This document shows, piece by piece, positions 1-64,000 of a stretch of 64,000 nt of DNA (its first letter is position 1; each line of letters opens with the position of its first letter). Origin of the DNA: Muribaculaceae bacterium Isolate-037 (Harlan) (GTDB lineage: Bacteria > Bacteroidota > Bacteroidia > Bacteroidales > Muribaculaceae); the NCBI GenBank assembly GCA_003762615.1, contig RIAZ01000009.1, positions 1 through 64,000 on the forward strand, written 5' to 3'. The translations under genes and the position numbers were made by a program. Below the pieces are notes generated by a model. The model was not told where the DNA came from, ran no database searches, and worked only from the letters and a program-made list of their open reading frames with translations.

Positions 1-157
1 TAGTTTTCATGAGAAAAAGCGTCCAAACTTTTCCTTTAAATTACTAATTTTCAGGGACTTTTGCAAATTTAATCGACTAAAAATTAAGTGTTTAACAGCA
101 TAAATTTAATTTTTGTCATCTACTAAAGCAAGGTGATTATAACTGAACTCCGTTCCA

Positions 158-430
158 TTATGATTCAATCATTCTCGCGTCTGTCACTTCCGAATATGAT
201 ACGATTGATACTTTTACACCGGCATAGATGCCAATCTCAAATATCAGGTCTTTCGGACTGTCATCGCCAAATTTTACTATGGGGATAGGTGGTAAGTTAC
301 CGATGGCGGCCAGAACCCTTAAAGTCGCACCTGCGGCTCTGCAAATCTGGACTGCGGCATTGCCCGTTGATATGAACTCAGCTGAATAGTAACCTTTAGG
401 GTCTTTATTGAATGTTAGTTGCTTTTCCAT
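158..430 (-). CDS. Hypothetical small protein after the holin gene
   Basis: I do not recognise this 90-residue protein. It has no obvious membrane segment or cysteine cluster and looks like a small mixed alpha/beta domain. It starts at ATG 11 bases after the stop of the holin-like gene, so it is probably the last gene of the tail-appendage and lysis transcript. No gene is visible in the 157 bases beyond its stop. Position suggests a virion-associated or lysis-accessory role, but that is inference only. Confidence 0.55.
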   Translation of the reverse strand: MEKQLTFNKDPKGYYSAEFISTGNAAVQICRAAGATLRVLAAIGNLPPIPIVKFGDDSPKDLIFEIGIYAGVKVSIVSYSEVTDARMIES

Positions 431-441
431 TACATTTTGAC

Positions 442-945
442 TTATTGCTGATTGTCATCTTCTTCATCGTTTGAAGAGCCTTTTGTGATTTCGGTTTCTT
501 CAATGATGGTTAATTTCTTTTTCTCTTCTACGACATCATCAAGAAGTTCCTCTTTGCCGACCAGCTTATAAAAGTTGAATTTCTTTTTGATGCCCTTATA
601 TTCAAGATAGTTATTGACACATGAATTAATCTCTATGCCATAGATAATGAACAGCATACCCATACTGATGATAGGCACACCAATCGTTATCTCAAAGGTC
701 ATACTGCATACTTCCGCAAGTGTGACCCAACACAGGTAATCAACCATCTTGTTTATGGTTCGCCGGATAGCGCGTGAAAACCTAATCTTTTCACCTCGCT
801 TCTTGGCAGCCATAATACCAAACCTTAAATCCGCGATAACAAGAATCATCCCCAGTAACAGCCACGGGGCAAGATGCGTGTAAAAGGATGTGATGGAAGC
901 ACCCAGCACAGCAAATATGGAACTAAAGAGGTTGTTGTCGTTCAT
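442..945 (-). CDS. Holin-like membrane protein
   Basis: Protein of 167 residues with about three hydrophobic segments (roughly residues 8-40, 68-90 and 95-115). Between the first two lies a basic stretch with ADLRFGIMAAKKRGE, the D-x-x-x-G-x-x-x-A-x-x-x-G pattern of phage holin family 4 proteins. The C-terminal third is charged and ends in an acidic tail. Holins form inner-membrane lesions that release endolysin. The lysozyme of this phage is encoded far away (57465-58058), so the two lysis genes are not adjacent in this window. Family assignment rests on topology and this motif. Confidence 0.6.
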   Translation of the reverse strand: MNDNNLFSSIFAVLGASITSFYTHLAPWLLLGMILVIADLRFGIMAAKKRGEKIRFSRAIRRTINKMVDYLCWVTLAEVCSMTFEITIGVPIISMGMLFIIYGIEINSCVNNYLEYKGIKKKFNFYKLVGKEELLDDVVEEKKKLTIIEETEITKGSSNDEEDDNQQ

Positions 946-1051
946 TATGTATGGGGATTATAAATGTTATTACAAGATGCCATTCTACAATAAGAAGACA
1001 TTCAAAAGTATCTACATTCCTCCGATTAAAGAACTCTAAACCCCGACAATC

Positions 1052-1074
1052 TACGACTTTACCCAATAGTCGTA
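1052..1074. repeat. Inverted repeat TACGAC...GTCGTA, copy 1
   Basis: An imperfect palindrome, TACGACT followed by about nine bases and AGTCGTA, lies in the 167-base gap between the holin-like gene and the next gene upstream. A related palindrome is at 60521-60544 in the opposite orientation. It could be a protein-binding site or a weak hairpin; no U-run follows it. Confidence 0.45.
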
Positions 1075-1112
1075 AAAATCCCACCTAAACGATGTTAGAT
1101 GGGATTCGTCAT

Positions 1113-1397
1113 TTACGCTTCTGCTATTTCCGTTACATGCCCCAGAATCCGATTCATTGCTTCAATGAACGCAGGACTGCAACACTTCATCGCATAGGTG
1201 TCGATAAGTCGCATTTCCTTTTCATTGTATTCAGTAGGGCCATCGGAATTGTATATCTTCATAGCAAGCGATAATGCTTCTATGCCAGAACCGACATTAT
1301 AGATTACGTCGGCAAATTGTTGACGTAGGTCACAGATGGAACAGTTCTTGTGGGCGACATCTGTAAAAATCTCAATCCTTGAAAAGTCTATATTCAT
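1113..1397 (-). CDS. Hypothetical protein, 94 aa
   Basis: Unrecognised, largely helical protein. It starts at ATG three bases after the stop of the large tail-appendage gene, so it is translated from the same message. It has several cysteines (C18, C21, C71, C72) but no clear zinc-finger spacing. It may be a small chaperone or accessory factor for the adjacent tail protein, judged by position only. Confidence 0.55.
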   Translation of the reverse strand: MNIDFSRIEIFTDVAHKNCSICDLRQQFADVIYNVGSGIEALSLAMKIYNSDGPTEYNEKEMRLIDTYAMKCCSPAFIEAMNRILGHVTEIAEA

Positions 1398-1400
1398 AAC

Positions 1401-3392
1401 TTATTGTTGATAATTAATTATTCTTGCTGAATACATAAGTGAATAGGTTGAATCAAGCGAACCTGATTTGTTAGGGTCATAAATAAGGAGATATGTGATG
1501 GAATCACCGCCTCCCATCTCCCATGAATCAACACGCTGCCCATTTTGATTTACGACAGTGGGATATTCTCCATTATAATAAGGAGTCTGCTCAGAACCAT
1601 TTACCGTAACTTTCTTTTGCGTCCTGCCATATACATGGAAATTATTTTGCGTCAAGACATCGGCAACAATAGTAAATTCTACACAAAACGCTGTGGAGCT
1701 TCCTATTCCTAAAGCACTTCTGACCTCACTTAATGTAGGCAAAGTGATTCCGGAACTTTTACCAATGGCATACACAACCCATTTATTGTTCTGTGCAATT
1801 TTTAGATAGCCGTTATAGATGGTATTGGCTGCATTAAGCGTATATTTGCTATAATGATACCCTCCAATCCAACCATCAAGATTGCCATTGCCTGAGCCTA
1901 AGAACGCATGGTTTATATCTGCGTTCTTTGCTGAAAGCAACATAGCAATGTTCCTTCCAAGCCCCCAGAAGTCATTATTATCCTCATTTTCAAAGCGTGC
2001 CACGGCCCTCATTGCAGAAGTAGCCGGGAGGATATTCCCTCCTATTCCGGCGAATGTATGATGAGTATCATTCCTGAATATGATGCAGGCGTCATTGTCA
2101 AATTCCGGCCCGTTTGTAAGGCTGTTACCAAATATGTTGAACCCCGCTATCTTGCCGGAAGTAGCTGTGATTTTTCCTGTAATATTTGCGTTGGATGAAA
2201 ACAATGCTCCAAAGACATCGACCCTAAACGGAGCATCATCTGGAAGCTGTGAGCCAGCCCAAATACGAATCTTCTTTCCACTATTAGAGCCGGAAAAGCC
2301 GGCAGTGACAACCCCATCATCATTTGTTATAAGAATCTGGTTAGATTGCATCAGTGTTATGATGGCATCGTCGGCAAGAAGCAACGGCGTGTATATCGGT
2401 TCAAGGTCGTTAAGCGGCTCCCAATATTTAAGCCAAGGTTCAGTCCCTTTGCTCGTAAGTTGTGGGGCGTTGTCTTCGGAGGAATGATGAGTTTCCCTGC
2501 ACCTGAACCATTTCGCTTTAGAGGCGAGCACAGAATTTTGCTCGGACATGAGATACACAAGGTCTATGTATCTTAGTCCGGCTGTTTCAAGTTCCGAGTC
2601 ATTACGGAACATAAACCCAGTAGCAAATTTGGAGCGGCGGTATATGCAGCCTTGCAGACCTTGCAAACCCGGCGTACCATCCTTGACCGTATGGACGCAT
2701 ATTATCTTTTCATATTTCTTTCCACCGGCAGTGACAGTAAACGGAATGTCTATATTCACATCATTTCCTGCGACATACCTGAAATAATAGTAAAATCCAT
2801 CGGAATCATCGGTGCCGACCCCCCATGTCAAACCGGATGTTATGGGTTTTGACATACCCTCCCCAAGAGTGGAACACAGGTATTCATCATTATATTTCAG
2901 CTTTTTATTTCCTATATACACATCAATCTTGACAACTCGCCGAGGAACAGATGTTGAATAATTGAACTCAACATTCTCGGGAGATACAACGATAGTGACC
3001 GCATCCATTCCGGGCTGTCCTTCACGGTTTATGACAAGAGCCTCGGATGCAACCACTTTGTTATTGATCCGATACTCGAAAGACACTGCCGCATAAGTTG
3101 CCGCAGCTGCAGAAGTAACTCCAGACGCGGCAACATCTGAGATAGTGCCGTCCATTTTAGTATAGACCAGCCTCATACCTCCATCATTGGCCTCGGAAGT
3201 AACGCCACCAACATTTTTATAAGCTTTTGCGGTTATATTGTTGGCATTACATATGACCGATCCGTCTGCTTTTATAGTTATTGAGTTGGGTGAAAGAACA
3301 ATATAATAGTTGACCGAATCGGCCCCCGGTGTCCCCGGGGTGCCGTCTTTCGGTCTGCGCCTGATTGTTATGCGGCCTTGTGCTTTCGGCAT
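1401..3392 (-). CDS. Tail fibre or appendage protein with short collagen-like start
   Basis: Large protein of 663 residues. The N-terminus (residues 1-25) has a basic beta stretch then DGTPGTPGADS, a short Gly-Pro collagen-like segment; two further Gly-x-x-Gly pieces occur near residues 125 and 240. The middle is beta-rich and contains a segment around residues 370-420 (VFGALFSSNANITGKI) of a kind common in Bacteroidales phage tail appendages. The C-terminal 200 residues are probably the distal tip. The N-terminus resembles that of the 7017-8054 protein (QGxITIxR), suggesting a shared attachment motif. The role in host adhesion is inferred from composition and from lying in the tail-tip block beside the DGR target. 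Confidence 0.65.
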   Translation of the reverse strand: MPKAQGRITIRRRPKDGTPGTPGADSVNYYIVLSPNSITIKADGSVICNANNITAKAYKNVGGVTSEANDGGMRLVYTKMDGTISDVAASGVTSAAAATYAAVSFEYRINNKVVASEALVINREGQPGMDAVTIVVSPENVEFNYSTSVPRRVVKIDVYIGNKKLKYNDEYLCSTLGEGMSKPITSGLTWGVGTDDSDGFYYYFRYVAGNDVNIDIPFTVTAGGKKYEKIICVHTVKDGTPGLQGLQGCIYRRSKFATGFMFRNDSELETAGLRYIDLVYLMSEQNSVLASKAKWFRCRETHHSSEDNAPQLTSKGTEPWLKYWEPLNDLEPIYTPLLLADDAIITLMQSNQILITNDDGVVTAGFSGSNSGKKIRIWAGSQLPDDAPFRVDVFGALFSSNANITGKITATSGKIAGFNIFGNSLTNGPEFDNDACIIFRNDTHHTFAGIGGNILPATSAMRAVARFENEDNNDFWGLGRNIAMLLSAKNADINHAFLGSGNGNLDGWIGGYHYSKYTLNAANTIYNGYLKIAQNNKWVVYAIGKSSGITLPTLSEVRSALGIGSSTAFCVEFTIVADVLTQNNFHVYGRTQKKVTVNGSEQTPYYNGEYPTVVNQNGQRVDSWEMGGGDSITYLLIYDPNKSGSLDSTYSLMYSARIINYQQ

Positions 3393-3401
3393 GACAATTT
3401 A

Positions 3402-3806
3402 TTATTTGAGCATTGTGATTACGGTAGTGGCGATTCCTTTGGCGGTCGTGCGCCATGACTGATATTCCGACCATTCATTGACATATTCCTCGCGCTTGTC
3501 TTCTTCGACAGAGCTTCGGGTGTCTTTCGCGTCAATGAAGTTTGCGGAGAGAGCCTGAACGTCATCCGCAGAGTATCTGTCATTGACAATTGCCGAAACT
3601 ATCGAGCCATAGGTGATGGGCGCGGGCACATCAACGTTATAGCACTCGCATAAATCTTCCGGCTGTGACGGGGATTCCTCTGAGCCGTCCGTGATTTGAG
3701 GATCTGGAGCTTTCATGATGTCGAAGAAAATTCTGAGGACTGCGCCCTCCTGACGTATGATGATGCCGCTTTCGGGAATCACCGGGATTTGTTCTAATGT
3801 CTTCAT
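3402..3806 (-). CDS. Hypothetical tail-region protein, 134 aa
   Basis: Unrecognised acidic protein with a predicted beta N-terminus, a Ser/Pro/Glu linker around residues 40-52 and a helical C-terminus. It starts 20 bases after the reverse-transcriptase reading frame ends and stops 9 bases before the next gene, so it is part of the tail-appendage operon. It may be a tail-fibre assembly or attachment protein. Confidence 0.5.
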   Translation of the reverse strand: MKTLEQIPVIPESGIIIRQEGAVLRIFFDIMKAPDPQITDGSEESPSQPEDLCECYNVDVPAPITYGSIVSAIVNDRYSADDVQALSANFIDAKDTRSSVEEDKREEYVNEWSEYQSWRTTAKGIATTVITMLK

Positions 3807-3826
3807 TTCTTTTTCTTGTTTTGGGA

Positions 3827-5400
3827 TTATTCAAATATGTAATCTGTAATTCCGTCTCCGATGTCTCGCTTTTTGAGCTTTGTCTGAATCGGAAGCGCGT
3901 TCATTGTTTTTGCCTGGTCGAGCTGGGACTTCAGGGTGAAAGAGTTCGTGATGAACTTCGCTTCCTGATTCTCGAAGACTATCTTGACGGCATAGCGTCC
4001 ACCGCCATTGCGAGTCTTCACGTCCGGCTCGAAATCTAAGACTGTTATAGGGACGTTCAGAATCTCCATTGCCCTGACTTTACGTATGTCGAAGAAACGC
4101 TGTCCGTCCTTGGTAGTGCTTCTTCCGGTTATTCCCATTTCTGAAAAACTCATGTCGTTTTTTGTTATAGTTTGCCATAAATGACGGCAGTTGCCCCATT
4201 TGCACCAGCCCCAATATGAAGCCCGTGTCTCCAGGCGGCGTTTTGCCGTTCTGATTTTCTTTTCCTTTCTTGCGAAAGACTTCTTTATTGATTTGCGCAA
4301 TCTCACGTTGCCGTGAGTGAAACAGTAGCCGAGGAAGTCAATGCGTCTTCCGTCTGTTACCGCCGCGCTGACGCTTCCTTTTCTTCCTTTGTCCGGGTTC
4401 TCTTTCATGTCCGATTGGTGAGATTACAATGTTGGATTTCACACACAGTCCGAGTTCAGATGACTTCTCATAGAATATTCGGAGTTTCCTGCGGGCTTCG
4501 GCCTTGGTTCTTGCAAGTCCGAGCGTATCGTCACAATAACGCAAGTAGCCGTGATTCCTTCCTTTATACACTACGGCGTGGTCAATGCGCTTGCCGGACA
4601 GATTGCCTATCATCTGACTTGTGACAGCACCGATAGGCGTTCCTCTTCGTGCGTTCGGATTCTTCATTCAGGGTCTGTATTATGTTTTCATCGCTTGCAT
4701 AGTTGAAAAGGATAATCCGTATAAGCCTTATGAAATGTCTGTCCTTGAATAGAGCGGTCATTTCTGCCTCAATCAGCTCATGTGGAATCGACTGATAGAA
4801 CTTCTTGAAATCGGTCTTCCAAAACCATTTCCATTCCGGGTGTCGGCGAAGCATCTTTTTCAGAGTCCTGACACCGTAATGAAGCCCGCGCCCTTTGATG
4901 CAGGCGAATGCGCCGGGTATCAGACTGCCATAGACCTTTGGCTCGATTACACGCAGTACCGCATGATGAAGTATGCGCCACGGATAGAAATGCTGTTTGA
5001 TTATCTCCCTGACTTTGCCGGCATCGGTCTTGATTTCCTGCGATGTGTACTCGCAAGGAGGGAAGTCAAGCGTCAGAATCATGAGTTGAAGTTCACGGAG
5101 TTCCTGAAACTTTCTTTGATTGTGCCGTGTGATATAGCGGTGCGGGACATGAAACACCCTGCCGCTTTTGACAATCCGGCGTTGCGATTTCCCTTTTTGT
5201 GCCGTATCGTCGGCGGCAAGAAGATTATCCATTGTAGCTATCCGCTCAATGATGTGTCCCTCTCGTTTCGGACGTTTGCCGCCGTTAATCCTTATGGCGG
5301 ACTCGTAACGTTCGATACGTGCCGACAGCAACGCGTCAATCTCTGAGCAGGAGAGTGAACGCCAGTCAATGTCTGATATGTCAGCCGTGAGATATTCCAT
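3827..5400 (-). pseudogene. DGR reverse transcriptase split over three reading frames
   Basis: Three overlapping minus-strand frames together make one retroelement reverse transcriptase. Frame one (4582-5400) carries the N-terminus and RT motifs 1-3, including TDFKKFYQSIPHEL. Frame two (4338-4667) carries PIGAVTSQMIGN, the DGR-type motif 4 with SQ, and the catalytic YCDD. Frame three (3827-4408) carries RRIDFLGY, the thumb, and a C-terminal extension of about 100 residues of unknown function. Each junction needs a +1 shift, near 4600-4667 and 4338-4408, and in-frame stops block upstream starts for frames two and three. The enzyme would copy a template RNA with adenine errors to diversify tail proteins. 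The gene is either inactivated, translated by frameshifting, or affected by two sequencing indels. Confidence 0.85.
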
Positions 5401-5488
5401 GTCTATACGTGTATCGTCATTCTGAAAGAAGTGTCGTGTTTGCCAAACTCATGTCTTTTTCAGACCTATATAAAAAGATTCCACATAG

Positions 5489-5504
5489 GCAAGCGGACGC
5501 TTGC
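5489..5504. repeat. Short perfect inverted repeat between RT and DGR target
   Basis: GCAAGCG-GA-CGCTTGC, a 7-bp perfect stem, lies in the 300-base gap between the reverse transcriptase start and the stop of the target gene. This is where DGR template repeats often lie, but I see no template repeat in the gap. The hairpin may belong to a structured DGR RNA. Confidence 0.4.
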
Positions 5505-5602
5505 TTGGAATCCCTGCCCGGAGCTTTCGAGAGTCAACCTACTTGCCCCGCTTGTCTGCCCGCAAGAGACAGACCTTTCCGCTTACGAGATTTTTTGGCT
5601 TC

Positions 5603-5625
5603 ACGGAACTGTGTCTAAGTTCCGT
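5603..5625 (-). other. Hairpin downstream of DGR variable repeat 1
   Basis: A perfect 8-bp stem, ACGGAACT...AGTTCCGT, with a 7-base loop lies about 75 bases after the stop of the variable protein. Characterised DGRs have a stem-loop just downstream of the variable repeat that promotes retrohoming. No U-run follows on the minus strand, so it is not a classical terminator. Confidence 0.5.
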
Positions 5626-5699
5626 TACGCTGCACAGTCGAATCGAGTTAGATGCAGGGTCAGGGTTCGGGGAACGGTTTTCAGGATTTCTCCTGTATG

Positions 5700-6995
5700 T
5701 CAAGTTTGGCGAGAGCCGTAATTCGCGTTCGCATTCGAGAAAGCGTTCCTCGAGTTCGCGAAGCCGAGACCGCACAACGAGCCGTAAGTCGCAAAGCCGC
5801 CCCAAAGCACAAGCTGGCCTGTGTTGTTGATATACTCATAGTCACCCCAATAGGATGTCGCGCCGCCTCCGATTGCAGAGCCGAATATGTCGAAGTATTC
5901 GCCAATAATCATCTTTGAGATATACCCCTCTGAATTAGCCGTAACGGCTCTTCGGGCGAGCTGACGGTATTTGCCATTGGGGTGGGTGGAAAGTTCAGCC
6001 GCTGTCGGCATACGGTTGCCTTCATAGATGAATATTTCCTGACCGGTCTGAGCTGAATTTTCGGAGTTTCCGCAGTATACTCCCTGAATCATCTCATATT
6101 GCCATCCGTAGGGGTCTTCGATTCCGAACAGATTCACACGTGATGAATTTGTCGTGTGTATGGTGCTGTCGGATGTGTTAACGAGATTTGCGATACTGAT
6201 TTTGGCGAGAGCGTCACCGAGACTTTTTGTTGCGCCGGTCAGCAATTTTGAAGCTGCGCTCCACACGTCCTTCCAACCGTCCTCGCCGCCGACACCATTG
6301 CCGAGCTGTGTCTGAATGTTCGGGTTTCCGTAGTGTCCGAGTCCGAGCATCATCATATAACGGCGATGGTCGTAGTTGGTGAGACCCCAATCTTTGCCGT
6401 TCACCTGAGCCGCAGTCCAGAACTGTTCTATCGTTTTGGCACCTGTCGGGGTGACACCCGAACGAGATACGAGCGTGCTTCCTGACATACTTCCCTTGTA
6501 TGCCGCGATGCAGATGTATTCATCGTTATGGCAGTCGCCGATATAGTGTCCGCCGATGGGGAGCTGCGAGAGCCAGAGATAATCTACACCGCTTGCCGCG
6601 TCCTGCTTTATTACATAATAGAGACGCGGGCCGATGAACATGACATTCCCTTTTGATTCATCGAGAGTCGTGCCGTCCGCATATATCGCGGAATTGGTCG
6701 GGGACAGCTTTGCCGCGAGTCCCTTGGGGGTAACAAGATAGCGTCCGCACATGGACTCATATTCGGCTCTCATACCGGTGTTGCCGATAACACCCCATGC
6801 CTGGCTGGTCTGATTCTGTTTGAGTGGCACACCCCATGCGACCTGACGCAGAAGCATCTCGTCGCCGGTATTGATGACATTCATGAGGTTGTCAAGTGTG
6901 ATGCGGCGTACAGAGCCGTTGATTTCCATAAACACACAGTTTGATTTGAGTGCGGAAGTCACAAGTGTTGCTGTTCCTAAATCTTGATTTGCCAT
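5700..6995 (-). CDS. DGR-diversified tail protein (C-type-lectin-like C-terminus)
   Basis: Protein of 431 residues. The last roughly 120 residues have the look of a DGR target lectin fold, including SYWGDYEY and WGGFATYG, then CGLGFANSRNAFSNANANYG at the extreme C-terminus. That last part is rich in codons derivable from AAC and is the variable region. Such proteins display ligand-binding surfaces at the phage tail tip, and diversification changes receptor choice. The gene lies directly upstream of the reverse transcriptase on the same strand, the usual DGR arrangement. Residues 1-110 are probably the part that joins the tail. A second protein with the same C-terminal framework is encoded at 25335-25982. 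Confidence 0.85.
   Translation of the reverse strand: MANQDLGTATLVTSALKSNCVFMEINGSVRRITLDNLMNVINTGDEMLLRQVAWGVPLKQNQTSQAWGVIGNTGMRAEYESMCGRYLVTPKGLAAKLSPTNSAIYADGTTLDESKGNVMFIGPRLYYVIKQDAASGVDYLWLSQLPIGGHYIGDCHNDEYICIAAYKGSMSGSTLVSRSGVTPTGAKTIEQFWTAAQVNGKDWGLTNYDHRRYMMMLGLGHYGNPNIQTQLGNGVGGEDGWKDVWSAASKLLTGATKSLGDALAKISIANLVNTSDSTIHTTNSSRVNLFGIEDPYGWQYEMIQGVYCGNSENSAQTGQEIFIYEGNRMPTAAELSTHPNGKYRQLARRAVTANSEGYISKMIIGEYFDIFGSAIGGGATSYWGDYEYINNTGQLVLWGGFATYGSLCGLGFANSRNAFSNANANYGSRQT
5708..5812 (-). other. DGR variable repeat 1 (VR1)
   Basis: The final 35 codons of the 5700-6995 gene align codon for codon with positions 25442-25546. The shared framework is L-WGG-A---G--CGLG---SRNAFS--N--YGSR, with differences concentrated at the variable codons. 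Both end in the identical run TACGGCTCTCGCC, a candidate initiation-of-mutagenic-homology segment. Confidence 0.75.
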
Positions 6996-7016
6996 ATTTT
7001 ACTTTGATATTGATTG

Positions 7017-8054
7017 TTAGCTGAATTCTACTTCTGCCACTACCTCGACATCATTTTCTTTGTTGTTTCTGTCTGTCTCGGCAGTGGTTATTGTTATTGA
7101 GTCTGTGTTACTGTGCTTGATTGATTTCCATGTGTCCTTATCCATGACATCGCACTTCCAGACGGGATTGTTGAGGGTCTGCACTGAGTTGGTGCGTGTG
7201 TTCACGACTTTTGCCTTTACCGTGACATTCTGCCCAGGGGCAACCTCTCTCGCAGTGGAGGTGTAATCAAACACGATGATATGCTCGTCAAGCGAGTCAA
7301 TGATATAAACCCCTGCCCGTGCAACGGGGGCTGTATCGGAAGCTTTCAGATAGAACTCGGCGATAAACAACTGTGTGCCGTTGACATCATCGCGACCGAC
7401 AGTGACTTGCTTGTTACCATCCATCGATGACCACGCTGTGTCATCTTTGAACCACTTGACATGATAAGACGTAACAGGGTCTGCTCCTGACTGTAACCCA
7501 GTTTTCAAAAGAGATGTGAGATTGTTTGAGTCAAGAGTCTGAGGAGAGGCTACTATATAGCCATAGAAAGATGAAGCACCCATGTTCTGAATCACCACAT
7601 CAATGCTCTTGGCGATATTGTAATTAGTACCAGAGAGGGTTGCCACGCAAGAATATTCAAGCTCACCGTTAGCCACGGCATTAGCATTGGCAAGATTCCC
7701 GATAATTTTGAGTGAGCCGCCTTCGTCGCCGGTTGTAAGATTGATCTGAAACTTTCCCGTGCTGTCAGTCCTCCAATTTCCATCAGAGCTTGTGGCTCCC
7801 GTAAAAATAAGTGTCTGCCCGTTCCATTTCCATTGGTGAGATGAACGAACGACTGTATTTCCTCTTACTGATGTGACTTTAGGAGTGATTATGGGCTGGT
7901 TGGCAGCGACAGTCCAGTCGGGCGACACGCTTCCGGTGGAAGTATCAACCCCTTGATAAAGAGGCTTGCCGTTGGTGTCAAACGATACATAAAGGCTGTC
8001 ACCGTTTCGCAGACGCTTAATCGTAATACTGCCTTGTGCTGAATAATTACTCAT
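7017..8054 (-). CDS. Tail appendage protein with Ig-like beta domains
   Basis: Protein of 345 residues starting MSNYSAQGSITIKRL, an opening shared with the 1401-3392 protein. The rest is beta-rich, with repeated segments that resemble bacterial Ig-like folds (for example VAPGQNVTVKAKVVN near residues 268-282). No catalytic motif is visible. It is encoded 21 bases upstream of the DGR target and overlaps the end of the preceding gene by 8 bases, so it is probably co-translated and part of the same tail structure, perhaps carrying the variable lectin. Confidence 0.6.
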   Translation of the reverse strand: MSNYSAQGSITIKRLRNGDSLYVSFDTNGKPLYQGVDTSTGSVSPDWTVAANQPIITPKVTSVRGNTVVRSSHQWKWNGQTLIFTGATSSDGNWRTDSTGKFQINLTTGDEGGSLKIIGNLANANAVANGELEYSCVATLSGTNYNIAKSIDVVIQNMGASSFYGYIVASPQTLDSNNLTSLLKTGLQSGADPVTSYHVKWFKDDTAWSSMDGNKQVTVGRDDVNGTQLFIAEFYLKASDTAPVARAGVYIIDSLDEHIIVFDYTSTAREVAPGQNVTVKAKVVNTRTNSVQTLNNPVWKCDVMDKDTWKSIKHSNTDSITITTAETDRNNKENDVEVVAEVEFS

Positions 8055-8289
8055 TTTCTGTCTGTTTTATTTGCGTTAATGATTTGCGCCCTTTTATGAA
8101 ATCAAGCGCCGATACACGGCTTACAATGAAGCCGTCAACCTTGGCAACTATATCATGAAGTGCCATGTCAGGGAATTTAAACTTTAATTCATTTTCATTC
8201 AAGATGACCTGCCCGTCAATTATTGAGGGCGATGCCGGAATGATGCCATTGCCTATGACTGAGCTTCTTGGTGCGATGATATACTTCAT
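8047..8289 (-). CDS. Hypothetical small tail-region protein, 80 aa
   Basis: Unrecognised 80-residue protein. Its 3' end overlaps the start of the 7017-8054 gene by 8 bases, and it begins 3 bases after the stop of the upstream gene. It has a hydrophobic N-terminal strand and a basic C-terminus. The tight spacing suggests a small connector or chaperone in the tail-tip operon. Confidence 0.5.
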   Translation of the reverse strand: MKYIIAPRSSVIGNGIIPASPSIIDGQVILNENELKFKFPDMALHDIVAKVDGFIVSRVSALDFIKGRKSLTQIKQTENE

Positions 8290-8292
8290 AAG

Positions 8293-9495
8293 TCAATTAA
8301 AAATATAACGATTACAGTTTTTATCAGTCCACACCGTTGTTCCTTCTGTGGCGGTCTTATGAGCTGGCTTATACACGCATTCGCAATACACGTCACACCA
8401 ATCGTCCGAATAAGTAGAGCCTATTCCGGTCTTTTCGAGTTGAAAGACAGTTTCGTCTCCTTCATTATGTTTTACGCCGGTCTTGGAGATTGTGTCAGTG
8501 AACCATACTATACGGAATATCATTCCGGGGCATTCAACGATATTGCCGTCACTGTCAACCATAGCCCTGTCATACCTTTCGGTATCAGACGGGTGTATGG
8601 CAGTGCCGTTGGTTGGGATGCATGAATAGTCTTGATAAATGCGGTTGAATCCCAATTCTACCATGGCAACCTCCTTATTCGCTACGAAAGCCTTGATAAT
8701 ATAGGATGCCTTTTCTATCAGTCGGACATCAAAAATTACCTTAGTCGTAGATATTGTGTGGATTTCATCAATTCCTGATGTAAGCAAGGTCAAGCTTGAT
8801 TGATTCACCACGCGGTAAACACGAAGCGTGTATCCGGATGTCATTTTTGTTTTGCCGTTGAAAACGGTTACCGGGACTTCATGCAGGTAGGAGCATTTAT
8901 CTTTAGCTGCATTCTGTGTGGACGAAGATGCGGCGATGAGACCATGCGCTACTTTGTACTCATATAGTCTGAGCCTATCCTTTAGTGGGTCGTATTGGAT
9001 GATTGGGCTGTCACCAATTGATATTGAATACCCGTCATTCGCTTTCTCGGTAGTCGAAAGTGTTATCTTATCAGTTTTAATGGGGATATTCACGCCAAGA
9101 CGGTTGTCTGCCAGATTTGCTTCAAAATGCAACTCAGCCGCATCTCGGGGGGATATATTTTTGCTAATTGATATTGCACCACGTGTATCTCCAACTTGGT
9201 CTATGCTATATTTGCCGGACCAATCAGCAAGAGTCGCAATATCCTTGCCATTGACAAACCAGTGCATGTCGGCAAGAAGAGCATTTGAATATGGATTAGG
9301 CCAACTCCCGTCTGTTGCATTGGCAACCACTTCGGGAAGTATGATTGTAGGAGAAAGTTCGCGGTCAGGCTCATACTCTCCGTTCCCTCCATTATAAATC
9401 TGAGTGACAGGAGAGGCGGGAGTTATGCACCGTATGGAATTTGCGACCGTCAGTGGGGCGAATTCTTTTCTTATTCTTTTCTTATTACTCTGCAT
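8293..9495 (-). CDS. Tail-tip associated structural protein, 400 aa
   Basis: Beta-rich protein without recognisable catalytic motifs. It has a basic N-terminus (MQSNKKRIRKEF) followed by long alternating strands and a cysteine-containing C-terminus (DDWCDVYCECVY). Located 3 bases after the large tail-hub gene, it is probably a baseplate or upper fibre component. I cannot assign a family; the call rests on position, size and composition. Confidence 0.5.
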   Translation of the reverse strand: MQSNKKRIRKEFAPLTVANSIRCITPASPVTQIYNGGNGEYEPDRELSPTIILPEVVANATDGSWPNPYSNALLADMHWFVNGKDIATLADWSGKYSIDQVGDTRGAISISKNISPRDAAELHFEANLADNRLGVNIPIKTDKITLSTTEKANDGYSISIGDSPIIQYDPLKDRLRLYEYKVAHGLIAASSSTQNAAKDKCSYLHEVPVTVFNGKTKMTSGYTLRVYRVVNQSSLTLLTSGIDEIHTISTTKVIFDVRLIEKASYIIKAFVANKEVAMVELGFNRIYQDYSCIPTNGTAIHPSDTERYDRAMVDSDGNIVECPGMIFRIVWFTDTISKTGVKHNEGDETVFQLEKTGIGSTYSDDWCDVYCECVYKPAHKTATEGTTVWTDKNCNRYIFN

Positions 9496-9498
9496 AGT

Positions 9499-12315
9499 TT
9501 AGATCGTTAAATTTGCTGTGGCGGCTGGAGAATCTGAAATCTCGGCTACAAATGTAAATAGAGTGCTCAACACCAATGAATTGCTACCAAGGTCATTTTC
9601 AGTGGGAGTGAAGCATATTTCTAAAGTCCCGTTGAAGTTCTGCACCTTTGGTTTCAAGGCCCATGAAGCGTCTTCTATGGCGTCTCCTGTGTCACGTGTG
9701 ACCGTCCATTTCACCACCTTGTCTGTTACGTCTTCCCACCCTCGGTATACCCGACAGGTTATCTTCTTCGTCTCTCCATAAGCAAGAAATGTGTCCCCCT
9801 CAGTATCTATCTCCATGCGCGGGGACAGAGCCTGCATCTGCTCTATCCGTCCGGTCATGTATATATTGTTGAGGTAGGCGGAATATCCGGCCATATCCAT
9901 TCCGAAAGCCGACAGATTGCTCAAATCACCGAACTGCGCACCAATGTTGTTTGCCGTAAATTCCCAGTCGTTCACATCGCGGAGATAGCGTTCATACGTC
10001 CGGGTTGAATAGCGGGATGTCTGACGTTCTTTGTTAGTAAAATTGCCGTATCCCACGAAGTGCATAGCCTCGCAGGGATGAAATGTCATCTTCCATCGGT
10101 CTGAAACGGCACGAAGCATATAGCGGAACTTGCTATTGCGGCCCGTTTCAATGATGTCAGTGATTCTGAAATATGCGGTATAGAAGCCGGCGAAATGAAA
10201 GTTACCGATGGAGTCATCAGAGTCAGCGGTGGAATTGTTGGATGTGTCGTAACCATCGTGGAAAATACCCATACAGATGTCATCAATGGCTACCGTACCA
10301 ATCTCGCCATCCTCAAGATGAAGAATGACAGTGCCGGTCATAAGCGGATTCCCATCTGCGTCAAGGTCAGGGATGCACTTTTCTACGATGCCTCCTCCGG
10401 GAGCGTTCCACTTGTTGCCAATCTGAATTTCTACGCGGTTGTAGCGAAGCTCCGGCACCTCAAGAAATCTACGCAAAGACAGGCTTTCAAGCCATCCATT
10501 GCCATATTCATCTATCATTCCACCGAAGCCCGTAAGACCATCGGCAAAACTATCACCGAACTGCACACCTTTCTCACCTGTCAGTTTTCCACCGACATTG
10601 AGGGGATATGGGGTGCGGTCTGGTTTCGTCTTGCTGAGAAATTCTTTCAAAGAACGCAAGGCTGAAAAGGCATTGCGGTTTGTAGGCGTGGTTGTGTCAT
10701 TGGTAGTGATAAGGTAGATTGTGCTTCCACCACCACCGCTTCCACCTCCTACAAAGGTCTGACCTTTTAATGTCAGGGATTCAACGGTGTCCTCCAATGC
10801 GCCCAGACGTGATGTGGATTTCGTTTCACCGACTGTTATCACGGGGGAGTCATAAGGATAATCAAGCGGATATTCATAGCCGATGATACGGGATTGTCTG
10901 CTTCCATCGAAGAAATAAGCATCGCTGATAAGATTCACCCGGTCGCCAAGACCAAATGGGAAGTAATAGCCGGTGGGTGTTTGTCCCTGTTCTTTCATCC
11001 AATCCGACATCATCGTACAAGGATAGCTATTGGGGTCTATCTTTGTTTTGGCAATGTATTCGTTGGTCTTCTCAAGAAGTTCCTGCTCTGCGGTATCAAT
11101 CAGACCCAAAGATGCTATCTTTGTGGCATCCCATCCATAAAGCACATACTTGTCACCGGCTTTCGGCATCAGCACAGTATCAGGGAGTTTTCTTCCGTAG
11201 TCTTCATTAGCCACAACCTCCCATAGCTGCGCATCCGGATTCCATGACCCATCAGGCAATTTTTCAGAAACGCCAAGAGGATTGAACATAACACCAAAAT
11301 CCAATCCGTTCAAAGAACCGGACTGAAAGATTATATGCAGTTCCTCATTCTCAAGGATATAGTCTTTTGAAAACTTGATGCTGCTGTCCTTGAATCGGTA
11401 GAATGTTTCCGTGTTTGTTTCGCCATCATCGTTTGTGACAGTATCGGTGTATGTGCTTACGGAGTCAACATTCCCATTGGTTCTGGGATACACATCATCA
11501 AACACCACCACACGCTCCACCGCTGCCTCGGTCGGCATATTGGGATAAGCATCGACGTAGGGTGTTCCCGCCGGTAGCATCAGACGTTTCTGGACTATGC
11601 CGTTAACAACGATGCTTTCATCAGTAGGGCGATAATTGACAGGTATATTCCGAGTTGACCCAAAGGCATAGATTCTTGTGGCATACACATTCTTATTGCC
11701 GGATGGCGAGATGTTATCTACATTCACACCTTGCTCAAAGTCTATCGGAGTGCCTAATTCACATCTGCCAAAATAGATAACATGGTCTTCGACCCACCAT
11801 TCACAATCCCACGCTTCCGCCATCATGTTTAGGGCGGTAATCATATCGGTGTTGTTATAGGTCAGAAGTTTTGCAGACTGCACAACGGTTTCATCTATCG
11901 AATAGATGAACTCCTGCTCGTTGAATAGGTATCCCAATGCTTTCAGATTGCGCACAAATACGCCTAAATGCACATCAAGGGTAGCGGTCAGACTCCATGA
12001 AGCCTCACGACCACCGGATTCAGGGGTATATTTGAAAATCTTATTTCGCCACTTGCAGTAATAGGCTTCAAGCTCTAATTCATAGTCATAGCCGCCTGTC
12101 GCTTTGTTGTAGGTTGGATTATACAACTCAACCAATTCAAATCTGCCGTTGCCGGGTACATCGCACCAATCGCCCAACTGAAAATAAATAGGCTTGCTAA
12201 CGCTGAATTTCAGCAAAACATAGTCAGACCCCATCAACTCTTTGACCCTTTTTGAGCCTATGTTGATAGGTGTCTGAAATCGTATCTCGTTTGCGGTATC
12301 GTATATCGTTAGCAT
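9499..12315 (-). CDS. Tail hub / tail-tip (Tal-like) protein
   Basis: Protein of 938 residues starting at the ATG at 12315 (MLTIYDTANEIRF); an upstream in-frame extension to 12420 is possible but reads poorly. The first 350 residues resemble the gp27/gp18-like hub fold of siphophage tail-associated proteins, with alternating beta strands and the segment NMMAEAWDCEWWVEDHVIYF. A flexible Gly/Ser run (GGGSGGGGS) near residue 560 links to a C-terminal appendage part. It would close the tail tube and anchor fibres. It is the first gene of the tail-tip run, and all following genes are spaced within about 20 bases. Confidence 0.7.
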   Translation of the reverse strand: MLTIYDTANEIRFQTPINIGSKRVKELMGSDYVLLKFSVSKPIYFQLGDWCDVPGNGRFELVELYNPTYNKATGGYDYELELEAYYCKWRNKIFKYTPESGGREASWSLTATLDVHLGVFVRNLKALGYLFNEQEFIYSIDETVVQSAKLLTYNNTDMITALNMMAEAWDCEWWVEDHVIYFGRCELGTPIDFEQGVNVDNISPSGNKNVYATRIYAFGSTRNIPVNYRPTDESIVVNGIVQKRLMLPAGTPYVDAYPNMPTEAAVERVVVFDDVYPRTNGNVDSVSTYTDTVTNDDGETNTETFYRFKDSSIKFSKDYILENEELHIIFQSGSLNGLDFGVMFNPLGVSEKLPDGSWNPDAQLWEVVANEDYGRKLPDTVLMPKAGDKYVLYGWDATKIASLGLIDTAEQELLEKTNEYIAKTKIDPNSYPCTMMSDWMKEQGQTPTGYYFPFGLGDRVNLISDAYFFDGSRQSRIIGYEYPLDYPYDSPVITVGETKSTSRLGALEDTVESLTLKGQTFVGGGSGGGGSTIYLITTNDTTTPTNRNAFSALRSLKEFLSKTKPDRTPYPLNVGGKLTGEKGVQFGDSFADGLTGFGGMIDEYGNGWLESLSLRRFLEVPELRYNRVEIQIGNKWNAPGGGIVEKCIPDLDADGNPLMTGTVILHLEDGEIGTVAIDDICMGIFHDGYDTSNNSTADSDDSIGNFHFAGFYTAYFRITDIIETGRNSKFRYMLRAVSDRWKMTFHPCEAMHFVGYGNFTNKERQTSRYSTRTYERYLRDVNDWEFTANNIGAQFGDLSNLSAFGMDMAGYSAYLNNIYMTGRIEQMQALSPRMEIDTEGDTFLAYGETKKITCRVYRGWEDVTDKVVKWTVTRDTGDAIEDASWALKPKVQNFNGTLEICFTPTENDLGSNSLVLSTLFTFVAEISDSPAATANLTI

Positions 12316-12448
12316 ACTGCAAAGGACGCAAAACAAAAGCGAAGTAACTTGCTTGTTACCTCGCTTAGTCGCTACCTTTGAGAAGTAGTCGTAATTTCGC
12401 CCAATGTCAGGGCGAAGCATAGGCTAAAACCCCATGACTTGTATGTAA

Positions 12449-13009
12449 TCAATAACCCAATGCCAACGAGTGACAACGGTAGTTCCGTTCCCAACCCACA
12501 TAAGACATAAAGCGCAAATTTGAATAATAGCACCCATCATCCTGCTTGATGAAGTCGCCATACATTTTCAGTCTATCGCCCTGCAAAAAGGCGAATTTTG
12601 AGAAGCCGATGACTTTATTGACTGCCATATCCATCTGCCTTGAGCCATAGCCATATCTTTCAATAGCCGGGTAGATGATATTCTGAAAGGCTGTCTCGCT
12701 GTCGGTCATATCCCTTTCAGGTCTGATGTCAAGTATTCCGTTGTGGGCAAACCATACATTGCCCCGGTTGAATGGGTGGCAGTTCGCCCTCTTGATAGAG
12801 CCATGTGTCGCAAGGCGAAAATGTATGATGCAAGGCTCATCGTCAGACACTTGCTTTAGGTTCTTTTTAAGGCTCTTTATGCTCATGCCCTTATAAAAGG
12901 TTGATGGGGATATGAAACCGCAACCGTGGGGATTCGCATGAAAGGCTGCATTGATGATGTCGCTTGTTGGCATTTTAACGCCTGCCGGCTTTACTATGAT
13001 GACGCACAT
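12449..13009 (-). CDS. Class II glutamine amidotransferase-like Ntn hydrolase
   Basis: Protein of 186 residues beginning MCVIIVKPAG, which places a cysteine at position 2, the N-terminal nucleophile of class II glutamine amidotransferases after methionine removal. Further family signatures are HANPHGCGF (residues 28-36), HFRLATHGS (63-71) and WFAHNGIL (86-93), the conserved R/THG and NG elements. These enzymes hydrolyse glutamine and hand over ammonia. It lies directly downstream of an amidoligase gene (13102-13974), a pairing known from peptide- and metabolite-modifying clusters. The product here is unknown. Confidence 0.8.
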   Translation of the reverse strand: MCVIIVKPAGVKMPTSDIINAAFHANPHGCGFISPSTFYKGMSIKSLKKNLKQVSDDEPCIIHFRLATHGSIKRANCHPFNRGNVWFAHNGILDIRPERDMTDSETAFQNIIYPAIERYGYGSRQMDMAVNKVIGFSKFAFLQGDRLKMYGDFIKQDDGCYYSNLRFMSYVGWERNYRCHSLALGY

Positions 13010-13101
13010 GGTGTATTATCTATTTTTAGGTTTTACGTTGATTGTAGGGGATTTTAAGGGGTGTCAGGGGTATGTTTCAACCCCTGACCTTATATGGTGT
13101 C

Positions 13102-13974
13102 TTAAAGGCTTGCAAAGTGTTCTGCTCTTGCCTTAAAGAATGATTTCTCTTCATTGGTGAGAAATGGTATCTCGTCGATGCTTGCAACCGGGGCAGTCAG
13201 GCGGTTTTTCTTAGACCAAATGACGAGCTTGCCACAGAAGTTGACCCAGTTGATGATTTTCTCATAATTCGTTGTGCCTGAGTGCTGCCTAAATTCTATT
13301 GTCTTATGACGTGCATAGCTATGTGCATTGACCTTATGATAACGGCTTTCAAGCACTCCTCTTACTGCTTCAATAGATGTTGCTGATGTAAGACCATATT
13401 TGTGGTCTTGCAGTGTGGCGGCATAGTAGGCATTGTTTGCCCTGCGTGATTGTGCCATGAATGTATCAATGACTGCCTCAAGATACATATAGTTTACAAA
13501 CACATTGCTATATTGCTTTGCAGTCAGTTTTGCGGCACCGATATGAACGTGAAGACCGCAAGTAGAGTTAACCTTTGCGTCTGCCATATTCAGGGTCTTG
13601 CAAGCGTTTTTAAGCATCTTTTTGCCGTCAGTACCTGCAAGCACCGGTGACACACATTCAATGGGGTCAGGCATACCACCAAGTGAGCCGTCAGTGGTAA
13701 ATTTGAAATATGAATGACCATCGTTGTGATTGTAGCCCTCATATTCATAAGCCATGCCTGTGCGTTCTGCGGCTGTCCTGATTGCGCCACTATTGACGAA
13801 GCACTCCATCTCTACGCCAAAGGTGAAGCGGCCTGTTACTGCTCCCTCTACGTCAGCGAGAATGATGCTGATTTCATAGGGTGTGATGCCTAACTTAGCG
13901 AGGGCGGCTTTCTTTGAAGCCTTGCTTGTGTTCGCTACCTTGATTTCGTTTACCTGTTCATTTAAAGTCTTCAT
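13102..13974 (-). CDS. Amidoligase-family enzyme (COOH-NH2 ligase)
   Basis: Protein of 290 residues with the signatures of the putative amidoligase family (glutamine-synthetase-like fold): FGVEMECF near residue 53, ECVSPVL near 108, STCGLHVHIG near 139-148 and TIEFRQHSGT near 240. The E-x-E, HVH and EFRQH residues are those expected to bind metal and ATP. Such enzymes join carboxyl and amino groups. It is first in an operon with the glutaminase-like gene, behind a consensus promoter at 14025-14056. The substrate is unknown; modification of a phage or host protein, or of the cell wall, is possible. Confidence 0.8.
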   Translation of the reverse strand: MKTLNEQVNEIKVANTSKASKKAALAKLGITPYEISIILADVEGAVTGRFTFGVEMECFVNSGAIRTAAERTGMAYEYEGYNHNDGHSYFKFTTDGSLGGMPDPIECVSPVLAGTDGKKMLKNACKTLNMADAKVNSTCGLHVHIGAAKLTAKQYSNVFVNYMYLEAVIDTFMAQSRRANNAYYAATLQDHKYGLTSATSIEAVRGVLESRYHKVNAHSYARHKTIEFRQHSGTTNYEKIINWVNFCGKLVIWSKKNRLTAPVASIDEIPFLTNEEKSFFKARAEHFASL

Positions 13975-14024
13975 AACTTATGGGGTTTTAGATTGTGAAT
14001 GAATTGTGTTATTGATTACGAGTG

Positions 14025-14056
14025 CAAAGTTAAACCAAATAATTTAATTGTGCAAA
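14025..14056 (-). promoter_or_regulatory. Bacteroidota-type promoter for the amidoligase operon
   Basis: On the minus strand a TTTG (14053-14056) is followed after 20 bases by TAACTTTG (14025-14032), matching the -33/-7 consensus. The AT-rich sequence beyond it (CCAAATAATTTAATTG, CCAAATAGTTATATTT) resembles sequence at the promoters at 49822, 53022 and 61386, so a shared operator is likely. Confidence 0.7.
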
Positions 14057-14281
14057 TATTTTTGCAGAAAAATTCAACCAAATAGTTATATTTAACTTTT
14101 ATTAACAAACTGAATGGTATAATTGCCCCTTACACCTTAATATAAAAGATAAAGCATATAGTATAATTTAGCCATAGACCATCAATCTTGACTCTTCTTA
14201 TCCCTGCTGACCTTGATTATACCAGACAGTATAATCGTGATATTGGCATAGCGCGGAATGATAAATCTTGCATCAGGACAT

Positions 14282-14315
14282 AAAAAAGTGCGACCCCGGA
14301 TTCTTCCGAGGCCGC
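14282..14315 (-). terminator. Rho-independent terminator
   Basis: An 11-bp stem (GCGGCCTCGGA / TCCGGGGTCGC, one G-T pair and one T-G pair) with an AGAA loop is followed by TTTTTT on the minus strand. It ends the transcript of the 14433-16930 genes before the amidoligase promoter. The rest of the 458-base gap 13975-14432 holds that promoter and no gene that I can see. Confidence 0.85.
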
Positions 14316-14432
14316 TTGTAATCAATAACACAATAAGTGTATGAAGGCTTATTGTGTGTCTGCTTTGGGCTTCCCAGCTTTGGCAGACAATACAAAATTA
14401 ATAAAAAATTTCCATACTTCGATGGCTATGCG

Positions 14433-14714
14433 TCAAGATTCCGCTTTCTTGGTATCTTTTATTGTAGTCTGCAAAGTTGCCTGAGATACCAGTAGGTTCT
14501 GATGGGCATTACCCATCGCGGTTTCCGCACGGGATAGGGCTTCAATCGCCTCTTCAATTTCATTGGCGGCGAGTTCAAGTTCCGAGTTTTGTCTTGACAG
14601 CCACTTTGATGCTTTCATCGCTTTAAGCCTGATGCCTACAATCTGAGTGATGGATTCACGAATAGACTGCATCATCTCGCTTTCCTCATTGATAATTATT
14701 TCTGTTGTTTCCAT
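14433..14714 (-). CDS. Hypothetical coiled-coil protein, 93 aa
   Basis: Almost wholly helical, with heptad-like patterns throughout (for example NSELELAANEIEEAIEALSR). No catalytic motif is seen. Last gene before the terminator at 14282-14315. Possibly an oligomeric small regulator or structural accessory. Confidence 0.55.
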   Translation of the reverse strand: METTEIIINEESEMMQSIRESITQIVGIRLKAMKASKWLSRQNSELELAANEIEEAIEALSRAETAMGNAHQNLLVSQATLQTTIKDTKKAES

Positions 14715-14816
14715 ATAGTTATGATTTAAAAAAGGGAATATCGGGGTAATGCGTCAACCGGCTGCTTAAAAATCGGCTGCATAGGCAGCCGGTCAACGCT
14801 TACAGATGCGTAGGAT

Positions 14817-15077
14817 TCAGCCAAGTTTGGCTAACTTAATCATTTCCTTGAGTACGTCCGTCATGGCTGAGACCTTATCGTCAGCCTTACTCCACAAAGA
14901 TTTGTAGATGTCGCGGTCATATTCCGTCTTCTTTAAGGTTTCTGCCAGACTCTTGTTTTCTTCTGTCAGTTTTGCGACTTCTTCTTTCAGGGCGGTCAGG
15001 GTATCAGCACCCTCCGCAGATGTGGGATTGCCGGTATTGACGGCATCCTGATTTTTGCTTTCTTCTGCCATTGTCAT
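14817..15077 (-). CDS. Hypothetical coiled-coil protein, 86 aa
   Basis: Acidic N-terminus followed by a long coiled coil (TALKEEVAKLTEENKSLAET). A second ATG two codons in (15071) could also be the start. Unknown function; it lies in a run of small early-type genes between 14.4 and 17 kb. Confidence 0.5.
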   Translation of the reverse strand: MTMAEESKNQDAVNTGNPTSAEGADTLTALKEEVAKLTEENKSLAETLKKTEYDRDIYKSLWSKADDKVSAMTDVLKEMIKLAKLG

Positions 15078-15097
15078 TTATATTTTGTGGTTTATAT

Positions 15098-15445
15098 TTA
15101 TCCTTTCATTGAGCCCTGTAAATCCAGATAGATGACATGGGTATAATGCTCATATAAAAGGCTCTCTATCATATCTTCTGCCGTTCTCTGATTCAGGGTG
15201 ACGAAGATAAACATTCTATCCTTATTCCCTGCATCGTTGACAGTGATGTCGTTTTTGGAGAATTGGTCATAAGGGATAGTGCGAGATATTTCTTCCCATT
15301 TGCCATTATCTGCAAGTTCCTCAAGATAATCCTCAAGGTCTTTAAGGGATTTTTCAACACGCGCCTTATATTCCGCATCGGTTTCTACAAGTGTAGCAAA
15401 ATGTGTGTCGCTGGTCTTTACCCATCTGAATATTATCGGTTTCAT
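15098..15445 (-). CDS. Hypothetical protein, 115 aa
   Basis: Unrecognised protein of mixed charge with an aromatic and basic start (MKPIIFRWVKTSD) and a central helix around residues 25-55. Its start overlaps the end of the upstream gene by 4 bases, which suggests translational coupling. Confidence 0.55.
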   Translation of the reverse strand: MKPIIFRWVKTSDTHFATLVETDAEYKARVEKSLKDLEDYLEELADNGKWEEISRTIPYDQFSKNDITVNDAGNKDRMFIFVTLNQRTAEDMIESLLYEHYTHVIYLDLQGSMKG

Positions 15446-15900
15446 TTCTCGTTGTCTTTTGCTAGATTATTATAATCGCGCCTATGCACCTCCGGGTAAT
15501 ATACATTCTTGGGATTTCTTCCAAGAATGAGCGTGTTACCGTTATCTTCTATTGCTGGGGCTTTGGGTATATATGCCCAATGTGTAATAGCTCCTGCAAG
15601 ATATTCATATTCCTCTGCTAAACCCCACGGCAACCGACCATCTTCTTCTTCCTCTTTGAAATATACCAGAATGTCATATACTTGCACCAGTTTCCCGCCA
15701 TTATCCATAAGGTAGATGACAAGATACTGTCCTGACTTTGGCGGTGCTTCTACATAGATGTCATGCCACTGATTGCTATATAGCCATGCTACACCGGCAT
15801 TAAAGGCGTTTGTCAACTGTTCCGTCCTTTGGGATATGAAATAATCCTTTGCCGCATAGTTGGCAGCGGCTTCTGCTGATGATATTGGTTTCTTGCTCAT
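15442..15900 (-). CDS. Hypothetical protein, DUF551-like
   Basis: Protein of 152 residues. The middle contains SNQWHDIYVEAPPKSGQYLVIYL followed by about 45 residues and THWAYIPKAP. This W-x-x-x-x-x-x-P-x-x-G pattern closing with HW-x-x-x-P-x-x-P is that of DUF551, a small beta domain common in phages. Function unknown. It overlaps both neighbours by 4 bases. Confidence 0.55.
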   Translation of the reverse strand: MSKKPISSAEAAANYAAKDYFISQRTEQLTNAFNAGVAWLYSNQWHDIYVEAPPKSGQYLVIYLMDNGGKLVQVYDILVYFKEEEEDGRLPWGLAEEYEYLAGAITHWAYIPKAPAIEDNGNTLILGRNPKNVYYPEVHRRDYNNLAKDNEK

Positions 15901-16310
15901 TGGTCGGTCTTTGGTCGATGAAACATAGAGCGCAGTTGGTCTTCTAATTTGGGATAGACGCGCAGGATTTCATTGAAGTATTCATCTGAAATGAATAGGG
16001 TTTTACCAAGCAAGATTTTATCAAAATCCTCTTTCCACTTGTCAGGCACTGAAAATACATAAGTGCCATAAGTGTTGTCAAACTTATCATCGTAGGTCTT
16101 GACAAAATTGGGATGCTTCTCCAATTCTTCTTCTCCATATCCACAATGCCGGTTTCCACCTCCAACGCGGGTATAGACTTCAATATGCTTTTCGTCTTTA
16201 CTTACGAAGCAATCACGAAAACGGGGATATTCGTCCGGATGCTTACCAAGCATCGGCAAGATGAAGAATGTGGCGGGATTAACGCCATTAATCATGTTGT
16301 AAAGGCTCAT
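15897..16310 (-). CDS. Hypothetical protein, 137 aa
   Basis: Unrecognised, with the aromatic-rich segment DDKFDNTYGTYVFSVPDKWKEDFDKIL in which the W/F spacing resembles small conserved phage proteins of Bacteroidales. No catalytic motif is seen. Overlaps the next gene by 4 bases. Confidence 0.5.
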   Translation of the reverse strand: MSLYNMINGVNPATFFILPMLGKHPDEYPRFRDCFVSKDEKHIEVYTRVGGGNRHCGYGEEELEKHPNFVKTYDDKFDNTYGTYVFSVPDKWKEDFDKILLGKTLFISDEYFNEILRVYPKLEDQLRSMFHRPKTDQ

Positions 16311-16322
16311 ATCTTTATATCT

Positions 16323-16499
16323 TTAGTTTATTTCAGTTTCCTTATAATCGAATTGATAATTGGATGTCGGCATAAGTTTTGCCGAGAATCGTATCAGTTT
16401 TGTCAGGATAAGATTCAATCTTTCAGCCTGAGATGTTGGCACCCAGAAGAAACATTCCTCTTCGCCATTCCGATATATGGTGTATTTTAAGACTTTCAT
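16323..16499 (-). CDS. Small hypothetical protein, 58 aa
   Basis: Open frame from ATG at 16499 (MKVLKYTIYRNGEEECFFWV) to a TAA 12 bases before the next gene. Alternating strands suggest a small beta domain. The gene fills an otherwise empty 190-base gap in a tightly packed run and has codon use like its neighbours. Confidence 0.5.
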   Translation of the reverse strand: MKVLKYTIYRNGEEECFFWVPTSQAERLNLILTKLIRFSAKLMPTSNYQFDYKETEIN

Positions 16500-16501
16500 T
16501 G

Positions 16502-16930
16502 TTACTTGATTTTTTCATTAACTATCTTGGCGATTTTGTTGCAGATACTATGCTTAACATCTTCACCATCAGGTGTGCGGATTTCTATGTCATACACTTC
16601 TCCGGCTTTGCTATCCATATCATCAAAAGATGGGTAACACACCGGGTCGGTCCAGTATTCCGTCCATGCACGATAACGCCACGACAGCGAATACTTATAG
16701 CTGACCTCGTATTCATCCAATGGCTCATCCAATTCTAACCAGTCATCATCATCGCAACTTCCTTTAGTCCAAGATTCGCCATACTCCGCAGATGGGTCAT
16801 CATCCGGTGAGATGTTTTCAATCCTTTTCTCCATCACTTTGATAAGTTCATCAGTGATAGCCTTGATAACATCATCAGGGATTTCAGCACGTTCAACGTC
16901 TTGCAATATGTCCTGCTCTGCTTTTGTCAT
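16502..16930 (-). CDS. Hypothetical acidic protein, 142 aa
   Basis: Strongly acidic protein with Asp-rich stretches (SPDDDPSAEYGES, CDDDDWLELDEPLDEYEV) and a YSLSWRYRAWTEYW aromatic segment. DNA-mimic behaviour is conceivable from charge alone, but there is no direct evidence. It is followed downstream by tightly packed small genes. Confidence 0.5.
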   Translation of the reverse strand: MTKAEQDILQDVERAEIPDDVIKAITDELIKVMEKRIENISPDDDPSAEYGESWTKGSCDDDDWLELDEPLDEYEVSYKYSLSWRYRAWTEYWTDPVCYPSFDDMDSKAGEVYDIEIRTPDGEDVKHSICNKIAKIVNEKIK

Positions 16931-16970
16931 CGCGTGATTTTTTTGTATTGTGTTATTGATTACATTGTGT

Positions 16971-17000
16971 GCCGGGTGAGCCGTAGGTGACGCACCCGGC
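16971..17000 (-). other. Intergenic hairpin
   Basis: GCCGGGTG...CACCCGGC, an 8-bp perfect GC-rich stem with a 14-base loop just after the 17009-17341 gene. No U-run follows, so it may be a processing or attenuation hairpin rather than a full terminator. Confidence 0.5.
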
Positions 17001-17008
17001 TAAGAGAA

Positions 17009-17341
17009 TCATGCGTTTGCAATGCGCACAAGATTGGCTTTCTTGAAGCAACGCCACTCCTGCTTTTCAGTATCGTAGTAGGTCTGCAAGGTGTCGTTAG
17101 CCTTACGACCTGTGCCCTGTGTAGCCGGTAAGAGGCTTTCTTTAAGTGTGCCGTAAGCCTCGCGTAAAGAGCCATCTACCTTTTGAAAGTAGAACTTTAC
17201 GATTTTGCCCTGCATCGCGCTTTTCAGCTTGAAGTTGCGCCATGCGACTTTAAGTGCCTCGCCCATAGTGAAGCCGTTGCGCTTCACAAACGCCCATGCC
17301 ATCGACATGATTTCTTTCAGGTTATTTCTTGTTGTCTTCAT
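17009..17341 (-). CDS. SH3-like DUF2693 family protein (copy A)
   Basis: Protein of 110 residues with the pattern typical of Bacteroidales DUF2693: MAWAFVKRNGFTMGEALKVAW, then K-IVKFYFQKVDGSLREAYGTL, then DTLQTYYDTEKQEWRCFKK. A close paralogue is at 45417-45746. The beta-rich C-terminal half resembles an SH3 barrel. Function unknown. It is first after the divergent regulatory region shared with the XRE gene at 17587. Confidence 0.7.
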   Translation of the reverse strand: MKTTRNNLKEIMSMAWAFVKRNGFTMGEALKVAWRNFKLKSAMQGKIVKFYFQKVDGSLREAYGTLKESLLPATQGTGRKANDTLQTYYDTEKQEWRCFKKANLVRIANA

Positions 17342-17388
17342 ACTCCTTATTATTACAGGGTGAATAACTGTCTTTCTTAATCACGATG

Positions 17389-17396
17389 CAAAGTTA
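17389..17396 (-). promoter_or_regulatory. -7 element TAACTTTG, minus strand
   Basis: TAACTTTG on the minus strand, 48 bases before the DUF2693 gene. The AT-rich stretch next to it contains repeated ATAAGTTTTATCTTATA and TATTAGTTTTATCTAATC words, which are likely operator half-sites for the divergent XRE regulator. Confidence 0.6.
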
Positions 17397-17528
17397 TAAG
17401 TTTTATCTTATACTATCAAATATTTTATTAGTTTTATCTAATCATTTAACAACTATTAACAAATAGGGGTAATTTTAAGGTATAAATTAACATTTAAGCA
17501 AAATTATTCGTTATATCTAATATTTTAT

Positions 17529-17559
17529 TTTGTAGTTTGAATATTTTTTACTAATTTTG
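17529..17559 (+). promoter_or_regulatory. Promoter of the XRE/GIY-YIG/ASCH operon
   Basis: TTTG (17529-17532), 19 bases, then TAATTTTG (17552-17559), matching the Bacteroidota consensus. It drives the plus-strand genes 17587-19325, divergent from 17009-17341. Confidence 0.65.
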
Positions 17560-17586
17560 CACCATCCAAACATACAGTTAAAACTT

Positions 17587-17883
17587 ATGGCAAATAATTT
17601 TATAAGAATCGTAATGAAGGAGCGAGGATGGACTGTTGAACGTCTTGCCTCGCAAATGACCGGAAGGAATGGTCAGAAAGGCATTACTCAAAGCGCAGCA
17701 TCCCAAATCATAAATGGGAATCCAACATTGGCTACGCTTCAAGAGATTGCGGATATAATAGGTGTGCCGGTAGGTGTTCTTGTCTGCCAAGAATATACCA
17801 ACACTTTTACCTGCCCAAACTGCGGAACTACATACAGGTTAAATCCTACCGTGGTGGCAAATGATGATTCACCAAAATCATAG
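17587..17883 (+). CDS. XRE-type repressor with C-terminal zinc ribbon
   Basis: Protein of 98 residues: helix-turn-helix at residues 8-65 (ERLASQMTG, TQSAASQIINGNPTLATLQEIADIIG) then a zinc ribbon starting CPNCGTTYRLNP of which only the first CxxC knuckle is present. ATG at 17587 is chosen because it begins the domain and lies 27 bases after the -7 element. It probably binds the adjacent divergent operators. It is one of five such regulators in the window. Confidence 0.8.
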   Translation: MANNFIRIVMKERGWTVERLASQMTGRNGQKGITQSAASQIINGNPTLATLQEIADIIGVPVGVLVCQEYTNTFTCPNCGTTYRLNPTVVANDDSPKS

Positions 17884-17891
17884 ATAGGTCA

Positions 17892-18317
17892 ATGGATTGT
17901 TCATCGTTAAAGAAATTGATAGAGTGTAAGGACGGAAACATCACTGTCATGTATAAATCGCCCAGATGCTTGCGTGATAGGTTCTACTTGGTTTATATGA
18001 TTGTGTTTGGTGATGGCTCTTACTATATAGGTAAAAGTAATGTGGGTTATCAACGGATGCAATTTCATTGCAAAACAAAACTTGGGAAAGTGAAAGATAA
18101 CTATCTCCCTAAGTTGGCATCAGCTTTTAAGAAGAATGATGATTTTTCTATATATTCACTTTCAGAAATCAATTCTAAGGATGAGCCAGATGAAAATGAC
18201 TTTTTGGCAGTATTTCAACCGCCATTGAATACAAATCTATGTCAACAAAGTAAGCCTTACGGAAATGGAAGGATAAAAGCAGTCCAAATTTTCAATAAAA
18301 TAAACAACAAACAATGA
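17892..18317 (+). CDS. GIY-YIG nuclease-like protein
   Basis: Protein of 141 residues. Residues 29-60 read FYLVYMIVFGDGSYYIGKSNVGYQRMQFH, with the VYMI...YYIGKS strands of a GIY-YIG domain followed by an arginine. The family's usual distal glutamate could be one of those near residues 95-105. This is a small stand-alone domain without a DNA-binding module. It overlaps the ASCH gene by 4 bases, so the two are co-translated. Confidence 0.6.
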   Translation: MDCSSLKKLIECKDGNITVMYKSPRCLRDRFYLVYMIVFGDGSYYIGKSNVGYQRMQFHCKTKLGKVKDNYLPKLASAFKKNDDFSIYSLSEINSKDEPDENDFLAVFQPPLNTNLCQQSKPYGNGRIKAVQIFNKINNKQ

Positions 18318-19063
18318 AAGCATTTTCAATTCAGCAGCCGTGGGGGTCTTTGATATGTGCCGGTATCAAGGATGTGGAAAACCGCAAATGGGCATTGAAG
18401 GCAACCCCTCTGACTGTTCTTATTCACGTTGGGGCGAAACGCCATAAAATAGACGAAGACACCATGCCTTTGATATGGGCTAATCCCATAGAAGATGCGC
18501 AGACGATGGGGATTATAGGTAAAATCAATGATATGCCGACATCTGCAATAATAGGTGTGGCGACCATAGACCGGTGCGAAGAAGAAAACTTTTCTATATG
18601 GGCGCAGGATGGCCCCGGCGCGGAATACAAATGGGTCATGCGCGATGTAAAACTATTCAAAGAACCGATTCTGAATGTTAAGGGTAAGCTCGGCATATTT
18701 GAGATACCTGAAATCACACCTGACAATCTGCCTGAATGTGTGAATGTGCAGCCTATTCAGCGCGATGGCAAGCATCTGACCATACCTGTTGCCCGTGAGC
18801 TTTTCAATCTTATTCAGGATGGAGAAAGCGATACCCTGAATTTCAATCTAAGCGACCTCAACCAGCCGTTGTTTGCAACCAAGACCCTAAATCCCAAACC
18901 TACGGAATCAGTGACCCTCGTCTGCGGTGATGAAAGCATCGACGCGAATGTAACACATTACGCCATTGAACCGGTGCTTGATAAGAAAGGTGAAGTAATC
19001 ACTTACACCGATGCTTTTGACCGCGATTATAAGTGGTATCGTGTGGTAATAAGGATTGAATGA
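18314..19063 (+). CDS. ASCH-domain protein
   Basis: Protein of 249 residues. The N-terminal 135 residues are an ASCH domain: SIQQPWGSLICAGIKDVENRKW carries the G-x-K-x-x-E-x-R pattern, and GVATIDRCEEE and GKLGIFEI follow. ASCH domains resemble PUA/EVE folds and bind RNA or modified nucleic acids. The C-terminal 110 residues are a separate beta domain of unknown function ending KWYRVVIRIE. It sits between a nuclease-like gene and a small gene. Confidence 0.7.
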   Translation: MKAFSIQQPWGSLICAGIKDVENRKWALKATPLTVLIHVGAKRHKIDEDTMPLIWANPIEDAQTMGIIGKINDMPTSAIIGVATIDRCEEENFSIWAQDGPGAEYKWVMRDVKLFKEPILNVKGKLGIFEIPEITPDNLPECVNVQPIQRDGKHLTIPVARELFNLIQDGESDTLNFNLSDLNQPLFATKTLNPKPTESVTLVCGDESIDANVTHYAIEPVLDKKGEVITYTDAFDRDYKWYRVVIRIE

Positions 19064-19064
19064 T

Positions 19065-19325
19065 ATGAAGAAATCAGAAATGCGAAAAGCCTTTGATAAG
19101 GCTATCAGGAAATTGAATGAAGCCGATTGCGCTGTTCAGGAATTTGCTTCATATTTAGTATTTAAGGGCTATCCTTTGGATAGAGAACCTCAAGTCTCAG
19201 CCGTGGATGAAACTTGTATTATCATTACAAAAGAAGAAGGATTTGGCGGAATGGATGAAATGTCGGCAGAAGAAGCGATGGTTTTGATGGAAACAAAAGG
19301 TTGTATCACGCCAGATGACTTCTGA
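19065..19325 (+). CDS. Hypothetical protein, 86 aa
   Basis: Small, mostly helical, acidic protein at the end of the plus-strand operon. ATG at 19065 lies directly after the stop of the ASCH gene and is preferred to a TTG three codons upstream. Unknown function. Confidence 0.5.
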   Translation: MKKSEMRKAFDKAIRKLNEADCAVQEFASYLVFKGYPLDREPQVSAVDETCIIITKEEGFGGMDEMSAEEAMVLMETKGCITPDDF

Positions 19326-19358
19326 TAAACAAGTACCATAACCAAAATAAAAGATATT

Positions 19359-19384
19359 GCCCGGTGGAATAACCATCGGGCTTA
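19359..19384 (+). terminator. Terminator of the 17.5-19.3 kb operon
   Basis: GCCCGGTGG-AATAA-CCATCGGGC forms a 9-bp stem with one G-T pair, followed by TTATT. The U-run is weak, but the position 33 bases after the last plus-strand stop, before the convergent minus genes, supports a terminator. Confidence 0.65.
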
Positions 19385-19449
19385 TTATATGCCGGAATGG
19401 GCCACCACCTCACGATGCCGGCCATCCCTAAAATGAAAAAAGTATATGT

Positions 19450-19686
19450 CTATTCCGTCAGTACAAAAGCGTCAAATCCCGCATCCCTCAGTTCTTTCAG
19501 TCGATACTCCTGCAATGGTCGCGGTTGTTGCCCCGGTCGTTTGACTTCTACGAATGATGCTTTGCCATCCTTGAGGAGCATAAGGTCAGGGAAACCATTA
19601 AGATTACATAGGCTAATTTTTACAACCAAATAGCCCATTGCTTTGTATCTTTTGATTATCTTATTCTGTATTTTGCTTTCAAGATT
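19450..19686 (-). CDS. VRR-NUC domain nuclease
   Basis: Stand-alone VRR-NUC of 78 residues. Motifs are GFPDLMLL (P-D), then FVEVKRPG (E-x-K catalytic pair), then QPRPLQEYRLKELRDAGF, the family signature. The ATG at 19686 overlaps the stop of the HNH gene. These PD-(D/E)xK nucleases accompany phage helicases and may act on branched or single-stranded DNA. It lies downstream of the helicase gene, from which it is separated by an HNH gene. Confidence 0.8.
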   Translation of the reverse strand, partial: NLESKIQNKIIKRYKAMGYLVVKISLCNLNGFPDLMLLKDGKASFVEVKRPGQQPRPLQEYRLKELRDAGFDAFVLTE

Positions 19687-20278
19687 CATATTTCCAACTA
19701 TATTCATTATCATTATATCTTCCTTTTCCTCTGCATAGATATGAAATCCGCAGTGGGCTACATCCTAAGAATCTTGCGGCTTCTGACACGCTGGGGAATC
19801 TAAACATATCTCCATTTCTAAGCGATGTTGCTATAACAGGTCGTGATGTATTCGGATGATTCATCAAATGCAATCTTGTTCGTAGTAGTCCTGTTCCATA
19901 ATTGACATTTTCTTTTGTCGATACCCACTCTAAATTCCATATCGTGTTATTGCGAGGACATTCATCTTTATGATTGACTACATTTCTATTTCCTTGAGGT
20001 TTGCCTAAAAAGGCAAAAGCAACGAGCCTATGTATTAAGAATATTCTCTTTTGACCATTCTTGGATAGCATTACTTCCAAATACCCATTCTTCTTTAACT
20101 TCTGCCTTAATATTCTTGTTTTGGATTTTCTATACACACCTCCTTTTGTCAGTATTAGATGACCCAAAGACTTTATCCTACCTAAATTGCTAACTTGATA
20201 TAAGCCCTCATATCCGCAAATATCAAGCCATTCTTCATTAGGCAGATTGTAACTGGATGTATTCTTATAGCAAACCAT
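19679..20278 (-). CDS. NUMOD4-HNH homing endonuclease
   Basis: Protein of 199 residues starting at ATG 20278. Domains: NUMOD4 (EEWLDICGYEGLYQVSNLGR), HNH (IHRLVAFAFLG...VVNHKDECPRNNTIWNLEWV), and a C-terminal NUMOD1-like DNA-recognition part (SVSEAARFLGCSPLRISYLC). Such free-standing homing enzymes spread between phages by cutting intronless or HNH-less alleles. It is lodged exactly between helicase and VRR-NUC genes, which are normally neighbours. Confidence 0.85.
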   Translation of the reverse strand: MVCYKNTSSYNLPNEEWLDICGYEGLYQVSNLGRIKSLGHLILTKGGVYRKSKTRILRQKLKKNGYLEVMLSKNGQKRIFLIHRLVAFAFLGKPQGNRNVVNHKDECPRNNTIWNLEWVSTKENVNYGTGLLRTRLHLMNHPNTSRPVIATSLRNGDMFRFPSVSEAARFLGCSPLRISYLCRGKGRYNDNEYSWKYES

Positions 20279-20282
20279 ATAA

Positions 20283-21527
20283 TCAAAATAGTCTATTTTT
20301 ACTTTTGGCTTTATAATACGAATATGTAAAATCATTTTTACCGTGGACTGCTTCAAGAATATCCTGCTCTATTCCGCAGTCAGAACAGATGAAATACACT
20401 TGTGCCGGGGTAATCCTTTCTTTGGATGACAGACGATTCCTGCCTTGTTCATAGGAAAGATAGGAGTACTCAAGGTTATAGAAGATGAGTGCGTCAGCAG
20501 TATCAAGACGGACACCCTCCCTTGCGCTCCGCACCTGACCCAGATAAACCATATCATTGCCCTCATGCCGCTGAAACACTTCCGGCACGTCAGTCCATAG
20601 CGGAAATGCCTTTTTCAACAGGTCTAACTCCGTCTTATAGACGTAGAATATGGCGATTTTCTTACCGGCAAAGTAATCACGGATGTATTTTGCCTTTGAA
20701 TAGTCGGTGATTATATGCGTTCCGCACTCGTCAATCACGCTGCCGGATGACAACTGGTGCAGCTTAGACATCAGCTTTGCCGGGGTATCCCCCAAGATAT
20801 TGACATCATCCCACGAAAGGATTCTTTTCTTCTTGAGGTGGCTCAATGCGTTTTCAGTCCATTTAGACATTGGTACTGTCAATGTGTATTCCTCTATCTT
20901 AGCATCAAATCCCGCCTCTTCCTGAGAAAAGTCGATAAACAGTTTTTTAGTCACTGCATCAATCTTATCCTTTCGCGCATTGGAGTAGTCATTCAGAACA
21001 TGCCCCCCCACTTTCTTCAATCCCGGCTCCACATATACTTTCGCCCATTTATAGAAAGTAGTGAATAGGTTGAATGGTGAGAATGAACTTACCCAAAACT
21101 GATGATACAACTGCGAGAATGATTCTGGGGTTGGCGTACCTGAAAGGTAGATAATCGGCAATCCCTTGCATAGCATCTTGACTAATTTTGTGCGCTGGCT
21201 GGGTTTGGGAAATGAGCCGAGCCGATGCGCTTCATCAAGGATAACAAGGTCATAGTGTTTTCCGAGGCACTTCTGAGCCGATTCATAGTTGATGGCATCC
21301 ATTGTAAAAGTAGGACGCATCATGTTATAATCTGCATAGATACTTCGTAGGGCTCTAACAGTTGATAAGACAAGTACGGATTTTGCGCCATACTTCAAGG
21401 CAGCCGCCAATGCCGTCAGGGTCTTGCCTGTACGACATTCCATAGCCATATAGCATATCTTATACTGCTCAAGCAACTGCGCTGCCTGTGTCGATATTTG
21501 GTCTTGATAATCGCGTAGTTCTAACAT
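20283..21527 (-). CDS. SNF2/superfamily II DNA helicase
   Basis: Protein of 414 residues. Walker A is MECRTGKT (motif I), Walker B is ILDEAH, motif III is LSGTPT and motif VI is YEQGRNRLS. The N-terminal RDYQ is the Q-like motif of SNF2-type enzymes. It has both RecA-like halves and no extra nuclease. With the VRR-NUC it likely forms the phage helicase-nuclease unit in replication or recombination. Confidence 0.85.
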   Translation of the reverse strand: MLELRDYQDQISTQAAQLLEQYKICYMAMECRTGKTLTALAAALKYGAKSVLVLSTVRALRSIYADYNMMRPTFTMDAINYESAQKCLGKHYDLVILDEAHRLGSFPKPSQRTKLVKMLCKGLPIIYLSGTPTPESFSQLYHQFWVSSFSPFNLFTTFYKWAKVYVEPGLKKVGGHVLNDYSNARKDKIDAVTKKLFIDFSQEEAGFDAKIEEYTLTVPMSKWTENALSHLKKKRILSWDDVNILGDTPAKLMSKLHQLSSGSVIDECGTHIITDYSKAKYIRDYFAGKKIAIFYVYKTELDLLKKAFPLWTDVPEVFQRHEGNDMVYLGQVRSAREGVRLDTADALIFYNLEYSYLSYEQGRNRLSSKERITPAQVYFICSDCGIEQDILEAVHGKNDFTYSYYKAKSKNRLF

Positions 21528-21533
21528 AGTCTT

Positions 21534-21884
21534 TTATCTAAGTTTTGGATTGGAGCGGATACGTTTCCATTGATTCTGCCTTTTGAAGCCGGGAATAGGC
21601 TTATGGTGGTTTCTATATTTGGCTGAATAAGCATCATAGGGCTTAGGCTCTATTATATCCACGATACATTCAGGACGATGAGTATTGACAAGGGAATATA
21701 TTCTACCTCCATATTGCTGCATAGGAAATAATTGAGAGTAGAATATCCGGATTCCATCTAAACCATATAGGGTTATAAGATTCTCTGCTATCGTTCTGAA
21801 TTTTTCATTTTTATCCAGAATATAGACGATATGAGTTGCCGTGACACCAAAATCGTAACCTAATGCCTTATCAAAGGCATTAGG
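21534..21884 (-). CDS. Hypothetical protein, start unresolved
   Basis: The frame is open for 116 codons, and residues upstream of the first ATG (21722) look coding (for example GVTATHIVYILDKNEKF). No ATG, GTG, TTG or GTT occurs between the preceding stop at 21885 and 21722. Either only the last 62 residues are made, or the gene is the 3' part of a broken gene whose 5' part is the 39-codon frame 21880-21999. A 20-bp palindrome sits exactly at the break. C-terminus is basic (RNHHKPIPGFKRQNQWKRIR). Confidence 0.45.
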   Translation of the reverse strand, partial: PNAFDKALGYDFGVTATHIVYILDKNEKFRTIAENLITLYGLDGIRIFYSQLFPMQQYGGRIYSLVNTHRPECIVDIIEPKPYDAYSAKYRNHHKPIPGFKRQNQWKRIRSNPKLR

Positions 21885-21893
21885 TTACGATTT
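21850..21893. repeat. Perfect 20-bp inverted repeat with 4-base loop
   Basis: Positions 21850-21869 and 21874-21893 are perfect reverse complements around a tetraloop. The hairpin covers the stop codon of the upstream 39-codon frame and the start of the next open frame. A short TTTT follows on the minus strand, so it could act as a terminator, but it lies inside what looks like coding sequence. Confidence 0.8.
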
Positions 21894-21999
21894 CAACAAT
21901 GGCATTTATGATTGATTCCGCAGACTCTGTGACACACTTGCTGAAATCAGCAATCGCCCGGATGAAATCTTCACCAAAACGCTGTCTTATCGTTTCCAT
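21880..21999 (-). CDS. Small ORF ending in a hairpin, 39 aa
   Basis: ATG at 21999 lies two bases after the upstream stop; the frame reads METIRQRFGEDFIRAIADFS and ends at TAA within the 20-bp palindrome. Helical and not recognised. It may be a complete small protein or the 5' part of a gene continued at 21884. Confidence 0.4.
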   Translation of the reverse strand: METIRQRFGEDFIRAIADFSKCVTESAESIINAIVEIVT

Positions 22000-22000
22000 A

Positions 22001-22234
22001 TTATAGCTCTTTTAACGCTTTCTCAGACCTTTCTATGGCTCGCTTCACTGCTTCCACAAACTCTTCACGAAGAATTTCAGGCATCCTGATACCATCTTCA
22101 TTCCATCTCTTAGAATCTGGGGTAAGCAAGCTCCACCAATGATTATCTTCTTTCTCTAAGGTTGATTGAATTTCGTCCAATGCTTCAAGGTCACTAAGAA
22201 TACTTCTTGCTTCTTCTGCTTTATCTTTTTCCAT
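22001..22234 (-). CDS. Hypothetical helical protein, 77 aa
   Basis: Charged, helical, with paired tryptophans (NHWWSLLTPDSKRW). Starts 3 bases after the upstream stop. Unknown function. Confidence 0.5.
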   Translation of the reverse strand: MEKDKAEEARSILSDLEALDEIQSTLEKEDNHWWSLLTPDSKRWNEDGIRMPEILREEFVEAVKRAIERSEKALKEL

Positions 22235-22237
22235 AGG

Positions 22238-23032
22238 TCAATCATCTATTATACTGGTTTCAAGAATCAGACCGCCATTTTCAATATGCTGACGGGTGTA
22301 CGGAGATAGTTTGAGATACTGGTTATATGTGGGTCGAATCCATTTCAGAACCTTTGTTTCCGGACGTATGCTTTTATATGTAGCAATGTGTTTCATTGAA
22401 CCCTCACATTCTGGGCATTTAATCACGAAGGGAGTCACGCCTTTGACTGCGTAGGTCGTAACGATTTGATGACTGCAATCATCGCAAACATATAGGTCAT
22501 AAGTTCCTCTGCCATCATACACTTTCGCCTGTTCAGAATCAGCGCACAATTTGATATACTCTTCTTCCGAAAGAGCCGGGATTTCAGTTTCTTCAATTTC
22601 TACCGGCGCGAAGATTGCAACTGCCTTATCAATGGCATCCGACACTGCTTCTTCAAATGAATCAAAGACTGGATAACCATCGCGTTCCGGGATGCAATTA
22701 TAGTATTCGCCATTTTCATCCGTCCATTCATTTATGTCGCAAAGGTCGTATGACCAACGCTTACGCTCAACTGAGTTCATTTGGATGTGGATGCCGGTGT
22801 GTTCCCTAAACCATTGGACTGCTTCATCAAGTGTGAAGCGCGGACATACGCTTATCTCAATGTTCTGGGCTGCTATTCCTTTGGCAACCCCAAGATGCGA
22901 TTCAACTGCGGTCAACTTATTGTTGGGGCAATCATAGTAGATGGTATCGTCATCTTCCATCTGCTCTATTTCCCATAAGCCTGTCTCCGCAATGGCACAG
23001 CCTTGCGCATAGGTTATGTATTGCTTCTTCAT
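22238..23032 (-). CDS. Hypothetical protein with CxxC zinc-binding region
   Basis: Protein of 264 residues. Around residues 185-220 it has CDDC and, about 25 residues later, CPEC, which could form one zinc site. The N-terminal part is acidic. Its 5' end overlaps the previous gene by 4 bases. Function unknown; zinc binding is inferred from the cysteine pairs. Confidence 0.55.
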   Translation of the reverse strand: MKKQYITYAQGCAIAETGLWEIEQMEDDDTIYYDCPNNKLTAVESHLGVAKGIAAQNIEISVCPRFTLDEAVQWFREHTGIHIQMNSVERKRWSYDLCDINEWTDENGEYYNCIPERDGYPVFDSFEEAVSDAIDKAVAIFAPVEIEETEIPALSEEEYIKLCADSEQAKVYDGRGTYDLYVCDDCSHQIVTTYAVKGVTPFVIKCPECEGSMKHIATYKSIRPETKVLKWIRPTYNQYLKLSPYTRQHIENGGLILETSIIDD

Positions 23033-23481
23033 TCTGATAGGTTGTTAATGAGTTCTTTGAATATGTTGTTAAGCTGATGTTTCTCTTCATGTAGCCATTT
23101 TATAGCCTCCACACAAGCGGATACTGGGTCTTTTTGCAGCGTACCAAAGGGGAAGTCACCATCTTTAGAAATGTAGCGAAATTCATAGCCAAAATTGCAA
23201 AGACAAAGCTGACCCTCATAATCCTTTCCATCGATGTTTATTTTCTTCGGCAACAATGCTAATAATGCAGATGAAGACCACGCTGGCTCACCGACAAACT
23301 CCTGTTTGCCATAGGAAACTCCATCAATACAGAAATTGGTAGCCTGCATTTTATGTTGCCCAACGTAATATTGAAGATGTCCGTTTGGGAAAACGATGTA
23401 TGAGAGGTCTGCGGTGATGGGGTCAACACCGCAAGAAATAATGGTTTCTGATTGTTTTTTTGTTGTTACGAAAGGTATCAT
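23029..23481 (-). CDS. Hypothetical protein, 150 aa
   Basis: Begins MIPFVTTKKQSETIIS at ATG 23481, adjacent to the upstream stop (TGATATG). Mixed alpha/beta, two cysteines in QLCLCNFGYEFRYI. Unknown function. Confidence 0.5.
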   Translation of the reverse strand: MIPFVTTKKQSETIISCGVDPITADLSYIVFPNGHLQYYVGQHKMQATNFCIDGVSYGKQEFVGEPAWSSSALLALLPKKINIDGKDYEGQLCLCNFGYEFRYISKDGDFPFGTLQKDPVSACVEAIKWLHEEKHQLNNIFKELINNLSE

Positions 23482-23482
23482 A

Positions 23483-23896
23483 TCAAGATTCTGATTTTTG
23501 TTGTTTATCTGCATAAGGATGGTCAGGGATTGCCTTATAGAACTTGCAGCCACCGGTCTTTCGTGTTGGCATGGGAACAAACCCATAATCAGAAAGACCC
23601 TTGCGCATTTCATCGGATAACTTGACGTTGTTATATATCTTGCATAAGTTATCCGGATGTTGACAAGTATTTACGTTAAACTCCTTATCTAAAGTATCGC
23701 GCCCCCAATAAGATTCACGATAGTAGATAATCAGTTCTTTCTTATCCCATTCCTCGTGATAATGCTCACAGGAATAGCAAAGCGGTCTTATTTCAGGATT
23801 CTTAGGGCATATCTCTTCTTCATGCTTCTTACAGGCATGACGTTTCAGATAGACCTTTCCGCAATGCTCACATAGGTATGCCGGTACTTCTTTCAT
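23483..23896 (-). CDS. C2H2-type zinc-finger protein, 137 aa
   Basis: Residues 8-27 have CEHCGKVYLKRHACKKHEEE, a C-x2-C-x12-H type finger, and a second cluster CYSCEHYHEEW follows. More cysteines lie near residues 80 and 120. Probably a nucleic-acid-binding protein. It overlaps its upstream neighbour by 4 bases. Confidence 0.6.
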   Translation of the reverse strand: MKEVPAYLCEHCGKVYLKRHACKKHEEEICPKNPEIRPLCYSCEHYHEEWDKKELIIYYRESYWGRDTLDKEFNVNTCQHPDNLCKIYNNVKLSDEMRKGLSDYGFVPMPTRKTGGCKFYKAIPDHPYADKQQKSES

Positions 23897-24207
23897 TGCT
23901 TTTCAGATTGGGTTGAATCTTTGGTAGGGAAGTTAACTTCCTTACCAAAATCTATGTTTAACAAACCGATTATTCTATGCGCTCCATATTGGTTGATGTA
24001 GCCAGCTTCGGTTGCTTGCCTTAGAACCTCCTTGAGTCGGGAAACAACGATGACCTGCTCGTCAATCGGTATCAGTTCTATCTCCGATTGTTGATAGAAA
24101 TGATTCATGTCAGGTGTGGTGAAGAAAATATCTGATGACCCTTTCCACGCCTTGACTTCCACGATTTCACCGGTGGCGATTACTTTAGCCTTGATGTATC
24201 CCTGCAT
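23893..24207 (-). CDS. Hypothetical beta-rich protein, 104 aa
   Basis: Starts MQGYIKAKVIATGEIVEVK at ATG 24207. The first 50 residues look like a small SH3-like barrel (GEIVEVKAWKGSSDIFFTT), a fold seen in many small phage proteins; the rest is helical. Unknown function. Confidence 0.5.
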   Translation of the reverse strand: MQGYIKAKVIATGEIVEVKAWKGSSDIFFTTPDMNHFYQQSEIELIPIDEQVIVVSRLKEVLRQATEAGYINQYGAHRIIGLLNIDFGKEVNFPTKDSTQSEKQ

Positions 24208-24433
24208 TGTGGTAACTGTTTTCAATCTTATCCGCAATTATGCGCATACCGGCTGTTAGTCTGCGGACATGGGTAAACATAAGGTCAACATAGACGTGTG
24301 CCGGTGCCTCTTTCGGCATATAGCCATTGATGCAGACATCACTGACATATCCGTCATCATCCTTATTCCGGGTCAGATAAACCCATTCTTTAGCGCATAA
24401 GATGCGCCATATCGCTTTAAGTTTTGCTTTCAT
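24185..24433 (-). CDS. Hypothetical protein, LKAIW family copy 1
   Basis: Starts MKAKLKAIWRILCAKEWVYL at ATG 24433, in an ATGA overlap with the stop of the gene before. The N-terminal L-K-A-I-W then a strand then a charged loop is shared with 24837-25076, so the two are paralogues. The helical C-terminus may oligomerise. Unknown function. Confidence 0.55.
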   Translation of the reverse strand: MKAKLKAIWRILCAKEWVYLTRNKDDDGYVSDVCINGYMPKEAPAHVYVDLMFTHVRRLTAGMRIIADKIENSYHNAGIHQG

Positions 24434-24564
24434 ATCAATATCACGCAATTCATTCCATTATAGTCAAACCAATGAACCTCTTCTATTTTGCGCCCATCTG
24501 GGCCTACAACATCCAGCCACTGATTACCTTTGGATAATTCTTCTATGAGTTCTTTTGCTGACAT
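24430..24564 (-). CDS. Small hypothetical protein, 44 aa
   Basis: Begins MSAKELIEELSKGNQWLDVV at ATG 24564 and ends with TGA overlapping the next ATG (ATGA). A short helix then a strand hairpin (GPDGRKIEEVHWF). The coupling to the next gene supports translation. Confidence 0.55.
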   Translation of the reverse strand: MSAKELIEELSKGNQWLDVVGPDGRKIEEVHWFDYNGMNCVILI

Positions 24565-24583
24565 ATTATTTTGTATCCGATTA

Positions 24584-24874
24584 TTAGTTTTCAAAGATAC
24601 CCTTGTTGAAAAGGTTGTCGAAGAGTTTTCCTATATCGTAGTGGGTCTTATAACTGCCTCTATTTGCATTTCTGAGTAAACAAAGGATATAATTCCATTC
24701 TTTCCGTATCTTTTCGTCGGGAACGATGACATAATCCTTTTGGTCAAGCCACTGAAGAATGGTCTTAGCTTGATGAAAGAAACCGATTACATCATTATCC
24801 GTCAGATTATATTGGCGTTTCATATCTGACCCATATTCATTCGCCAACTTCTCTATGTCTTCCGTTCTTATCAT
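24584..24874 (-). CDS. Hypothetical helical protein, 96 aa
   Basis: All-helical, no catalytic motif. Overlaps the 3' end of the upstream paralogue gene by 38 bases in another frame. Unknown function. Confidence 0.5.
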   Translation of the reverse strand: MIRTEDIEKLANEYGSDMKRQYNLTDNDVIGFFHQAKTILQWLDQKDYVIVPDEKIRKEWNYILCLLRNANRGSYKTHYDIGKLFDNLFNKGIFEN

Positions 24875-25076
24875 TTTGGTTGTCTATTTCTTTATTGATT
24901 TTCCCCACTGCATCGGTCAGGATGTCCAAGATGGAGCTTGACAAACCTCTATTGGGAATGTATCGGTAGCTTGACCTAAATTCCACTTTAGTACCTTTGT
25001 CTTTGGTGGTGCAGACCAAATAATTATATGATACAAGCACCAGCCAAATTGCTTTGAGCTTCTGAATAAATCTCAT
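24837..25076 (-). CDS. Hypothetical protein, LKAIW family copy 2
   Basis: MRFIQKLKAIWLVLVSYNYL at the start matches the pattern of the 24185-24433 protein, a family I associate with Bacteroidales phages. The C-terminus is polar and basic. Unknown function. Confidence 0.5.
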   Translation of the reverse strand: MRFIQKLKAIWLVLVSYNYLVCTTKDKGTKVEFRSSYRYIPNRGLSSSILDILTDAVGKINKEIDNQNDKNGRHREVGE

Positions 25077-25077
25077 C

Positions 25078-25275
25078 TTATTTTATACCTCTTTTTTTTG
25101 ATAATCTTTTTAATATCCACTCAACTCCATTCAACGCAAAGTAATAGGCCATGACATAAACTATTAAGAAATAAATATCTTGACCAAATCCTACCCAATC
25201 GCCTATCATCCCAACTAAAAGTGTCGCACAAACACTAAAGATAGATATGATGACAAAAATGACTATTATCACCAA
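25078..25275 (-). CDS. Small membrane protein, 65 aa
   Basis: Two hydrophobic segments (residues 2-25 and 31-53) and a basic C-terminus (KRLSKKRGIK). The topology resembles small phage membrane proteins such as superinfection-exclusion factors or holins. The sequence gives no clear family. Confidence 0.5.
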   Translation of the reverse strand: MVIIVIFVIISIFSVCATLLVGMIGDWVGFGQDIYFLIVYVMAYYFALNGVEWILKRLSKKRGIK

Positions 25276-25334
25276 TAAAAAGAGTAGTTCTCTACCGATA
25301 AATTGCCTTTGCTATCCTTTGCATTGTGATAAGT

Positions 25335-25982
25335 CTATTCAGCATTGTTGTCAATGTCTTTGGGTTTGAAGCAATAGTCAGCCCATATCTCAATGAACTG
25401 GCGGCCGAAGTATTTTGCCAATTCTTCCGATTTGACGGCAAGGCGAGAGCCGTAATACGCATTCGAGACCGAGAAAGCGTTCCGCGAGCTCACGCAACCG
25501 AGACCGCAAGACGAACCGAGATACGCATAACCACCCCAGAGCAGCAGGCTGATTTCTTTCTTCCTTTCTTCGGTCATTTCGTCGATTTCTTCCTGTGTGT
25601 AAAGATAGAACCACGGATACCAGCGATATTCGTTTTCGGTAAATTCCGGCTTCCATCCCTCATTCAGGGCCGCAGCGATGATGCGAAGTTTCAGATAGGC
25701 GGCAACATCCGCGATTCCCTTTGCGTCAACGGCTGCCATAACATCATGCTCAAAAGCATTGTAGGCTATGACACAGGGATGATTCTCACCGAGGATATTA
25801 CAAGCATTCTCAAACGTCTTTACCCTTTCCGTAATGGGTCGGTTGTCGATAACTTCTTCCGGGTCATCAACGAGTTTCAGGGTATCGCCAACCCATACTG
25901 CCTTTTTACCTTTTGGGATTGGTGGCAGGGCGAAGCCAGCGGCTGATGCCGGTTTCAATTCTTTCAAATCTTCTTCTTTCAT
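25335..25982 (-). CDS. Second DGR-type variable protein
   Basis: Protein of 215 residues. N-terminal 140 residues are helical and contain LKLRIIAAALNEGWKPEFTE, NEYRWYPWFYLYT, then LLLWGGYAYLGSSCGLGCVSSRNAFSV. This is the DGR target framework, followed by YYGSRLAVKSEELAKYFG and a 34-residue tail. Unlike VR1, the variable part is internal rather than at the very C-terminus. This family is common in Bacteroidales phages as a remote DGR target. It lies 18 kb from the reverse transcriptase, surrounded by early-type genes rather than tail genes, so it may not be a tail protein. Confidence 0.75.
   Translation of the reverse strand: MKEEDLKELKPASAAGFALPPIPKGKKAVWVGDTLKLVDDPEEVIDNRPITERVKTFENACNILGENHPCVIAYNAFEHDVMAAVDAKGIADVAAYLKLRIIAAALNEGWKPEFTENEYRWYPWFYLYTQEEIDEMTEERKKEISLLLWGGYAYLGSSCGLGCVSSRNAFSVSNAYYGSRLAVKSEELAKYFGRQFIEIWADYCFKPKDIDNNAE
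25442..25546 (-). other. DGR variable repeat 2 (VR2)
   Basis: Aligns codon by codon with VR1 at 5708-5812. Several glycine codons differ synonymously (GGT here, GGC in VR1), which adenine mutagenesis from one template would not produce. VR1 and VR2 therefore come from different templates or have drifted. Confidence 0.7.
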
Positions 25983-26001
25983 TTGGTTTATTTATTTGGG
26001 G

Positions 26002-26514
26002 TTAAAGTTTCTTGTTAGGTGTCCTTTTCGGCAATGGTATTGGCTTCCAATGTGTGTAATAGGAGTGCTTTTCTATATCGCCAAGCCAATCATCGCAGCA
26101 GACCGCCTCAATATCATTGTCACTTCGGTCATAGATAAGAAAAGGCATATTGTCGAACATCTCATAAAGGCACTCATCAGTAGCAAAGCCATCCTTATCA
26201 CGATGAATCTCTGCCCAGAATCCCATTCCGGCAATGAAGTCATCCTCGCTATTTATGCGGTTGTGGTCATCCTGTTGGATGTTCTGAGCGTACTGATTAG
26301 CGAATCGCCTTATTAAGTCGGTAGGCTCTTCCTTAGAATCATCCTTGCTATTATGATAATACTTATCATAGAAGAGCCGTAGCGGTTCATCGGAGCGCAT
26401 CATCGTACCGTTGAAGTCACCGCATACGACATCACCACATCTTTGTGATTCCTTTCTTATCCTTACAAAACAAGATTCAACGCTTGCACCGGGATTAAAT
26501 TCAATCGTCTTCAT
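26002..26514 (-). CDS. Hypothetical protein, 170 aa
   Basis: Starts MKTIEFNPGASVESCFVRI at ATG 26514, immediately after the stop of the gene upstream. Acidic, mixed alpha/beta, with two DDW/DNMPF segments near the C-terminus. No family recognised. Confidence 0.5.
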   Translation of the reverse strand: MKTIEFNPGASVESCFVRIRKESQRCGDVVCGDFNGTMMRSDEPLRLFYDKYYHNSKDDSKEEPTDLIRRFANQYAQNIQQDDHNRINSEDDFIAGMGFWAEIHRDKDGFATDECLYEMFDNMPFLIYDRSDNDIEAVCCDDWLGDIEKHSYYTHWKPIPLPKRTPNKKL

Positions 26515-26515
26515 A

Positions 26516-26974
26516 TCATTGTAGATTTTTGATAACAGGGTCATCATCCCCATCATTGAAATGCACCTTTAATTCGGCTTCCGTTGCTTTCTCACAGTCG
26601 GCATACATGGCATCATAGCACATATCATCCTCGATGCTTTCACGCTTGCAGATAAACCAGAACCTTTGTGGGTCTTCATCGTTCCAATGTCGGTTATCAT
26701 AGATGAACCACTGATGGATGTCGCTATCATCGCGTAAGGCTGCAAGCGCGAAGAATAACTCCTCGTTATCCTTGCAATCAAAGATGTAGTCTGACAGATT
26801 CTTTTCCTTGACACAGTAGAAAGACCCTCGCTCAACAACCACGCAGAACTTGTTATCTTTATTCCGGGATGCCATCTTAGGCGAACACGCATTTGGATGC
26901 AAGCCAAAATGTATCAGCTTACGCCATATCCGGGGGTTACTGTCATGTATAGCGCAGATTGAAGTGAAGCCCAT
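26516..26974 (-). CDS. Hypothetical protein, 152 aa
   Basis: Unrecognised protein with several aromatic and acidic stretches (WFIYDNRHWNDEDPQRFWFI). Composition resembles that of its 26002 neighbour. Its ATG overlaps the upstream stop by one base. Confidence 0.5.
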   Translation of the reverse strand: MGFTSICAIHDSNPRIWRKLIHFGLHPNACSPKMASRNKDNKFCVVVERGSFYCVKEKNLSDYIFDCKDNEELFFALAALRDDSDIHQWFIYDNRHWNDEDPQRFWFICKRESIEDDMCYDAMYADCEKATEAELKVHFNDGDDDPVIKNLQ

Positions 26975-27198
26975 TACTTTATCGGTTTTTGGATTTTGAA
27001 TAGAGGTATTCCATTCAGGCTACTGAACCAAGACATTGTGCCGTCTTCGACCAATCCGTTCAATGCCGTCTTCACAAGTTCATTCATCGCCCGTTGAATG
27101 TCAAGCATGGATACGTTGACCGGCTCACGATGCTCGGCAGCACGTTTATCCTGCAATTCCTTGACAATATTATAGGTGATTTCTTGAAGTGGGGTCAT
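26974..27198 (-). CDS. Small winged-helix-like protein, 74 aa
   Basis: Helical first half then a strand hairpin (TMSWFSSLNGIPLFKI), as in small winged helix domains. It overlaps the upstream small gene by 4 bases. DNA binding is possible but not shown. Confidence 0.45.
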   Translation of the reverse strand: MTPLQEITYNIVKELQDKRAAEHREPVNVSMLDIQRAMNELVKTALNGLVEDGTMSWFSSLNGIPLFKIQKPIK

Positions 27199-27320
27199 TG
27201 CTTGAGTCGTTTGATTACATTGGCGATTTGCTCATTGTCAAAACCAAGACTCTTCATCGCCTTATGTATTTCGTCAGGCGTGAAGCATCTTTCGCCAGAA
27301 AGTTTCTTATCGTTATCCAT
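27195..27320 (-). CDS. Small hypothetical protein, 41 aa
   Basis: ATG at 27320 (MDNDKKLSGERCFTPDEIHK) is preferred because the sequence upstream to 27383 overlaps the promoter. Two short helices, UBA- or ribbon-helix-like in appearance. First gene of the minus transcript from 27371. Confidence 0.5.
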   Translation of the reverse strand: MDNDKKLSGERCFTPDEIHKAMKSLGFDNEQIANVIKRLKQ

Positions 27321-27370
27321 AATTATACTTTTTTCATTCTGCCAATACTCGTTAATAAGTATTGACACTG

Positions 27371-27401
27371 CAAAGGTAAACAATAATTGTGTATTGACAA
27401 A
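27371..27401 (-). promoter_or_regulatory. Promoter of the 25-27 kb minus operon
   Basis: TTTG (27398-27401), 19 bases, then TACCTTTG (27371-27378) on the minus strand. Paired with a divergent promoter at 27474, both in an AT-rich region containing TATTTAAC repeats that may be operators. Confidence 0.65.
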
Positions 27402-27473
27402 ATAAAATACTGATTAAAATAAGTATTTAACATTATTTAATAAACCTATTTAGTTTATGTCGGTAGGATTTGC

Positions 27474-27481
27474 TAACTTTG
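27474..27481 (+). promoter_or_regulatory. -7 element TAACTTTG before the XRE gene
   Basis: TAACTTTG 18 bases before the ATG at 27500. No good TTTG lies at the -33 position (TTTA only), which could make it regulator-dependent. Confidence 0.6.
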
Positions 27482-27499
27482 CAGTGAAAAAGAAAGGTT

Positions 27500-28072
27500 A
27501 TGGACAGAAACAGCATCAAACTTCGTATCCGCGAGATACTTGCCTTAAAGGGGATGACCAACAGGGCTCTTGCAGATAAGATACAGGTAAGCCCACAATA
27601 CGTTTCAAATATTCTTAATGGAAGTGCATTGTCGTTAAATGCGCTATGTAAGATTGCCGATGCCCTTGAAGTGGAGTTTGGCGACCTTTTCGTATCATCT
27701 TTCACCCCGGATTCTCCATTTGAAAATGAATTTGGGGCGATGGTGAAATGCAGGCGCGGAATCTTTACGGCATCCAATCTGAACGAGTTGCAGGATATTG
27801 TAAATACCTTATCCAATCGCTCCAACAACGCCACACAACTGATGAAAGCGACCCTTGAAAGGATGCTAAGGTTTCCAAGCGGAAAGGACGTCGCATTAAT
27901 ATCGGAGCTGATGGCAAACCTTTCGCTTTGTATGAATCCGTCCGAATGGCGGGATTACTATAAAAAGACATTAGCCGACTTGTTGCCGGCTAATTTCCAA
28001 GTGGATTACAGATACCTATCCACATTTATGTCAAGGGATGACATTCTCGCTTTTGAAAGGTCACTCCTTTGA
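27500..28072 (+). CDS. XRE-family repressor, 190 aa
   Basis: N-terminal helix-turn-helix (residues 6-62; ILALKGMTNRALADKIQVSPQYVSNILNGS) and a 125-residue helical C-terminal part with no zinc ribbon, unlike its four relatives here. It is the only plus gene between two minus blocks and overlaps the 3' end of 28061-28276 convergently by 12 bases. Its longer C-terminus might be an oligomerisation or sensing domain. Confidence 0.75.
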   Translation: MDRNSIKLRIREILALKGMTNRALADKIQVSPQYVSNILNGSALSLNALCKIADALEVEFGDLFVSSFTPDSPFENEFGAMVKCRRGIFTASNLNELQDIVNTLSNRSNNATQLMKATLERMLRFPSGKDVALISELMANLSLCMNPSEWRDYYKKTLADLLPANFQVDYRYLSTFMSRDDILAFERSLL

Positions 28073-28276
28073 ATTTCTTTTGTTTCTTCTACGGCGTTCT
28101 GCCATTTCCTTGCCTGTTGTCTTGTTGACTTTCACGCCTGTCAGTGGATGAATCTTATCCCTTTGCATCACAAGCAGATTTCGGAATGGTATTTTATGGA
28201 CTACCTCATCATAAGTAAGGCCGAGAGCTTCCATAAAAGATGCGATTTGACCGAGCATACACTCATTGCCAATCAT
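28061..28276 (-). CDS. Tail assembly protein, second chaperone frame, 71 aa
   Basis: Follows the chaperone-like gene with a 4-base overlap (ATGA). Short helix then a basic tail (MAERRRRNKRNSKE). In siphophages two overlapping genes at this place, between tail tube and tape measure, make the tail assembly chaperones, often joined by frameshifting. Assignment is by position. Confidence 0.5.
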   Translation of the reverse strand: MIGNECMLGQIASFMEALGLTYDEVVHKIPFRNLLVMQRDKIHPLTGVKVNKTTGKEMAERRRRNKRNSKE

Positions 28277-28668
28277 TTCGGTTTTGCTACCAGCAGTCTT
28301 GCGCTCTTCTGTAAAGCTGATAGCCTCATAAAATTTGTGGCTTCTATCATAGAAAATCCGGCTTCGATACCATCCACTATTTCCGTAAGGCTTCCTTTCG
28401 CAAGCTCTTCGCTTAATTCATCGTTTTCCTGAATAAGCCAAGACAATGCTTTGGCAAGGTTTTCCGCTTTGGAAAGACATTTTAAGATGTCACGCAATGT
28501 TGTACCCTCGCCATAGTCACATAGCCAATAGGATGCACCTGCAATCTTGGCTATCGTAGGCGGTTCTATGATGTAGGATTTATCATTTACGATGACCGTC
28601 TTGTAATCCAGACCAATGATGGCACTTGCTATCATCATAGCACCATCTTTCTTGTTAGATTCTTCCAT
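28273..28668 (-). CDS. Tail assembly chaperone-like protein, 131 aa
   Basis: Starts MEESNKKDGAMMIASAIIGL at ATG 28668. Helical C-terminal half. It lies next after the tail-tube gene, where gpG/gpGT-type chaperones are found. The following hairpin and the overlap with 28061-28276 fit this role, but sequence alone does not prove it. Confidence 0.55.
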   Translation of the reverse strand: MEESNKKDGAMMIASAIIGLDYKTVIVNDKSYIIEPPTIAKIAGASYWLCDYGEGTTLRDILKCLSKAENLAKALSWLIQENDELSEELAKGSLTEIVDGIEAGFSMIEATNFMRLSALQKSARLLVAKPK

Positions 28669-28689
28669 TTTGGTAAGTTTAATAATAAT

Positions 28690-28712
28690 GGGGTACGTCA
28701 TAGGCGTACCCC
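28690..28712 (-). terminator. Hairpin after the tail-tube gene
   Basis: GGGGTACG-CCTATGA-CGTACCCC, a perfect 8-bp stem, followed by ATTATTATT on the minus strand. Probably a partial terminator that lowers expression of the chaperone relative to the abundant tail-tube protein. Confidence 0.6.
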
Positions 28713-28744
28713 AAATCACTTTCACATACTAATCGGATGAAACA

Positions 28745-29299
28745 TCAGGAGCCGGCTTCTGTAACTTCCGACATATCGAACCAGTATTCAGGCATGATAG
28801 CCTCATTGTCCGGTTCCATCATGGTGCCGATTACGGCAAGACCGATAGCACCATCGGTGTTTGCCTCGCGGCTCCTTACGTTTGCATACGGAAGCACCAC
28901 ATACTGATTGTCTTCCGTCAAGGCGATAAGTGCCTTCTGGATTTCGACGATACCGCGAGGACGCTTCCACGATGTTGCGGTTGCTACGCCACCGAGGAAC
29001 TCGGCCTTGGTAAAGTAGTCATACTTACCGATAGTCCAGTTGAAGGTGACTTCGCCCATCGTTTTTGTTCCCATACGGTAGATTGAACCGGTGAGCTGAT
29101 TGCGGTAGCCGTCCTGTTGGGCTTCGGTTTCCTCAAGAGTCCATGTGTCCTGATGAACATTCTTGACCTCCTTAGTTGTCGTTGCCTTGAGCAGAGCTGC
29201 CAGAAGTGCGCCGGTAAGGTCGGCAGTGATGTTGCTGGGGTCTGTATAGAACAGACGCTTGATGCCGATTGCTGAGATTTTGGGGGCGTTTTCGTTAAC
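28745..29299 (-). CDS. Major tail tube protein; predicted GUU start
   Basis: Protein of 184 residues. The reading frame is preceded by TAA (29303-29305) and CGA, then GTT at 29297-29299; the translated start is VNENAPKISAIGIKRLFYTD. The first ATG in frame lies 75 codons in (29074) and would remove about 40 percent of a continuous, coding-quality sequence. ATG, GTG and TTG are all absent upstream of it. The late C-terminal half (FNWTIGKYDYFTKAEFLGG) has the beta layout of tail tube subunits, and the gene lies between head-tail connector genes and the chaperone-like gene. A CCTTAAA element is 20 bases upstream of the GTT. See the finding on GUU initiation. Confidence 0.75.
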   Translation of the reverse strand, partial: VNENAPKISAIGIKRLFYTDPSNITADLTGALLAALLKATTTKEVKNVHQDTWTLEETEAQQDGYRNQLTGSIYRMGTKTMGEVTFNWTIGKYDYFTKAEFLGGVATATSWKRPRGIVEIQKALIALTEDNQYVVLPYANVRSREANTDGAIGLAVIGTMMEPDNEAIMPEYWFDMSEVTEAGS

Positions 29300-29324
29300 T
29301 CGTTATAAGGTGTTTAAGGGTTAA

Positions 29325-29720
29325 TTATTCCATTGTGTTCATTGCCTTGAAAAGCACTTTGACATTTATGTAGTGAGCCTTTAGGTCTTTGTTCTCAAGT
29401 GGTCTTGTTGACTGCACCACATACTTGTATGCCGTTCCGTCAAACTCACCAGTGCCATGAAATGACTTTATCGCCATCCTTTCAAGTTCATTCAGACGGA
29501 TAAGGTCTGCATTGCCTTGCTTGGTATCAGCGACAAAAAGATTGACCTCAAGAAAGCCCTTTTTCCAGATGGAATCGGGGGATTGCTCTTTTGGATGTAT
29601 CACCACACGTCCTTTCTCATCGACAATGCCGGTGGGAACATTACCATCCTGAAAGACGGGCAGTCCAAAGATTGCGCTGTCTTTATAAAGGATATTCGCT
29701 GCGTCAGTAGTGGTAATCAT
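29325..29720 (-). CDS. Tail terminator / completion protein
   Basis: Protein of 131 residues, mixed alpha/beta, with the strand-rich C-terminus (AYKYVVQSTRPLENKDLKAHYINVKVLF) of minor tail completion proteins. Located between the HK97 gp10-like gene and the tail tube, the place of a tail terminator. Overlaps the upstream gene by 4 bases. Confidence 0.55.
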   Translation of the reverse strand: MITTTDAANILYKDSAIFGLPVFQDGNVPTGIVDEKGRVVIHPKEQSPDSIWKKGFLEVNLFVADTKQGNADLIRLNELERMAIKSFHGTGEFDGTAYKYVVQSTRPLENKDLKAHYINVKVLFKAMNTME

Positions 29721-30031
29721 TTTTTCTTAAATGCTTTTCTAAGTTTTTCTTCCGCGAACAGGGCCGCACCGCCTATCACATCTTTTCCGTTTGCCTCAAG
29801 CTCATCGGCATAACCACTGTCATTATAAAGAATCAGATTATTGTTGTCATCAACTTCGTAATGATTGCTTGCGCGGGTCTTGCCGGTGACATCATGGTAA
29901 TCGCCATTTTCAATAGCGTATTCAACCGCTTCCTGACCGATTTCCTCTACTTTCTTGCGAACCTGTCGGTTGAATTTTGAGAAAGCCGGACGGACATCCT
30001 TAAAGTCGAACTTACACATAGATTTCGGCAT
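29717..30031 (-). CDS. HK97 gp10-like tail/neck protein
   Basis: Protein of 104 residues with helical N-terminus and the segment DVTGKTRASNHYEVDDNN, the T-G-x-T/L-R motif of HK97 gp10-like neck proteins. Its start overlaps the previous gene by 20 bases. Confidence 0.6.
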   Translation of the reverse strand: MPKSMCKFDFKDVRPAFSKFNRQVRKKVEEIGQEAVEYAIENGDYHDVTGKTRASNHYEVDDNNNLILYNDSGYADELEANGKDVIGGAALFAEEKLRKAFKKK

Positions 30032-30341
30032 ACGGCAGATAGTTTAGTGTCTTGGTCTTGATGATATGACCCTCGCCCCGGATACTTCCGTCTTCCCTCA
30101 AGCACCGTATATAATCGCCTGTCATTATGTCCGGGGTGTTGCCATCAAGGACAATATGATATGACGGAACGACTACTGTGCCATCGGATAGCTTGACTTC
30201 TTTATCTCCATTGTCATCACATCTGCACTTGCATACCTCAGACCATTCTTCGGCTGATTCGCCTGTAATGGGTCTTCCGTACTCATCATTGACCTCTCCG
30301 GCAATGACGCGCTTCTGCAATGTATGTGGGGCATAGTTCAT
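30012..30341 (-). CDS. Head closure protein (head-tail joining)
   Basis: Protein of 109 residues of the head-tail joining type: NYAPHTLQKRVIAGEVNDEYGRPI at the start, then a beta barrel with SYHIVLDGNTPDIMTGDYIRCL. Position after the connector and before gp10-like is as expected for siphophages. Confidence 0.6.
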   Translation of the reverse strand: MNYAPHTLQKRVIAGEVNDEYGRPITGESAEEWSEVCKCRCDDNGDKEVKLSDGTVVVPSYHIVLDGNTPDIMTGDYIRCLREDGSIRGEGHIIKTKTLNYLPYAEIYV

Positions 30342-30343
30342 AG

Positions 30344-30685
30344 TTACCAGTTATCAGTGCGGTCTATAATGGAAGATATGCCAAGTAAATCCAAGATGTC
30401 TTCATTGGGGGTGATGCCCCATTTGCGACAAAGCCATAGATAATACTTGCCTACGGATTCATAATTCCATGACATTGAAAAGCCACTTTCGCTTACGTTA
30501 GACAGCCGGGGAGCAAGGATGCACTCCTCAAGGGTCTTTGTCAGTGCCACGCCTACAACTGACGGTTCTATCGCCATGACATCAGCGTCAAGGTCAAGAC
30601 CGGTCGTAATAGACAAATCGATAAGTTGAGCCTCAGATATTCCGTAGGCTTTCAACTTATCGGATATGTAAGCGCGAATGGTCAT
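30344..30685 (-). CDS. Head-tail connector protein
   Basis: Protein of 113 residues, mostly helical with DLLGISSIIDRTDNW at the C-terminus. Its place directly after the capsid region and before the head-closure gene suggests a gp6/gp15-like connector ring. No stronger evidence is visible. Confidence 0.5.
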   Translation of the reverse strand: MTIRAYISDKLKAYGISEAQLIDLSITTGLDLDADVMAIEPSVVGVALTKTLEECILAPRLSNVSESGFSMSWNYESVGKYYLWLCRKWGITPNEDILDLLGISSIIDRTDNW

Positions 30686-30690
30686 AGGGG

Positions 30691-31080
30691 TTATTCGTTG
30701 TCGTTGGAATCGTTTTCAGTTTCTGATTCGGTTTCAGATTCAGCGTTTTCATCGCCTGCCTGAGCATCGTCAGGGCTGGGATTGGCATCTTCGCTTTCGG
30801 ATGTGGGTGCCTCCGCTTCTATGGGATTTTCCTTTTCCTTTTTGGAAGACTTGCCTTTACCCTTGCCTTTGCCGGATGCCTTTACACCACCATTCTTTGC
30901 TGGAGTCGGGGTTGCTGAATCATTGCCGTTGTCTACGGGAGCTTCTTCAAGGGGTTTGACAAGACCGCGAGCGGCCAAAGCCACTGCACGGTCATTGTCA
31001 AATTCCTTTACTTCTCCGGGCGCGTAGATAACCTTGTGGTCATGCTTTGCGCGGAAAGGTACGAGGACGATTGCTTTCAT
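30691..31080 (-). CDS. Virion-module protein with acidic low-complexity tail
   Basis: The first 45 residues form a small domain (KAIVLVPFRAKHDHKVIYAPGE), followed by a long disordered part with a Lys-rich stretch (KGKGKGKSSKKEKEN) and then Glu/Ser/Asp repeats. The N-terminal domain resembles small capsid-region proteins of Bacteroidales phages. Overlaps the capsid gene stop by 4 bases. Confidence 0.55.
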   Translation of the reverse strand: MKAIVLVPFRAKHDHKVIYAPGEVKEFDNDRAVALAARGLVKPLEEAPVDNGNDSATPTPAKNGGVKASGKGKGKGKSSKKEKENPIEAEAPTSESEDANPSPDDAQAGDENAESETESETENDSNDNE

Positions 31081-32174
31081 TCCTGAACTATCTGGGTGTC
31101 GAGCGTATAGATACGGTCAACATTGTTCAACACAGGCACAACCATCGCTTCGGCAGCGGTGAACTCGCGGAGCGGGTCGGTTGTGGAATACTTCTTGGCA
31201 AGGATGAACTCATCGGCTTTCTGATAAACCACACCGTTGACGGGGCGGTTTTCCTCTGCCAGCGTAGTCCATACGAGGTCGCCAAGTTCCTCATCGCAGA
31301 CAAAGGTCATTCCACCTTTCTTCCACGGCTTATGCGACTTCTTATCGCCGTTGATTTCTGTCTTGATGGTGCGGTTCACGCGAGTGAGCTTAACGCCCCA
31401 CTTCTTCATAAAGACCCCTGAAACCGTCTCAAAGTCAAGGACAGGAACGGTTGTGCCGGCGGTCAGTGCGATGCCCTTGTCAAAGGCATACTGATTGCGA
31501 ACCTGATTGTTACGATAAAGAAGCTGGAGGGCTGTCTCATCAAGATAGATTTCAGTGATGGTGTTGCCATCCTCCTCTGCCTTGTCGAAGACTTTCTGAA
31601 CATCGTCAAGGGGAGTGGATGCTGCCGTGTTCCAAAGGTCGGAAACAAGGAACTGATTCTCTTCGTAGAAGTTCATGTCGATGCGGACACCGGTGCCGTT
31701 GCTGCGCTCGGAAACACCTACGCCGGAAGAAAGCTCCGAAAGGAAGATGTCTTCAATACGCTCCCATACAGCCTCTATACAACGAGCCACGTCGTTGAAT
31801 ATCTTGTCGATGATAGTCTGGAGCGGAACGTTCTGAACAATCATCGCGTCCACGTCCTTCATCTGCTTTTCAGTCAGATAAAGTTTCAGACCGAGCTTGG
31901 GAATGTCGCCGGAGATGGTTTCGATGGTGTCACGGCTCTTGAGCGGAAGCTCCGAGTCAAGTGCCACTACATCGGCAGCCACACGGGTGTACTGGGCAAG
32001 GATGGATGCCCAACGACCATCAAGCGAGAACTGTGTGCGAAGTTTCTGCTTATAAAGATAAGTAAACTCGCGATTCGCACTGTTCGCGTTTTTCTCGTTC
32101 ATGCGTTCCACGATAGCCAGCACAAGGCCGGGAAAGAAACGCTTGGTGTAATCGTAAAAAATTGACTGTGTAAC
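31077..32174 (-). CDS. Major capsid protein; predicted GUU start
   Basis: Protein of 365 residues. The frame opens after TAA (32181-32183), which is also the stop of the upstream gene, then ATC AGA and GTT at 32172-32174. Translation from GTT reads VTQSIFYDYTKRFFPGLVLA, a plausible capsid N-terminus; the first ATG (32099) would drop 25 residues of it. The rest fits an HK97-type major capsid protein encoded between scaffold and connectors, with a long helix-rich centre and the C-terminal ADEFILAKKYSTTDPLREF. The spacing to the upstream gene is 6 bases, and both genes are in the same frame, so readthrough is a second possibility. Confidence 0.8.
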   Translation of the reverse strand, partial: VTQSIFYDYTKRFFPGLVLAIVERMNEKNANSANREFTYLYKQKLRTQFSLDGRWASILAQYTRVAADVVALDSELPLKSRDTIETISGDIPKLGLKLYLTEKQMKDVDAMIVQNVPLQTIIDKIFNDVARCIEAVWERIEDIFLSELSSGVGVSERSNGTGVRIDMNFYEENQFLVSDLWNTAASTPLDDVQKVFDKAEEDGNTITEIYLDETALQLLYRNNQVRNQYAFDKGIALTAGTTVPVLDFETVSGVFMKKWGVKLTRVNRTIKTEINGDKKSHKPWKKGGMTFVCDEELGDLVWTTLAEENRPVNGVVYQKADEFILAKKYSTTDPLREFTAAEAMVVPVLNNVDRIYTLDTQIVQE

Positions 32175-32180
32175 TCTGAT

Positions 32181-32612
32181 TTAGGCCTCCTCGTCCTGTT
32201 CAAAAGAAATGTTTTTAACTGCGGCCGTGAAAGCGTCCATGATGCTATCCATAGGATAGGGTGTCAGGGTGGGATTCACGATGCCATGAGTCATGATGCT
32301 CGCGGCGGGCTTGTCTTTGCTGATGGAGCGATAAAGCACACCAACATACTTTGCGCCCGTGGGAAGTGTGTCATAGCCGGCGGGGGAAGCGGGAGTCTCA
32401 CCGACAGCCTCGGTTGCCGCCTTGATAGGCATGGGCGCGTAGTTTCCATCGGCTTTCTTGATGATGACGTGACCGGCATAGATGTTGTCTTCGGGATGGT
32501 CTGAGCAATCCAAAGTACGACCACCGGGGATACCGCTGAAATACTTACGGATTACGACTGAATCTTTTCCGAAGACCACCTTTGTTCTTTTGGGTGTAAT
32601 GTCATTCTTCAT
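32181..32612 (-). CDS. Head decoration-like protein
   Basis: Starts MKNDITPKRTKVVFGKDSV at ATG 32612, 20 bases after CCTTAAC. Protein of 143 residues, beta-rich, containing YAGHVIIKK and TGAKYVGVLYRSI, the kind of sequence seen in head decoration proteins encoded before the major capsid gene. In frame with the capsid gene across a single stop. Confidence 0.6.
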   Translation of the reverse strand: MKNDITPKRTKVVFGKDSVVIRKYFSGIPGGRTLDCSDHPEDNIYAGHVIIKKADGNYAPMPIKAATEAVGETPASPAGYDTLPTGAKYVGVLYRSISKDKPAASIMTHGIVNPTLTPYPMDSIMDAFTAAVKNISFEQDEEA

Positions 32613-32636
32613 AATCACAGTTGGGGTTAAGGGTTG

Positions 32637-33374
32637 TTACTTTACAATGCTTGCAGCCATAGAAGCAAGTTCCTCTTTCGTGGGGTCGTTGCCACTCAGG
32701 GGGAAGATGTTCTTAGTCCCGGGCAGGAGATTGGTATTGATGTTGTTCGCAACCTTTGTAAGAGTTTCGGTGATGACTTCATCGGATGCGTCTTCCGCAA
32801 GAGTGAAGCCCTCGTCGATACGCCACTGGGGAACGCCCAACTCTTTGGCTTTTGCCTGTATCATCGCAGTGCGTGCTGCTTTGGCTGCGGCAGCTTCCGC
32901 TTCGGCATTCTTGTCGGACAGTTCTTTGACCGTCTTTCCAAGTTCCGTATTCTTGTCGGTAAGAGTCTTGATGGTGGCAGTGTACTGAGCCTCGCGCTGC
33001 TTGTTGGCTTCTTCCATCTCCTCCATTCTCTTCAAGACGGATGCCATGTCATTGTCCGGCTGGGGTTTGGGTTCGCCTTTCTTCTTGGCTTCCTCCTCAG
33101 CCTTTTTGCGGGCTTCTTCTGCTTCCTGCTCCTTTTTGCGAGTTTCTTCTTCATGCTTTTTACGCTCTTTTTCAAGCGCGTCTGTGACACGCTTATCGTT
33201 GGCTTTCTGAAGACCCTCCAACTCTTTACGCTGACAAGCCACAACAGCATCGATGTTATCGTCAGTCACAAGACCGGTGGCTGCAAGGGACTCGGCTTTT
33301 GACATCAGATATTCATCGCCTAACCCAAGAGAGGAATACTCCTGTTTTAGTTTTGCAAAGATTTTAGCTTTCAT
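32637..33374 (-). CDS. Capsid scaffold protein
   Basis: Protein of 245 residues with a long charged coiled coil (residues 55-160; EKERKKHEEETRKKEQEAEE) and a short C-terminal domain, as in phage scaffolds that template capsid assembly and are later expelled. First gene of the capsid module; the 191-base upstream gap holds a terminator and promoter-like elements. The C-terminus (NDPTKEELASMAASIVK) probably contacts the capsid. Confidence 0.7.
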   Translation of the reverse strand: MKAKIFAKLKQEYSSLGLGDEYLMSKAESLAATGLVTDDNIDAVVACQRKELEGLQKANDKRVTDALEKERKKHEEETRKKEQEAEEARKKAEEEAKKKGEPKPQPDNDMASVLKRMEEMEEANKQREAQYTATIKTLTDKNTELGKTVKELSDKNAEAEAAAAKAARTAMIQAKAKELGVPQWRIDEGFTLAEDASDEVITETLTKVANNINTNLLPGTKNIFPLSGNDPTKEELASMAASIVK

Positions 33375-33498
33375 TGTTGTAATTTTGGGATTTCGTGATT
33401 AAACTACGCCAAGATAGTACGAATATTCCGTACACGTTAATATTGGATTGCATCAGTTGCGACTATATTGTTAAGGTCGTAAGATTAAGCAAATAAGT

Positions 33499-33531
33499 AA
33501 AAAAAGACGCATCGTTTCACAACGACACGCC
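33499..33531 (-). terminator. Rho-independent terminator before the capsid module
   Basis: An 11-bp stem (GGCGTGTCGTT / AACGATGCGTC with three G-T pairs, GTGA loop) is followed by TTTTTTT on the minus strand. It insulates the capsid operon from the accessory block upstream. The remaining bases 33375-33498 contain no gene and presumably the capsid promoter, which I cannot place with confidence. Confidence 0.8.
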
Positions 33532-33544
33532 CTGCAAAAGTACA

Positions 33545-33552
33545 CAAAGTTA
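33545..33552 (-). promoter_or_regulatory. -7-like TAACTTTG before the terminator
   Basis: TAACTTTG on the minus strand 14 bases before the terminator hairpin at 33531. A promoter directly followed by a terminator would give a short RNA or an attenuated capsid transcript. Confidence 0.4.
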
Positions 33553-33566
33553 ACAATCTTTTTACC

Positions 33567-33788
33567 TTAAAACATTATCTCGTCTATCCGGATGTAATGG
33601 TATGTGTAGTCATCCGGGTAAAATTCAACTTTTCCATTTGAGGTCATAATGATGTAGTGGTCATCCGCGCATTTATCCACGATGCCTACATAATGGGATA
33701 CATTCTGACCCGTCGGATAGTTTTCGCGGAGTAGGATATTCAGCCCTACCACATCATTAGCATTATGTAGTCTTTTCCAATTAGCCAT
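33567..33788 (-). CDS. Small hypothetical protein, 73 aa
   Basis: Starts MANWKRLHNANDVVGLNILL at ATG 33788, overlapping the stop of the radical SAM gene. Beta-rich C-terminus (HYIIMTSNGKVEFYPDDYTY). Last gene before the terminator. Unknown function. Confidence 0.5.
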   Translation of the reverse strand: MANWKRLHNANDVVGLNILLRENYPTGQNVSHYVGIVDKCADDHYIIMTSNGKVEFYPDDYTYHYIRIDEIMF

Positions 33789-33789
33789 A

Positions 33790-34632
33790 TCATCGTGATT
33801 CAAAGATATTATAATCTGCATTTACGCAAGAATCAAGCCAGAAAGTGAAGTCATCGCCAAGATAGTCAACTATGCTCTTCTTCCAATAGACTTTCTGACC
33901 CCGTTTGTCAAGAATATGATTCCATTTGTCAACCATCTTTTTCAAGTCATCCTTGACAGGCTTCACGCCACCGCTCATCAAGCCGACTTTGAATAGATGG
34001 CAATATGGCAATGCCTTTTCCATCACCTTTTCAGAAGATGAAAGTTCTACAATCGGCTCAATGCTTGCAAAGGTATGAAATCCGTAAGCATTACACAAAG
34101 CCATTGTGCTGATTCTTTCATCATTCGTGCTTGCTCCCGGCTCAAGGTCATCCCGTCCGGTCAGGGTGAAGCCTATCGCTATTTTGTCGGTATAGTCGAT
34201 GAAGACTGATTTTGCAGTTTCCATCCATACCTCAGTATCCCACCAATCGGCACACTTGGTAAGAATCTGAACCGGTACATCGTTCTTTAGTGCCAATTCA
34301 GCAGCGCGTAATGTCAGTTCAAGGGTCTTGCCCGGAATCATGGGGTCAGTGGTGAAACTGAAAAAGACTCCTGATTTCCGAAGCTCACAGATGTTTGCCA
34401 TCATCTCTTTTTCAAAGATGGATAAGGCATGGTCGAAATCCCTGAAACACTTCTTGAGCTTTGGTTTTTTCGTCCAGACGTGACTGAATACCCCACGCTT
34501 GCAGAAGCAATAGGAACAGTCGTTTGAGCAACCCGTAAAGAAGTTGCAGGCCCACTCGGAATATTCACCGGCTTTGCCAGTAGGCTTATACAGGGCTTTG
34601 CCTTTGAATGATTTTGTTTCTGATGTGTTCAT
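33790..34632 (-). CDS. SPL-type radical SAM enzyme
   Basis: Protein of 280 residues. Residues 34-43 read CSNDCSYCFC, a C-x3-C-x2-C iron-sulfur site; the surrounding layout (WACNFFTGCSNDCSYC, FSFTTDPM, TKCADWW) is that of the spore-photoproduct-lyase-like radical SAM group, whose substrates are mostly unknown. It may act on DNA or on a protein. One of three radical SAM genes in 7 kb of this block. Confidence 0.75.
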   Translation of the reverse strand: MNTSETKSFKGKALYKPTGKAGEYSEWACNFFTGCSNDCSYCFCKRGVFSHVWTKKPKLKKCFRDFDHALSIFEKEMMANICELRKSGVFFSFTTDPMIPGKTLELTLRAAELALKNDVPVQILTKCADWWDTEVWMETAKSVFIDYTDKIAIGFTLTGRDDLEPGASTNDERISTMALCNAYGFHTFASIEPIVELSSSEKVMEKALPYCHLFKVGLMSGGVKPVKDDLKKMVDKWNHILDKRGQKVYWKKSIVDYLGDDFTFWLDSCVNADYNIFESR

Positions 34633-34649
34633 CGTTTCTTTCTTTAATG

Positions 34650-34742
34650 TCAGCTATCCATTTTGATGTAATTGCATATCTCGCAGATTCCGGCATCGTC
34701 CGGCATATTCTCAATGGCTTTTATAAATGCTTTCTTATCCAT
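34650..34742 (-). CDS. Tiny ORF, 30 aa
   Basis: MDKKAFIKAIENMPDDAGIC followed by a CEIC pair, from ATG 34742 to TGA 34650. It sits between the radical SAM gene and the hairpin at 34770-34804 and has coding-like composition, but it is short and unsupported by overlap. Confidence 0.35.
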   Translation of the reverse strand: MDKKAFIKAIENMPDDAGICEICNYIKMDS

Positions 34743-34769
34743 ATAGTGTTATCTTTTTTTTGGAAAACT

Positions 34770-34804
34770 GGTGGCGTAGGAAAAGGAAGCGAATCTACGC
34801 CACC
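34770..34804 (-). terminator. Hairpin terminator after the Tad2-like gene
   Basis: GGTGGCGTAG...CTACGCCACC, a perfect 10-bp stem with a 15-base loop, followed by AGTTTTCC on the minus strand. U-run is short, so termination may be partial. Confidence 0.6.
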
Positions 34805-34839
34805 GAAACCTTTTCTACACTTGGCAGATAGGCATATCC

Positions 34840-35541
34840 TTATTCAGTCACAAGTTCCCAGTCCTTTGCGAAAATGTCACTGATGCTTGCGACCCAACTA
34901 TCGGCTCGCCCGGTCTGACGGTTGTAGATAAGGCACTGTGATGTATAGTCGATGTGCTTTGCAGATTCCATGATAAGCCTCTTAGCCTCTTCTGGAACTG
35001 ACTGCATACCGGGGATGATTTCTGCGCGGATGTCGGTAGGCACTTGCTTGAAGACCATAAGACCTTTGCCGTTCCATCCCTCACGCCGTAGTACGAAGCC
35101 TTTCTCCAGCAGTGTGATTGCGACACCGAAAGAGAACGTACCCATACCGCCTTGCCCTGTTTCCATAAGCGTAGTTCTGGTGGCGAGCAGATTCATATAG
35201 TCTGCCATTGCGACATCCTGCGCCAGCAAGAGAGCCTTTGTGTCGGTATTACATTCTTTGAATTTTTCGCTCCGAATGAAAGCATAGAGATTTCCATTCT
35301 TTTCTGAGAGTTCTGTGTATTCAAGGTGCATCCTTTCAACAGCCGTTTCCGCAAGATGATAGGTCTTCTCAAATTCATCTTTCGGACACCAGCTTTCATA
35401 ACCGTTAGGGTAGATGACCTTATAGCCATCTTCAACTGTTTCAAGGCTTTTGGGGATTTCATCACCGGGCAGATAAATTTTGTCGCCCTTTCTTACCGCA
35501 GGAGTAGCCTGAACGGTCTTTGTGCCGATGTACTTCTTCAT
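34840..35541 (-). CDS. Tad2-like (DUF2829) anti-Thoeris protein with extra N-terminal domains
   Basis: Protein of 233 residues in three parts. Residues 1-62 form a small beta domain (VIYPNGYESWCPKDEFE). Residues 65-130 form a helical DUF. Residues 135-233 match DUF2829: FGVAITLLEKGFVLRREGWNGKG, LMVFKQVP, then WVASISDIFAKDWELV. DUF2829 proteins include Tad2, which sequesters the signalling molecules of Thoeris anti-phage defence. The conserved R-x-x-W-N-G-K-G and A-x-D-W residues are present. Its position in an accessory block with other small early genes fits a counter-defence role. The fusion to two further domains is common in Bacteroidales phages but unexplained. Confidence 0.75.
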   Translation of the reverse strand: MKKYIGTKTVQATPAVRKGDKIYLPGDEIPKSLETVEDGYKVIYPNGYESWCPKDEFEKTYHLAETAVERMHLEYTELSEKNGNLYAFIRSEKFKECNTDTKALLLAQDVAMADYMNLLATRTTLMETGQGGMGTFSFGVAITLLEKGFVLRREGWNGKGLMVFKQVPTDIRAEIIPGMQSVPEEAKRLIMESAKHIDYTSQCLIYNRQTGRADSWVASISDIFAKDWELVTE

Positions 35542-35559
35542 TGTCTTGTTAGTTAAAAG

Positions 35560-36015
35560 TTAATCATTACAGATGTTTTCAAAAAAATTTGGATTATCGT
35601 GCTTGTTTCCGATTACCTCGCAGCGATAGCCGGAAATGCGTTTATTCTTTGTGATTGTCTTATCGCCATTGGTATGATTCTCCGTCAGGCAAGGCGATAT
35701 ACATACGCCCTGTGTTCTGATTACGACCGGGCCTGTCTGTGTGCCGAAAGCATCCCAAGCATCGTCATAATCATCCACGATGGTAGTTTCCCAAGTCTGG
35801 CGCACTATATCTCCCTCAAAGATTTCACGCTTGTTGCGGTCAAGGAGATTGGTATATTGACCCACCGATTCCGGATAGACTTCAACTATGCCGATTTGGG
35901 ATTTGCTATCAATCGGCCATATCGCAGTCTTATTCTCCGCTGTCTGGACTAAATCGCCATACACCCAAGAATCATCCGCTATCGACCTGCCACGGAACTT
36001 GATTACTCTTGCCAT
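35560..36015 (-). CDS. YopX family protein
   Basis: Protein of 151 residues with the YopX signatures IKFRGRSIADDSWVYGDL, SVGQYTNLLDRNKREIFEGDIV and CEVIGNKHDNP at the end. YopX proteins are common in phages of Firmicutes and Bacteroidota; function unknown. Six bases separate it from the sliding-clamp gene. Confidence 0.85.
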   Translation of the reverse strand: MARVIKFRGRSIADDSWVYGDLVQTAENKTAIWPIDSKSQIGIVEVYPESVGQYTNLLDRNKREIFEGDIVRQTWETTIVDDYDDAWDAFGTQTGPVVIRTQGVCISPCLTENHTNGDKTITKNKRISGYRCEVIGNKHDNPNFFENICND

Positions 36016-36021
36016 AGTCCT

Positions 36022-37167
36022 TTATGCTACGTTGATGGTTACAGGCATACATAGTAGTGTAAGCTCCCCATATTCGTCATTCTCTTGCGGAATGAAGACT
36101 CCGGGTCTGTCATGGGATAGTATCTTGATTACTATCTTCTGGGTATTGAGGACGTTGATTATCCCCTTGAGATAAGAAGAATTGAATCCGATTTCTGCAT
36201 CGTTGCCGACATATTCACAGGCAATGCACTCTTCGCCACCTACATTGTAGGATAAATCTTGCGCGATTGCATCCATCCGGTCAGTCGATATTTTGAACCG
36301 AAGCAAGGAATTTTGATTGTCGGCAAAGATGGAAACACGGTTGATGGCATCTGCGAAATCGTTGCGGTCAACGGTGATGATTATCGGCTGGTTCTGGGGA
36401 ATCACACGATTGTAGTTTGGATAGTTGCCGTTAAGAAGAGTGGAAAGGACTTTGAAATCAGCACCCTCAAAAACTACGATTTTATTTGTGACGGTCACGT
36501 TAATCTGAGCTTGCTTTCCGATAAAGGCGCGAATCAAGGACAGGCTTTGTCCGGGGAGGATGAAACTTGTTTCCACGCCCGGAGCAGTCTGAGTGCTGCG
36601 ATATTTGGCAAGCACATGGGTATCGGTAGCTACGAATGTGATTGCATCAGGCTTTATATCCCATAATATGCCTTTCATCTGGGGACGAATCTCATCATTT
36701 CCGACAGCGAATGACACCTTATCAAATGCCGATATGACCTGTGATGCCGGGAGTGAGAAAGACCCCACGATGGTATTTGGGTCAACTTTGTCATTCAAGG
36801 GATACTCGTTTGCGGAAAGTCCTGAAAGGTTATATTTACCTTTCGGATGACAGATTATCACTGTCTTGGACTCTTCATCAATGTTGAAACTGATGGGGCA
36901 ATCCGGCATGGACTTGAGAAGTTCTGTGATTCGCTTTGCGTCGATGCAGACTTTTCCGCTGCCCTCTGCCGCAGATACTTCTACGCGGGATATGACTGTG
37001 TTGTCAACATCCGATGCTGTGATTGAGAGTGTCTTGATGTCGCTTTCCGATTCCTCAAGCGAGAACAGGAAACATCCCAAGATTGAGATGGTCGGTCGGT
37101 TATTGATGGCTTTGCCTGATGCCACCAAGCGACTTAATAGAATCTTACTGTTAATTGAAAATTTCAT
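36022..37167 (-). CDS. dnaN: DNA polymerase III beta sliding clamp
   Basis: Protein of 381 residues, the normal length for a bacterial beta clamp, with three repeated clamp domains: SINSKILLSRLVASGKAINNR at the start, ASQVISAFDKVSFAVGND near residue 125, and FADAINRVSIFADNQ near 255, then the C-terminal LLCMPVTINVA. A phage-encoded clamp of host type suggests recruitment of, or substitution within, the host replisome. The other genes here (deaminase, helicase) do not make a full replication set, so the polymerase may be outside the window or be the host's. Confidence 0.9.
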   Translation of the reverse strand: MKFSINSKILLSRLVASGKAINNRPTISILGCFLFSLEESESDIKTLSITASDVDNTVISRVEVSAAEGSGKVCIDAKRITELLKSMPDCPISFNIDEESKTVIICHPKGKYNLSGLSANEYPLNDKVDPNTIVGSFSLPASQVISAFDKVSFAVGNDEIRPQMKGILWDIKPDAITFVATDTHVLAKYRSTQTAPGVETSFILPGQSLSLIRAFIGKQAQINVTVTNKIVVFEGADFKVLSTLLNGNYPNYNRVIPQNQPIIITVDRNDFADAINRVSIFADNQNSLLRFKISTDRMDAIAQDLSYNVGGEECIACEYVGNDAEIGFNSSYLKGIINVLNTQKIVIKILSHDRPGVFIPQENDEYGELTLLCMPVTINVA

Positions 37168-37205
37168 ATTTGATAATGTTTAGTGTTGTCATAATTAGTC
37201 TTATT

Positions 37206-37718
37206 TCAGTCGTCGAAAGGGTCAGCCGTTTCAAGCTCTTCTTTTGGAATATGTTCTATGGTGATTCCGGCTCTTTTCAGTAGGTCTATACCATCGTGCA
37301 GACGATATGGACGTGAATAGACCACCCTCACAATGCCAGCCTGAATAATCAGTTTGGCACATTCAAGGCAGGGTTCATCAGTGACATAGATGGTAGCACC
37401 CTGAGAAGAATTGTTTGATTTCGCTAATTTTGTGATTGCGTTGGCTTCTGCGTGAAGTACATAAGGATAGGTCTTGAGTTCCCAACCATTTCGTTGAAAA
37501 TATAGTAACTTATGCTTATTTTCAGTTTCCATATCTGGACAGAATTGCTTTACAGCATATTCGCAGATATTTGGAAATCCACTTGGCGTACCGTTATATC
37601 CATCAGAGATGATGACCCCATCCTTGACAATAAGGCATCCGACTTGCAGCCGTATAGCGTGACTGTTCTCTGCCCATATAAAAGCCATACGGAGGTATTT
37701 TTTATCTTTCTTCGTCAT
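37206..37718 (-). CDS. Deoxycytidylate deaminase
   Basis: Protein of 170 residues with the zinc site HAEANAI (residues 78-84) and DEPCLECAKLI (PCxxC), and the substrate-binding SDGYNGTPSG near residue 35. It would convert dCMP to dUMP for thymidylate synthesis. No thymidylate synthase is seen in the window. Encoded between the sliding clamp and a radical SAM gene. Confidence 0.9.
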   Translation of the reverse strand: MTKKDKKYLRMAFIWAENSHAIRLQVGCLIVKDGVIISDGYNGTPSGFPNICEYAVKQFCPDMETENKHKLLYFQRNGWELKTYPYVLHAEANAITKLAKSNNSSQGATIYVTDEPCLECAKLIIQAGIVRVVYSRPYRLHDGIDLLKRAGITIEHIPKEELETADPFDD

Positions 37719-37730
37719 AATGATAGATTG

Positions 37731-38516
37731 TTAGAGTCCGAAAAGTTCCTTTGCCATCATAATGTCAGGGCGCGTTGACTTGATGAATCGTTTGCCACCG
37801 GCACATTTCAGGCAAGGTTTGGCGTTCCGAAGCTGATTGAACAGTGTCATAAATAAATCGGTATTTACATTGCCGAATGACGGGCATAGGCACGATTCAG
37901 AAAGATGCACATCGCCTTTATAATCCACCATAGGCTTGCAGAATGTTCCTTGAGGCTTCATCCCGTTCATCCGGTGCAACGATGACATTTGTTTGAAGAG
38001 AAGATGACCATTGACGCAAGACATAAAATAGGGATTCTTTGCCACTTCTGCCTGTGCTTCCTCGTCATTACAAGCTCTTCCGAGGTCTTGCATATAGATT
38101 GTTTCGTTGCTGATTTTGACCTTATCTATGGATTCAATCTCTGCCTTATGCGCCATGATGAAATCATAATCCTTATACCATTTGGGGTGTGAATAGACTT
38201 GCATACCGACAAAGGATTTAAGCCGGGATAACTTTTCCACCATATCCTTTTGTTCCGGATACCACATCCCATTAGACGTGACTGTAAAAACGGCTTCTTT
38301 ACCCAACAGTCTATCAAACATCTTGCAGAACTCAAAGAACTGCGGATGTTCCGTAGGCTCACCGCCTGAAATGATATACAGGGGACATCTCAAGAATCGA
38401 CCAAACTCAAGGGCTTTCCTGAATGTTGCTTCCGTCATAAGCGGCCCATCCGGGAGCGCGTTCTGCAAGCAGTGTCGGCATCCCTCTTGGCATCGGTTTG
38501 TTATCTGAATTAGCAT
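37731..38516 (-). CDS. Radical SAM protein with C-terminal cysteine cluster
   Basis: Protein of 261 residues starting MLIQITNRCQEGCRHCLQNA, with the C-x3-C-x2-C site at residues 9-16. The C-terminal part holds CKPMVDYKGDVHLSESCLCP and CLKCAGGK, an auxiliary SPASM/twitch-like cysteine cluster. That combination is typical of enzymes modifying peptides or proteins. The substrate is unknown. Confidence 0.75.
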   Translation of the reverse strand: MLIQITNRCQEGCRHCLQNALPDGPLMTEATFRKALEFGRFLRCPLYIISGGEPTEHPQFFEFCKMFDRLLGKEAVFTVTSNGMWYPEQKDMVEKLSRLKSFVGMQVYSHPKWYKDYDFIMAHKAEIESIDKVKISNETIYMQDLGRACNDEEAQAEVAKNPYFMSCVNGHLLFKQMSSLHRMNGMKPQGTFCKPMVDYKGDVHLSESCLCPSFGNVNTDLFMTLFNQLRNAKPCLKCAGGKRFIKSTRPDIMMAKELFGL

Positions 38517-38557
38517 ATTATTCTTTGTTTTCTTCGGTGTAGGACTCTATTTGGGAT

Positions 38558-38839
38558 TCAGAAACGATGATGGCATCCTGTCAGTTGGTTCACCAAACTC
38601 TGAAATTTGAAGAATGAATAGTGAATCAAAGGTTTTACAATAATCTTATCTTCATCATTTTCATCTCTTGTGTAGCAGTCAGGACAATAATGTCTTCCAT
38701 CTACTTCTTGCCAATCGTTTTCACAGGCTTCTTCCTCCATATCATGCTTATCGCTTGATACTGTGCAACCATCGCCATTTTCATATATTTCATAGCAGCG
38801 GTCGCATTTTACGCCATACATAATTTCTTCGTATATCAT
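38558..38839 (-). CDS. Zinc-ribbon protein, 93 aa
   Basis: Starts MIYEEIMYGVKCDRCYEIYE at ATG 38839, next to the upstream stop. Cysteine pairs CDRC and CPDC about 40 residues apart suggest one zinc site. Unknown function. Confidence 0.55.
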   Translation of the reverse strand: MIYEEIMYGVKCDRCYEIYENGDGCTVSSDKHDMEEEACENDWQEVDGRHYCPDCYTRDENDEDKIIVKPLIHYSFFKFQSLVNQLTGCHHRF

Positions 38840-38841
38840 AG

Positions 38842-39114
38842 TCAAAGAGTTATCTTGATTTCAAAAACTTCTGAAAGGACATTCGCACCCTCATCAGTCA
38901 GGCGATAGACTATGCCGCCATCAGAATCAGGTGTGGCAGTTGCCAGTTTTTCAGCCACAAGCCTTTGCCATTCCGGTATTGGCTTGCTTGCAGAATAGTA
39001 GTTCCGGTATGCCTCATAGACATCCTTGTTTTTCTGAACCTTGCCATTGGATGTATCCAGACCGATGGCGTGTTTCATCATCTTGATTTGTCGCGGAGTA
39101 AGAGTAAGTTCCAT
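38842..39114 (-). CDS. Hypothetical protein, 90 aa
   Basis: Starts MELTLTPRQIKMMKHAIGLD at ATG 39114, one base after the stop of the small gene upstream. The layout of helices then GGIVYRLTDEGANVLSE resembles a winged helix. The K-x-x-x-x-A-I-G-L start is seen in many Bacteroidales phage proteins. Unknown function. Confidence 0.5.
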   Translation of the reverse strand: MELTLTPRQIKMMKHAIGLDTSNGKVQKNKDVYEAYRNYYSASKPIPEWQRLVAEKLATATPDSDGGIVYRLTDEGANVLSEVFEIKITL

Positions 39115-39115
39115 A

Positions 39116-39247
39116 TCAGTCAACATCTACATCTATTTCGTAATTTGCAGACCCAAGCTCATATTCCACGCAATCCTCAATCTTGTCGAAAATCTCATTT
39201 TCAGACAGACCGATTTCATCCTTTATCGTGATTGTAATCTTTGCCAT
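39116..39247 (-). CDS. Small acidic protein, 43 aa
   Basis: Reads MAKITITIKDEIGLSENEIF and continues with an acidic helix. ATG at 39247, stop overlapping the next start region. Short but tightly placed between genes. Confidence 0.5.
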   Translation of the reverse strand: MAKITITIKDEIGLSENEIFDKIEDCVEYELGSANYEIDVDVD

Positions 39248-39255
39248 AGCCGGAT

Positions 39256-39582
39256 TTATTTGGATATTTTCTTATGTTCGGCCAAGAACTCATGCAGTTC
39301 ATCCTGCGATATAGAACCATCGTCATAGCGATACTGAACCCAAAGATGCTTTCCATCCACAATCTTCTTGTCGATGATTGTTGCATAGTGATTCTGGGAT
39401 GAATCAAAGGGATGGCTGGGTTCAACTGTAAAGAAATATCGGTCGCCAATCTTGATGTTGTCGAAGTATTCGCGCAGTTTGTTGTGATGGTGACGATAGC
39501 TCCACATACCCCATACGATTGCGATGATGATAGACAGCATTATGCCAATTACGACTATTTTGCCGACAGTCTCATTTTCCAT
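39256..39582 (-). CDS. Membrane-anchored protein, 108 aa
   Basis: One transmembrane helix (residues 8-28, VVIGIMLSIIIAIVWGMW) then a 75-residue soluble beta domain with DRYFFTVEPSHPF and HLWVQYRYDDGSIS. Probably faces the cytoplasm or periplasm from the inner membrane. Unknown function. Confidence 0.55.
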   Translation of the reverse strand: MENETVGKIVVIGIMLSIIIAIVWGMWSYRHHHNKLREYFDNIKIGDRYFFTVEPSHPFDSSQNHYATIIDKKIVDGKHLWVQYRYDDGSISQDELHEFLAEHKKISK

Positions 39583-39600
39583 TGTAGTGATTGTTTAGGG

Positions 39601-39633
39601 GAGCCGGGGATTGATGATTCCGCACCCCGGCTC
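39601..39633. other. GC-rich hairpin
   Basis: GAGCCGGGG...CCCCGGCTC, a 9-bp perfect stem with a 15-base loop between two gene runs. No U-run on either strand. Confidence 0.5.
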
Positions 39634-39655
39634 AGGGTTAGAAGATAGATGAATG

Positions 39656-39775
39656 TCAGTCGGTGATGATTGCGAGCTGTCCGCAGGCTGCACCATTTTC
39701 GATTTCTGACTTGGTTGCGATTGCTACCGCATAATCGTAACCCATAGCTTCAAGCTGTTTCTTGATTGCTTCCAT
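39656..39775 (-). CDS. Small hypothetical protein, 39 aa
   Basis: MEAIKKQLEAMGYDYAVAIA from ATG 39775, then SEIENGAACGQLAIITD. Short, with codon use like the neighbours. Unknown function. Confidence 0.45.
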   Translation of the reverse strand: MEAIKKQLEAMGYDYAVAIATKSEIENGAACGQLAIITD

Positions 39776-39794
39776 GTGGCTGTTGTGTTAAGTG

Positions 39795-40577
39795 TTATAC
39801 AATGTTCACGCCCTCAATAATGCCGTTACCGAGGTTGTTTTTCTCTGATATGCTATTGGGATTGATGGGCGATAACTTGACAAAGAAATAATCCTTATCA
39901 AAGTATTTCGCCAACTTTTCAGCGTTGAAGTCGGATTCATCCACAAGCGTAAGGTTGATTGTGGTCTTGAGATTGCTTTCCGTGCGGATTTGACCCAGTT
40001 CGGCTATGGTCATCTTCTTGGGATAGGGTATCAGCCAATTCCGCTTTTCATCGTCAAAGCTATGCAGACTTATCTGGAGGGTTACATTGCCCTTGATGAA
40101 AGAAAAGTCACTGCCGACAATGCCGATGGTCGAAACATAGTGATGGGTGTTCGGATATTTTTCCGTAATGCGCTTGATAGCCTCCTTTACGGCTTCAATG
40201 TTCAAGAAAGGCTCACCCATTCGGGTGTAGTTGATTTTGAACTCCTTTGCATCAGTCGGATTGAACCCTGCTTTTTCAATGGCAAATTCCACCTGACCGA
40301 TAATCTCATCTGCCGTAAGATTACGATAACGCTTCATATTGCCGGTCGCGCAGAACTTACAATTGACCGGACATCCGCTCATTGTCGATACGCCAATCAT
40401 CCAGCGTTCCGCACGACTGCCGAGATTGTTGTTATCAAGAAAATTCTGTTTGCGTCCGATTGCATCCTTTGTGTAGAATGGCAGAAACGTGTCTGTCGTT
40501 TCCACAAGCATCCCATCGGCAAGTTCAAGGCAATACACCGTGCCGTTCTTAAATGATTTCTGCTTCTTGATTTTCAT
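39795..40577 (-). CDS. RlmN/Cfr-like radical SAM protein
   Basis: Protein of 260 residues with CPVNCKFCATGNMKRYRNL (C-x3-C-x2-C) and YTRMGEPFLN, both signatures of the RlmN/Cfr group that methylate RNA. It is much shorter than RlmN (about 350-380 residues), lacking the N-terminal domain, and the C-terminal methyl-carrying cysteine is not evident. It may have a different substrate. Third radical SAM gene of this block. Confidence 0.75.
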   Translation of the reverse strand: MKIKKQKSFKNGTVYCLELADGMLVETTDTFLPFYTKDAIGRKQNFLDNNNLGSRAERWMIGVSTMSGCPVNCKFCATGNMKRYRNLTADEIIGQVEFAIEKAGFNPTDAKEFKINYTRMGEPFLNIEAVKEAIKRITEKYPNTHHYVSTIGIVGSDFSFIKGNVTLQISLHSFDDEKRNWLIPYPKKMTIAELGQIRTESNLKTTINLTLVDESDFNAEKLAKYFDKDYFFVKLSPINPNSISEKNNLGNGIIEGVNIV

Positions 40578-40583
40578 ATTGGT

Positions 40584-40799
40584 TTATTTTTGATACTTCT
40601 TCTTATATGCGGCGTATGCTTTCCAATAGTCATCGCCACTTAGGTTTTTCAATGCTTCATATTCACGCTCACGTTCCTCTTCTGCTTTATGTCGTCTGCG
40701 AATCTGACGGGCAACGAGGATATAGTAAATGATGAAACAGGTAATGCAACAAATGAAAGCAATCCTGCTAATCAAAGTCAAGATTTCATTAACTGTCAT
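40584..40799 (-). CDS. Small membrane protein with charged tail, 71 aa
   Basis: One hydrophobic helix (residues 10-32, IAFICCITCFIIYYILV) then a charged helical tail (RRRHKAEEEREREYEAL). ATG at 40799 overlaps the upstream stop (ATGA). Confidence 0.55.
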   Translation of the reverse strand: MTVNEILTLISRIAFICCITCFIIYYILVARQIRRRHKAEEEREREYEALKNLSGDDYWKAYAAYKKKYQK

Positions 40800-41302
40800 A
40801 ATGGCAAATGTTTGTTTGTGATACTCCATACAAGGATTCCGTATAGGAGTAAAAGAAAAGAATCCGATTTCCAGATGTTATTTATTGCCGATACCATTTT
40901 ACCATCATCATTCGCAAAGTTGTAAGATGCCTGATATTCGGGATTGCCCTGAACTGACCTTGTGGTAAAGAATAATCGGTGCTTGATTCCACAGATGGCA
41001 ATCTCTTTAGGTATCTTCCTCAAGATGTCATCAGCCGTGTATGCCGGCACGTCACGCCCATACACCCGGTTGTAATAGTCCTCACCGACAATAGCCACTC
41101 TACGAGGATTATCCCAGAAATCTTTCCTATCCTCGATATTTGTCACACGCAAATTGAAAATATTGCAGTGCTGACTTACGGGATGATAGACCATACTTGC
41201 ATCATCGCAATTCATACCGAGCGACATCAGACTCCTCATCTGGTCGATGGTAAGTGCCACGTTCTGCGTAGCCGGTTCCATTTTCTCTTCGTTCAGTACC
41301 AT
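40796..41302 (-). CDS. Hypothetical protein, 168 aa
   Basis: Begins MVLNEEKMEPATQNVALTID at ATG 41302. Soluble alpha/beta part with a C-terminal hydrophobic segment (SDSFLLLLYGILVWSI) that may anchor it in the membrane. Family unknown. Confidence 0.45.
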   Translation of the reverse strand: MVLNEEKMEPATQNVALTIDQMRSLMSLGMNCDDASMVYHPVSQHCNIFNLRVTNIEDRKDFWDNPRRVAIVGEDYYNRVYGRDVPAYTADDILRKIPKEIAICGIKHRLFFTTRSVQGNPEYQASYNFANDDGKMVSAINNIWKSDSFLLLLYGILVWSITNKHLPL

Positions 41303-41616
41303 ACTTGTCTTTTGTTGTGGTATTTTATCTTGCAGCTCTTTGTGCAGAATATCTGCTGGTATGATTTTTTGACAAACCACCGCCCACACATAGGGCATCG
41401 TAATTGTTCGCCCATCTTAGCCTTGCCATTCTTCGCACGGATTTCCTCAATCAAAGGGTGCAAACCGGGCAGGATATGACGTTTGACAAATCGCGATGGT
41501 CTGTCGGTCAGGTTACGCGGGTCATCTTCATAATCAAGACTGTCATAGAGGTCATAATTATGGTCGTAGGCGTAATCATCCCAGTCTTCTTCTATGTCAC
41601 AAATTGTCTGGTTCAT
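41293..41616 (-). CDS. Zinc-finger protein with acidic N-terminus, 107 aa
   Basis: N-terminal Asp/Tyr-rich part (DDYAYDHNYDLYDSLDYEDD), then a C-terminal zinc knuckle CPMCGRWFVKK...FCTKSCKIKYHNKR, as in MYM- or endonuclease-type fingers. First gene of the minus block beyond the promoter at 41649. Confidence 0.6.
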   Translation of the reverse strand: MNQTICDIEEDWDDYAYDHNYDLYDSLDYEDDPRNLTDRPSRFVKRHILPGLHPLIEEIRAKNGKAKMGEQLRCPMCGRWFVKKSYQQIFCTKSCKIKYHNKRQVWY

Positions 41617-41648
41617 CTTTTCTCATTAGGTCTATAACTAAACCGCTG

Positions 41649-41656
41649 CAAAGATA
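41649..41656 (-). promoter_or_regulatory. -7 element TATCTTTG, minus strand
   Basis: TATCTTTG 33 bases before the 41616 start. Shares an AT-rich divergent region (TATTTAACAATATTT, AGTATTTGCTATTG) with the XRE gene at 41804. Confidence 0.6.
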
Positions 41657-41753
41657 CACTAATATTATTTATTGAGCAAGTATTTGCTATTGTTTTAATC
41701 AGTATTTAACAATATTTCACTCTTTAGACTCGTTATAAGTACCTATGGAAGAG

Positions 41754-41761
41754 TATTTTTG
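41754..41761 (+). promoter_or_regulatory. -7 element TATTTTTG before XRE-fmt operon
   Basis: TATTTTTG 42 bases before ATG 41804. It drives the regulator and formyltransferase genes. Confidence 0.55.
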
Positions 41762-41803
41762 CAAAAAATTAAGAAACTACCCAAATCAGTATTTACTTTT
41801 ACT

Positions 41804-42073
41804 ATGGCAAAATTCAGAATCAAGAACATTGTCGCTGCTAAGGGCATGACCCTTAAAAGCCTCGCGGAAAAGATGGGAATCACCCCTCAGACACTCGGCA
41901 ACATCGTTAATGAAAAGGGCAATCCTAACATATCCACGCTTGAGCGAATTGCAAAAGTGCTGGAAGTGCCGGTATCTTCTTTATTCACAGATTACCTTGA
42001 GCCAAATTCCGCTATCATCATCTGTCCGCAGTGCGGCGCACGTATCGACATCCAGACCGGTTCATCAAAATGA
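41804..42073 (+). CDS. XRE-type repressor with zinc ribbon, upstream of fmt
   Basis: Protein of 89 residues: helix-turn-helix MAKFRIKNIVAAKGMTLKSL to ERIAKVLEVPVSSLF, then CPQCGARIDIQTG, a zinc ribbon half-site. ATG at 41804 is chosen as the domain start. Its stop overlaps the fmt ATG (ATGA at 42070-42073), so regulator and formyltransferase are translationally coupled. It probably controls its own divergent promoters. Confidence 0.8.
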   Translation: MAKFRIKNIVAAKGMTLKSLAEKMGITPQTLGNIVNEKGNPNISTLERIAKVLEVPVSSLFTDYLEPNSAIIICPQCGARIDIQTGSSK

Positions 42074-43344
42074 AAGCTCCAAGATACCGCGTTGGTCATT
42101 TGGTAAATGTGGTTGGGCATTGCGCCGGCGACCAATTTGAAAATCAGTTTTTCGTGCCGTGCAGAATCCTTTGCCCGGATGAAGATGGCAATTACTTAGT
42201 TAAGGTCAATCAGGCCGATGGATATAGCATTGTTCCGGAAGACGCAATATCGGCTTATCCCGAATATGACCAAGAAAAGCCGGTGAATCGGAATAATATC
42301 AGGATTGTATTTTTCGGAAACGGACATTTCGCTGTGCCGACTCTAAAGATGCTCGTTGAAAAGGGATATGATGTGGCTGCTGTCGTGACTATGGAGAATA
42401 AGCCTTGCGGTCGCGGAAACAAGTGTTGCCCATCACCTGTCAGTGTTTATGCGGAAGAGGCAGGTCTTCTTGTATATCAGCCATCGCATCTTCAACTTAA
42501 ATCAGAATCTTTTCTTCAAAAAATCCGCAATCTGAATCCCACGTTGGGAGTTGTGGTTGAATACTGCATATTACCATCTGAATTGTTCCGCATACCTAAA
42601 TGGGGAGTCATCAATCTCCATTCATCGCTTCTTCCAATGTACCGGGGCGCATCCACTATCACATCCGCAATCAAGGACGGAAGCGCGATGACCGGCATCA
42701 CCACTTTCGTAATCGATAAGGGTGTGGATACAGGCAAAATCATCAACAACCTCGGAATCTACATAGGCCCGGAAGAAAGCGCGGAAGAAGTGCATATCAG
42801 ACTTCGCAATTTCGGTGCGGATATGATGGATGATGCAATCCAGCGTATTGGTCATTCGTGCAATGGAGTTCCGCAGTCAGAACTTATATGCGATTTCTTT
42901 CAACCGAGCCATGCGCCCAAGCTCTACCGCAATGATGCCTTTATCCGTTGGACTGATTCCGCAGAAGTCGTTCATAACTTCATACGCGCCCATTCATCAG
43001 TTATTTGTGGCGAACAATATCCAAAGACCCCGGCTATCGCAGGGTCAGTGCCGACTGCATGGACTTCGGTAAGGTTGCTTGAGGCAGATTCCGCAACCGA
43101 TGTGAAGATTCACAAGGCAAGTCTTACTGACATTCCTCGCGGCTTCCGCGCACCCGGAGAATGGTTCTGGGAGAATGGCAAACTGATGGTCGCCTGTCAG
43201 GATATGTTGCTTTCGATTGATATTTTGCAGTTGCCAAACAAGAAGCGTATGACTGCCAAAGAATCCCACAATGGTTTCCGTGGAGCTTGTAAAGGCTTCT
43301 GCGCGTTGACCATTGATAATGAGGAAATAACTTCTGAACAATAA
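42070..43344 (+). CDS. fmt: Methionyl-tRNA formyltransferase, phage-encoded, with N-terminal extension
   Basis: Protein of 424 residues, about 110 longer than bacterial Fmt. Residues 1-80 form an extra beta-rich, SH3-like domain (YRVGHLVNVVGHCAGDQFEN). The catalytic domain follows: RIVFFGNGHFAVPTL, CGRGNKCCPSPVSVYAEEAG, and GVINLHSSLLPMYRGAS with the conserved N and H, then GVDTG with the catalytic D. The C-terminal tRNA-binding domain is also present (APKLYRNDAFIRWTDS, FIRAHSS, KRMTAKESHNGFRG). These match Fmt rather than sugar formyltransferases, which lack that C-terminal domain. Fmt adds formyl to initiator aminoacyl-tRNA, recognising a weak 1:72 pair. Coupled to an XRE repressor, so expression is controlled separately from other genes. 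The genome also encodes an initiator-like tRNA (60386-60458). Confidence 0.9.
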   Translation: MKAPRYRVGHLVNVVGHCAGDQFENQFFVPCRILCPDEDGNYLVKVNQADGYSIVPEDAISAYPEYDQEKPVNRNNIRIVFFGNGHFAVPTLKMLVEKGYDVAAVVTMENKPCGRGNKCCPSPVSVYAEEAGLLVYQPSHLQLKSESFLQKIRNLNPTLGVVVEYCILPSELFRIPKWGVINLHSSLLPMYRGASTITSAIKDGSAMTGITTFVIDKGVDTGKIINNLGIYIGPEESAEEVHIRLRNFGADMMDDAIQRIGHSCNGVPQSELICDFFQPSHAPKLYRNDAFIRWTDSAEVVHNFIRAHSSVICGEQYPKTPAIAGSVPTAWTSVRLLEADSATDVKIHKASLTDIPRGFRAPGEWFWENGKLMVACQDMLLSIDILQLPNKKRMTAKESHNGFRGACKGFCALTIDNEEITSEQ

Positions 43345-43382
43345 GTCTTTCTACACAATTTTTCTTTTTTTTACTGCCGGAT

Positions 43383-43412
43383 GGCGATGCGCGTTGATGC
43401 GTGTCGCCTTTC
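43383..43412 (+). terminator. Terminator after fmt
   Basis: GGCGATGCGC-GTTGAT-GCGTGTCGCC forms a 10-bp stem (two G-T pairs) followed by TTTC. It lies 38 bases after the fmt stop, facing the convergent minus gene. Confidence 0.6.
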
Positions 43413-43420
43413 ATGTATGC

Positions 43421-43457
43421 ACAAAAAGAAAGCGCACCAATCGGATGACTGATGCGC
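43421..43457 (-). terminator. Terminator for the secreted-protein transcript
   Basis: GCGCATCAGTC / GATTGGTGCGC, an 11-bp stem with G-T pairs, followed by TTTCTTTTTG on the minus strand. Located after the stop of 43484-44092. Confidence 0.65.
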
Positions 43458-43483
43458 AAATTGTTTATAGGGATTCTTGAAAA

Positions 43484-44092
43484 CTATTGAAAGAGGTCAT
43501 CGAATTTCCTTTCGATTTGAAGATTTTTATGGGCTAACTGCAAAATTGTTTCTTCATCTCGTAGAATAGAAATCAGTCCATCTATGTCAGATGGATTCTC
43601 AAAAAGCATTGAGAAAACTTCCTTCTTGTTATTATATTTGGAAAAATTAGTTGATGTTGAAGCGTATATCCAAACACAAGGAATCCCATTGTCAACTTGA
43701 AAAAGAGCATTGAGCTTTTGCGAAAAATTGAAATTGGATTTTCCAGATAGATAAACTACCACCTTTGGAAAGTTAACACTGATTTGTTTCGTAAATTTTT
43801 CTATGCCATTGTCTATTGCTTGTGTTGACCATTCCTCAAATTTTGTTTTTACTTCACTCAATGCAGTCACAAATTCCGGAATTTTATTGCTGTCTATACG
43901 ATAGTATCCGTTGCCCATTGTTGAAGCAACAAAAATATAGATACAATCAATCTTACTTCCATTTTCTTTAAGCCGAGCAATAACATTATGTTCGCCATCG
44001 CCATTGTTATCGTGATAACCCCCTATTAAGACTTCTTCCGCGAATATGTTGAAAGTCAACATAAATGCGATAAATAATGAAAATATTCTCAT
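43484..44092 (-). CDS. Secreted protein, possible lysogenic-conversion factor
   Basis: Protein of 202 residues with a Sec-type signal peptide: MRIFSLFIAFMLTFNIFAEE (positive start, hydrophobic core, probable cleavage at FA-E). The mature part is alpha/beta and resembles no family that I recognise; it has GGYHDNNGDGEHNVIARLKE and PKVVVYLSGKSN. It is paired with its own XRE regulator on the same strand and flanked by a terminator, an isolated moron-like unit. Export to the periplasm and an effect on the host are inferred. Confidence 0.6.
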   Translation of the reverse strand: MRIFSLFIAFMLTFNIFAEEVLIGGYHDNNGDGEHNVIARLKENGSKIDCIYIFVASTMGNGYYRIDSNKIPEFVTALSEVKTKFEEWSTQAIDNGIEKFTKQISVNFPKVVVYLSGKSNFNFSQKLNALFQVDNGIPCVWIYASTSTNFSKYNNKKEVFSMLFENPSDIDGLISILRDEETILQLAHKNLQIERKFDDLFQ

Positions 44093-44115
44093 ATTATTAT
44101 ATTTTTGTGATAAAA

Positions 44116-44619
44116 TTATATTGGCATCAAACGGTCATATTCTATATCAAATACTTCGTTTCCATCCGAATCAATGGGATTTGTATTAAGGACACTAACC
44201 ATGCCATCCTCACCCGGTAAGGTTTGAAGTTCCAGAATAGCCATTCTTTCTTCTCTTGAATGGGGATGCTTATATCTATATTTTGTACCATCATCAGTAT
44301 TCAGACGTAAGTCAACAGTTTTCCTTATCGGTGTATGCCGATGCTCTTCTTTTTCTGCTGTCAATGTTATACGAATTGATTTTCCACAATAAGGGCAGTG
44401 AATCCTTTGAGTTAACGAAGATTCATCCTTAACAAGTTCCGAAAGCAATATACCAAGAATATCGGCAATGTCTTTCAATTTATTTATAGTCGGATTGCCA
44501 TTAATTATAGCAGATAATGAAGCCTGTGCAATTCCCACACCTCCATCCGGTCGTGGCATCCGAGCCGCCACTTCACTGACGGTCATCCCTGCCTCTTTTA
44601 TTCTTTGCTTTATATCCAT
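44116..44619 (-). CDS. XRE-type repressor with zinc ribbon and long C-terminus
   Basis: Protein of 167 residues: helix-turn-helix at residues 3-62 (GMTVSEVAARMP...AQASLSAIINGNPTINKLKDI), zinc ribbon half-site CPYCGKSIRITLTAEKEE, then a 75-residue polar C-terminus not found in its relatives. Divergent from the 44840 operon, with which it shares a 220-base operator-rich region. Confidence 0.75.
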   Translation of the reverse strand: MDIKQRIKEAGMTVSEVAARMPRPDGGVGIAQASLSAIINGNPTINKLKDIADILGILLSELVKDESSLTQRIHCPYCGKSIRITLTAEKEEHRHTPIRKTVDLRLNTDDGTKYRYKHPHSREERMAILELQTLPGEDGMVSVLNTNPIDSDGNEVFDIEYDRLMPI

Positions 44620-44646
44620 AGCCTTTAATCTATATTTTTAATGGTG

Positions 44647-44654
44647 CAAAATTA
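44647..44654 (-). promoter_or_regulatory. -7 element TAATTTTG, minus strand
   Basis: TAATTTTG 28 bases before the 44619 start. The region 44660-44800 also has repeats TTAGACTAAACGCTATTA and AATAGTGTTTAGACTA, an inverted pair around ATTTATAGATTTTAGCC, suggesting paired operators. Confidence 0.6.
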
Positions 44655-44770
44655 AACAAAAAAATTTAATCTACAAAATTAAATTAGACTAAACGCTATT
44701 ATTTTTATTATTTATAGATTTTAGCCTATTGTTAATAATTGTTAAATAATAGTGTTTAGACTATATTTTA

Positions 44771-44802
44771 TTTGCATATATAGATTTTATTCTATAACTT
44801 TG
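44771..44802 (+). promoter_or_regulatory. Consensus promoter of the 44.8-47.2 kb operon
   Basis: TTTG (44771-44774), 20 bases, then TAACTTTG (44795-44802), 37 bases before ATG 44840. Overlaps the TAGATTTTATTCTA operator-like repeats. Confidence 0.7.
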
Positions 44803-44839
44803 CATCATCAAAGTTAAACGACAACAAAAGACCAACGAT

Positions 44840-45106
44840 ATGAGAAAGACAAATAAGATAGACTTCAAGAAAGCATCAGCCAACATGGTTGAACGCCTTG
44901 AGAATGTTTTTCGCGCAAGCGTCATCGACAACTGGCAGAGAGGCGTGGCAGGTGCAATCATTACTTTTCAACTGCCCCCTTTCACAAATTCAATGGATGT
45001 TTGCTCTGAGGCTGGTCTTAACATCGCAATCGCCAAGAATCGCGGTTTAATCAACGATGGTTCTGTCAACGCTGAGAATGGTAATGTAATTGTAAAACTC
45101 TTCTAA
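44840..45106 (+). CDS. Hypothetical protein, 88 aa
   Basis: Unrecognised, basic N-terminus (MRKTNKIDFKKASANMVERL) and beta-rich C-terminus. First gene of the plus operon. Such small proteins commonly precede DUF2693 genes in Bacteroidales phages. Confidence 0.5.
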   Translation: MRKTNKIDFKKASANMVERLENVFRASVIDNWQRGVAGAIITFQLPPFTNSMDVCSEAGLNIAIAKNRGLINDGSVNAENGNVIVKLF

Positions 45107-45117
45107 AACGATAAGAT

Positions 45118-45405
45118 ATGACTACTACAAACGAATATGGCACAGCAACAGGTTACTTTGTACCTAACGACAATTTCATCAAGCGTGGCGAATACAAGCG
45201 CACAACACTTGATGATGAAAAGGCAAAGGCAGACATACTTGTAACGGCTATTGATAGCCACTATGAAATCGTGGTAAAGAACCCAAGCATAAAGCTCAAT
45301 GGGCGCGGCATCAAGCGCAGCACGTACATCGGCAACATCTTCTATGTGACTGAAAGAGTTTACAAGCAGCTCTGCAAAGAATACAACGTAATGTGTGACT
45401 TCTAA
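45118..45405 (+). CDS. Hypothetical protein, 95 aa
   Basis: Mixed alpha/beta, with DSHYEIVVKNPSIKLNGRGI and a final FYVTERVYKQLCKEYNV. Unknown function; 11 bases after the upstream stop. Confidence 0.5.
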   Translation: MTTTNEYGTATGYFVPNDNFIKRGEYKRTTLDDEKAKADILVTAIDSHYEIVVKNPSIKLNGRGIKRSTYIGNIFYVTERVYKQLCKEYNVMCDF

Positions 45406-45416
45406 AAGATACGGCT

Positions 45417-45746
45417 ATGAGCAACGAAAGAAAATCAACCCTCGCCAACATTATGAGAATGGCATGGATGTTCGTAAAACGCAACGGCTTCACAATGGCA
45501 GAAGCCCTCAAGGTGGCATGGCTCAACGCCAAAGTTACAAAAGCTATGCGCACCGGCATCGTACAATTCTTCTTTATGAAAGTTGACGGAACGCTCAGAC
45601 AGGCTTTCGGCACACTTGACCCACACCGCCTCCCTGAAACGCAGGGGAGCGGTCGCAGACCGGCAGACACAGTGCAAGTGTACTATGATACCGAGAAGCA
45701 GGAGTATCGTTCTTTCAAGAAATGCAACCTCTATAAAATGGCTTGA
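45417..45746 (+). CDS. SH3-like DUF2693 family protein (copy B)
   Basis: Protein of 109 residues, paralogous to 17009-17341 (MAWMFVKRNGFTMAEALKVAW; DTVQVYYDTEKQEYRSFKK). The two copies differ at about half of positions and lie in operons of opposite orientation, each next to an XRE regulator. Function unknown; a regulatory or nucleoid-related role is possible. Confidence 0.7.
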   Translation: MSNERKSTLANIMRMAWMFVKRNGFTMAEALKVAWLNAKVTKAMRTGIVQFFFMKVDGTLRQAFGTLDPHRLPETQGSGRRPADTVQVYYDTEKQEYRSFKKCNLYKMA

Positions 45747-45747
45747 C

Positions 45748-46086
45748 ATGATACCCAACCTGAAAGACCTTGAAGATGCTATTATCAATGCCGTCTATGA
45801 ATGTGAGCCGGGCAGATTCTTTACTTCTGTTGAATATGATGATGAAGACGGAAACGCCCTGTCATGTGAAGTCAGTGGATGGATTGATGATGAGGATGGT
45901 GACGTTTCTATCAATGAATGTAACGTCTATCACTATAATGCAGATGATGAAGAAATCCCTTATGGCAAGCCGGATAAATACCGCATTGAAAAGGAGGCAT
46001 CATACCGCATACGCGAAGCATGGCAGGAGGCAAAGGATATTCAGGAAACGGAAGATATGCTCAGTTGGGGAGGATGGTTTATCTGA
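45748..46086 (+). CDS. Acidic hypothetical protein, 112 aa
   Basis: Starts MIPNLKDLEDAIINAVYECE at ATG 45748, one base after the upstream stop. Asp/Glu-rich beta region (SVEYDDEDGNALSCEVSGWI) and a helical C-terminus. Unknown function. Confidence 0.55.
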   Translation: MIPNLKDLEDAIINAVYECEPGRFFTSVEYDDEDGNALSCEVSGWIDDEDGDVSINECNVYHYNADDEEIPYGKPDKYRIEKEASYRIREAWQEAKDIQETEDMLSWGGWFI

Positions 46087-46118
46087 AAAGACTTTTATGT
46101 AATCAACCAATAAAGCGA

Positions 46119-46388
46119 ATGAAAATGCAAGTAACAAATTTCAACACAAAGGCAGCATCGCTCGCGCTGGCATCGGTGGTGGCTGCACTTACCCCGGTAG
46201 TGACCGGCTATTTTAGCGTTAGCGTTGAAATCGGAAATGACATGGTGGCTTCGGTAGGAGGCATCACAAAGCCGACTCTTGAAATCCTTACATCACGGGT
46301 ATGGACTCTTGATGAAGATGGCAATGAAATCAACGTTGATAACGCCTATATCGACACGGAACTGATTGAATCATCAGTGACCGCATAA
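46119..46388 (+). CDS. Hypothetical protein, 89 aa
   Basis: Starts MKMQVTNFNTKAASLALASV; a hydrophobic central stretch (ASLALASVVAALTPVVTGYF) may be a membrane segment. The rest is a soluble acidic part. Unknown function. Confidence 0.5.
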   Translation: MKMQVTNFNTKAASLALASVVAALTPVVTGYFSVSVEIGNDMVASVGGITKPTLEILTSRVWTLDEDGNEINVDNAYIDTELIESSVTA

Positions 46389-46445
46389 TTACAATGTCTA
46401 ACCGGGCGGCTCTGCAATCCGGGTCGCCCATAACACCCATCAGCA

Positions 46446-46619
46446 ATGTACGAAGAAGATACAAATTTCCCTGAATACGGAAAGCAAGTAGAATTGAAAG
46501 AGCCGTGGCGCGGATACCATCGCGGCACCATCATCGGTAGAAACGGATACCGGTTCGTCATCCAGTTCAGCAGCGGGACCACCATTGACCTTTATGATGA
46601 TGAATTTGAATTTGACTAA
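46446..46619 (+). CDS. Small hypothetical protein, 57 aa
   Basis: ATG at 46446, then beta-rich sequence (HRGTIIGRNGYRFVIQFSSG) and an acidic end (IDLYDDEFEFD), the layout of a small SH3-like barrel. Stop lies 11 bases before rha. Confidence 0.5.
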   Translation: MYEEDTNFPEYGKQVELKEPWRGYHRGTIIGRNGYRFVIQFSSGTTIDLYDDEFEFD

Positions 46620-46630
46620 TATCAAGGATT

Positions 46631-47248
46631 ATGGAAGTAGTACCAACGATTTACAGGCAACCAACAAGAACCAGTCTTGAGATAGCTCAGTTTCTTGATA
46701 TTCGCCATGCCGATTTGTTAAAGGTCATCCGTAAGATGGAGAAAGTCTGGATTGAAGTAGGTGAGGGAAATTTTGCCCTCACCTCATACACAGATTCGCA
46801 AGGGAAGCAAAGACCATGTTATGAACTGACATTTGAACAAACGCTATTCGTCACATCAAAGTATGATGACCGACAGCGGGCAATCCTTATCCGAAGATGG
46901 AAAGAACTTGAAAGCATCCAACGTCCGGAAACGATGGCCGACATATTCGCGGAATCGCGTAGGCTCGCAGACGAGATGCGTGAAGACCTTGCCAGCGGAA
47001 AGATTATCCCGGCAACAGATGTCATACTAAGCGCCTATGATGTAGCGATATATTCATATCTGCGGAACGGCATCAGGTCGTCGCGAGAAGTACCTTTCGT
47101 TGTCACCAACAACATGATTTCAAAAGCACTCGGAATCGACAAGATTGACGTTGAAGAAGCGTGGGACAGACTTGAAATGGGCGGTTACATCATCAGACGG
47201 AAGCTTGGAGATGGTCATTCTTTCATCCTCGGAAACCGTATGCCCTGA
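46631..47248 (+). CDS. rha: Rha-family phage regulatory protein
   Basis: Protein of 205 residues. The N-terminal 95 residues match phage Rha: TSLEIAQFLDIRHADLLKVI, NFALTSYTDSQGKQRPCYELT, then KYDDRQRAILIRRWKELE. The C-terminal part is a separate winged-helix-like domain (NMISKALGIDKIDVEEAWDRLEM). Rha proteins are phage antirepressor-type regulators. Last gene of the operon before a strong terminator. Confidence 0.85.
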   Translation: MEVVPTIYRQPTRTSLEIAQFLDIRHADLLKVIRKMEKVWIEVGEGNFALTSYTDSQGKQRPCYELTFEQTLFVTSKYDDRQRAILIRRWKELESIQRPETMADIFAESRRLADEMREDLASGKIIPATDVILSAYDVAIYSYLRNGIRSSREVPFVVTNNMISKALGIDKIDVEEAWDRLEMGGYIIRRKLGDGHSFILGNRMP

Positions 47249-47270
47249 CCGGCACAACAATCTGCATAAG

Positions 47271-47312
47271 AAAATCCACTGAGCCCATATCCGGATTCAG
47301 TGGATTTTTTTA
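47271..47312 (+). terminator. Strong terminator after rha
   Basis: AAAATCCACTGA...TCAGTGGATTTTTTT: an 11-12-bp stem with a 13-base loop and a run of Ts on the plus strand. It ends the 44.8-47.2 kb operon. Confidence 0.9.
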
Positions 47313-47387
47313 TTACAACCAGCAAAACGCCAACACAATTTATTGTTTGCTTGGATATTATATGCGGTCTTGACAAAATTACAACCA

Positions 47388-47457
47388 ACAAACCGCCATC
47401 AAACCGCCATCAGACCGCACCCCAAACCGCCATCCAATAGGAGGTCAAACCGCCACA
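47388..47457 (+). repeat. Tandem AAACCGCCAT-type direct repeats
   Basis: At least five copies of a roughly 10-base word (AAACCGCCAT, with one CAGACCGCAC variant) lie within 70 bases. They could be iterons of an origin or the degenerate 5' part of a replication gene, whose relatives encode such a repetitive Pro/Gln/Asn linker. The AT-rich purine tract that follows (AATAATAATAAGAATAAAAA) fits either. Confidence 0.6.
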
Positions 47458-47460
47458 AAC

Positions 47461-47728
47461 AATAATAATAAGAATAAAAAGAATGATAAGAATGAAAGAA
47501 TGGAAGAAGAGGAAAAAGAGAGTAAAACTCTCCAAAAAGGCGAAAGAAGATTTTGATGCTTTTCGCAAAGCATATCCCGGCACTAAGCGAGGATTGACAG
47601 CCGGACGAAAATCCAATCATCCATCATCCAACAGTCTTCTTGTCATTCGTGGCGATATTCAGCAATGCCCCTGTTTAAGCGTCAGACGTGCCAAATTTCG
47701 CGTTCTTTCATTGAAATGGTATAACTGA
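47461..47728 (+). pseudogene. Remnant of a replication-initiator-like gene
   Basis: A Lys/Glu-rich stretch leads into KEDFDAFRKAYPGTKRGL, which resembles the C-terminal part of DnaD-like replication proteins of Bacteroidales phages, where it follows a low-complexity linker. The sense frame changes between the linker and this motif. After GL the expected sequence does not continue, so what remains is about 20 recognisable residues. The gene seems to have been truncated and frameshifted. The open frame from ATG 47483 codes for 81 residues and might still be translated. Confidence 0.45.
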
Positions 47729-47738
47729 CCACCTGACC

Positions 47739-48068
47739 CTATTGTGTGCCGTCAAAAACGATGTATAGCGTTTTTCTCGCTTCATCAGGACTCGCCCCAT
47801 TCGCTATCATCCCAAAGTAGTCAACCGCGATGCCCATCTGCTCGCATATATCGACACCGGCAGACCTGCATATATCGTGACATTCCGACATCCTTTGATT
47901 CAGCCTTTCTGTCCTTACAGGAGAAAAGGATGACCGGTTATCATTGCCCCTGACATATTCCGCAAAGTCATCATCAGGATGAAAGGCTGTCTCAAGGTCG
48001 AAGAAAAGATAGCTTGCAAAGGCTTTCACCCCTGCAAGCGTTGTGATGGGTTGTCTTTCGTCAAACAT
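47739..48068 (-). CDS. Hypothetical protein, 109 aa
   Basis: Helical protein (FASYLFFDLETAFHPDDDFAEY) with a C-terminal segment GASPDEARKTLYIVFDG. Last gene of the 47.7-49.8 kb minus run. Unknown function. Confidence 0.5.
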   Translation of the reverse strand: MFDERQPITTLAGVKAFASYLFFDLETAFHPDDDFAEYVRGNDNRSSFSPVRTERLNQRMSECHDICRSAGVDICEQMGIAVDYFGMIANGASPDEARKTLYIVFDGTQ

Positions 48069-48070
48069 TG

Positions 48071-48433
48071 TCAGAAGATGTTAGCCATAAATACTTCGTG
48101 GGTCAGCACGTCACGCAACTTCTGGAGCTTGTCAGGCGTAAGGGATGCAGCCTTGACCATCAGGATTGATGTCAAGATTCCGCTATATTCAAGATTCTTA
48201 TCTTCCGGCCATCGTCCTTCTGCGCGTAGCCGGTCGCGTATCTTTAGCGCGAAAGGCAGACCAAGCACATGGGCGCGTGATGTTTCGGCTTGAGTAACGG
48301 GGTCGTTCCCATATTCCATATTGTGCCATAGGATTGAGTATGCCACCAGTTCAGGCATCATATCCAGAATGGTGATGCGCGTATCAGCGCAAAACTGATT
48401 ATAGTCTATCTGAGGTAATCCGTTATTTTCCAT
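48071..48433 (-). CDS. Hypothetical protein, 120 aa
   Basis: Starts MENNGLPQIDYNQFCADTRI at ATG 48433, inside the upstream gene's end. All-helical. Unknown function. Confidence 0.5.
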   Translation of the reverse strand: MENNGLPQIDYNQFCADTRITILDMMPELVAYSILWHNMEYGNDPVTQAETSRAHVLGLPFALKIRDRLRAEGRWPEDKNLEYSGILTSILMVKAASLTPDKLQKLRDVLTHEVFMANIF

Positions 48434-48680
48434 TGTAGTGTTCGTTTGCGGCATCAGCCAACATCTTTTGTAGGTTCTTGTCAAGCCCATCGGCGTAATA
48501 CATCGTTATAGCGGCATATAGCCCATATCGGTCGCAATAACTGCACCATTTCTGCCATAGGTATTGCCATCCGCATGAAGCGTTGGCGAAGACTTTCTTT
48601 GCTTTAGATTCATTCCACTCATTGAACATGAAATGAAAGTAGCACATCAGGGGTTCTTTCTTTTGGGCTGTCTTATCCAT
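48423..48680 (-). CDS. Hypothetical protein, 85 aa
   Basis: Helical, rich in Trp and Cys (MCYFHFMFNEWNES, CGWQYLWQKWCSYC). Overlaps both neighbours. Unknown function. Confidence 0.5.
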   Translation of the reverse strand: MDKTAQKKEPLMCYFHFMFNEWNESKAKKVFANASCGWQYLWQKWCSYCDRYGLYAAITMYYADGLDKNLQKMLADAANEHYNGK

Positions 48681-49350
48681 TGATGGGAGGGTTTTGAAGT
48701 TGGTTTCTCAGATTGTCAATCTCCGTATAGTATTCGTTGCAGAATCTTGAATATGCCTTGAGCATCTTCTTAAATTCAGTGACAACATCTTGTTTAGTCA
48801 GGGCGCAAAGACCGGATAGATAATCGTGGCGTTCACTTATGGTCTTCATATCAAAACATCCGCTTGAATAGTTCATTGAAAACTCATCCGGGTCGCACAA
48901 GTCAGTGCCATAGTACACATGGATGTCCATACCGAAAATAGGCTTTCCATCGTTGCCGTTGAAATCTAAGGTCAGGCTGCTCTGATTGAAATTTCTGATT
49001 ATCCACCGATGACCAAGATGGCGCATTGTGAAGTCGCGCAAGTCCATTGCCATGTCAGTCTGAGCTTTCAGCAACATTCCCTTTGCATCGTCTATCTTCT
49101 TTTCAAGCCGTCTTTTCAGTTCTACCCCTGCCGGTGACTTGAAGTAGGCTTCAATCGCGGCTTTCTTCTTTGTGGCAGCGAGGCTCTGCTGTGCGTGAGC
49201 CAAGTCCTCCTCAAGCTCCTTTATCGTGTGATTCCGGGCAAATCCATTTGCAAGGTCACGTTGTTTGTCGGTTGGTGTTAACCCAAGAATAACTCGCTCT
49301 TCGTTCTTTACGTCGATGATTTTGGCGTATATTTTTTCTTTTGGTGTCAT
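48673..49350 (-). CDS. Hypothetical coiled-coil protein, 225 aa
   Basis: Starts MTPKEKIYAKIIDVKNEERV at ATG 49350. Residues 35-100 form a long coiled coil (KELEEDLAHAQQSLAATKKK), followed by an alpha/beta domain. Unknown function. Confidence 0.5.
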   Translation of the reverse strand: MTPKEKIYAKIIDVKNEERVILGLTPTDKQRDLANGFARNHTIKELEEDLAHAQQSLAATKKKAAIEAYFKSPAGVELKRRLEKKIDDAKGMLLKAQTDMAMDLRDFTMRHLGHRWIIRNFNQSSLTLDFNGNDGKPIFGMDIHVYYGTDLCDPDEFSMNYSSGCFDMKTISERHDYLSGLCALTKQDVVTEFKKMLKAYSRFCNEYYTEIDNLRNQLQNPPING

Positions 49351-49361
49351 AGTGGAGATTT

Positions 49362-49580
49362 CTATATAAGCAGCCACGCTGCACGTTCACGGTTACATAA
49401 GAAAGTTTTCATCACGATACCATTACCCATTTTGATAAGGCTTTTCGCCTTGTCAAAGTAAGTACGATAAATCTTAGCCATTTCTTCTTTTGTGCCTTTG
49501 TAGGCGCATTTGAAGCCGTCTAATACGATACCAGCGTTAACGGGTATTTTCTGATATATGATGAAATGTGTTGATGCCAT
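49362..49580 (-). CDS. Hypothetical protein, 72 aa
   Basis: Small basic protein (AYKGTKEEMAKIYRTYFDKAK). Unknown function; within a minus run led by the promoter at 49822. Confidence 0.5.
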   Translation of the reverse strand: MASTHFIIYQKIPVNAGIVLDGFKCAYKGTKEEMAKIYRTYFDKAKSLIKMGNGIVMKTFLCNRERAAWLLI

Positions 49581-49591
49581 GATAACAGGAT

Positions 49592-49795
49592 TTAGAAAAC
49601 GTGATTATTTGCAAACTCAGGCACTGAATCAAAGCCAAGCATATCAATACCTTCATCAAGGATGAATTTTGCTATGCAGTCTATCATGCCGTTTGCATAA
49701 AGAATGGCTTCGTCGCTCTTGCGCACTACCTGATAGTATGTCATGCCACTGTCAGTGACTTTCTCAATCTTGTATGGGTTGTTAGTCGTTTTCAT
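49592..49795 (-). CDS. Small hypothetical protein, 67 aa
   Basis: Alpha/beta, no motif. First gene downstream of the promoter at 49822-49829, 27 bases away. Confidence 0.5.
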   Translation of the reverse strand: MKTTNNPYKIEKVTDSGMTYYQVVRKSDEAILYANGMIDCIAKFILDEGIDMLGFDSVPEFANNHVF

Positions 49796-49821
49796 ATCTT
49801 ATTGGGTTTTGATTACGAGTA

Positions 49822-49829
49822 CAAAGTTA
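49822..49829 (-). promoter_or_regulatory. -7 element TAACTTTG with operator-like flank
   Basis: TAACTTTG on the minus strand. Nearby CAATTTAGTTTAATTTACC and CAAACTATTTGC resemble sequence at 14025, 53022 and 61386. Confidence 0.6.
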
Positions 49830-49991
49830 AACAATTTAGTTTAATTTACCAAATAAAAAGCAAACTATTTGCTATTATTTAACTCTTTTTAATAAATCAA
49901 ATGGTTTAATTTTTCACGCCATCAATCCCGGCTATTGATGATAATAGCTTGACAATGCAAGACTATCAGGCATCCTGTTCCGCGATTCAAC

Positions 49992-50019
49992 AAAAAAGGC
50001 CCCGATTCACATCGGAGCC
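49992..50019 (-). terminator. Rho-independent terminator
   Basis: GGCTCCGAT-GTGA-ATCGGGGCC, a 9-bp stem with one G-T pair, followed by TTTTTTG on the minus strand. Ends the transcript of 50061-52983. Confidence 0.85.
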
Positions 50020-50060
50020 ACCCAATAAGCGCGTATGAAGACACGCGGTAATCAATATCT

Positions 50061-50300
50061 TTAATCCAAACCCAATCCACTATGATAGTTGGCGAACATA
50101 TCTCCTTTGGGATGCCATTCGTGTTCACATTCATCACAGAAGCAAGTTCGCTTAATCTGGTCACATCTTTCACCCTGCCCATTAGCCGTGATTATACCGT
50201 CTTTGCATTTGTATAGTAAATCCATAGCGCAGGTATCGACTATCTGAAAATTACGGCTTCCGCACTTAGGGCATTTCTTGTCAGTTTCCCAATGTTCCAT
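50061..50300 (-). CDS. Zinc-ribbon protein, 79 aa
   Basis: CPKCGSRNFQIVDTC, a pair of cysteines in CAMDLLYKC, then CFCDECEHEW, which together can form two zinc sites. Probably nucleic-acid or protein binding. Last gene before the terminator. Confidence 0.6.
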   Translation of the reverse strand: MEHWETDKKCPKCGSRNFQIVDTCAMDLLYKCKDGIITANGQGERCDQIKRTCFCDECEHEWHPKGDMFANYHSGLGLD

Positions 50301-50306
50301 AATAAT

Positions 50307-50471
50307 TTAATCATTGAAAGGGGTCAGTGACAATTCTACCGTAGTACCACCGGTTTCATTTATGAATGAACGTCTGTAATGGGTTGGGGTTACAAACATA
50401 GGCTCACCATCAATCATTACAATCTTACCGAATTGTGAAGCATCCCCATTATATTTGACACGATTTTCCAT
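50307..50471 (-). CDS. Small hypothetical protein, 54 aa
   Basis: MENRVKYNGDASQFGKIVMI from ATG 50471; beta-rich with TPTHYRRSFINETGGT. It fills a gap between genes and has coding-like codons. Confidence 0.5.
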   Translation of the reverse strand: MENRVKYNGDASQFGKIVMIDGEPMFVTPTHYRRSFINETGGTTVELSLTPFND

Positions 50472-50475
50472 GTTA

Positions 50476-50655
50476 TTATCCTTTTATATCTATGCCGTTT
50501 TCAAATCGAAACCTCAATACATCTTTGATTTTTTCTATCATCTCAGTGTTTGAGTTCAATCCAGATAAATCTATATTATGCAATTCCGCAAAATGCTTTA
50601 TAGGTAGCCTCGTTCTTAATTTTGAAACGTAACTGATTGCACTTTTATAGTTCAT
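50476..50655 (-). CDS. Small hypothetical protein, 59 aa
   Basis: MNYKSAISYVSKLRTRLPIK from ATG 50655, which overlaps the upstream stop (ATGA). Helical and basic. Confidence 0.55.
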   Translation of the reverse strand: MNYKSAISYVSKLRTRLPIKHFAELHNIDLSGLNSNTEMIEKIKDVLRFRFENGIDIKG

Positions 50656-50990
50656 ACTCCCTCCTGTTGATTAAAAAAGTCATGACCAAATAGTTTATCC
50701 ATCAACTCAAGTTTGGCTTGATATAATCCAGCCAGTGCCGTTCTTGCACCATCCGGATTATTATCAGTCATCATTTTTTTGTCATGTTGAATTACAAGAC
50801 GTTCACGCTTGACAAAATCTTTACTTACAATAGCAAAGTTGGATTGAAGAATATTGATGCACTCCTTGGCGTTCCGCACGAATGTATCGCGAAGAAATCC
50901 CATCTGCCCTAAATCTTCATTCGGGTCTTGAGGATAGACCTCCATAGCCATCTTGGTAGCGAGGTCTTCTATTTCTTTTTCAGTAAACAT
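50652..50990 (-). CDS. Hypothetical helical protein, 112 aa
   Basis: All-alpha, with FTEKEIEDLATKMAMEVYP at the start. No catalytic motif. Unknown function. Confidence 0.5.
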   Translation of the reverse strand: MFTEKEIEDLATKMAMEVYPQDPNEDLGQMGFLRDTFVRNAKECINILQSNFAIVSKDFVKRERLVIQHDKKMMTDNNPDGARTALAGLYQAKLELMDKLFGHDFFNQQEGV

Positions 50991-51001
50991 CGCAGATGAT
51001 T

Positions 51002-51325
51002 TTAATCTTTTGGTGTGATTAAATTCTTGACGTAATTCGCTTCCACAAGTCTTTCAGGCGTTTGGGGCGTTAAGTTCTTAGTTAGAAGTATGCCAGTATA
51101 AACGCTAATATACTTCTTGCGCAGGGTACTATATTTCACTGAAATCTCAGTGATGCGAATTATGCGATTGTCTAAATCCTTTACAATATCACCGACTTTG
51201 TAGGGATTCTTTGACAAGACAAATTCCGTGTTGAGTTCTCTTTTGGCATCTGCATAGCGCTTCTTGGCTGCCATAAACTCATCATCTATCTTTTTCAACT
51301 GTTCGTTGTATTCTTGCTCAGTCAT
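51002..51325 (-). CDS. Hypothetical protein, 107 aa
   Basis: N-terminal coiled coil (QLKKIDDEFMAAKKRYADAK), then a small beta barrel (YKVGDIVKDLDNRIIRITEI), a KOW/SH3-like layout. Possibly nucleic-acid binding. Confidence 0.5.
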   Translation of the reverse strand: MTEQEYNEQLKKIDDEFMAAKKRYADAKRELNTEFVLSKNPYKVGDIVKDLDNRIIRITEISVKYSTLRKKYISVYTGILLTKNLTPQTPERLVEANYVKNLITPKD

Positions 51326-51352
51326 AACTATTGTACTTTTGCGGTTGTGTGC

Positions 51353-51667
51353 TTATGAACGCTTGCACGTTGATTTCGCATCAATCTCTGCTAAGATTGC
51401 ATCTTTGCCGGTGCCACCCCATACGATTATATAATCAACTTCCGTGGTCATTTCCCCATCTGCATCACGATACATCACGGCTTCATACATTTCATCGCCA
51501 TCTGTATCAAAAACAAGCGACCATCTATTCTCATCCCCAAAGTCTTCTATAAGGTCAGTAGCCTGATTCTGCTTGCTTTCGCTAAGGGTCTGCATATCAT
51601 TCTTGAGGCAAGCCTTGAGAGTATGCTTCTTGCCTTCATATTCAAATTTTATCGTTATAGCTACCAT
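51353..51667 (-). CDS. Hypothetical protein, 104 aa
   Basis: Beta-rich, with DDENRWSLVFDTDGDEMY-type acidic strands. 31 bases after the promoter at 51698. Unknown function. Confidence 0.45.
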   Translation of the reverse strand: MVAITIKFEYEGKKHTLKACLKNDMQTLSESKQNQATDLIEDFGDENRWSLVFDTDGDEMYEAVMYRDADGEMTTEVDYIIVWGGTGKDAILAEIDAKSTCKRS

Positions 51668-51697
51668 AGTATTCTCATTTTGCGTTTATTGGGTATG

Positions 51698-51705
51698 CAA
51701 AGTTA
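51698..51705 (-). promoter_or_regulatory. -7 element TAACTTTG
   Basis: TAACTTTG on the minus strand, 31 bases before the start at 51667; no clear TTTG at -33. Confidence 0.5.
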
Positions 51706-51720
51706 ATAAAAAATTCGCTA

Positions 51721-51987
51721 TCAGTCTAATCTTAGCTCAGAAACATCACATAGTAATACGTTGCCGACCAGTTGATAACCTGTTGTAAGGCTTGCACGTG
51801 GGTTGCATTGCAGACCTATTAACTTGCCATCTTCGTTGACTACGGCGATTCCACCATTTTGTAATCGTACATATTCAACATACCCCTCTACAATAGATTG
51901 CATTTCTTTTAGGGTAAATTTTTTGCCGATACCGGCTTTGGGGTGAACGACTTTCAAAGTTCCGTCCGGGGTTATTAGTGTTGCCAT
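51721..51987 (-). CDS. DUF3846-like protein, 88 aa
   Basis: Begins MATLITPDGTLKVVHPKAGI and contains KEMQSIVEGYVEYVRL and NEDGKLIGLQCNPRAS, which match the layout of DUF3846 (small proteins of phages and mobile elements). Function unknown. Confidence 0.6.
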   Translation of the reverse strand: MATLITPDGTLKVVHPKAGIGKKFTLKEMQSIVEGYVEYVRLQNGGIAVVNEDGKLIGLQCNPRASLTTGYQLVGNVLLCDVSELRLD

Positions 51988-52004
51988 CTTCGTTTTATTT
52001 ATTA

Positions 52005-52241
52005 TTAAGACTGAGGATAACCGAGAAGTTCACAAGACATATTCATTCCGAAAATGATATTTCTATAAGCATCTATCCGGATTGACGCATCTGTGATAGT
52101 CACACCTTTGTGGCGTTCCGTTTGCCAGTTGATGTAAGGCGGTGCGACTTTATCAAAAGCATCTGGGTGTTCTTTACGCTTTCGCTCAACCTTATCTGCC
52201 AAATATTGCAGATAGTTGATTTGCTTATCGGTTGCCAACAT
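52005..52241 (-). CDS. Hypothetical protein, 78 aa
   Basis: Starts MLATDKQINYLQYLADKVER at ATG 52241; the A-T-x-K-Q-x-x-Y/F-L start is widespread in small phage proteins. Unknown function. Confidence 0.5.
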   Translation of the reverse strand: MLATDKQINYLQYLADKVERKRKEHPDAFDKVAPPYINWQTERHKGVTITDASIRIDAYRNIIFGMNMSCELLGYPQS

Positions 52242-52248
52242 AATTTTC

Positions 52249-52473
52249 TTATTTTGCGCCCATCTGTAAGGCAAGATTATCAATCTGTTCTCTTGTTAGC
52301 CATTCCGGTTTGCCATCGTCAGGCATCCCATCCCATAACTCACGCATCTTGTCGATTTGTGCCTGTTCACTGCCAGCCCATAACTGCTTGGCATTGCGGT
52401 TGCCATTACCTAAGTAATACTCGCAGTCTTGAGCGAGACGGTCAAGAAGCATATAGTCAAATTTTGTTGCCAT
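52249..52473 (-). CDS. Hypothetical protein, 74 aa
   Basis: Helical, containing LLDRLAQDCEYYLGNGNRNA, a sequence typical of the LPD11 family of small Bacteroidales phage/plasmid proteins. Unknown function. Confidence 0.55.
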   Translation of the reverse strand: MATKFDYMLLDRLAQDCEYYLGNGNRNAKQLWAGSEQAQIDKMRELWDGMPDDGKPEWLTREQIDNLALQMGAK

Positions 52474-52484
52474 AGTCGTAGGGA

Positions 52485-52769
52485 TTAAGCGATGATTCTA
52501 CAATAGGGGTTAGATGGTTCTGCATAGCGTTTAACCAAACGATTACCGCAGAAAAGCGCATATTGTAAGCGATTGCTTGCTTTCTTTTCTGCCATGTCAG
52601 CATCAAAGATAGCCTCTTCATCAGATTCAGCGCAAAAACGCTCAGAAGTAAACCACACGCCTACATAATACATAAGGCGGTATTCTTTCACGCGAAGCGG
52701 TCTTTCATCAACCTTGACGTGTTTTGCGGCTTCAATCAATTTTGCAGTTATGTCGTTGGTCTGTGTCAT
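52485..52769 (-). CDS. Hypothetical protein, 94 aa
   Basis: Alpha/beta protein with MYYVGVWFTSERFCAESDEE. Unknown function. Confidence 0.5.
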   Translation of the reverse strand: MTQTNDITAKLIEAAKHVKVDERPLRVKEYRLMYYVGVWFTSERFCAESDEEAIFDADMAEKKASNRLQYALFCGNRLVKRYAEPSNPYCRIIA

Positions 52770-52788
52770 AGCGGTAGAAATTTAAGAA

Positions 52789-52983
52789 TTAGTTATTAGC
52801 GACTTCTTTAGTCCAGAGGTCATTAAGTTCTGAGTAGGTAACATCTGCATCAATGTTATCATACTTTATAAGAAGTGCTTTCGCAAAGTTGATGTGAAGA
52901 TTTGCGAGTTCAGCGTCATACTTCATCATCTGCTGTGCATCTGAAAGGTGGCTCATGATTGCCATTCTAACTCTTGTTGTCAT
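52789..52983 (-). CDS. Hypothetical protein, 64 aa
   Basis: Starts MTTRVRMAIMSHLSDAQQMM. The motif MSHLSDAQ followed by NLHINFAKALL is typical of a small conserved family. The ATG lies 39 bases after the promoter at 53022. A GA-GTT-AGA occurs at codons 4-6, but the upstream ATG makes a GUU start unnecessary here. Confidence 0.5.
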   Translation of the reverse strand: MTTRVRMAIMSHLSDAQQMMKYDAELANLHINFAKALLIKYDNIDADVTYSELNDLWTKEVANN

Positions 52984-53021
52984 ATCTTGTTACTTATTGG
53001 GGTTTGTTATTGATTACGATG

Positions 53022-53029
53022 CAAAGTTA
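53022..53029 (-). promoter_or_regulatory. -7 element TAACTTTG with operator-like flank
   Basis: TAACTTTG on the minus strand, with ACAATTTAGTTTAATTGTG and CCATATAGTTATTTTTAAC beyond it, like the promoters at 14025 and 61386. Confidence 0.65.
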
Positions 53030-53144
53030 TACAATTTAGTTTAATTGTGCAAATATTTTGGCAAGAAAATTTAACCATATAGTTATTTTTAACATTTGTT
53101 AATAAAACCATATTGTTTAATTTGCTGATATACTGATGATAGAC

Positions 53145-53184
53145 AAAAAACGCGCCACACCCAAATTACTCAGGCGTGGCGCGT
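53145..53184 (-). terminator. Terminator of the packaging operon
   Basis: ACGCGCCACGCC / GGGTGTGGCGCGT, about 12 bp with an 8-10-base loop, followed by TTTTTTG on the minus strand. It lies 24 bases after the portal gene. Confidence 0.9.
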
Positions 53185-53208
53185 CCAGATGTGAAACTCA
53201 AGAATAGG

Positions 53209-54666
53209 CTATGCGCTTATAGGCTTTTTCGGAATGTTGACAACCGGCTCAGACGGATTCTTTTCTTCATTGTCGGAATCGGATTTCTTCTGCTGTTCTT
53301 TCAGGGCAGCCGCAGCCAATAGACGCTCCACCTCCTGTTCCGGTGCATCGGTAAGGGAAAGCATGGTGACGGCAGTTTCCAACGAAACAAGACCAGCCTG
53401 ATACAGATTTGCGATGGACTGCCATTTTGCCTGTTTGTCATCAGCGAATGGTTCCGCAAATTCAAATTTTATCTTGAGAGACTCAAGAGCGGCCCGCTTG
53501 TCAGGATAGAGATAGGCGAGTATGGCGATTACGATATTGCGGAAGCGTCCGATAAGCTCCTCATACACCTCCTTGCGGTTGTCGCGTTTGATGAATCCAA
53601 GAATGAAAGCATTGCGGATTGCGACACCGGAAAGTGTGCCGAAACCTTTCATTGCCTCGGTATCGAAGTCAGGCGTGAATGTGTCAAAGAGGATACTCTT
53701 GTGTAGGTCGTTCTTTTCAGATTCGCGTGTTTCGGAAGCCTGCGGAGGATTGATATATTCAAACTTGGAACTTTTGCCAGTCAACTGAATCAGCTTGCCC
53801 GGCTTGTTGGGGTCAACCATCGTCTGAATGACATCGGCGGTTGCTGCTGCGATTGGGTCGGAGAAGTAGTTGTTGGTATCACCGGTCTTACTGTCAAGCA
53901 TCTCCTCACGGTTGATGCGCTGTTCCGCGCCATCCCATGCTTTAGGCTGCTGAAAATAGACCATATTGATTTTGCCGGTGGGATTTGGAAAGATTTCAAC
54001 TTCCCATCCCATTCTGCCTTTCTTACAGAAAGCGAGGATGTCGGCAGTCTGAAAATCCCAATGCTGGATGGTGCGACTGCCCTCGTTGGTAGTGTATCCG
54101 TATGCACAGGCGGTCATATTGCCTATTGTATCAAACAAGGGGCGCAGTCTGTATCCGGTGGAACGTGCCAAGACATTCATCTTCACCTTGCGCTCGCCAG
54201 TGCGGTCATCACGGTAGATGTGGCATATAAGTGCGGATTCAGTTTCCGCACCGGCAAGGCGTTTAGCCTTTCTGATACGGGAGTTGAAATACTGTTCATC
54301 CAGAAAGTCGGTGAAGAGTTTATACGCTTCATCATCACCCTCTTCTTTCTTCCAAAGTATAGGATTACCAAGAAGAAAGAAAAGCTCTATCTCGTTGATG
54401 TATCGCGCACGGGTTCGCGGAAGTTTCTCCGTGATATAAGGGTCATCGCCTTTCCTATACTTGTTGGGCCGCTTCATCACATCGTGGGTCTGCGGATTAT
54501 ATTCCTTAATGGCTTCATCGACTTCATCATCGCGGTTCTGGAGCATCTCAAGCGCACGGCTGATGTCCTTATCCTGCAAAAGCTGATATAGGCTTCTGTT
54601 CACACCGAATGAGTTCAGTGTGAGATTGCGGAAGTATGTAAGAATCTGCTGTAAATAGTTATTCAT
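53209..54666 (-). CDS. Phage portal protein (SPP1 gp6-like)
   Basis: Protein of 485 residues. N-terminal helices (EMLQNRDDEVDEAIKEYNPQ) then the core RTRARYINEIELFFLLGNPI and a C-terminal region with LTGKSSKFEYINPPQASET. The layout is that of SPP1 gp6-type portals, which form the dodecameric DNA gate. The C-terminal tail is polar (NEEKNPSEPVVNIPKKP). Gene order terminase-portal-terminator supports it. Confidence 0.85.
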   Translation of the reverse strand: MNNYLQQILTYFRNLTLNSFGVNRSLYQLLQDKDISRALEMLQNRDDEVDEAIKEYNPQTHDVMKRPNKYRKGDDPYITEKLPRTRARYINEIELFFLLGNPILWKKEEGDDEAYKLFTDFLDEQYFNSRIRKAKRLAGAETESALICHIYRDDRTGERKVKMNVLARSTGYRLRPLFDTIGNMTACAYGYTTNEGSRTIQHWDFQTADILAFCKKGRMGWEVEIFPNPTGKINMVYFQQPKAWDGAEQRINREEMLDSKTGDTNNYFSDPIAAATADVIQTMVDPNKPGKLIQLTGKSSKFEYINPPQASETRESEKNDLHKSILFDTFTPDFDTEAMKGFGTLSGVAIRNAFILGFIKRDNRKEVYEELIGRFRNIVIAILAYLYPDKRAALESLKIKFEFAEPFADDKQAKWQSIANLYQAGLVSLETAVTMLSLTDAPEQEVERLLAAAALKEQQKKSDSDNEEKNPSEPVVNIPKKPISA

Positions 54667-54677
54667 ATCTGGTGATG

Positions 54678-55976
54678 TTAATATATTCCTAAATCTGATT
54701 TCTTTACTTTCTTCGGCTTGATTATCTTGCCCAAGATGCGACCGAGGATGTAGTATCTTGTCGCGTCGATGCTATGGTTAAAGGCATCTATCGGAACGTT
54801 GATGAAATTGCCGTCCTTGTCTTTATCCCATACATAGTTCCGCAATTCTTCCTGTACGTTCAACGACCGCTTAGTGACATAGATGTTGTCAAAGGATTTC
54901 ATCTTTTCAATGCCGGCGATGATGCTTCCAGCCGGCTTCGCCACCGGGTAGATGATGACACCACCCAAAGCGATTTCATCAATCAGTCGCGGGTCTGCGC
55001 TGTCTGCGAATACGAATGAATCATCTTCGTTTAATGCCTTTATCAGTTCGGAAGACAGCATCCCGGTCTTATAGAATTGCTCGTCGATGTAAAGGTCATT
55101 ATTCAGGATACCGCACTTCACACACGCGCTCACATCATTGGAATAACCGAAGTCAAGACCACGCGCCACGTTCTTGCAGTTTTTCGGAAACTCATTGACT
55201 ATGCCCCATTTCTTGAAGACCGCACCCTCAGCGACATCTGCCCATTGACCCATGAAGATGTGGGCGTATCGTTCCGGATTGCGCTTCTTCATCTCCTGTG
55301 CTTGCTTGATGAACTCTTCCGAAAGGTTTTTTATATTGTCAAGATAGGTCGTATGGATGTGAAGCACTTGCGGATGCGTGGAAATCTGGACCGGCACACC
55401 ATCATAGTAAACTATCTTGTGGGTGTCCTTGATGTATTTCTGATAGATGAAGTGATTGCTGTCAGTCGGATTCATTATGATGATAATCCGATTCTGAATA
55501 CCGGGCTGACGTATGGAAAAGGCGATTGTTTCAAATTCGCGGTCAGAAGTCCATTCTTCTGCCTCATCGCATACAAATGTGGTGATTCCGTGAATTGATT
55601 TCAATTTGGCGGTCTGATTACCGGATGATGTCTTGATACCACGGAACATGATACGGCTGCCGGTCATCTTATTCACGATGTCCGTCTTGGTTGTGTGGAA
55701 ATACCTCGTTGTGCCGTCAAGTTCTATCTTTTCAAGAAACTCAGGGATAACAGAAATGCTTGCGCTGGTCATCGTGTATCGGGTATAAAGAATCTTATGC
55801 ACAATCTTATCTGCATCCGATTTGGAAAAGCCCCTGCGCTTCAATTCAAATGAAAGGCGTTGTATGAAATCACCGATTCCAAAAGATTTACCTGAGCCAC
55901 GACCCCCAGTGACAAGAATCACGAAATGTTCCTTGTCGGTATAGAGTGGGTAGTATATCTCATGGTTGATAATCAT
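54678..55976 (-). CDS. Terminase large subunit (PBSX-type)
   Basis: Protein of 432 residues. Walker A is VTGGRGSGKSFG (residues 23-34), Walker B is FVCDEAEEW, and the coupling motif follows at NRIIIIMNPTDSNHF. The C-terminal nuclease has the metal-binding aspartates in ARGLDFGYSND, FADSADP and HSIDATRYY. It packages DNA into the prohead. It overlaps the small subunit by 4 bases. Confidence 0.95.
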   Translation of the reverse strand: MIINHEIYYPLYTDKEHFVILVTGGRGSGKSFGIGDFIQRLSFELKRRGFSKSDADKIVHKILYTRYTMTSASISVIPEFLEKIELDGTTRYFHTTKTDIVNKMTGSRIMFRGIKTSSGNQTAKLKSIHGITTFVCDEAEEWTSDREFETIAFSIRQPGIQNRIIIIMNPTDSNHFIYQKYIKDTHKIVYYDGVPVQISTHPQVLHIHTTYLDNIKNLSEEFIKQAQEMKKRNPERYAHIFMGQWADVAEGAVFKKWGIVNEFPKNCKNVARGLDFGYSNDVSACVKCGILNNDLYIDEQFYKTGMLSSELIKALNEDDSFVFADSADPRLIDEIALGGVIIYPVAKPAGSIIAGIEKMKSFDNIYVTKRSLNVQEELRNYVWDKDKDGNFINVPIDAFNHSIDATRYYILGRILGKIIKPKKVKKSDLGIY

Positions 55977-56647
55977 AATTCCGGCTCGTCGTTCTTATGT
56001 TTGTGTTCCACTTCTTTTCTTATCCAACTTTCAATATCGATGCCCTGCTCAATATCTGTGGGGATGCCTGTGTCTTCTTCCTTGACGATGGGATTCTCGC
56101 CATATCCGTACTTCCGTCCTGTCGTATTCAGATAGAAGCGCATCATCCATTCCGATGGGAAACGATTCCATCCCTTAAACTCATCCTTACCTTTGACCCC
56201 ACCTAACGCAAGGATGCGACCGGCTATGTCAAGCTGTTCCAGAAATTCAAGGTCACGTTCTGCCATTATGTCCGCGAACATCGGCTCTTGAGCAATCCAT
56301 GACTGCAATTTCGTCCAGCCGATTCCGAACTTCTTCATAAGGGCTGTCCGCTTCCCCTTACATTCCGCCCACACTTCCGCAAACAAAGCCGGTGACGGCA
56401 TATCTGCGCCCTGTTCACGCGCACGCGCACGGGCAGACTCCAATGTGCTTGAAATTTTTTTGCTACGCCTTTTTGCTTCATCAAACTGCCAGCGACTGAT
56501 ATTGAGCTTATCGGCTATTTCGGTGTCATAGAAACCATCATAAGCCAACTGCTCGATGCGAGAAAGCAATTCCGTATCCTCAAGGTTAATATCGGATATG
56601 GATACTTTCTTGCGTGTCACATCGTTGCTAATTCGCTTCTTCGGCAT
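55973..56647 (-). CDS. Terminase small subunit-like DNA-binding protein
   Basis: Protein of 224 residues directly upstream of the large subunit with a helix-turn-helix (LAYDGFYDTEIADKLNISRW) near residues 32-55 and a second helix-turn-helix-like segment around 100-120. The C-terminus is acidic. Position, overlap and HTH content support a DNA-recognition subunit. Confidence 0.7.
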   Translation of the reverse strand: MPKKRISNDVTRKKVSISDINLEDTELLSRIEQLAYDGFYDTEIADKLNISRWQFDEAKRRSKKISSTLESARARAREQGADMPSPALFAEVWAECKGKRTALMKKFGIGWTKLQSWIAQEPMFADIMAERDLEFLEQLDIAGRILALGGVKGKDEFKGWNRFPSEWMMRFYLNTTGRKYGYGENPIVKEEDTGIPTDIEQGIDIESWIRKEVEHKHKNDEPEL

Positions 56648-56681
56648 TGTCGTAATGATGAAAATGAGAATTTATACTAAG

Positions 56682-56749
56682 TTGCGTGTGCGGGAGTCGA
56701 ACCCTGCTATTTCCGCTATGCGGCGAGATGACCGATTCTCTAACACGCA
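56682..56749 (-). other. tRNA-like element lacking a normal anticodon arm
   Basis: Acceptor TGCGTGT / ACACGCA (7 bp), TA linker, D-arm GAGA...TCTC (4 bp), T-arm with TTCGACT loop and GGG/CCC. The anticodon arm is only CCGC-ATA-GCGG, about six bases short, and the T-stem has a mismatch or bulge. No CCA is encoded. The stop of the preceding gene lies inside its 5' end. It may be a decayed tRNA or a mimic. Confidence 0.55.
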
Positions 56750-57066
56750 CGTCTGAATGAAATCAGATTTTCTATTTTCCCCCCCCCAAGTGCATTTTTC
56801 AGACCCATATAGGTTGAACGAGCATATTGACGGTTAGCCATTCTGCTTACATTTTCATGGTTCAGGATAGGCTCGCCATGTACGTTACGAGGGGAATTTG
56901 CTCGGTCGCGAGCATACTGTCGGGTCGCTTGAATATTGCTGATGTACCGATTGCCAACACTGATGGCTCGCTCGCGTCTTGCTTGGCTGACATTCCGATT
57001 GGAATAAATGCGGAACATCTGATTGCTGATTTCAGCTGCTGATTTGGTTCTTTGCTTTCTTCTAAC
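56740..57066 (-). CDS. Small arginine-rich virion-module protein B; predicted GUU start
   Basis: Protein of 108 residues. Its frame opens after the stop of 57112-57387. GTT at 57064-57066 begins VRRKQRTKSAAEISNQMFRI; the first ATG (57018) is 16 codons in, inside a continuous basic region. CCTTTAACAC lies 20 bases upstream of the GTT. Highly basic, with Arg pairs throughout and a Gly run (ALGGGKIENL). DNA- or capsid-binding function is likely from charge. The neighbouring genes are terminase and lysozyme. Confidence 0.65.
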   Translation of the reverse strand, partial: VRRKQRTKSAAEISNQMFRIYSNRNVSQARRERAISVGNRYISNIQATRQYARDRANSPRNVHGEPILNHENVSRMANRQYARSTYMGLKNALGGGKIENLISFRRAC

Positions 57067-57111
57067 TCGGCTATATGTGTTAAAGGTTGAAGATTCATCA
57101 AGCCGCCACTG

Positions 57112-57387
57112 TCAAGCAACGGCCTGATGGTAACTGAAAATTCTCATCTGCCCCCCCCCGGATGCAGTGCGAAGAGCCTCCGCAAATCTGCCAGTGCCTA
57201 CCTTGCGGTTACGTTCACGGGAGTTTTCGTCCGCAAATCCCAAGTCAGGATTGAGTCCTCTTGCGCGAATTGCGGAATTGGCTGCGTTGATAATGCTCAT
57301 GTCGCCAAAGCGATAATTTCTTGCATCGCTCGCGCTGAACACCCTGCGCATTTGGGATGCAATGTCATTGTAAGATTTCCGTCTAAC
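57112..57387 (-). CDS. Small arginine-rich virion-module protein A; predicted GUU start
   Basis: Protein of 91 residues. GTT at 57385-57387 is immediately preceded by in-frame TGA, so the protein cannot start earlier. Translation reads VRRKSYNDIASQMRRVFSAS; an internal ATG (57351) is 12 codons in. CCTTAAAAAC lies 19 bases upstream. Similar in style to protein B: VRRK start, basic N-terminus, Gly run (TASGGGQMRIF). Both begin with V-R-R-K after a GAGTTAGA context. Confidence 0.7.
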   Translation of the reverse strand, partial: VRRKSYNDIASQMRRVFSASDARNYRFGDMSIINAANSAIRARGLNPDLGFADENSRERNRKVGTGRFAEALRTASGGGQMRIFSYHQAVA

Positions 57388-57464
57388 TCAACTGATGTTT
57401 TTAAGGATTATGGTCAGCCGGGGTGTGAATCCGACTGACCGATTTATGATTGATGACTAAGGGG

Positions 57465-58058
57465 TCAATCGTATTTCAGACCGATGAATGTGATGTCATT
57501 GATACGTCGCGTCCAGCCTTTGATGAATTTCTTTTGGCTCGGCTTCCTTGCAACGATGTCATTCACGAACTTGATTCTCGCGTTGTGGATTTCGTCGAAA
57601 AGCCTTTTGGGGTCGCTTGCGTTCAATGCCGCCATAGTCTTTGGGCCTACAACACCATCCTGCTTCACACCGAGGATGCGCTGCGGTATCTTGATGCCAC
57701 TGCTTCCGCTTGCCCATACCCAATCGACAAGAATGTTCGCAAGGGGCTGACTCTTGATTTCGTCCGCTTTCCACTTATCCCAGAAAAGCGTCTTGAGGAC
57801 ATCGCGCCACTGTTCATAGGAAATGTTACGGAGTCTTGTGACTGTGGGGACGGGATAGCCTTTTGACCGACAATAAGCCTTGTATGTGCCTATCGTGATG
57901 CCGCACATGGTCGCGCCTCCTGCATCGTCGGGGTCGTTAGCAAATCCGGTCTTCCTTGCCTGTTCAAAAATCTGAGCCGGGGGAAGACTCAGATAGCGTT
58001 TGTTCACCCCGGTTTCAAAGTGAAGAAAGAAAGGTATGATTTCGTCTATTTTTGCCAT
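57465..58058 (-). CDS. GH108 N-acetylmuramidase endolysin
   Basis: Protein of 197 residues. The glycoside hydrolase 108 catalytic region has FETG near residue 14, where the family has EGG with the catalytic glutamate, then NDPDDAGGATMCGITI. The C-terminal part is a peptidoglycan-binding_3 domain (LGVKQDGVVGPKTMAALN). It degrades the host cell wall at lysis. ATG at 58058 lies 17 bases after CCTTAAC. The holin-like gene is 57 kb away in the window coordinates. Confidence 0.85.
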   Translation of the reverse strand: MAKIDEIIPFFLHFETGVNKRYLSLPPAQIFEQARKTGFANDPDDAGGATMCGITIGTYKAYCRSKGYPVPTVTRLRNISYEQWRDVLKTLFWDKWKADEIKSQPLANILVDWVWASGSSGIKIPQRILGVKQDGVVGPKTMAALNASDPKRLFDEIHNARIKFVNDIVARKPSQKKFIKGWTRRINDITFIGLKYD

Positions 58059-58076
58059 AGTAAGTATTGTTAAGGA

Positions 58077-58994
58077 TTATTCGTCTTCGTCATCATCGCC
58101 AAACTCCAACTTATGTTGAAATTCCTCGCCATTGACGTATTTTGCCATCGGGTCAAAGCCGTATTCTTCCATAAACCGCACTTTCTCGCTCGGTGTCTTG
58201 AAGCTGATGACAACATAGGACAGCATACCGCCATCCTTATCGACATCATTCTGGCTTGCTATGCGGTCTTTGATTTTCTGCACCTCATTGTGCCGGGCTA
58301 TCTGATTCGCTTCATTATCGGAATAGAAATCAGTGGAGCGGTCTAACTTGTGATTCTCGCCGCTTTCCTTTGTCATTTCATCGTGGATGGCAAGGTCTTG
58401 ACGCTCTCCGACAACCGATTCCTTTGACCAGTCCTTATTTTCAGTTTGACCGGGTGCTGACGGTTCTGATTCGGATTCAGATGTTATTTCCGTTTCTGTG
58501 CCGTCTTCGTCATCATCGCCAAAGCCGAAATCCATATTGTCGAAATCGCCATAATCGCCAAGACCGAGAATCTGCAAGTCCATATCCTCAAATCCAGCGT
58601 TCACATAGTCTATTTCCGACAACAGGGAGCGCAGCATATCGTCATCGTATGTACCCTGAACCGCCTTATTGTTCATAAAGAGATTCTGCTCCTTTTCCGT
58701 CTTTTCGTCGAAGTCAACGACCTCTACACGAAATTCATAATCGTTATCGCCCGTTTCTGGGTTATAGCGATTGACTGCATCCATGATGCTGACTTTCTGA
58801 TGCCCGGATACAAGGTTGCCGGTGCGAATGTTCCAAACGACACCGCCAAGCAACCCGACAGTCTGCATATTCTTCTTGAGCTTCTTCCGTGCATCCTCGC
58901 TTATGACACGCGGATTGTAGGAAGCAAACTGGATTTCGCTTCTTCTGACCGTGCGCTGCTCTGCTTGTTTTATCTTGTTTTCCTTTGTCTTCAT
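58077..58994 (-). CDS. ParB-like (IbrB-type) nuclease-fold protein
   Basis: Protein of 305 residues. N-terminal ParB/Srx domain: SYNPRVISEDARKKLKKNMQ, then LLGGVVWNIRTGNLVSGHQK, the G-H-x-K/R motif. The centre has an acidic Asp/Glu-rich linker (GFGDDDEDGTETEITSESES). The ATG overlaps the PAPS reductase-like stop. ParB-like plus PAPS reductase-like genes are a recurrent pair beside phage terminases, as in IbrA/IbrB; their function is not settled. Confidence 0.75.
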   Translation of the reverse strand: MKTKENKIKQAEQRTVRRSEIQFASYNPRVISEDARKKLKKNMQTVGLLGGVVWNIRTGNLVSGHQKVSIMDAVNRYNPETGDNDYEFRVEVVDFDEKTEKEQNLFMNNKAVQGTYDDDMLRSLLSEIDYVNAGFEDMDLQILGLGDYGDFDNMDFGFGDDDEDGTETEITSESESEPSAPGQTENKDWSKESVVGERQDLAIHDEMTKESGENHKLDRSTDFYSDNEANQIARHNEVQKIKDRIASQNDVDKDGGMLSYVVISFKTPSEKVRFMEEYGFDPMAKYVNGEEFQHKLEFGDDDEDE

Positions 58995-59755
58995 TATTCC
59001 GCTTCTGATTCGGTTTCTATACGCTTGATGATTTCAAGGACTTCTTTCTCCTGACCATGAGGCAGGATGCCGTTTTCGTAGTCAAAGATAAGTTTCTCGC
59101 AGAATGGGAACTCGCGCACCGTGCGCTGATAATCCCGTGGGAATCTTTGACGCAGGATAAGCAAGGAGCGCAAATCCACACCGAAGCCCTGACTCACATC
59201 TTTGGGATTGTAAACGAAAGGCTTTATAAGATTCCGCATTTCAATATATTTCAGAACCTCCTTGTTAGTCCATATCGCCAACGGATAGACCATGCCTTTA
59301 TCAGTGATATATGTGCCATTCCGTTTCTTGAATGTCAGAAGACGCATCCGTTTCATATAGCCATCTACGCCTTTCATGCCACTGAAAGCCCATTTGATAC
59401 CTGTTTCCTGACGTACCATTTCCTCAACTTCGCCAACCTTACGCGGCTTAATGTCGGGATTGCCCTCACCGAACTGAAAGAATCCATATCGGTCGTAATA
59501 GTCGCGCTGATAATGCTGAATCTGTCGTATCTCCACATTGGGGTATTTCTTAACCGCCCATGCAAGATAAGGCTTAACGTGGTCAAGACCCGGCACAAGC
59601 CACATATAATAGCAGATGACTTTCTTGAATACAGGGGATAGCATATCAAGCAATGCGATGCCATCCTTTCCACCGGCTGAATAAAATAAAACGGCAGTAT
59701 CCGTCTTTTGACGGATACCCCGGATTATCTGCATAGTTTCTTCGTACTTGGTCAT
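58994..59755 (-). CDS. PAPS reductase-family (IbrA-type) protein
   Basis: Protein of 253 residues with the PP-loop SAGGKDGIALL (residues 26-36) and WAFSGMKGVDG. The fold activates ATP-linked sulphate or nucleotide substrates. The G-G-K-D-S/G motif is intact. Paired with the ParB-like protein. No classic APS/PAPS cysteine is seen in the C-terminal part, so true sulfonucleotide reduction is unlikely. Confidence 0.8.
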   Translation of the reverse strand: MTKYEETMQIIRGIRQKTDTAVLFYSAGGKDGIALLDMLSPVFKKVICYYMWLVPGLDHVKPYLAWAVKKYPNVEIRQIQHYQRDYYDRYGFFQFGEGNPDIKPRKVGEVEEMVRQETGIKWAFSGMKGVDGYMKRMRLLTFKKRNGTYITDKGMVYPLAIWTNKEVLKYIEMRNLIKPFVYNPKDVSQGFGVDLRSLLILRQRFPRDYQRTVREFPFCEKLIFDYENGILPHGQEKEVLEIIKRIETESEAE

Positions 59756-59766
59756 AAGGTGTTGCG

Positions 59767-59955
59767 TTAGCCTGTTGCACCACCTGCGACGCGGAATGCC
59801 ATACGGAGGTCTTGACGTCGCTGTTCACGACTTCCGATCTGGCTTCTTCCTTCTATCACTCCCGCCGCAGTACGACGGGCTACAAGGCGACCACCTGCAC
59901 CGGCACCATTCATGTTCCGACGGGGGCCATAGTTGTTGTTGATTCTTCTCTGAAC
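59767..59955 (-). CDS. Small arginine-rich protein C; predicted GUU start
   Basis: Protein of 62 residues. GTT at 59953-59955 is directly preceded by in-frame TGA. It reads VQRRINNNYGPRRNMNGAGA and ends RMAFRVAGGATG. The first ATG is codon 15. CCTTTAAAAC lies 19 bases upstream. Highly basic and glycine-rich, similar in style to proteins A and B. Stops 11 bases before the PAPS reductase-like gene. Confidence 0.6.
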   Translation of the reverse strand, partial: VQRRINNNYGPRRNMNGAGAGGRLVARRTAAGVIEGRSQIGSREQRRQDLRMAFRVAGGATG

Positions 59956-59982
59956 TCAGCGATTGTTTTAAAGGGTGGATAA

Positions 59983-60354
59983 TTATTCGGATACGTTTTC
60001 GGTGGCGATGATGTCACCCAGTGTGTACCACACCTGACAAACATAATACTCGTTGCCGTTTTCCTCAAAGGTCAGGTCATTGCCATTCTCGTCAGTCAGA
60101 ACGACAAACTCAGATGACTTGACTTCTATGGTTAGACGTGGAGCATCCTTTTTGCGACCGCAGACGAATTGAAGTGCATCGTAATGAACCGATGTGACGA
60201 TTGTAACGTCATCCCCGTTCTCATCCGTTTTGTCTTCTTCAATTACATACTTCTTTGCGTTGTTGGGATAAACGTAGCGTTTCTCAACCGTCTCTTCGCC
60301 TTTCAGAATAGCCTGAAAGTGCTTTTTGTTGGTGTGTAGGGTTAACTGTTCCAT
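59983..60354 (-). CDS. ASCH-like protein, 123 aa
   Basis: Starts MEQLTLHTNKKHFQAILKGE; TVEKRYVYP follows, giving the L-x-G-x-x-T-x-E-x-R pattern of ASCH domains, then LQFVCGRKKDAPRLTIEV. Such domains bind RNA or modified nucleotides. It is encoded directly after the tRNA, which may be meaningful: ASCH-like proteins are thought to act on RNA. Function here is unknown. Confidence 0.55.
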   Translation of the reverse strand: MEQLTLHTNKKHFQAILKGEETVEKRYVYPNNAKKYVIEEDKTDENGDDVTIVTSVHYDALQFVCGRKKDAPRLTIEVKSSEFVVLTDENGNDLTFEENGNEYYVCQVWYTLGDIIATENVSE

Positions 60355-60385
60355 CGTTTTTAGTAGTGAAAGTTTATTTGATTAG

Positions 60386-60458
60386 TGGCGGGTGTCAGAC
60401 TCGAACTGACGACCTCCAGCAAGTTAAACTGGCGAGCTTCCAACTGCTCCAACCCGCG
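60386..60458 (-). tRNA. Initiator-like tRNA with anticodon AAC (reads GUU)
   Basis: Full cloverleaf on the minus strand. Acceptor CGCGGGT / ACCCGCC with C1:C72 mismatched and six pairs; D-arm GAGC...GCTC; anticodon arm CCAGT-TTAACTT-GCTGG with anticodon AAC; 5-base variable loop; T-arm GTCAG-TTCGAGT-CTGAC; discriminator A73; CCA not encoded. The unpaired 1:72 and the A11:U24 pair are hallmarks of bacterial initiator tRNA, and the 5' CGCGGG and AGCTCG/AGGTCG blocks resemble tRNA-fMet. The three G:C pairs of the initiator anticodon stem are absent. Position 37 is U, which is unusual. A34 is also rare in bacteria outside tRNA-Arg. See the finding on GUU initiation. Confidence 0.85.
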
Positions 60459-60520
60459 ATGTTTCATAGTGCTAAATTAAGCATAAATCAGCACTATAAA
60501 ACATTTCGGTTGCTATCTCT

Positions 60521-60544
60521 TACGACCTATTACACAAAGTCGTA
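60521..60544. repeat. Inverted repeat TACGAC...GTCGTA, copy 2
   Basis: TACGACCTATTACACAAAGTCGTA, related in reverse orientation to the copy at 1052-1074 (TACGACTTTACCCAATAGTCGTA). Located between the 42-aa gene and the tRNA. May be a binding site for a phage or host protein. Confidence 0.5.
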
Positions 60545-60550
60545 AATGGG

Positions 60551-60679
60551 TCATTCGCCGCCATCCGTCCAGACTTGAAGTGTAGTCAGCCCAACACCCT
60601 TGCATCGGATTCCTTTCTTCATATATTCAAGGGCAGCAGCAAAAGCCTCCTCAAAACTATTGTATTCGATTGTTTTCAT
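60551..60679 (-). CDS. Small hypothetical protein, 42 aa
   Basis: MKTIEYNSFEEAFAAALEYM from ATG 60679 to TGA; helix then a small beta end (GVGLTTLQVWTDGGE). Encoded upstream of the tRNA. Unknown function. Confidence 0.5.
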   Translation of the reverse strand: MKTIEYNSFEEAFAAALEYMKKGIRCKGVGLTTLQVWTDGGE

Positions 60680-60725
60680 AACTGACAGGTCTTTATAAAG
60701 TCCTTTGTTAAGGGTTTTACGATGA

Positions 60726-60956
60726 TTATTTTTCAGTATAGTATTTCATAGGCACTGGCATATCCTCAAAGCCTGATGCCGTGAAACTCCATTCCGGCAA
60801 AGTCATTATGTACTGCCATGCCTTTCTGCCATACCGGTTACAAATCTCGCAAGCGCGATTCAATCGTTCTGCCTGACCGGGTGCATGGGGATTATCAAAG
60901 TAAGCGCGAATACGTTCTATCTGCGCCCATAGCTGATTAAGTGTCTTGGTCTTCAT
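60726..60956 (-). CDS. Hypothetical helical protein, 76 aa
   Basis: Starts MKTKTLNQLWAQIERIRAYF. Helical, with conserved-looking CEICNRYGRKAWQYIM. Unknown function. Confidence 0.55.
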   Translation of the reverse strand: MKTKTLNQLWAQIERIRAYFDNPHAPGQAERLNRACEICNRYGRKAWQYIMTLPEWSFTASGFEDMPVPMKYYTEK

Positions 60957-60970
60957 CTATTTTATGTTTT

Positions 60971-61003
60971 AGGCGAGTCGCAAGGCTTATCCCACGGCTC
61001 GCC
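60971..61003. other. Intergenic hairpin after the DUF2958 gene
   Basis: AGGCGAG...CTCGCCT, a 7-bp GC-rich stem with a partly pairing inner part. No T-run, so it may be an attenuator. Confidence 0.4.
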
Positions 61004-61015
61004 TGATGTGATGTT

Positions 61016-61351
61016 TCAATATGCCATTTCAGTTTTGTTCAACACTTCTGCAAGTGTGGTCTTGCCACAATCAAAGTACATATCGCGTTCAACACGCAAG
61101 CCCCAACGACCGCGCAAGGATTGCAGTTGCGAAAGGGTGAAATACCCAAACTCGCCCTCTAAGCCATCAACATAGCCAAAGAACTCATAGTCGCCATTGT
61201 CAAGTTTAGTGGCTTCTGTTACGTACCATGTGAAGCCACTACCGGGCATAAAGAATTTTGCGATAACCACTGCATCATACTTCTTGCCATCCTGAGAATA
61301 GATAGGATATTTGGCGAAAAGTTTCTCAAGTGCTTTTGTTACAAGTTTCAT
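61016..61351 (-). CDS. DUF2958 protein
   Basis: Protein of 111 residues with the DUF2958 pattern: AKFFMPGSGFTWYVTEATK, EFFGYVDGLEGEFGYFTLSQL and RVERDMYFD. Found widely in Bacteroidota and Proteobacteria mobile elements; function unknown. First gene of the minus transcript from the promoter at 61386. Confidence 0.8.
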   Translation of the reverse strand: MKLVTKALEKLFAKYPIYSQDGKKYDAVVIAKFFMPGSGFTWYVTEATKLDNGDYEFFGYVDGLEGEFGYFTLSQLQSLRGRWGLRVERDMYFDCGKTTLAEVLNKTEMAY

Positions 61352-61385
61352 ACTTTTTACTATTATTGTGTTATTGATTACAATG

Positions 61386-61416
61386 CAAAGTTAAACCAAA
61401 TAGTTTTATCTGCCAA
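61386..61416 (-). promoter_or_regulatory. Promoter of the tRNA and packaging region
   Basis: TTTG, about 20 bases, then TAACTTTG (61386-61393) on the minus strand, 34 bases before the DUF2958 start. Operator-like CCAAATAGTT and AACTATTTTG form an inverted pair next to it. Divergent from the XRE gene at 61532. Confidence 0.7.
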
Positions 61417-61490
61417 ATAAAAACATAACTATTTTGTTTGTATTAACTATTATTAACATAGTAAATGATTTAATTGTATTCCTATTTTAC

Positions 61491-61498
61491 TACCTTTG
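61491..61498 (+). promoter_or_regulatory. -7 element TACCTTTG before the XRE gene
   Basis: TACCTTTG, 33 bases before the ATG at 61532. Confidence 0.6.
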
Positions 61499-61531
61499 TA
61501 AAATCATTTAGTATAAGCCAAAATTAGGAAA

Positions 61532-61828
61532 ATGGAGAACAGAATTAAGGAGTACATCAAATTAGTCGGTATAATGCAGAAAGACCTCGCGGAAAAACTG
61601 GATATAACGACCGTAGGGTTGAATAAGATTGCCAATACTCCTATGCTGAAAATTGAAACATATCAGAAAGTTGCCGATGCCCTTGGAGTTCCGGTGTGGA
61701 AACTTTTTTTAAGTGATGCTGAACTTGAAGAAATCCGTTCCGAAGTTGTAAGCAACCGTCCGGCTGATGAATTTTGCTGTCCCAAGTGCGGTGCCTTGCT
61801 TAAAGTAGTTCCAACCGATGAAAACTAA
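61532..61828 (+). CDS. XRE-type repressor with zinc ribbon
   Basis: Protein of 98 residues: helix-turn-helix (MQKDLAEKLDITTVGLNKIA) then CCPKCGALLKVVPT, a zinc ribbon half-site. Its start is divergent from the promoter of the tRNA/packaging region, so it probably controls late-gene expression. Confidence 0.8.
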   Translation: MENRIKEYIKLVGIMQKDLAEKLDITTVGLNKIANTPMLKIETYQKVADALGVPVWKLFLSDAELEEIRSEVVSNRPADEFCCPKCGALLKVVPTDEN

Positions 61829-62114
61829 ATTTGAACGTGCATTGATAATTTATGGCAGTCAGGTTATGACCGCCATTTTCCAATATGCTCTAAAGACTGA
61901 AAGGTATGAAGACTGTGCCATCATTAAGGCACTGTTTGAAAAGTATCATCTTGACATTGATACATCAGTGGAAGATTATCAGGCACATTTCTGGCAGATG
62001 GGTTTATCTGGCAGAATCGCGGTTTCAAATCTGAATGAATATCTTACTAAGGCTCTTGTGATGGTCGGATACCCACATGACGCTATCAGAATTGAACGGT
62101 GTATTCCACTTTAA
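61818..62114 (+). CDS. Hypothetical protein, 98 aa
   Basis: Helical, overlapping the XRE gene end by 11 bases in another frame (MKTKFERALIIYGSQVMTAI). Convergent with 62111-62563 with a 4-base overlap of the ends. Unknown function. Confidence 0.55.
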   Translation: MKTKFERALIIYGSQVMTAIFQYALKTERYEDCAIIKALFEKYHLDIDTSVEDYQAHFWQMGLSGRIAVSNLNEYLTKALVMVGYPHDAIRIERCIPL

Positions 62115-62563
62115 TCAAAGACAAAAGATTCGTCAGGCAAGGCTGCAAAAACCTCATTGAAAATCAAGTCCACATCCCTGCGAAAATCGGCATAAGCGTT
62201 ATATTCTATAACCAGACCTGCGCAGTTGTCGGAAATCGGTGTGCTTGTAGTCAGACCGAATAACCCGGATATGACTTTGCGCAACCCCATCCGCATCCTA
62301 TCACCTGCAAGGGCTTTTGGGGAATACAAGTATAGCACAACAATAAGGAACTTCTTACGGTTGCGCACTAACATTGCGTCCTGTGGGCATCCCCTCCGGG
62401 CGAATACACGTTTGTAGGCTTCGTGGATTGTCGGTAATAGAGCAAGGTCAGTAAGAATCGGTTCACCCAATTCTTCAAAAATTTGGGAAAACTCAAGAAC
62501 TTTCTTGCGCATCGTCTTCAATGCTGCAATCTTTCCCATGTTAATTTTGGCTTCTTCGTTCAT
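62111..62563 (-). CDS. Hypothetical helical protein, 150 aa
   Basis: Helical (MKINMGKIAALKTMRKKVLE-like start). CCTTTAAC lies 20 bases before the ATG. Unknown function. Isolated minus gene between XRE operon and tape measure. Confidence 0.55.
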   Translation of the reverse strand: MNEEAKINMGKIAALKTMRKKVLEFSQIFEELGEPILTDLALLPTIHEAYKRVFARRGCPQDAMLVRNRKKFLIVVLYLYSPKALAGDRMRMGLRKVISGLFGLTTSTPISDNCAGLVIEYNAYADFRRDVDLIFNEVFAALPDESFVFD

Positions 62564-62623
62564 TTTGGCAGTAGGGTTAAAGGTTATTTACACCCTTTCT
62601 GCACAATTTTTCTCTTTTACAAT

Positions 62624-62631
62624 ACAAAGTT
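62624..62631 (-). promoter_or_regulatory. -7 element TAACTTTG
   Basis: TAACTTTG on the minus strand, 61 bases before the ATG at 62563. The 170 bases between 62564 and 62733 hold this promoter and the tape-measure leader, no gene. Confidence 0.55.
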
Positions 62632-62733
62632 ACGACTTTTTTCTGATAGTTTGCTATACGTGCGCGGAAAATAATGTGTAACGCGCACTTGAGCGGTAAA
62701 TTGGCTAGTTGAAAATCACCAACATCAACCGAT

Positions 62734-64000
62734 ATGCCGCTTTTATCATTTGAAGTATATTCCAACTACGAGGAAGTGACAAGACTTCGCTCGGAGATTA
62801 CGATGCTTGAAAACCGTCTGAGGTCTTTTGGCCCCGGTACTTCTATTTCAACCATCCGAGCATTGGAAGCACAGCTCCAATCAGCAAGGGCAAGGTTCAG
62901 AGGACTTGCCTTAGATGCAGCGCAAGCCGGGGCTTCCCTTGAACTTAACATCCGCAAGGGTGCTAATGGCGCAATCGCAGCCATCAATGACTTACAGCAG
63001 AAACTTACTGACCCTATTCAGGGATTGACGCAGATAGCCGGTGTTGCCGGTCTTGGTATGTTCCTCAACAAAGTTAAGGATATTCGCGGTCAGTTTCAGT
63101 TGATGGAAACAAACATCAACACCCTCCTCGGCAGTGCTGAAAAGGGTCAGGCTATGATGGCAGACCTTACCGAGTATGCAAAGGTATCCCCACTTGACTT
63201 TCAGGGAACTGTCGGAGCGGCCCAGATGATGCTCGGCTTCGGTATTGACCAGCAGAAAATATTGCCATTTATGAAAGCCCTCGGTGATGTGTCTATGGGT
63301 GACGCACAACGTTTCCAATCCCTAACTCTTGCTTTCTCCCAGATGTCAGCAGCCGGCAAACTGATGGGTCAGGATTTGATGCAGATGGTAAATGCAGGTT
63401 TCCAACCTCTTGACCAGTTGGCTAAGGATACCGGCAAATCAATCGGTCAGCTCAAGGATGAAATGTCACAGGGCAAGATTTCAGCAGAAATGGTTCAGCA
63501 GGCATTTATCAACGCGACTTCCGAAGGTGGTAAATTCTTTAATATGTCGCAAGCCGCAACCGCAACGATTTCAGGTCAGATGTCGATGCTTGGGGATGCA
63601 ACTGACCTCATGTTTAATGACCTTGGAAAAAAATCTGAGGATGCAATCATCAAGGTTATTGAGGGTGCTACATGGATGGTAGAAAACTACGAAAAGGTAG
63701 GTGGTGTGTTGGGAACAGCAATCGCAACTTTCGGTATCTACAAGGCATCCGCTATGGCGAGTGAATTTGCCATAAAAGTTGCGGCCGAAGAAAGAAGCAA
63801 GGCGGTGGTTCAGGGCTTTGAAGAAGAAATCGCCAAAATGGAGGAATATCAACGTCAACGCGCACTGATGGCGTTTGATGAGGATGTTCGTGGCGCACTT
63901 GAAACCGGGTCTATTTCAACCGAGATGGCAGAGAAGATTCAGCTTCTACGCGAAGAAGTGAACGCACGGAAAGAGGCGGCACAGGCAGCGGTTGATGCGG
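62734..64000 (+). CDS. Tail tape measure protein, N-terminal part
   Basis: Open frame from ATG 62734 that runs off the window (422 codons visible). The N-terminus has a coiled coil (RLRSEITMLENRLRSF), then the tape-measure N-terminal domain (LMETNINTLLGSAEKGQAMM, MGQDLMQMVNAGFQPLDQLA), with small Ala/Gly-rich helices and a long coiled coil after residue 330. Tape measures set tail length. It is encoded on the strand opposite to the tail tube and tail-tip genes, which is unusual in a siphophage. Confidence 0.9.
   Translation, partial: MPLLSFEVYSNYEEVTRLRSEITMLENRLRSFGPGTSISTIRALEAQLQSARARFRGLALDAAQAGASLELNIRKGANGAIAAINDLQQKLTDPIQGLTQIAGVAGLGMFLNKVKDIRGQFQLMETNINTLLGSAEKGQAMMADLTEYAKVSPLDFQGTVGAAQMMLGFGIDQQKILPFMKALGDVSMGDAQRFQSLTLAFSQMSAAGKLMGQDLMQMVNAGFQPLDQLAKDTGKSIGQLKDEMSQGKISAEMVQQAFINATSEGGKFFNMSQAATATISGQMSMLGDATDLMFNDLGKKSEDAIIKVIEGATWMVENYEKVGGVLGTAIATFGIYKASAMASEFAIKVAAEERSKAVVQGFEEEIAKMEEYQRQRALMAFDEDVRGALETGSISTEMAEKIQLLREEVNARKEAAQAAVDA

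What the first reader, a model, noticed from the sequence alone, without database searches (positions are those of the whole stretch)
28745..60458. Predicted GUU translation initiation system: GUU-starting structural genes, a matching initiator-like tRNA and phage Fmt
Seen in the sequence: five virion-module genes (31077-32174 capsid, 28745-29299 tail tube, 56740-57066, 57112-57387 and 59767-59955) lack ATG, GTG or TTG at their natural 5' end. Each has an in-frame stop upstream and then a GTT in GA-GTT context. The genome encodes a tRNA with anticodon AAC that pairs with GUU and has initiator hallmarks, and a complete methionyl-tRNA formyltransferase. Known: bacterial initiator tRNAs are recognised by Fmt through the unpaired 1:72 position, and anticodon-changed initiator tRNAs can start translation at the matching codon. 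Inference: the phage carries its own initiator tRNA that starts late proteins at GUU, possibly with (formyl)valine, and its own Fmt to formylate it. This could keep late genes silent until the phage tRNA is made, escape host surveillance of initiation, or outcompete host translation late in infection. I know of no described phage system of this kind.
Basis: partly seen in the sequence, partly recalled or inferred. Interest (0 to 1): 0.97.

Follow-up and report, generated by a model that had tools for sequence, protein, structure and literature searches.

The report
Phages with their own start codon
A group of gut-bacterial phages likely begin some of their own proteins, in this phage the main coat protein among them, at valine codons instead of ATG, using a start-type transfer RNA that they carry and whose anticodon matches those codons, which would be a second, natural start signal for making proteins.

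Summary
Five window genes (capsid, tail tube, three small genes) have no ATG/GTG/TTG at their natural 5' end but GA|GTT. All 12 IMG/VR capsid relatives found keep GA|GTT; in more distant capsids ATG, or in two contigs GTA, sits at that codon (one outgroup has one extra residue). The start codon follows the anticodon of a phage initiator-like tRNA: AAC with GTT, TAC with GTA, GAC with GTC and, in one gene family, also GTT, as wobble allows. For a small Gly/Arg-rich gene near the tRNA, 28 loci are GAC/GTC, 11 AAC/GTT, 4 AAC/ATG, none crossed. The tRNAs keep the 1:72 mismatch (24 of 25), G2:C71, C3:G70 and A11:U24, lack the three G:C anticodon-stem pairs, and nearly all carry U37-U38, which could pair with the GA before these starts. 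A phage Fmt with an N-terminal extension occurs in all eight GTT-capsid records of 49 kb or more and in the GTA phage, not in six ATG-capsid records. Initiation, valine charging and formylation are inferred; nothing was measured. The held library gave no report of such a system.

The parts
60385..60458 (-). Initiator-like tRNA, anticodon AAC, loop UUAACUU, C1xC72 mismatch, A73, CCA not encoded
   Evidence: ARAGORN; conserved in relatives; host initiator also C1xC72
31077..32174 (-). Major capsid protein (PF03864), start codon GTT at 32172-32174 with GA at 32175-32176
28745..29299 (-).
57112..57387 (-). Small Arg-rich protein of the 'VRRRK' group, GA|GTT start
56740..57066 (-). Small Arg-rich protein of the 'VRRRK' group, GA|GTT start
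59767..59955 (-). Small Gly/Arg-rich protein, GA|GTT start; its relatives start GTC where the tRNA is GAC
42070..43344 (+). Phage methionyl-tRNA formyltransferase-like protein, ATG start, with a ~75-residue N-terminal extension
59983..60354 (-). Small protein between the tRNA and the Gly/Arg-rich gene (phrog_625; the gene in the same place in phage BS-TP2 is annotated ASCH-domain, but Pfam gave no hit for either)
58994..59755 (-). PAPS-reductase-like gene, next to the Gly/Arg-rich gene; used as neighbour for the tree

Best explanation
The phage carries a tRNA built like an initiator but with anticodon AAC, and five of its genes, capsid included, lack ATG and have GTT in GA|GTT at their 5' end, so it likely starts these proteins at GUU with its own tRNA. 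Shown: the tRNA and its features, the matching codons, and their covariation across phages. Inferred: host valyl-tRNA synthetase charges it with valine (A35, C36 and A73 are recognised valine determinants); Fmt formylates it through the 1:72 mismatch, with the phage Fmt likely boosting this where the abundant capsid depends on it; IF2 and the 30S subunit place it at GUU. The unusual U37 and U38 would pair with A-1 and G-2 of the mRNA, giving a five-base start signal (GAGUU, GAGUC or GAGUA), which would substitute for the missing three G:C pairs and for the Shine-Dalgarno contact that Bacteroidota mRNAs lack. As the host's tRNA-fMet cannot pair well with GUU, these genes would stay nearly silent until the phage tRNA is made.
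For: (1) Register: all 12 close capsid relatives have GA|GTT, as do two genome contigs. Of 15 further capsid loci, 2 are GA|GTA (one is the query's own contig) and 13 are ATG at the same codon. Outgroups L140 and L141 are in register and L163 has one extra residue. (2) Covariation: Gly/Arg-rich gene, 44 loci: GAC/GTC 28, AAC/GTT 11, AAC/ATG 4 (one lineage), 1 contig ends before the tRNA, none crossed. Arg-rich group: AAC contigs GTT 15 of 15; GAC contigs GTC 17, GTT 12, ATG 1; TAC contig GTA 1 of 1. (3) The tree of the neighbouring gene needs five changes of anticodon class. (4) Among 25 distinct tRNAs, 1:72 mismatch 24, G2:C71, C3:G70 and A11:U24 all 25. (5) GA at -2/-1 is rare at ATG starts and none of 116 CAT initiator-like tRNAs has U37-U38. 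(6) Fmt: in 8 of 8 GTT-capsid records of 49 kb or more and in the GTA-capsid phage; in 0 of 6 ATG-capsid records. (7) Of 395 genomes of the window's phylum only the window's own contig has this tRNA pattern.
Against: No protein, ribosome or tRNA measurement exists. The three G:C anticodon-stem pairs of initiators are not kept, and one tRNA (L178) has a U1:A72 pair. The mechanical ORF census is noisy: in AAC contigs GTT was third after GA (24, behind AAT 32 and AAA 31; GTC 6, GTA 4); in the GAC set GTC was second (18, behind AGA 23; GTT 8, GTA 7); in the TAC set GTA was first (4; GTT 0, GTC 0); and 116 control contigs with CAT initiator-like tRNAs gave GTT 18, GTC 13, GTA 15. Four AAC loci of one lineage start the Gly/Arg-rich gene at ATG. 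The tail tube homologues with ATG (L140, BS-TP2) start a few codons further in, not in register. No Fmt was found in 50 of 57.6 kb of BS-TP2, in G017, G023, or in the stretches near the tRNA held for GAC phages. Some searches fixed U37-U38 or GA in advance, so those counts are not independent. G-2 would form only a wobble with U38.
Confidence: 0.88

Rival explanations
1. The genes really start at internal ATG, GTG or TTG codons, and GA|GTT is a DNA or mRNA element with another role.
For: The mechanical ORF list offers internal starts, and the BS-TP2 annotation begins the Gly/Arg-rich gene at an internal ATG.
Against: Homologous capsids carry ATG at the GTT codon; the internal ATG of the tail tube would drop 75 residues, of which those from residue 11 align with a homologue; the third base of the codon follows the phage tRNA anticodon, which no DNA element would be expected to do.
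Confidence: 0.04
2. The tRNA is an ordinary elongator tRNA-Val that supports valine codons, and GTT is read at low rate by the host tRNA-fMet.
For: ARAGORN calls it tRNA-Val.
Against: 1:72 mismatch and initiator determinants are kept in 24-25 of 25 sequences; pyrimidine at 37; GTT is not an overused codon in the window genes counted (161 against GTC 216, GTG 179, GTA 148); this rival does not predict that start codons covary with the anticodon.
Confidence: 0.03
3. The tRNA is an initiator, but its main benefit is resistance: with its anticodon arm rebuilt it would escape host defence or toxin nucleases that cut the initiator tRNA-fMet, so late proteins continue when the host initiator is destroyed.
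For: The anticodon stem and loop differ clearly from those of the host initiator. VapC-type toxins cutting tRNA-fMet are recalled, not looked up.
Against: No such nuclease was sought here; most annotated genes of BS-TP2 start at ATG (74 of 77), so they would not be protected.
Confidence: 0.2

Closest known systems
Bacterial initiator tRNA-fMet (here the host's own, G000:C80)
   Same: 1:72 mismatch (host also C1xC72), G2:C71, C3:G70, A11:U24, similar D and variable regions
   Different: Valine anticodon instead of CAU, U37-U38 instead of A37-A38, U31.G39, no three G:C pairs
Engineered anticodon-changed initiator tRNAs (seen only as passages of the review PMC11231383; Chattapadhyay 1990 known only as cited there and from memory)
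   Same: Start at the codon that matches the changed anticodon; extra Fmt was used with an amber initiator
   Different: Natural, phage-borne, covarying with several genes, and with a rebuilt anticodon loop
Phages with suppressor tRNAs and reassigned stop codons (recalled)
   Same: A phage tRNA changes how the phage's genes are decoded
   Different: Here the start codon, not a stop codon, gets a new reading
   Same: Initiator-like phage tRNA
   Different: Would read ordinary ATG starts

Membership tests
Bacterial initiator tRNA | Mismatch (no Watson-Crick pair) at 1:72 | tested here: met
   24 of 25 distinct sequences; not forced by any search pattern
Bacterial initiator tRNA | G2:C71, C3:G70 and A11:U24, formylation determinants (passages of PMC7949028) | tested here: met
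   25 of 25; A11:U24 was fixed by some of the search patterns, 2:71 and 3:70 were not
Bacterial initiator tRNA | Three G:C pairs 29:41, 30:40, 31:39 | tested here: not met
   31:39 is U.G in 24 of 25, 29:41 A:U in 17 of 25
Bacterial initiator tRNA | CAU anticodon | tested here: not met
   AAC, GAC or TAC
Bacterial initiator tRNA | Formylation, IF2 and P-site binding | not testable with these tools
   needs biochemistry
Elongator tRNA-Val | Paired 1:72 for EF-Tu and purine 37 (recalled) | tested here: not met
Elongator tRNA-Val | Valine identity A35, C36, A73 (passages of PMC9976931) | tested here: met
   all three in the window tRNA; A73 in 24 of 25 distinct sequences
Methionyl-tRNA formyltransferase | Formyl_trans_N and C domains, catalytic Asn-His-Asp, GRGxK loop | tested here: met
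   the roles of the residues are recalled
Methionyl-tRNA formyltransferase | Domain layout without N-terminal extension | tested here: not met
   about 75 extra residues, present in all 7 aligned phage sequences

The most novel reading that the evidence does not exclude
Phages have evolved a second, orthogonal start signal of protein synthesis: an initiator tRNA with rebuilt anticodon loop reads a five-base signal GAGUN, its anticodon and the start codons of its client genes have switched together several times, and other phages use other codons, perhaps even AAC (asparagine). Clients can be translated only when the phage tRNA is present.
Probability: 0.8. Interest if true: 0.98.

Novelty: categorically new. 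Interest (0 to 1): 0.96.

Why it matters
ATG, GTG and TTG are treated as the bacterial start codons, all read by one kind of initiator tRNA. A natural second initiator with its own codons would mean that gene finders miss or truncate phage proteins, would give a natural parallel to engineered orthogonal initiation, and would test directly what an initiator tRNA needs, since it seems to work without the three G:C pairs and with extra pairing upstream of the codon. A cultured phage (BS-TP2 on Bacteroides salyersiae) and a Muribaculaceae isolate carry versions, so it can be tested now.

Tried and rejected
Internal canonical starts, elongator tRNA and chance ORFs were considered and rejected, as told in the rivals. 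The mechanical census alone is weak, because chance ORFs dominate it and its control contigs also give GTT, GTC and GTA; I rely on homologous start sites. The 4582-5448 hit, the 320-aa 'VKVV' hit of G017/G021/G025/G026 and several hits in the TAT, GCT and ACT classes look like chance and were dropped. The TAT, CAC, CAG and CCC initiator-like tRNAs were not pursued. AlphaFold of Fmt was poor (mean pLDDT 50), so no fold search was made. An alignment of the Gly/Arg-rich protein had no searchable stretch. One search used a pattern with one N too many and was replaced. Ten answered paper searches listed no report of the system; preprints and most subscription papers are not held. In one search the start positions of L289, L303 and L299-L302 were set by hand after looking at the sequence. 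For the tree L254 was dropped as too short, identical rows were merged, and L293 was labelled GAC from its start codon because its contig ends before the tRNA.
Full report
WHAT IS THERE. It is a phage genome with terminase, portal, capsid, tail, Rha and lysis-type genes. The only tRNA called in the window lies at 60385-60458, minus strand, anticodon AAC. Its sequence resembles the initiator tRNA of the host genome, which itself has a C1xC72 mismatch. The clearest differences are in the anticodon stem and loop: host TTGGG-CTCATAA-CCCAA, phage CCAGT-TTAACTT-GCTGG.

THE START SITE. One search returned twelve capsid relatives in IMG/VR (72-100% identity) that match from residue 1, and all twelve carry GA|GTT there; so do a Bacteroides MAG contig and the Muribaculaceae Isolate-036 contig. 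More distant homologues L140 (56%) and L141 (32%) have ATG at the same codon and L163 (50%) has ATG one residue earlier. A capsid search with a GTA-start homologue returned 16 loci; one of them, L003, was already known as GTT. Of the other 15, two (the query's own contig and L318) are GA|GTA and 13 have ATG in register, none of these preceded by GA; several of the 13 are near-copies. Start codons ATG, GTA and GTT thus replace each other at one aligned position. The tail tube keeps GTT after GA in 6 of 6 close relatives; in two distant homologues (L140, BS-TP2) an ATG lies a few codons further in, not in register.

COVARIATION WITH THE TRNA. A scan of IMG/VR for initiator-like tRNAs whose first anticodon base is not C gave 52 loci: AAC 18, GAC 14, TAT 5, TAC 4, GTC 4 (ordinary tRNA-Asp by their look), GTT 3 and four singletons. 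Several contigs with GAC have GA|GTC starts and contigs with TAC have GA|GTA starts, including the capsid of L230. A search with the Gly/Arg-rich protein alone, without using the tRNA, returned 44 loci. ARAGORN called a matching tRNA upstream in 42 of them and a loop pattern found one more. In all, 28 have a GAC tRNA and GA|GTC, 11 an AAC tRNA and GA|GTT, 4 of one lineage an AAC tRNA and ATG, and one contig ends before the place where the tRNA would lie. Collapsed to different tRNA-gene pairs this is 17, 5 and 1. If the 17 and 5 were independent the chance of perfect sorting would be about 4e-5, but they share ancestry. The tree of the adjacent PAPS-reductase gene (41 rows) needs five changes of anticodon class in all; for AAC alone, well-supported branches force three gains or losses. 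Two long branches meet in that tree (L237 and G023), so their place is unsure. In the Arg-rich group, AAC contigs show GTT in 15 of 15 rows, the TAC contig GTA, and GAC contigs GTC 17, GTT 12 and ATG 1. The GTT rows break one-to-one matching but are what G34 wobble predicts. In that script the start was taken as the first GA|GTN or ATG, so the GA there is by construction, and some rows are the same phage held twice.

THE TRNA AS INITIATOR. In 25 distinct sequences 1:72 is C:A 14, C:U 4, C:C 3, U:U 3 and U:A 1; 2:71 and 3:70 are always G:C and C:G; 11:24 always A:U. These are the formylation determinants listed in passages of PMC7949028. The three G:C pairs are not kept: 31:39 is U.G in 24 of 25. 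U37-U38 is constant in these 25 because that script required it. In the scan that did not require it, all 18 AAC, 13 of 14 GAC and 3 of 4 TAC had it, whereas none of 116 CAT initiator-like tRNAs did. U37 and U38 could pair with the A-1 and G-2 that precede the GTT, GTC and GTA starts, by A:U and G.U. In the same phages GA is rare before canonical starts (1 of 77 and 2 of 46). Pairing upstream of the start codon has a precedent in the title of Esposito 2003, seen only in a reference list.

FMT. The phage Fmt keeps both Fmt domains and the catalytic residues. It has a conserved N-terminal extension of about 75 residues that Fmt of E. coli lacks. It is found in all eight records of 49 kb or more that hold a GTT-start capsid (window, G001, G003, G007, G010, G011, G013, G014), in G019 and G020, whose contigs lack the capsid, and in the GTA-capsid phage L230. 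It was not found in G027, a 70-kb record with the clade's tRNA whose end, judged from gene spacing against G003, lies just before the Fmt place, nor in the other tRNA-bearing records (7-42 kb). It was absent from six records with ATG capsids, from G017 and G023, and from the 50 of 57.6 kb of BS-TP2 that were searched. Many of these are fragments. This fits the idea that formylation by the host limits a valyl initiator when an abundant protein depends on it. A review passage states that Fmt overexpression was combined with an engineered amber initiator to good effect (PMC11231383).

CONTEXT. Bacteroidetes lack Shine-Dalgarno sequences in their mRNAs (abstract and passages of PMC6847099), so a longer tRNA-mRNA helix could help to fix the start. 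Two GTT-start genes of G017 and its kin nevertheless have GGAGG 4-6 bases upstream. The tRNA is not a usual chromosomal gene: among 395 genomes drawn from the window's phylum only the window contig itself matches the pattern, though that pattern would miss variants with another D arm such as that of BS-TP2. BS-TP2, a cultured phage of Bacteroides salyersiae, has the GAC tRNA, and downstream of it the Gly/Arg-rich gene with GA|GTC, annotated from an internal ATG.

WHAT IS NOT SHOWN. Charging with valine, formylation, initiation, expression timing and the benefit to the phage are inferences. The library searched holds no preprints and few subscription papers, so novelty rests on ten answered searches and on my own knowledge.

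Noticed in passing
L229:2555-3675 (also L241, L251): Initiator-like tRNA with anticodon GUU (C1xA72) directly upstream of a 333-aa ORF that has no ATG, GTG or TTG for 29 codons and seems to start at AAC after AAGGAG; C37 could pair with G-1. A possible asparagine start; no homologue in the phage collection.
   Followed up: partly
L144:4721-4791 and L151:9484-9554 (G003:44721-44791, G007:69484-69554): Second tRNA-like element in clade relatives whose anticodon loop is only about four bases long.
   Followed up: no
L163:13646-13721: A record with an ATG capsid (50% identical) carries an initiator-like tRNA-Met(CAT) with U1xU72 near the capsid, a possible ancestor state.
   Followed up: no
L275, about 3479-3552: A tRNA with GAC loop but unusual D arm and T loop that ARAGORN misses; the neighbouring gene still starts GA|GTC.
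   Followed up: partly
L231 and L236: Single initiator-like phage tRNAs with serine anticodons GCT and ACT, loop ending UU.
   Followed up: no
window:33790-34632, 37731-38516, 39795-40577: Three radical-SAM-like genes in one phage, the first below the Pfam cut-off.
   Followed up: no
window:34840-35541: Protein with a Tad2-like (Thoeris anti-defence) domain and a crAss001_48 domain.
   Followed up: no
window:12449-13974: Amidoligase and glutamine-amidotransferase-like gene pair.
   Followed up: no
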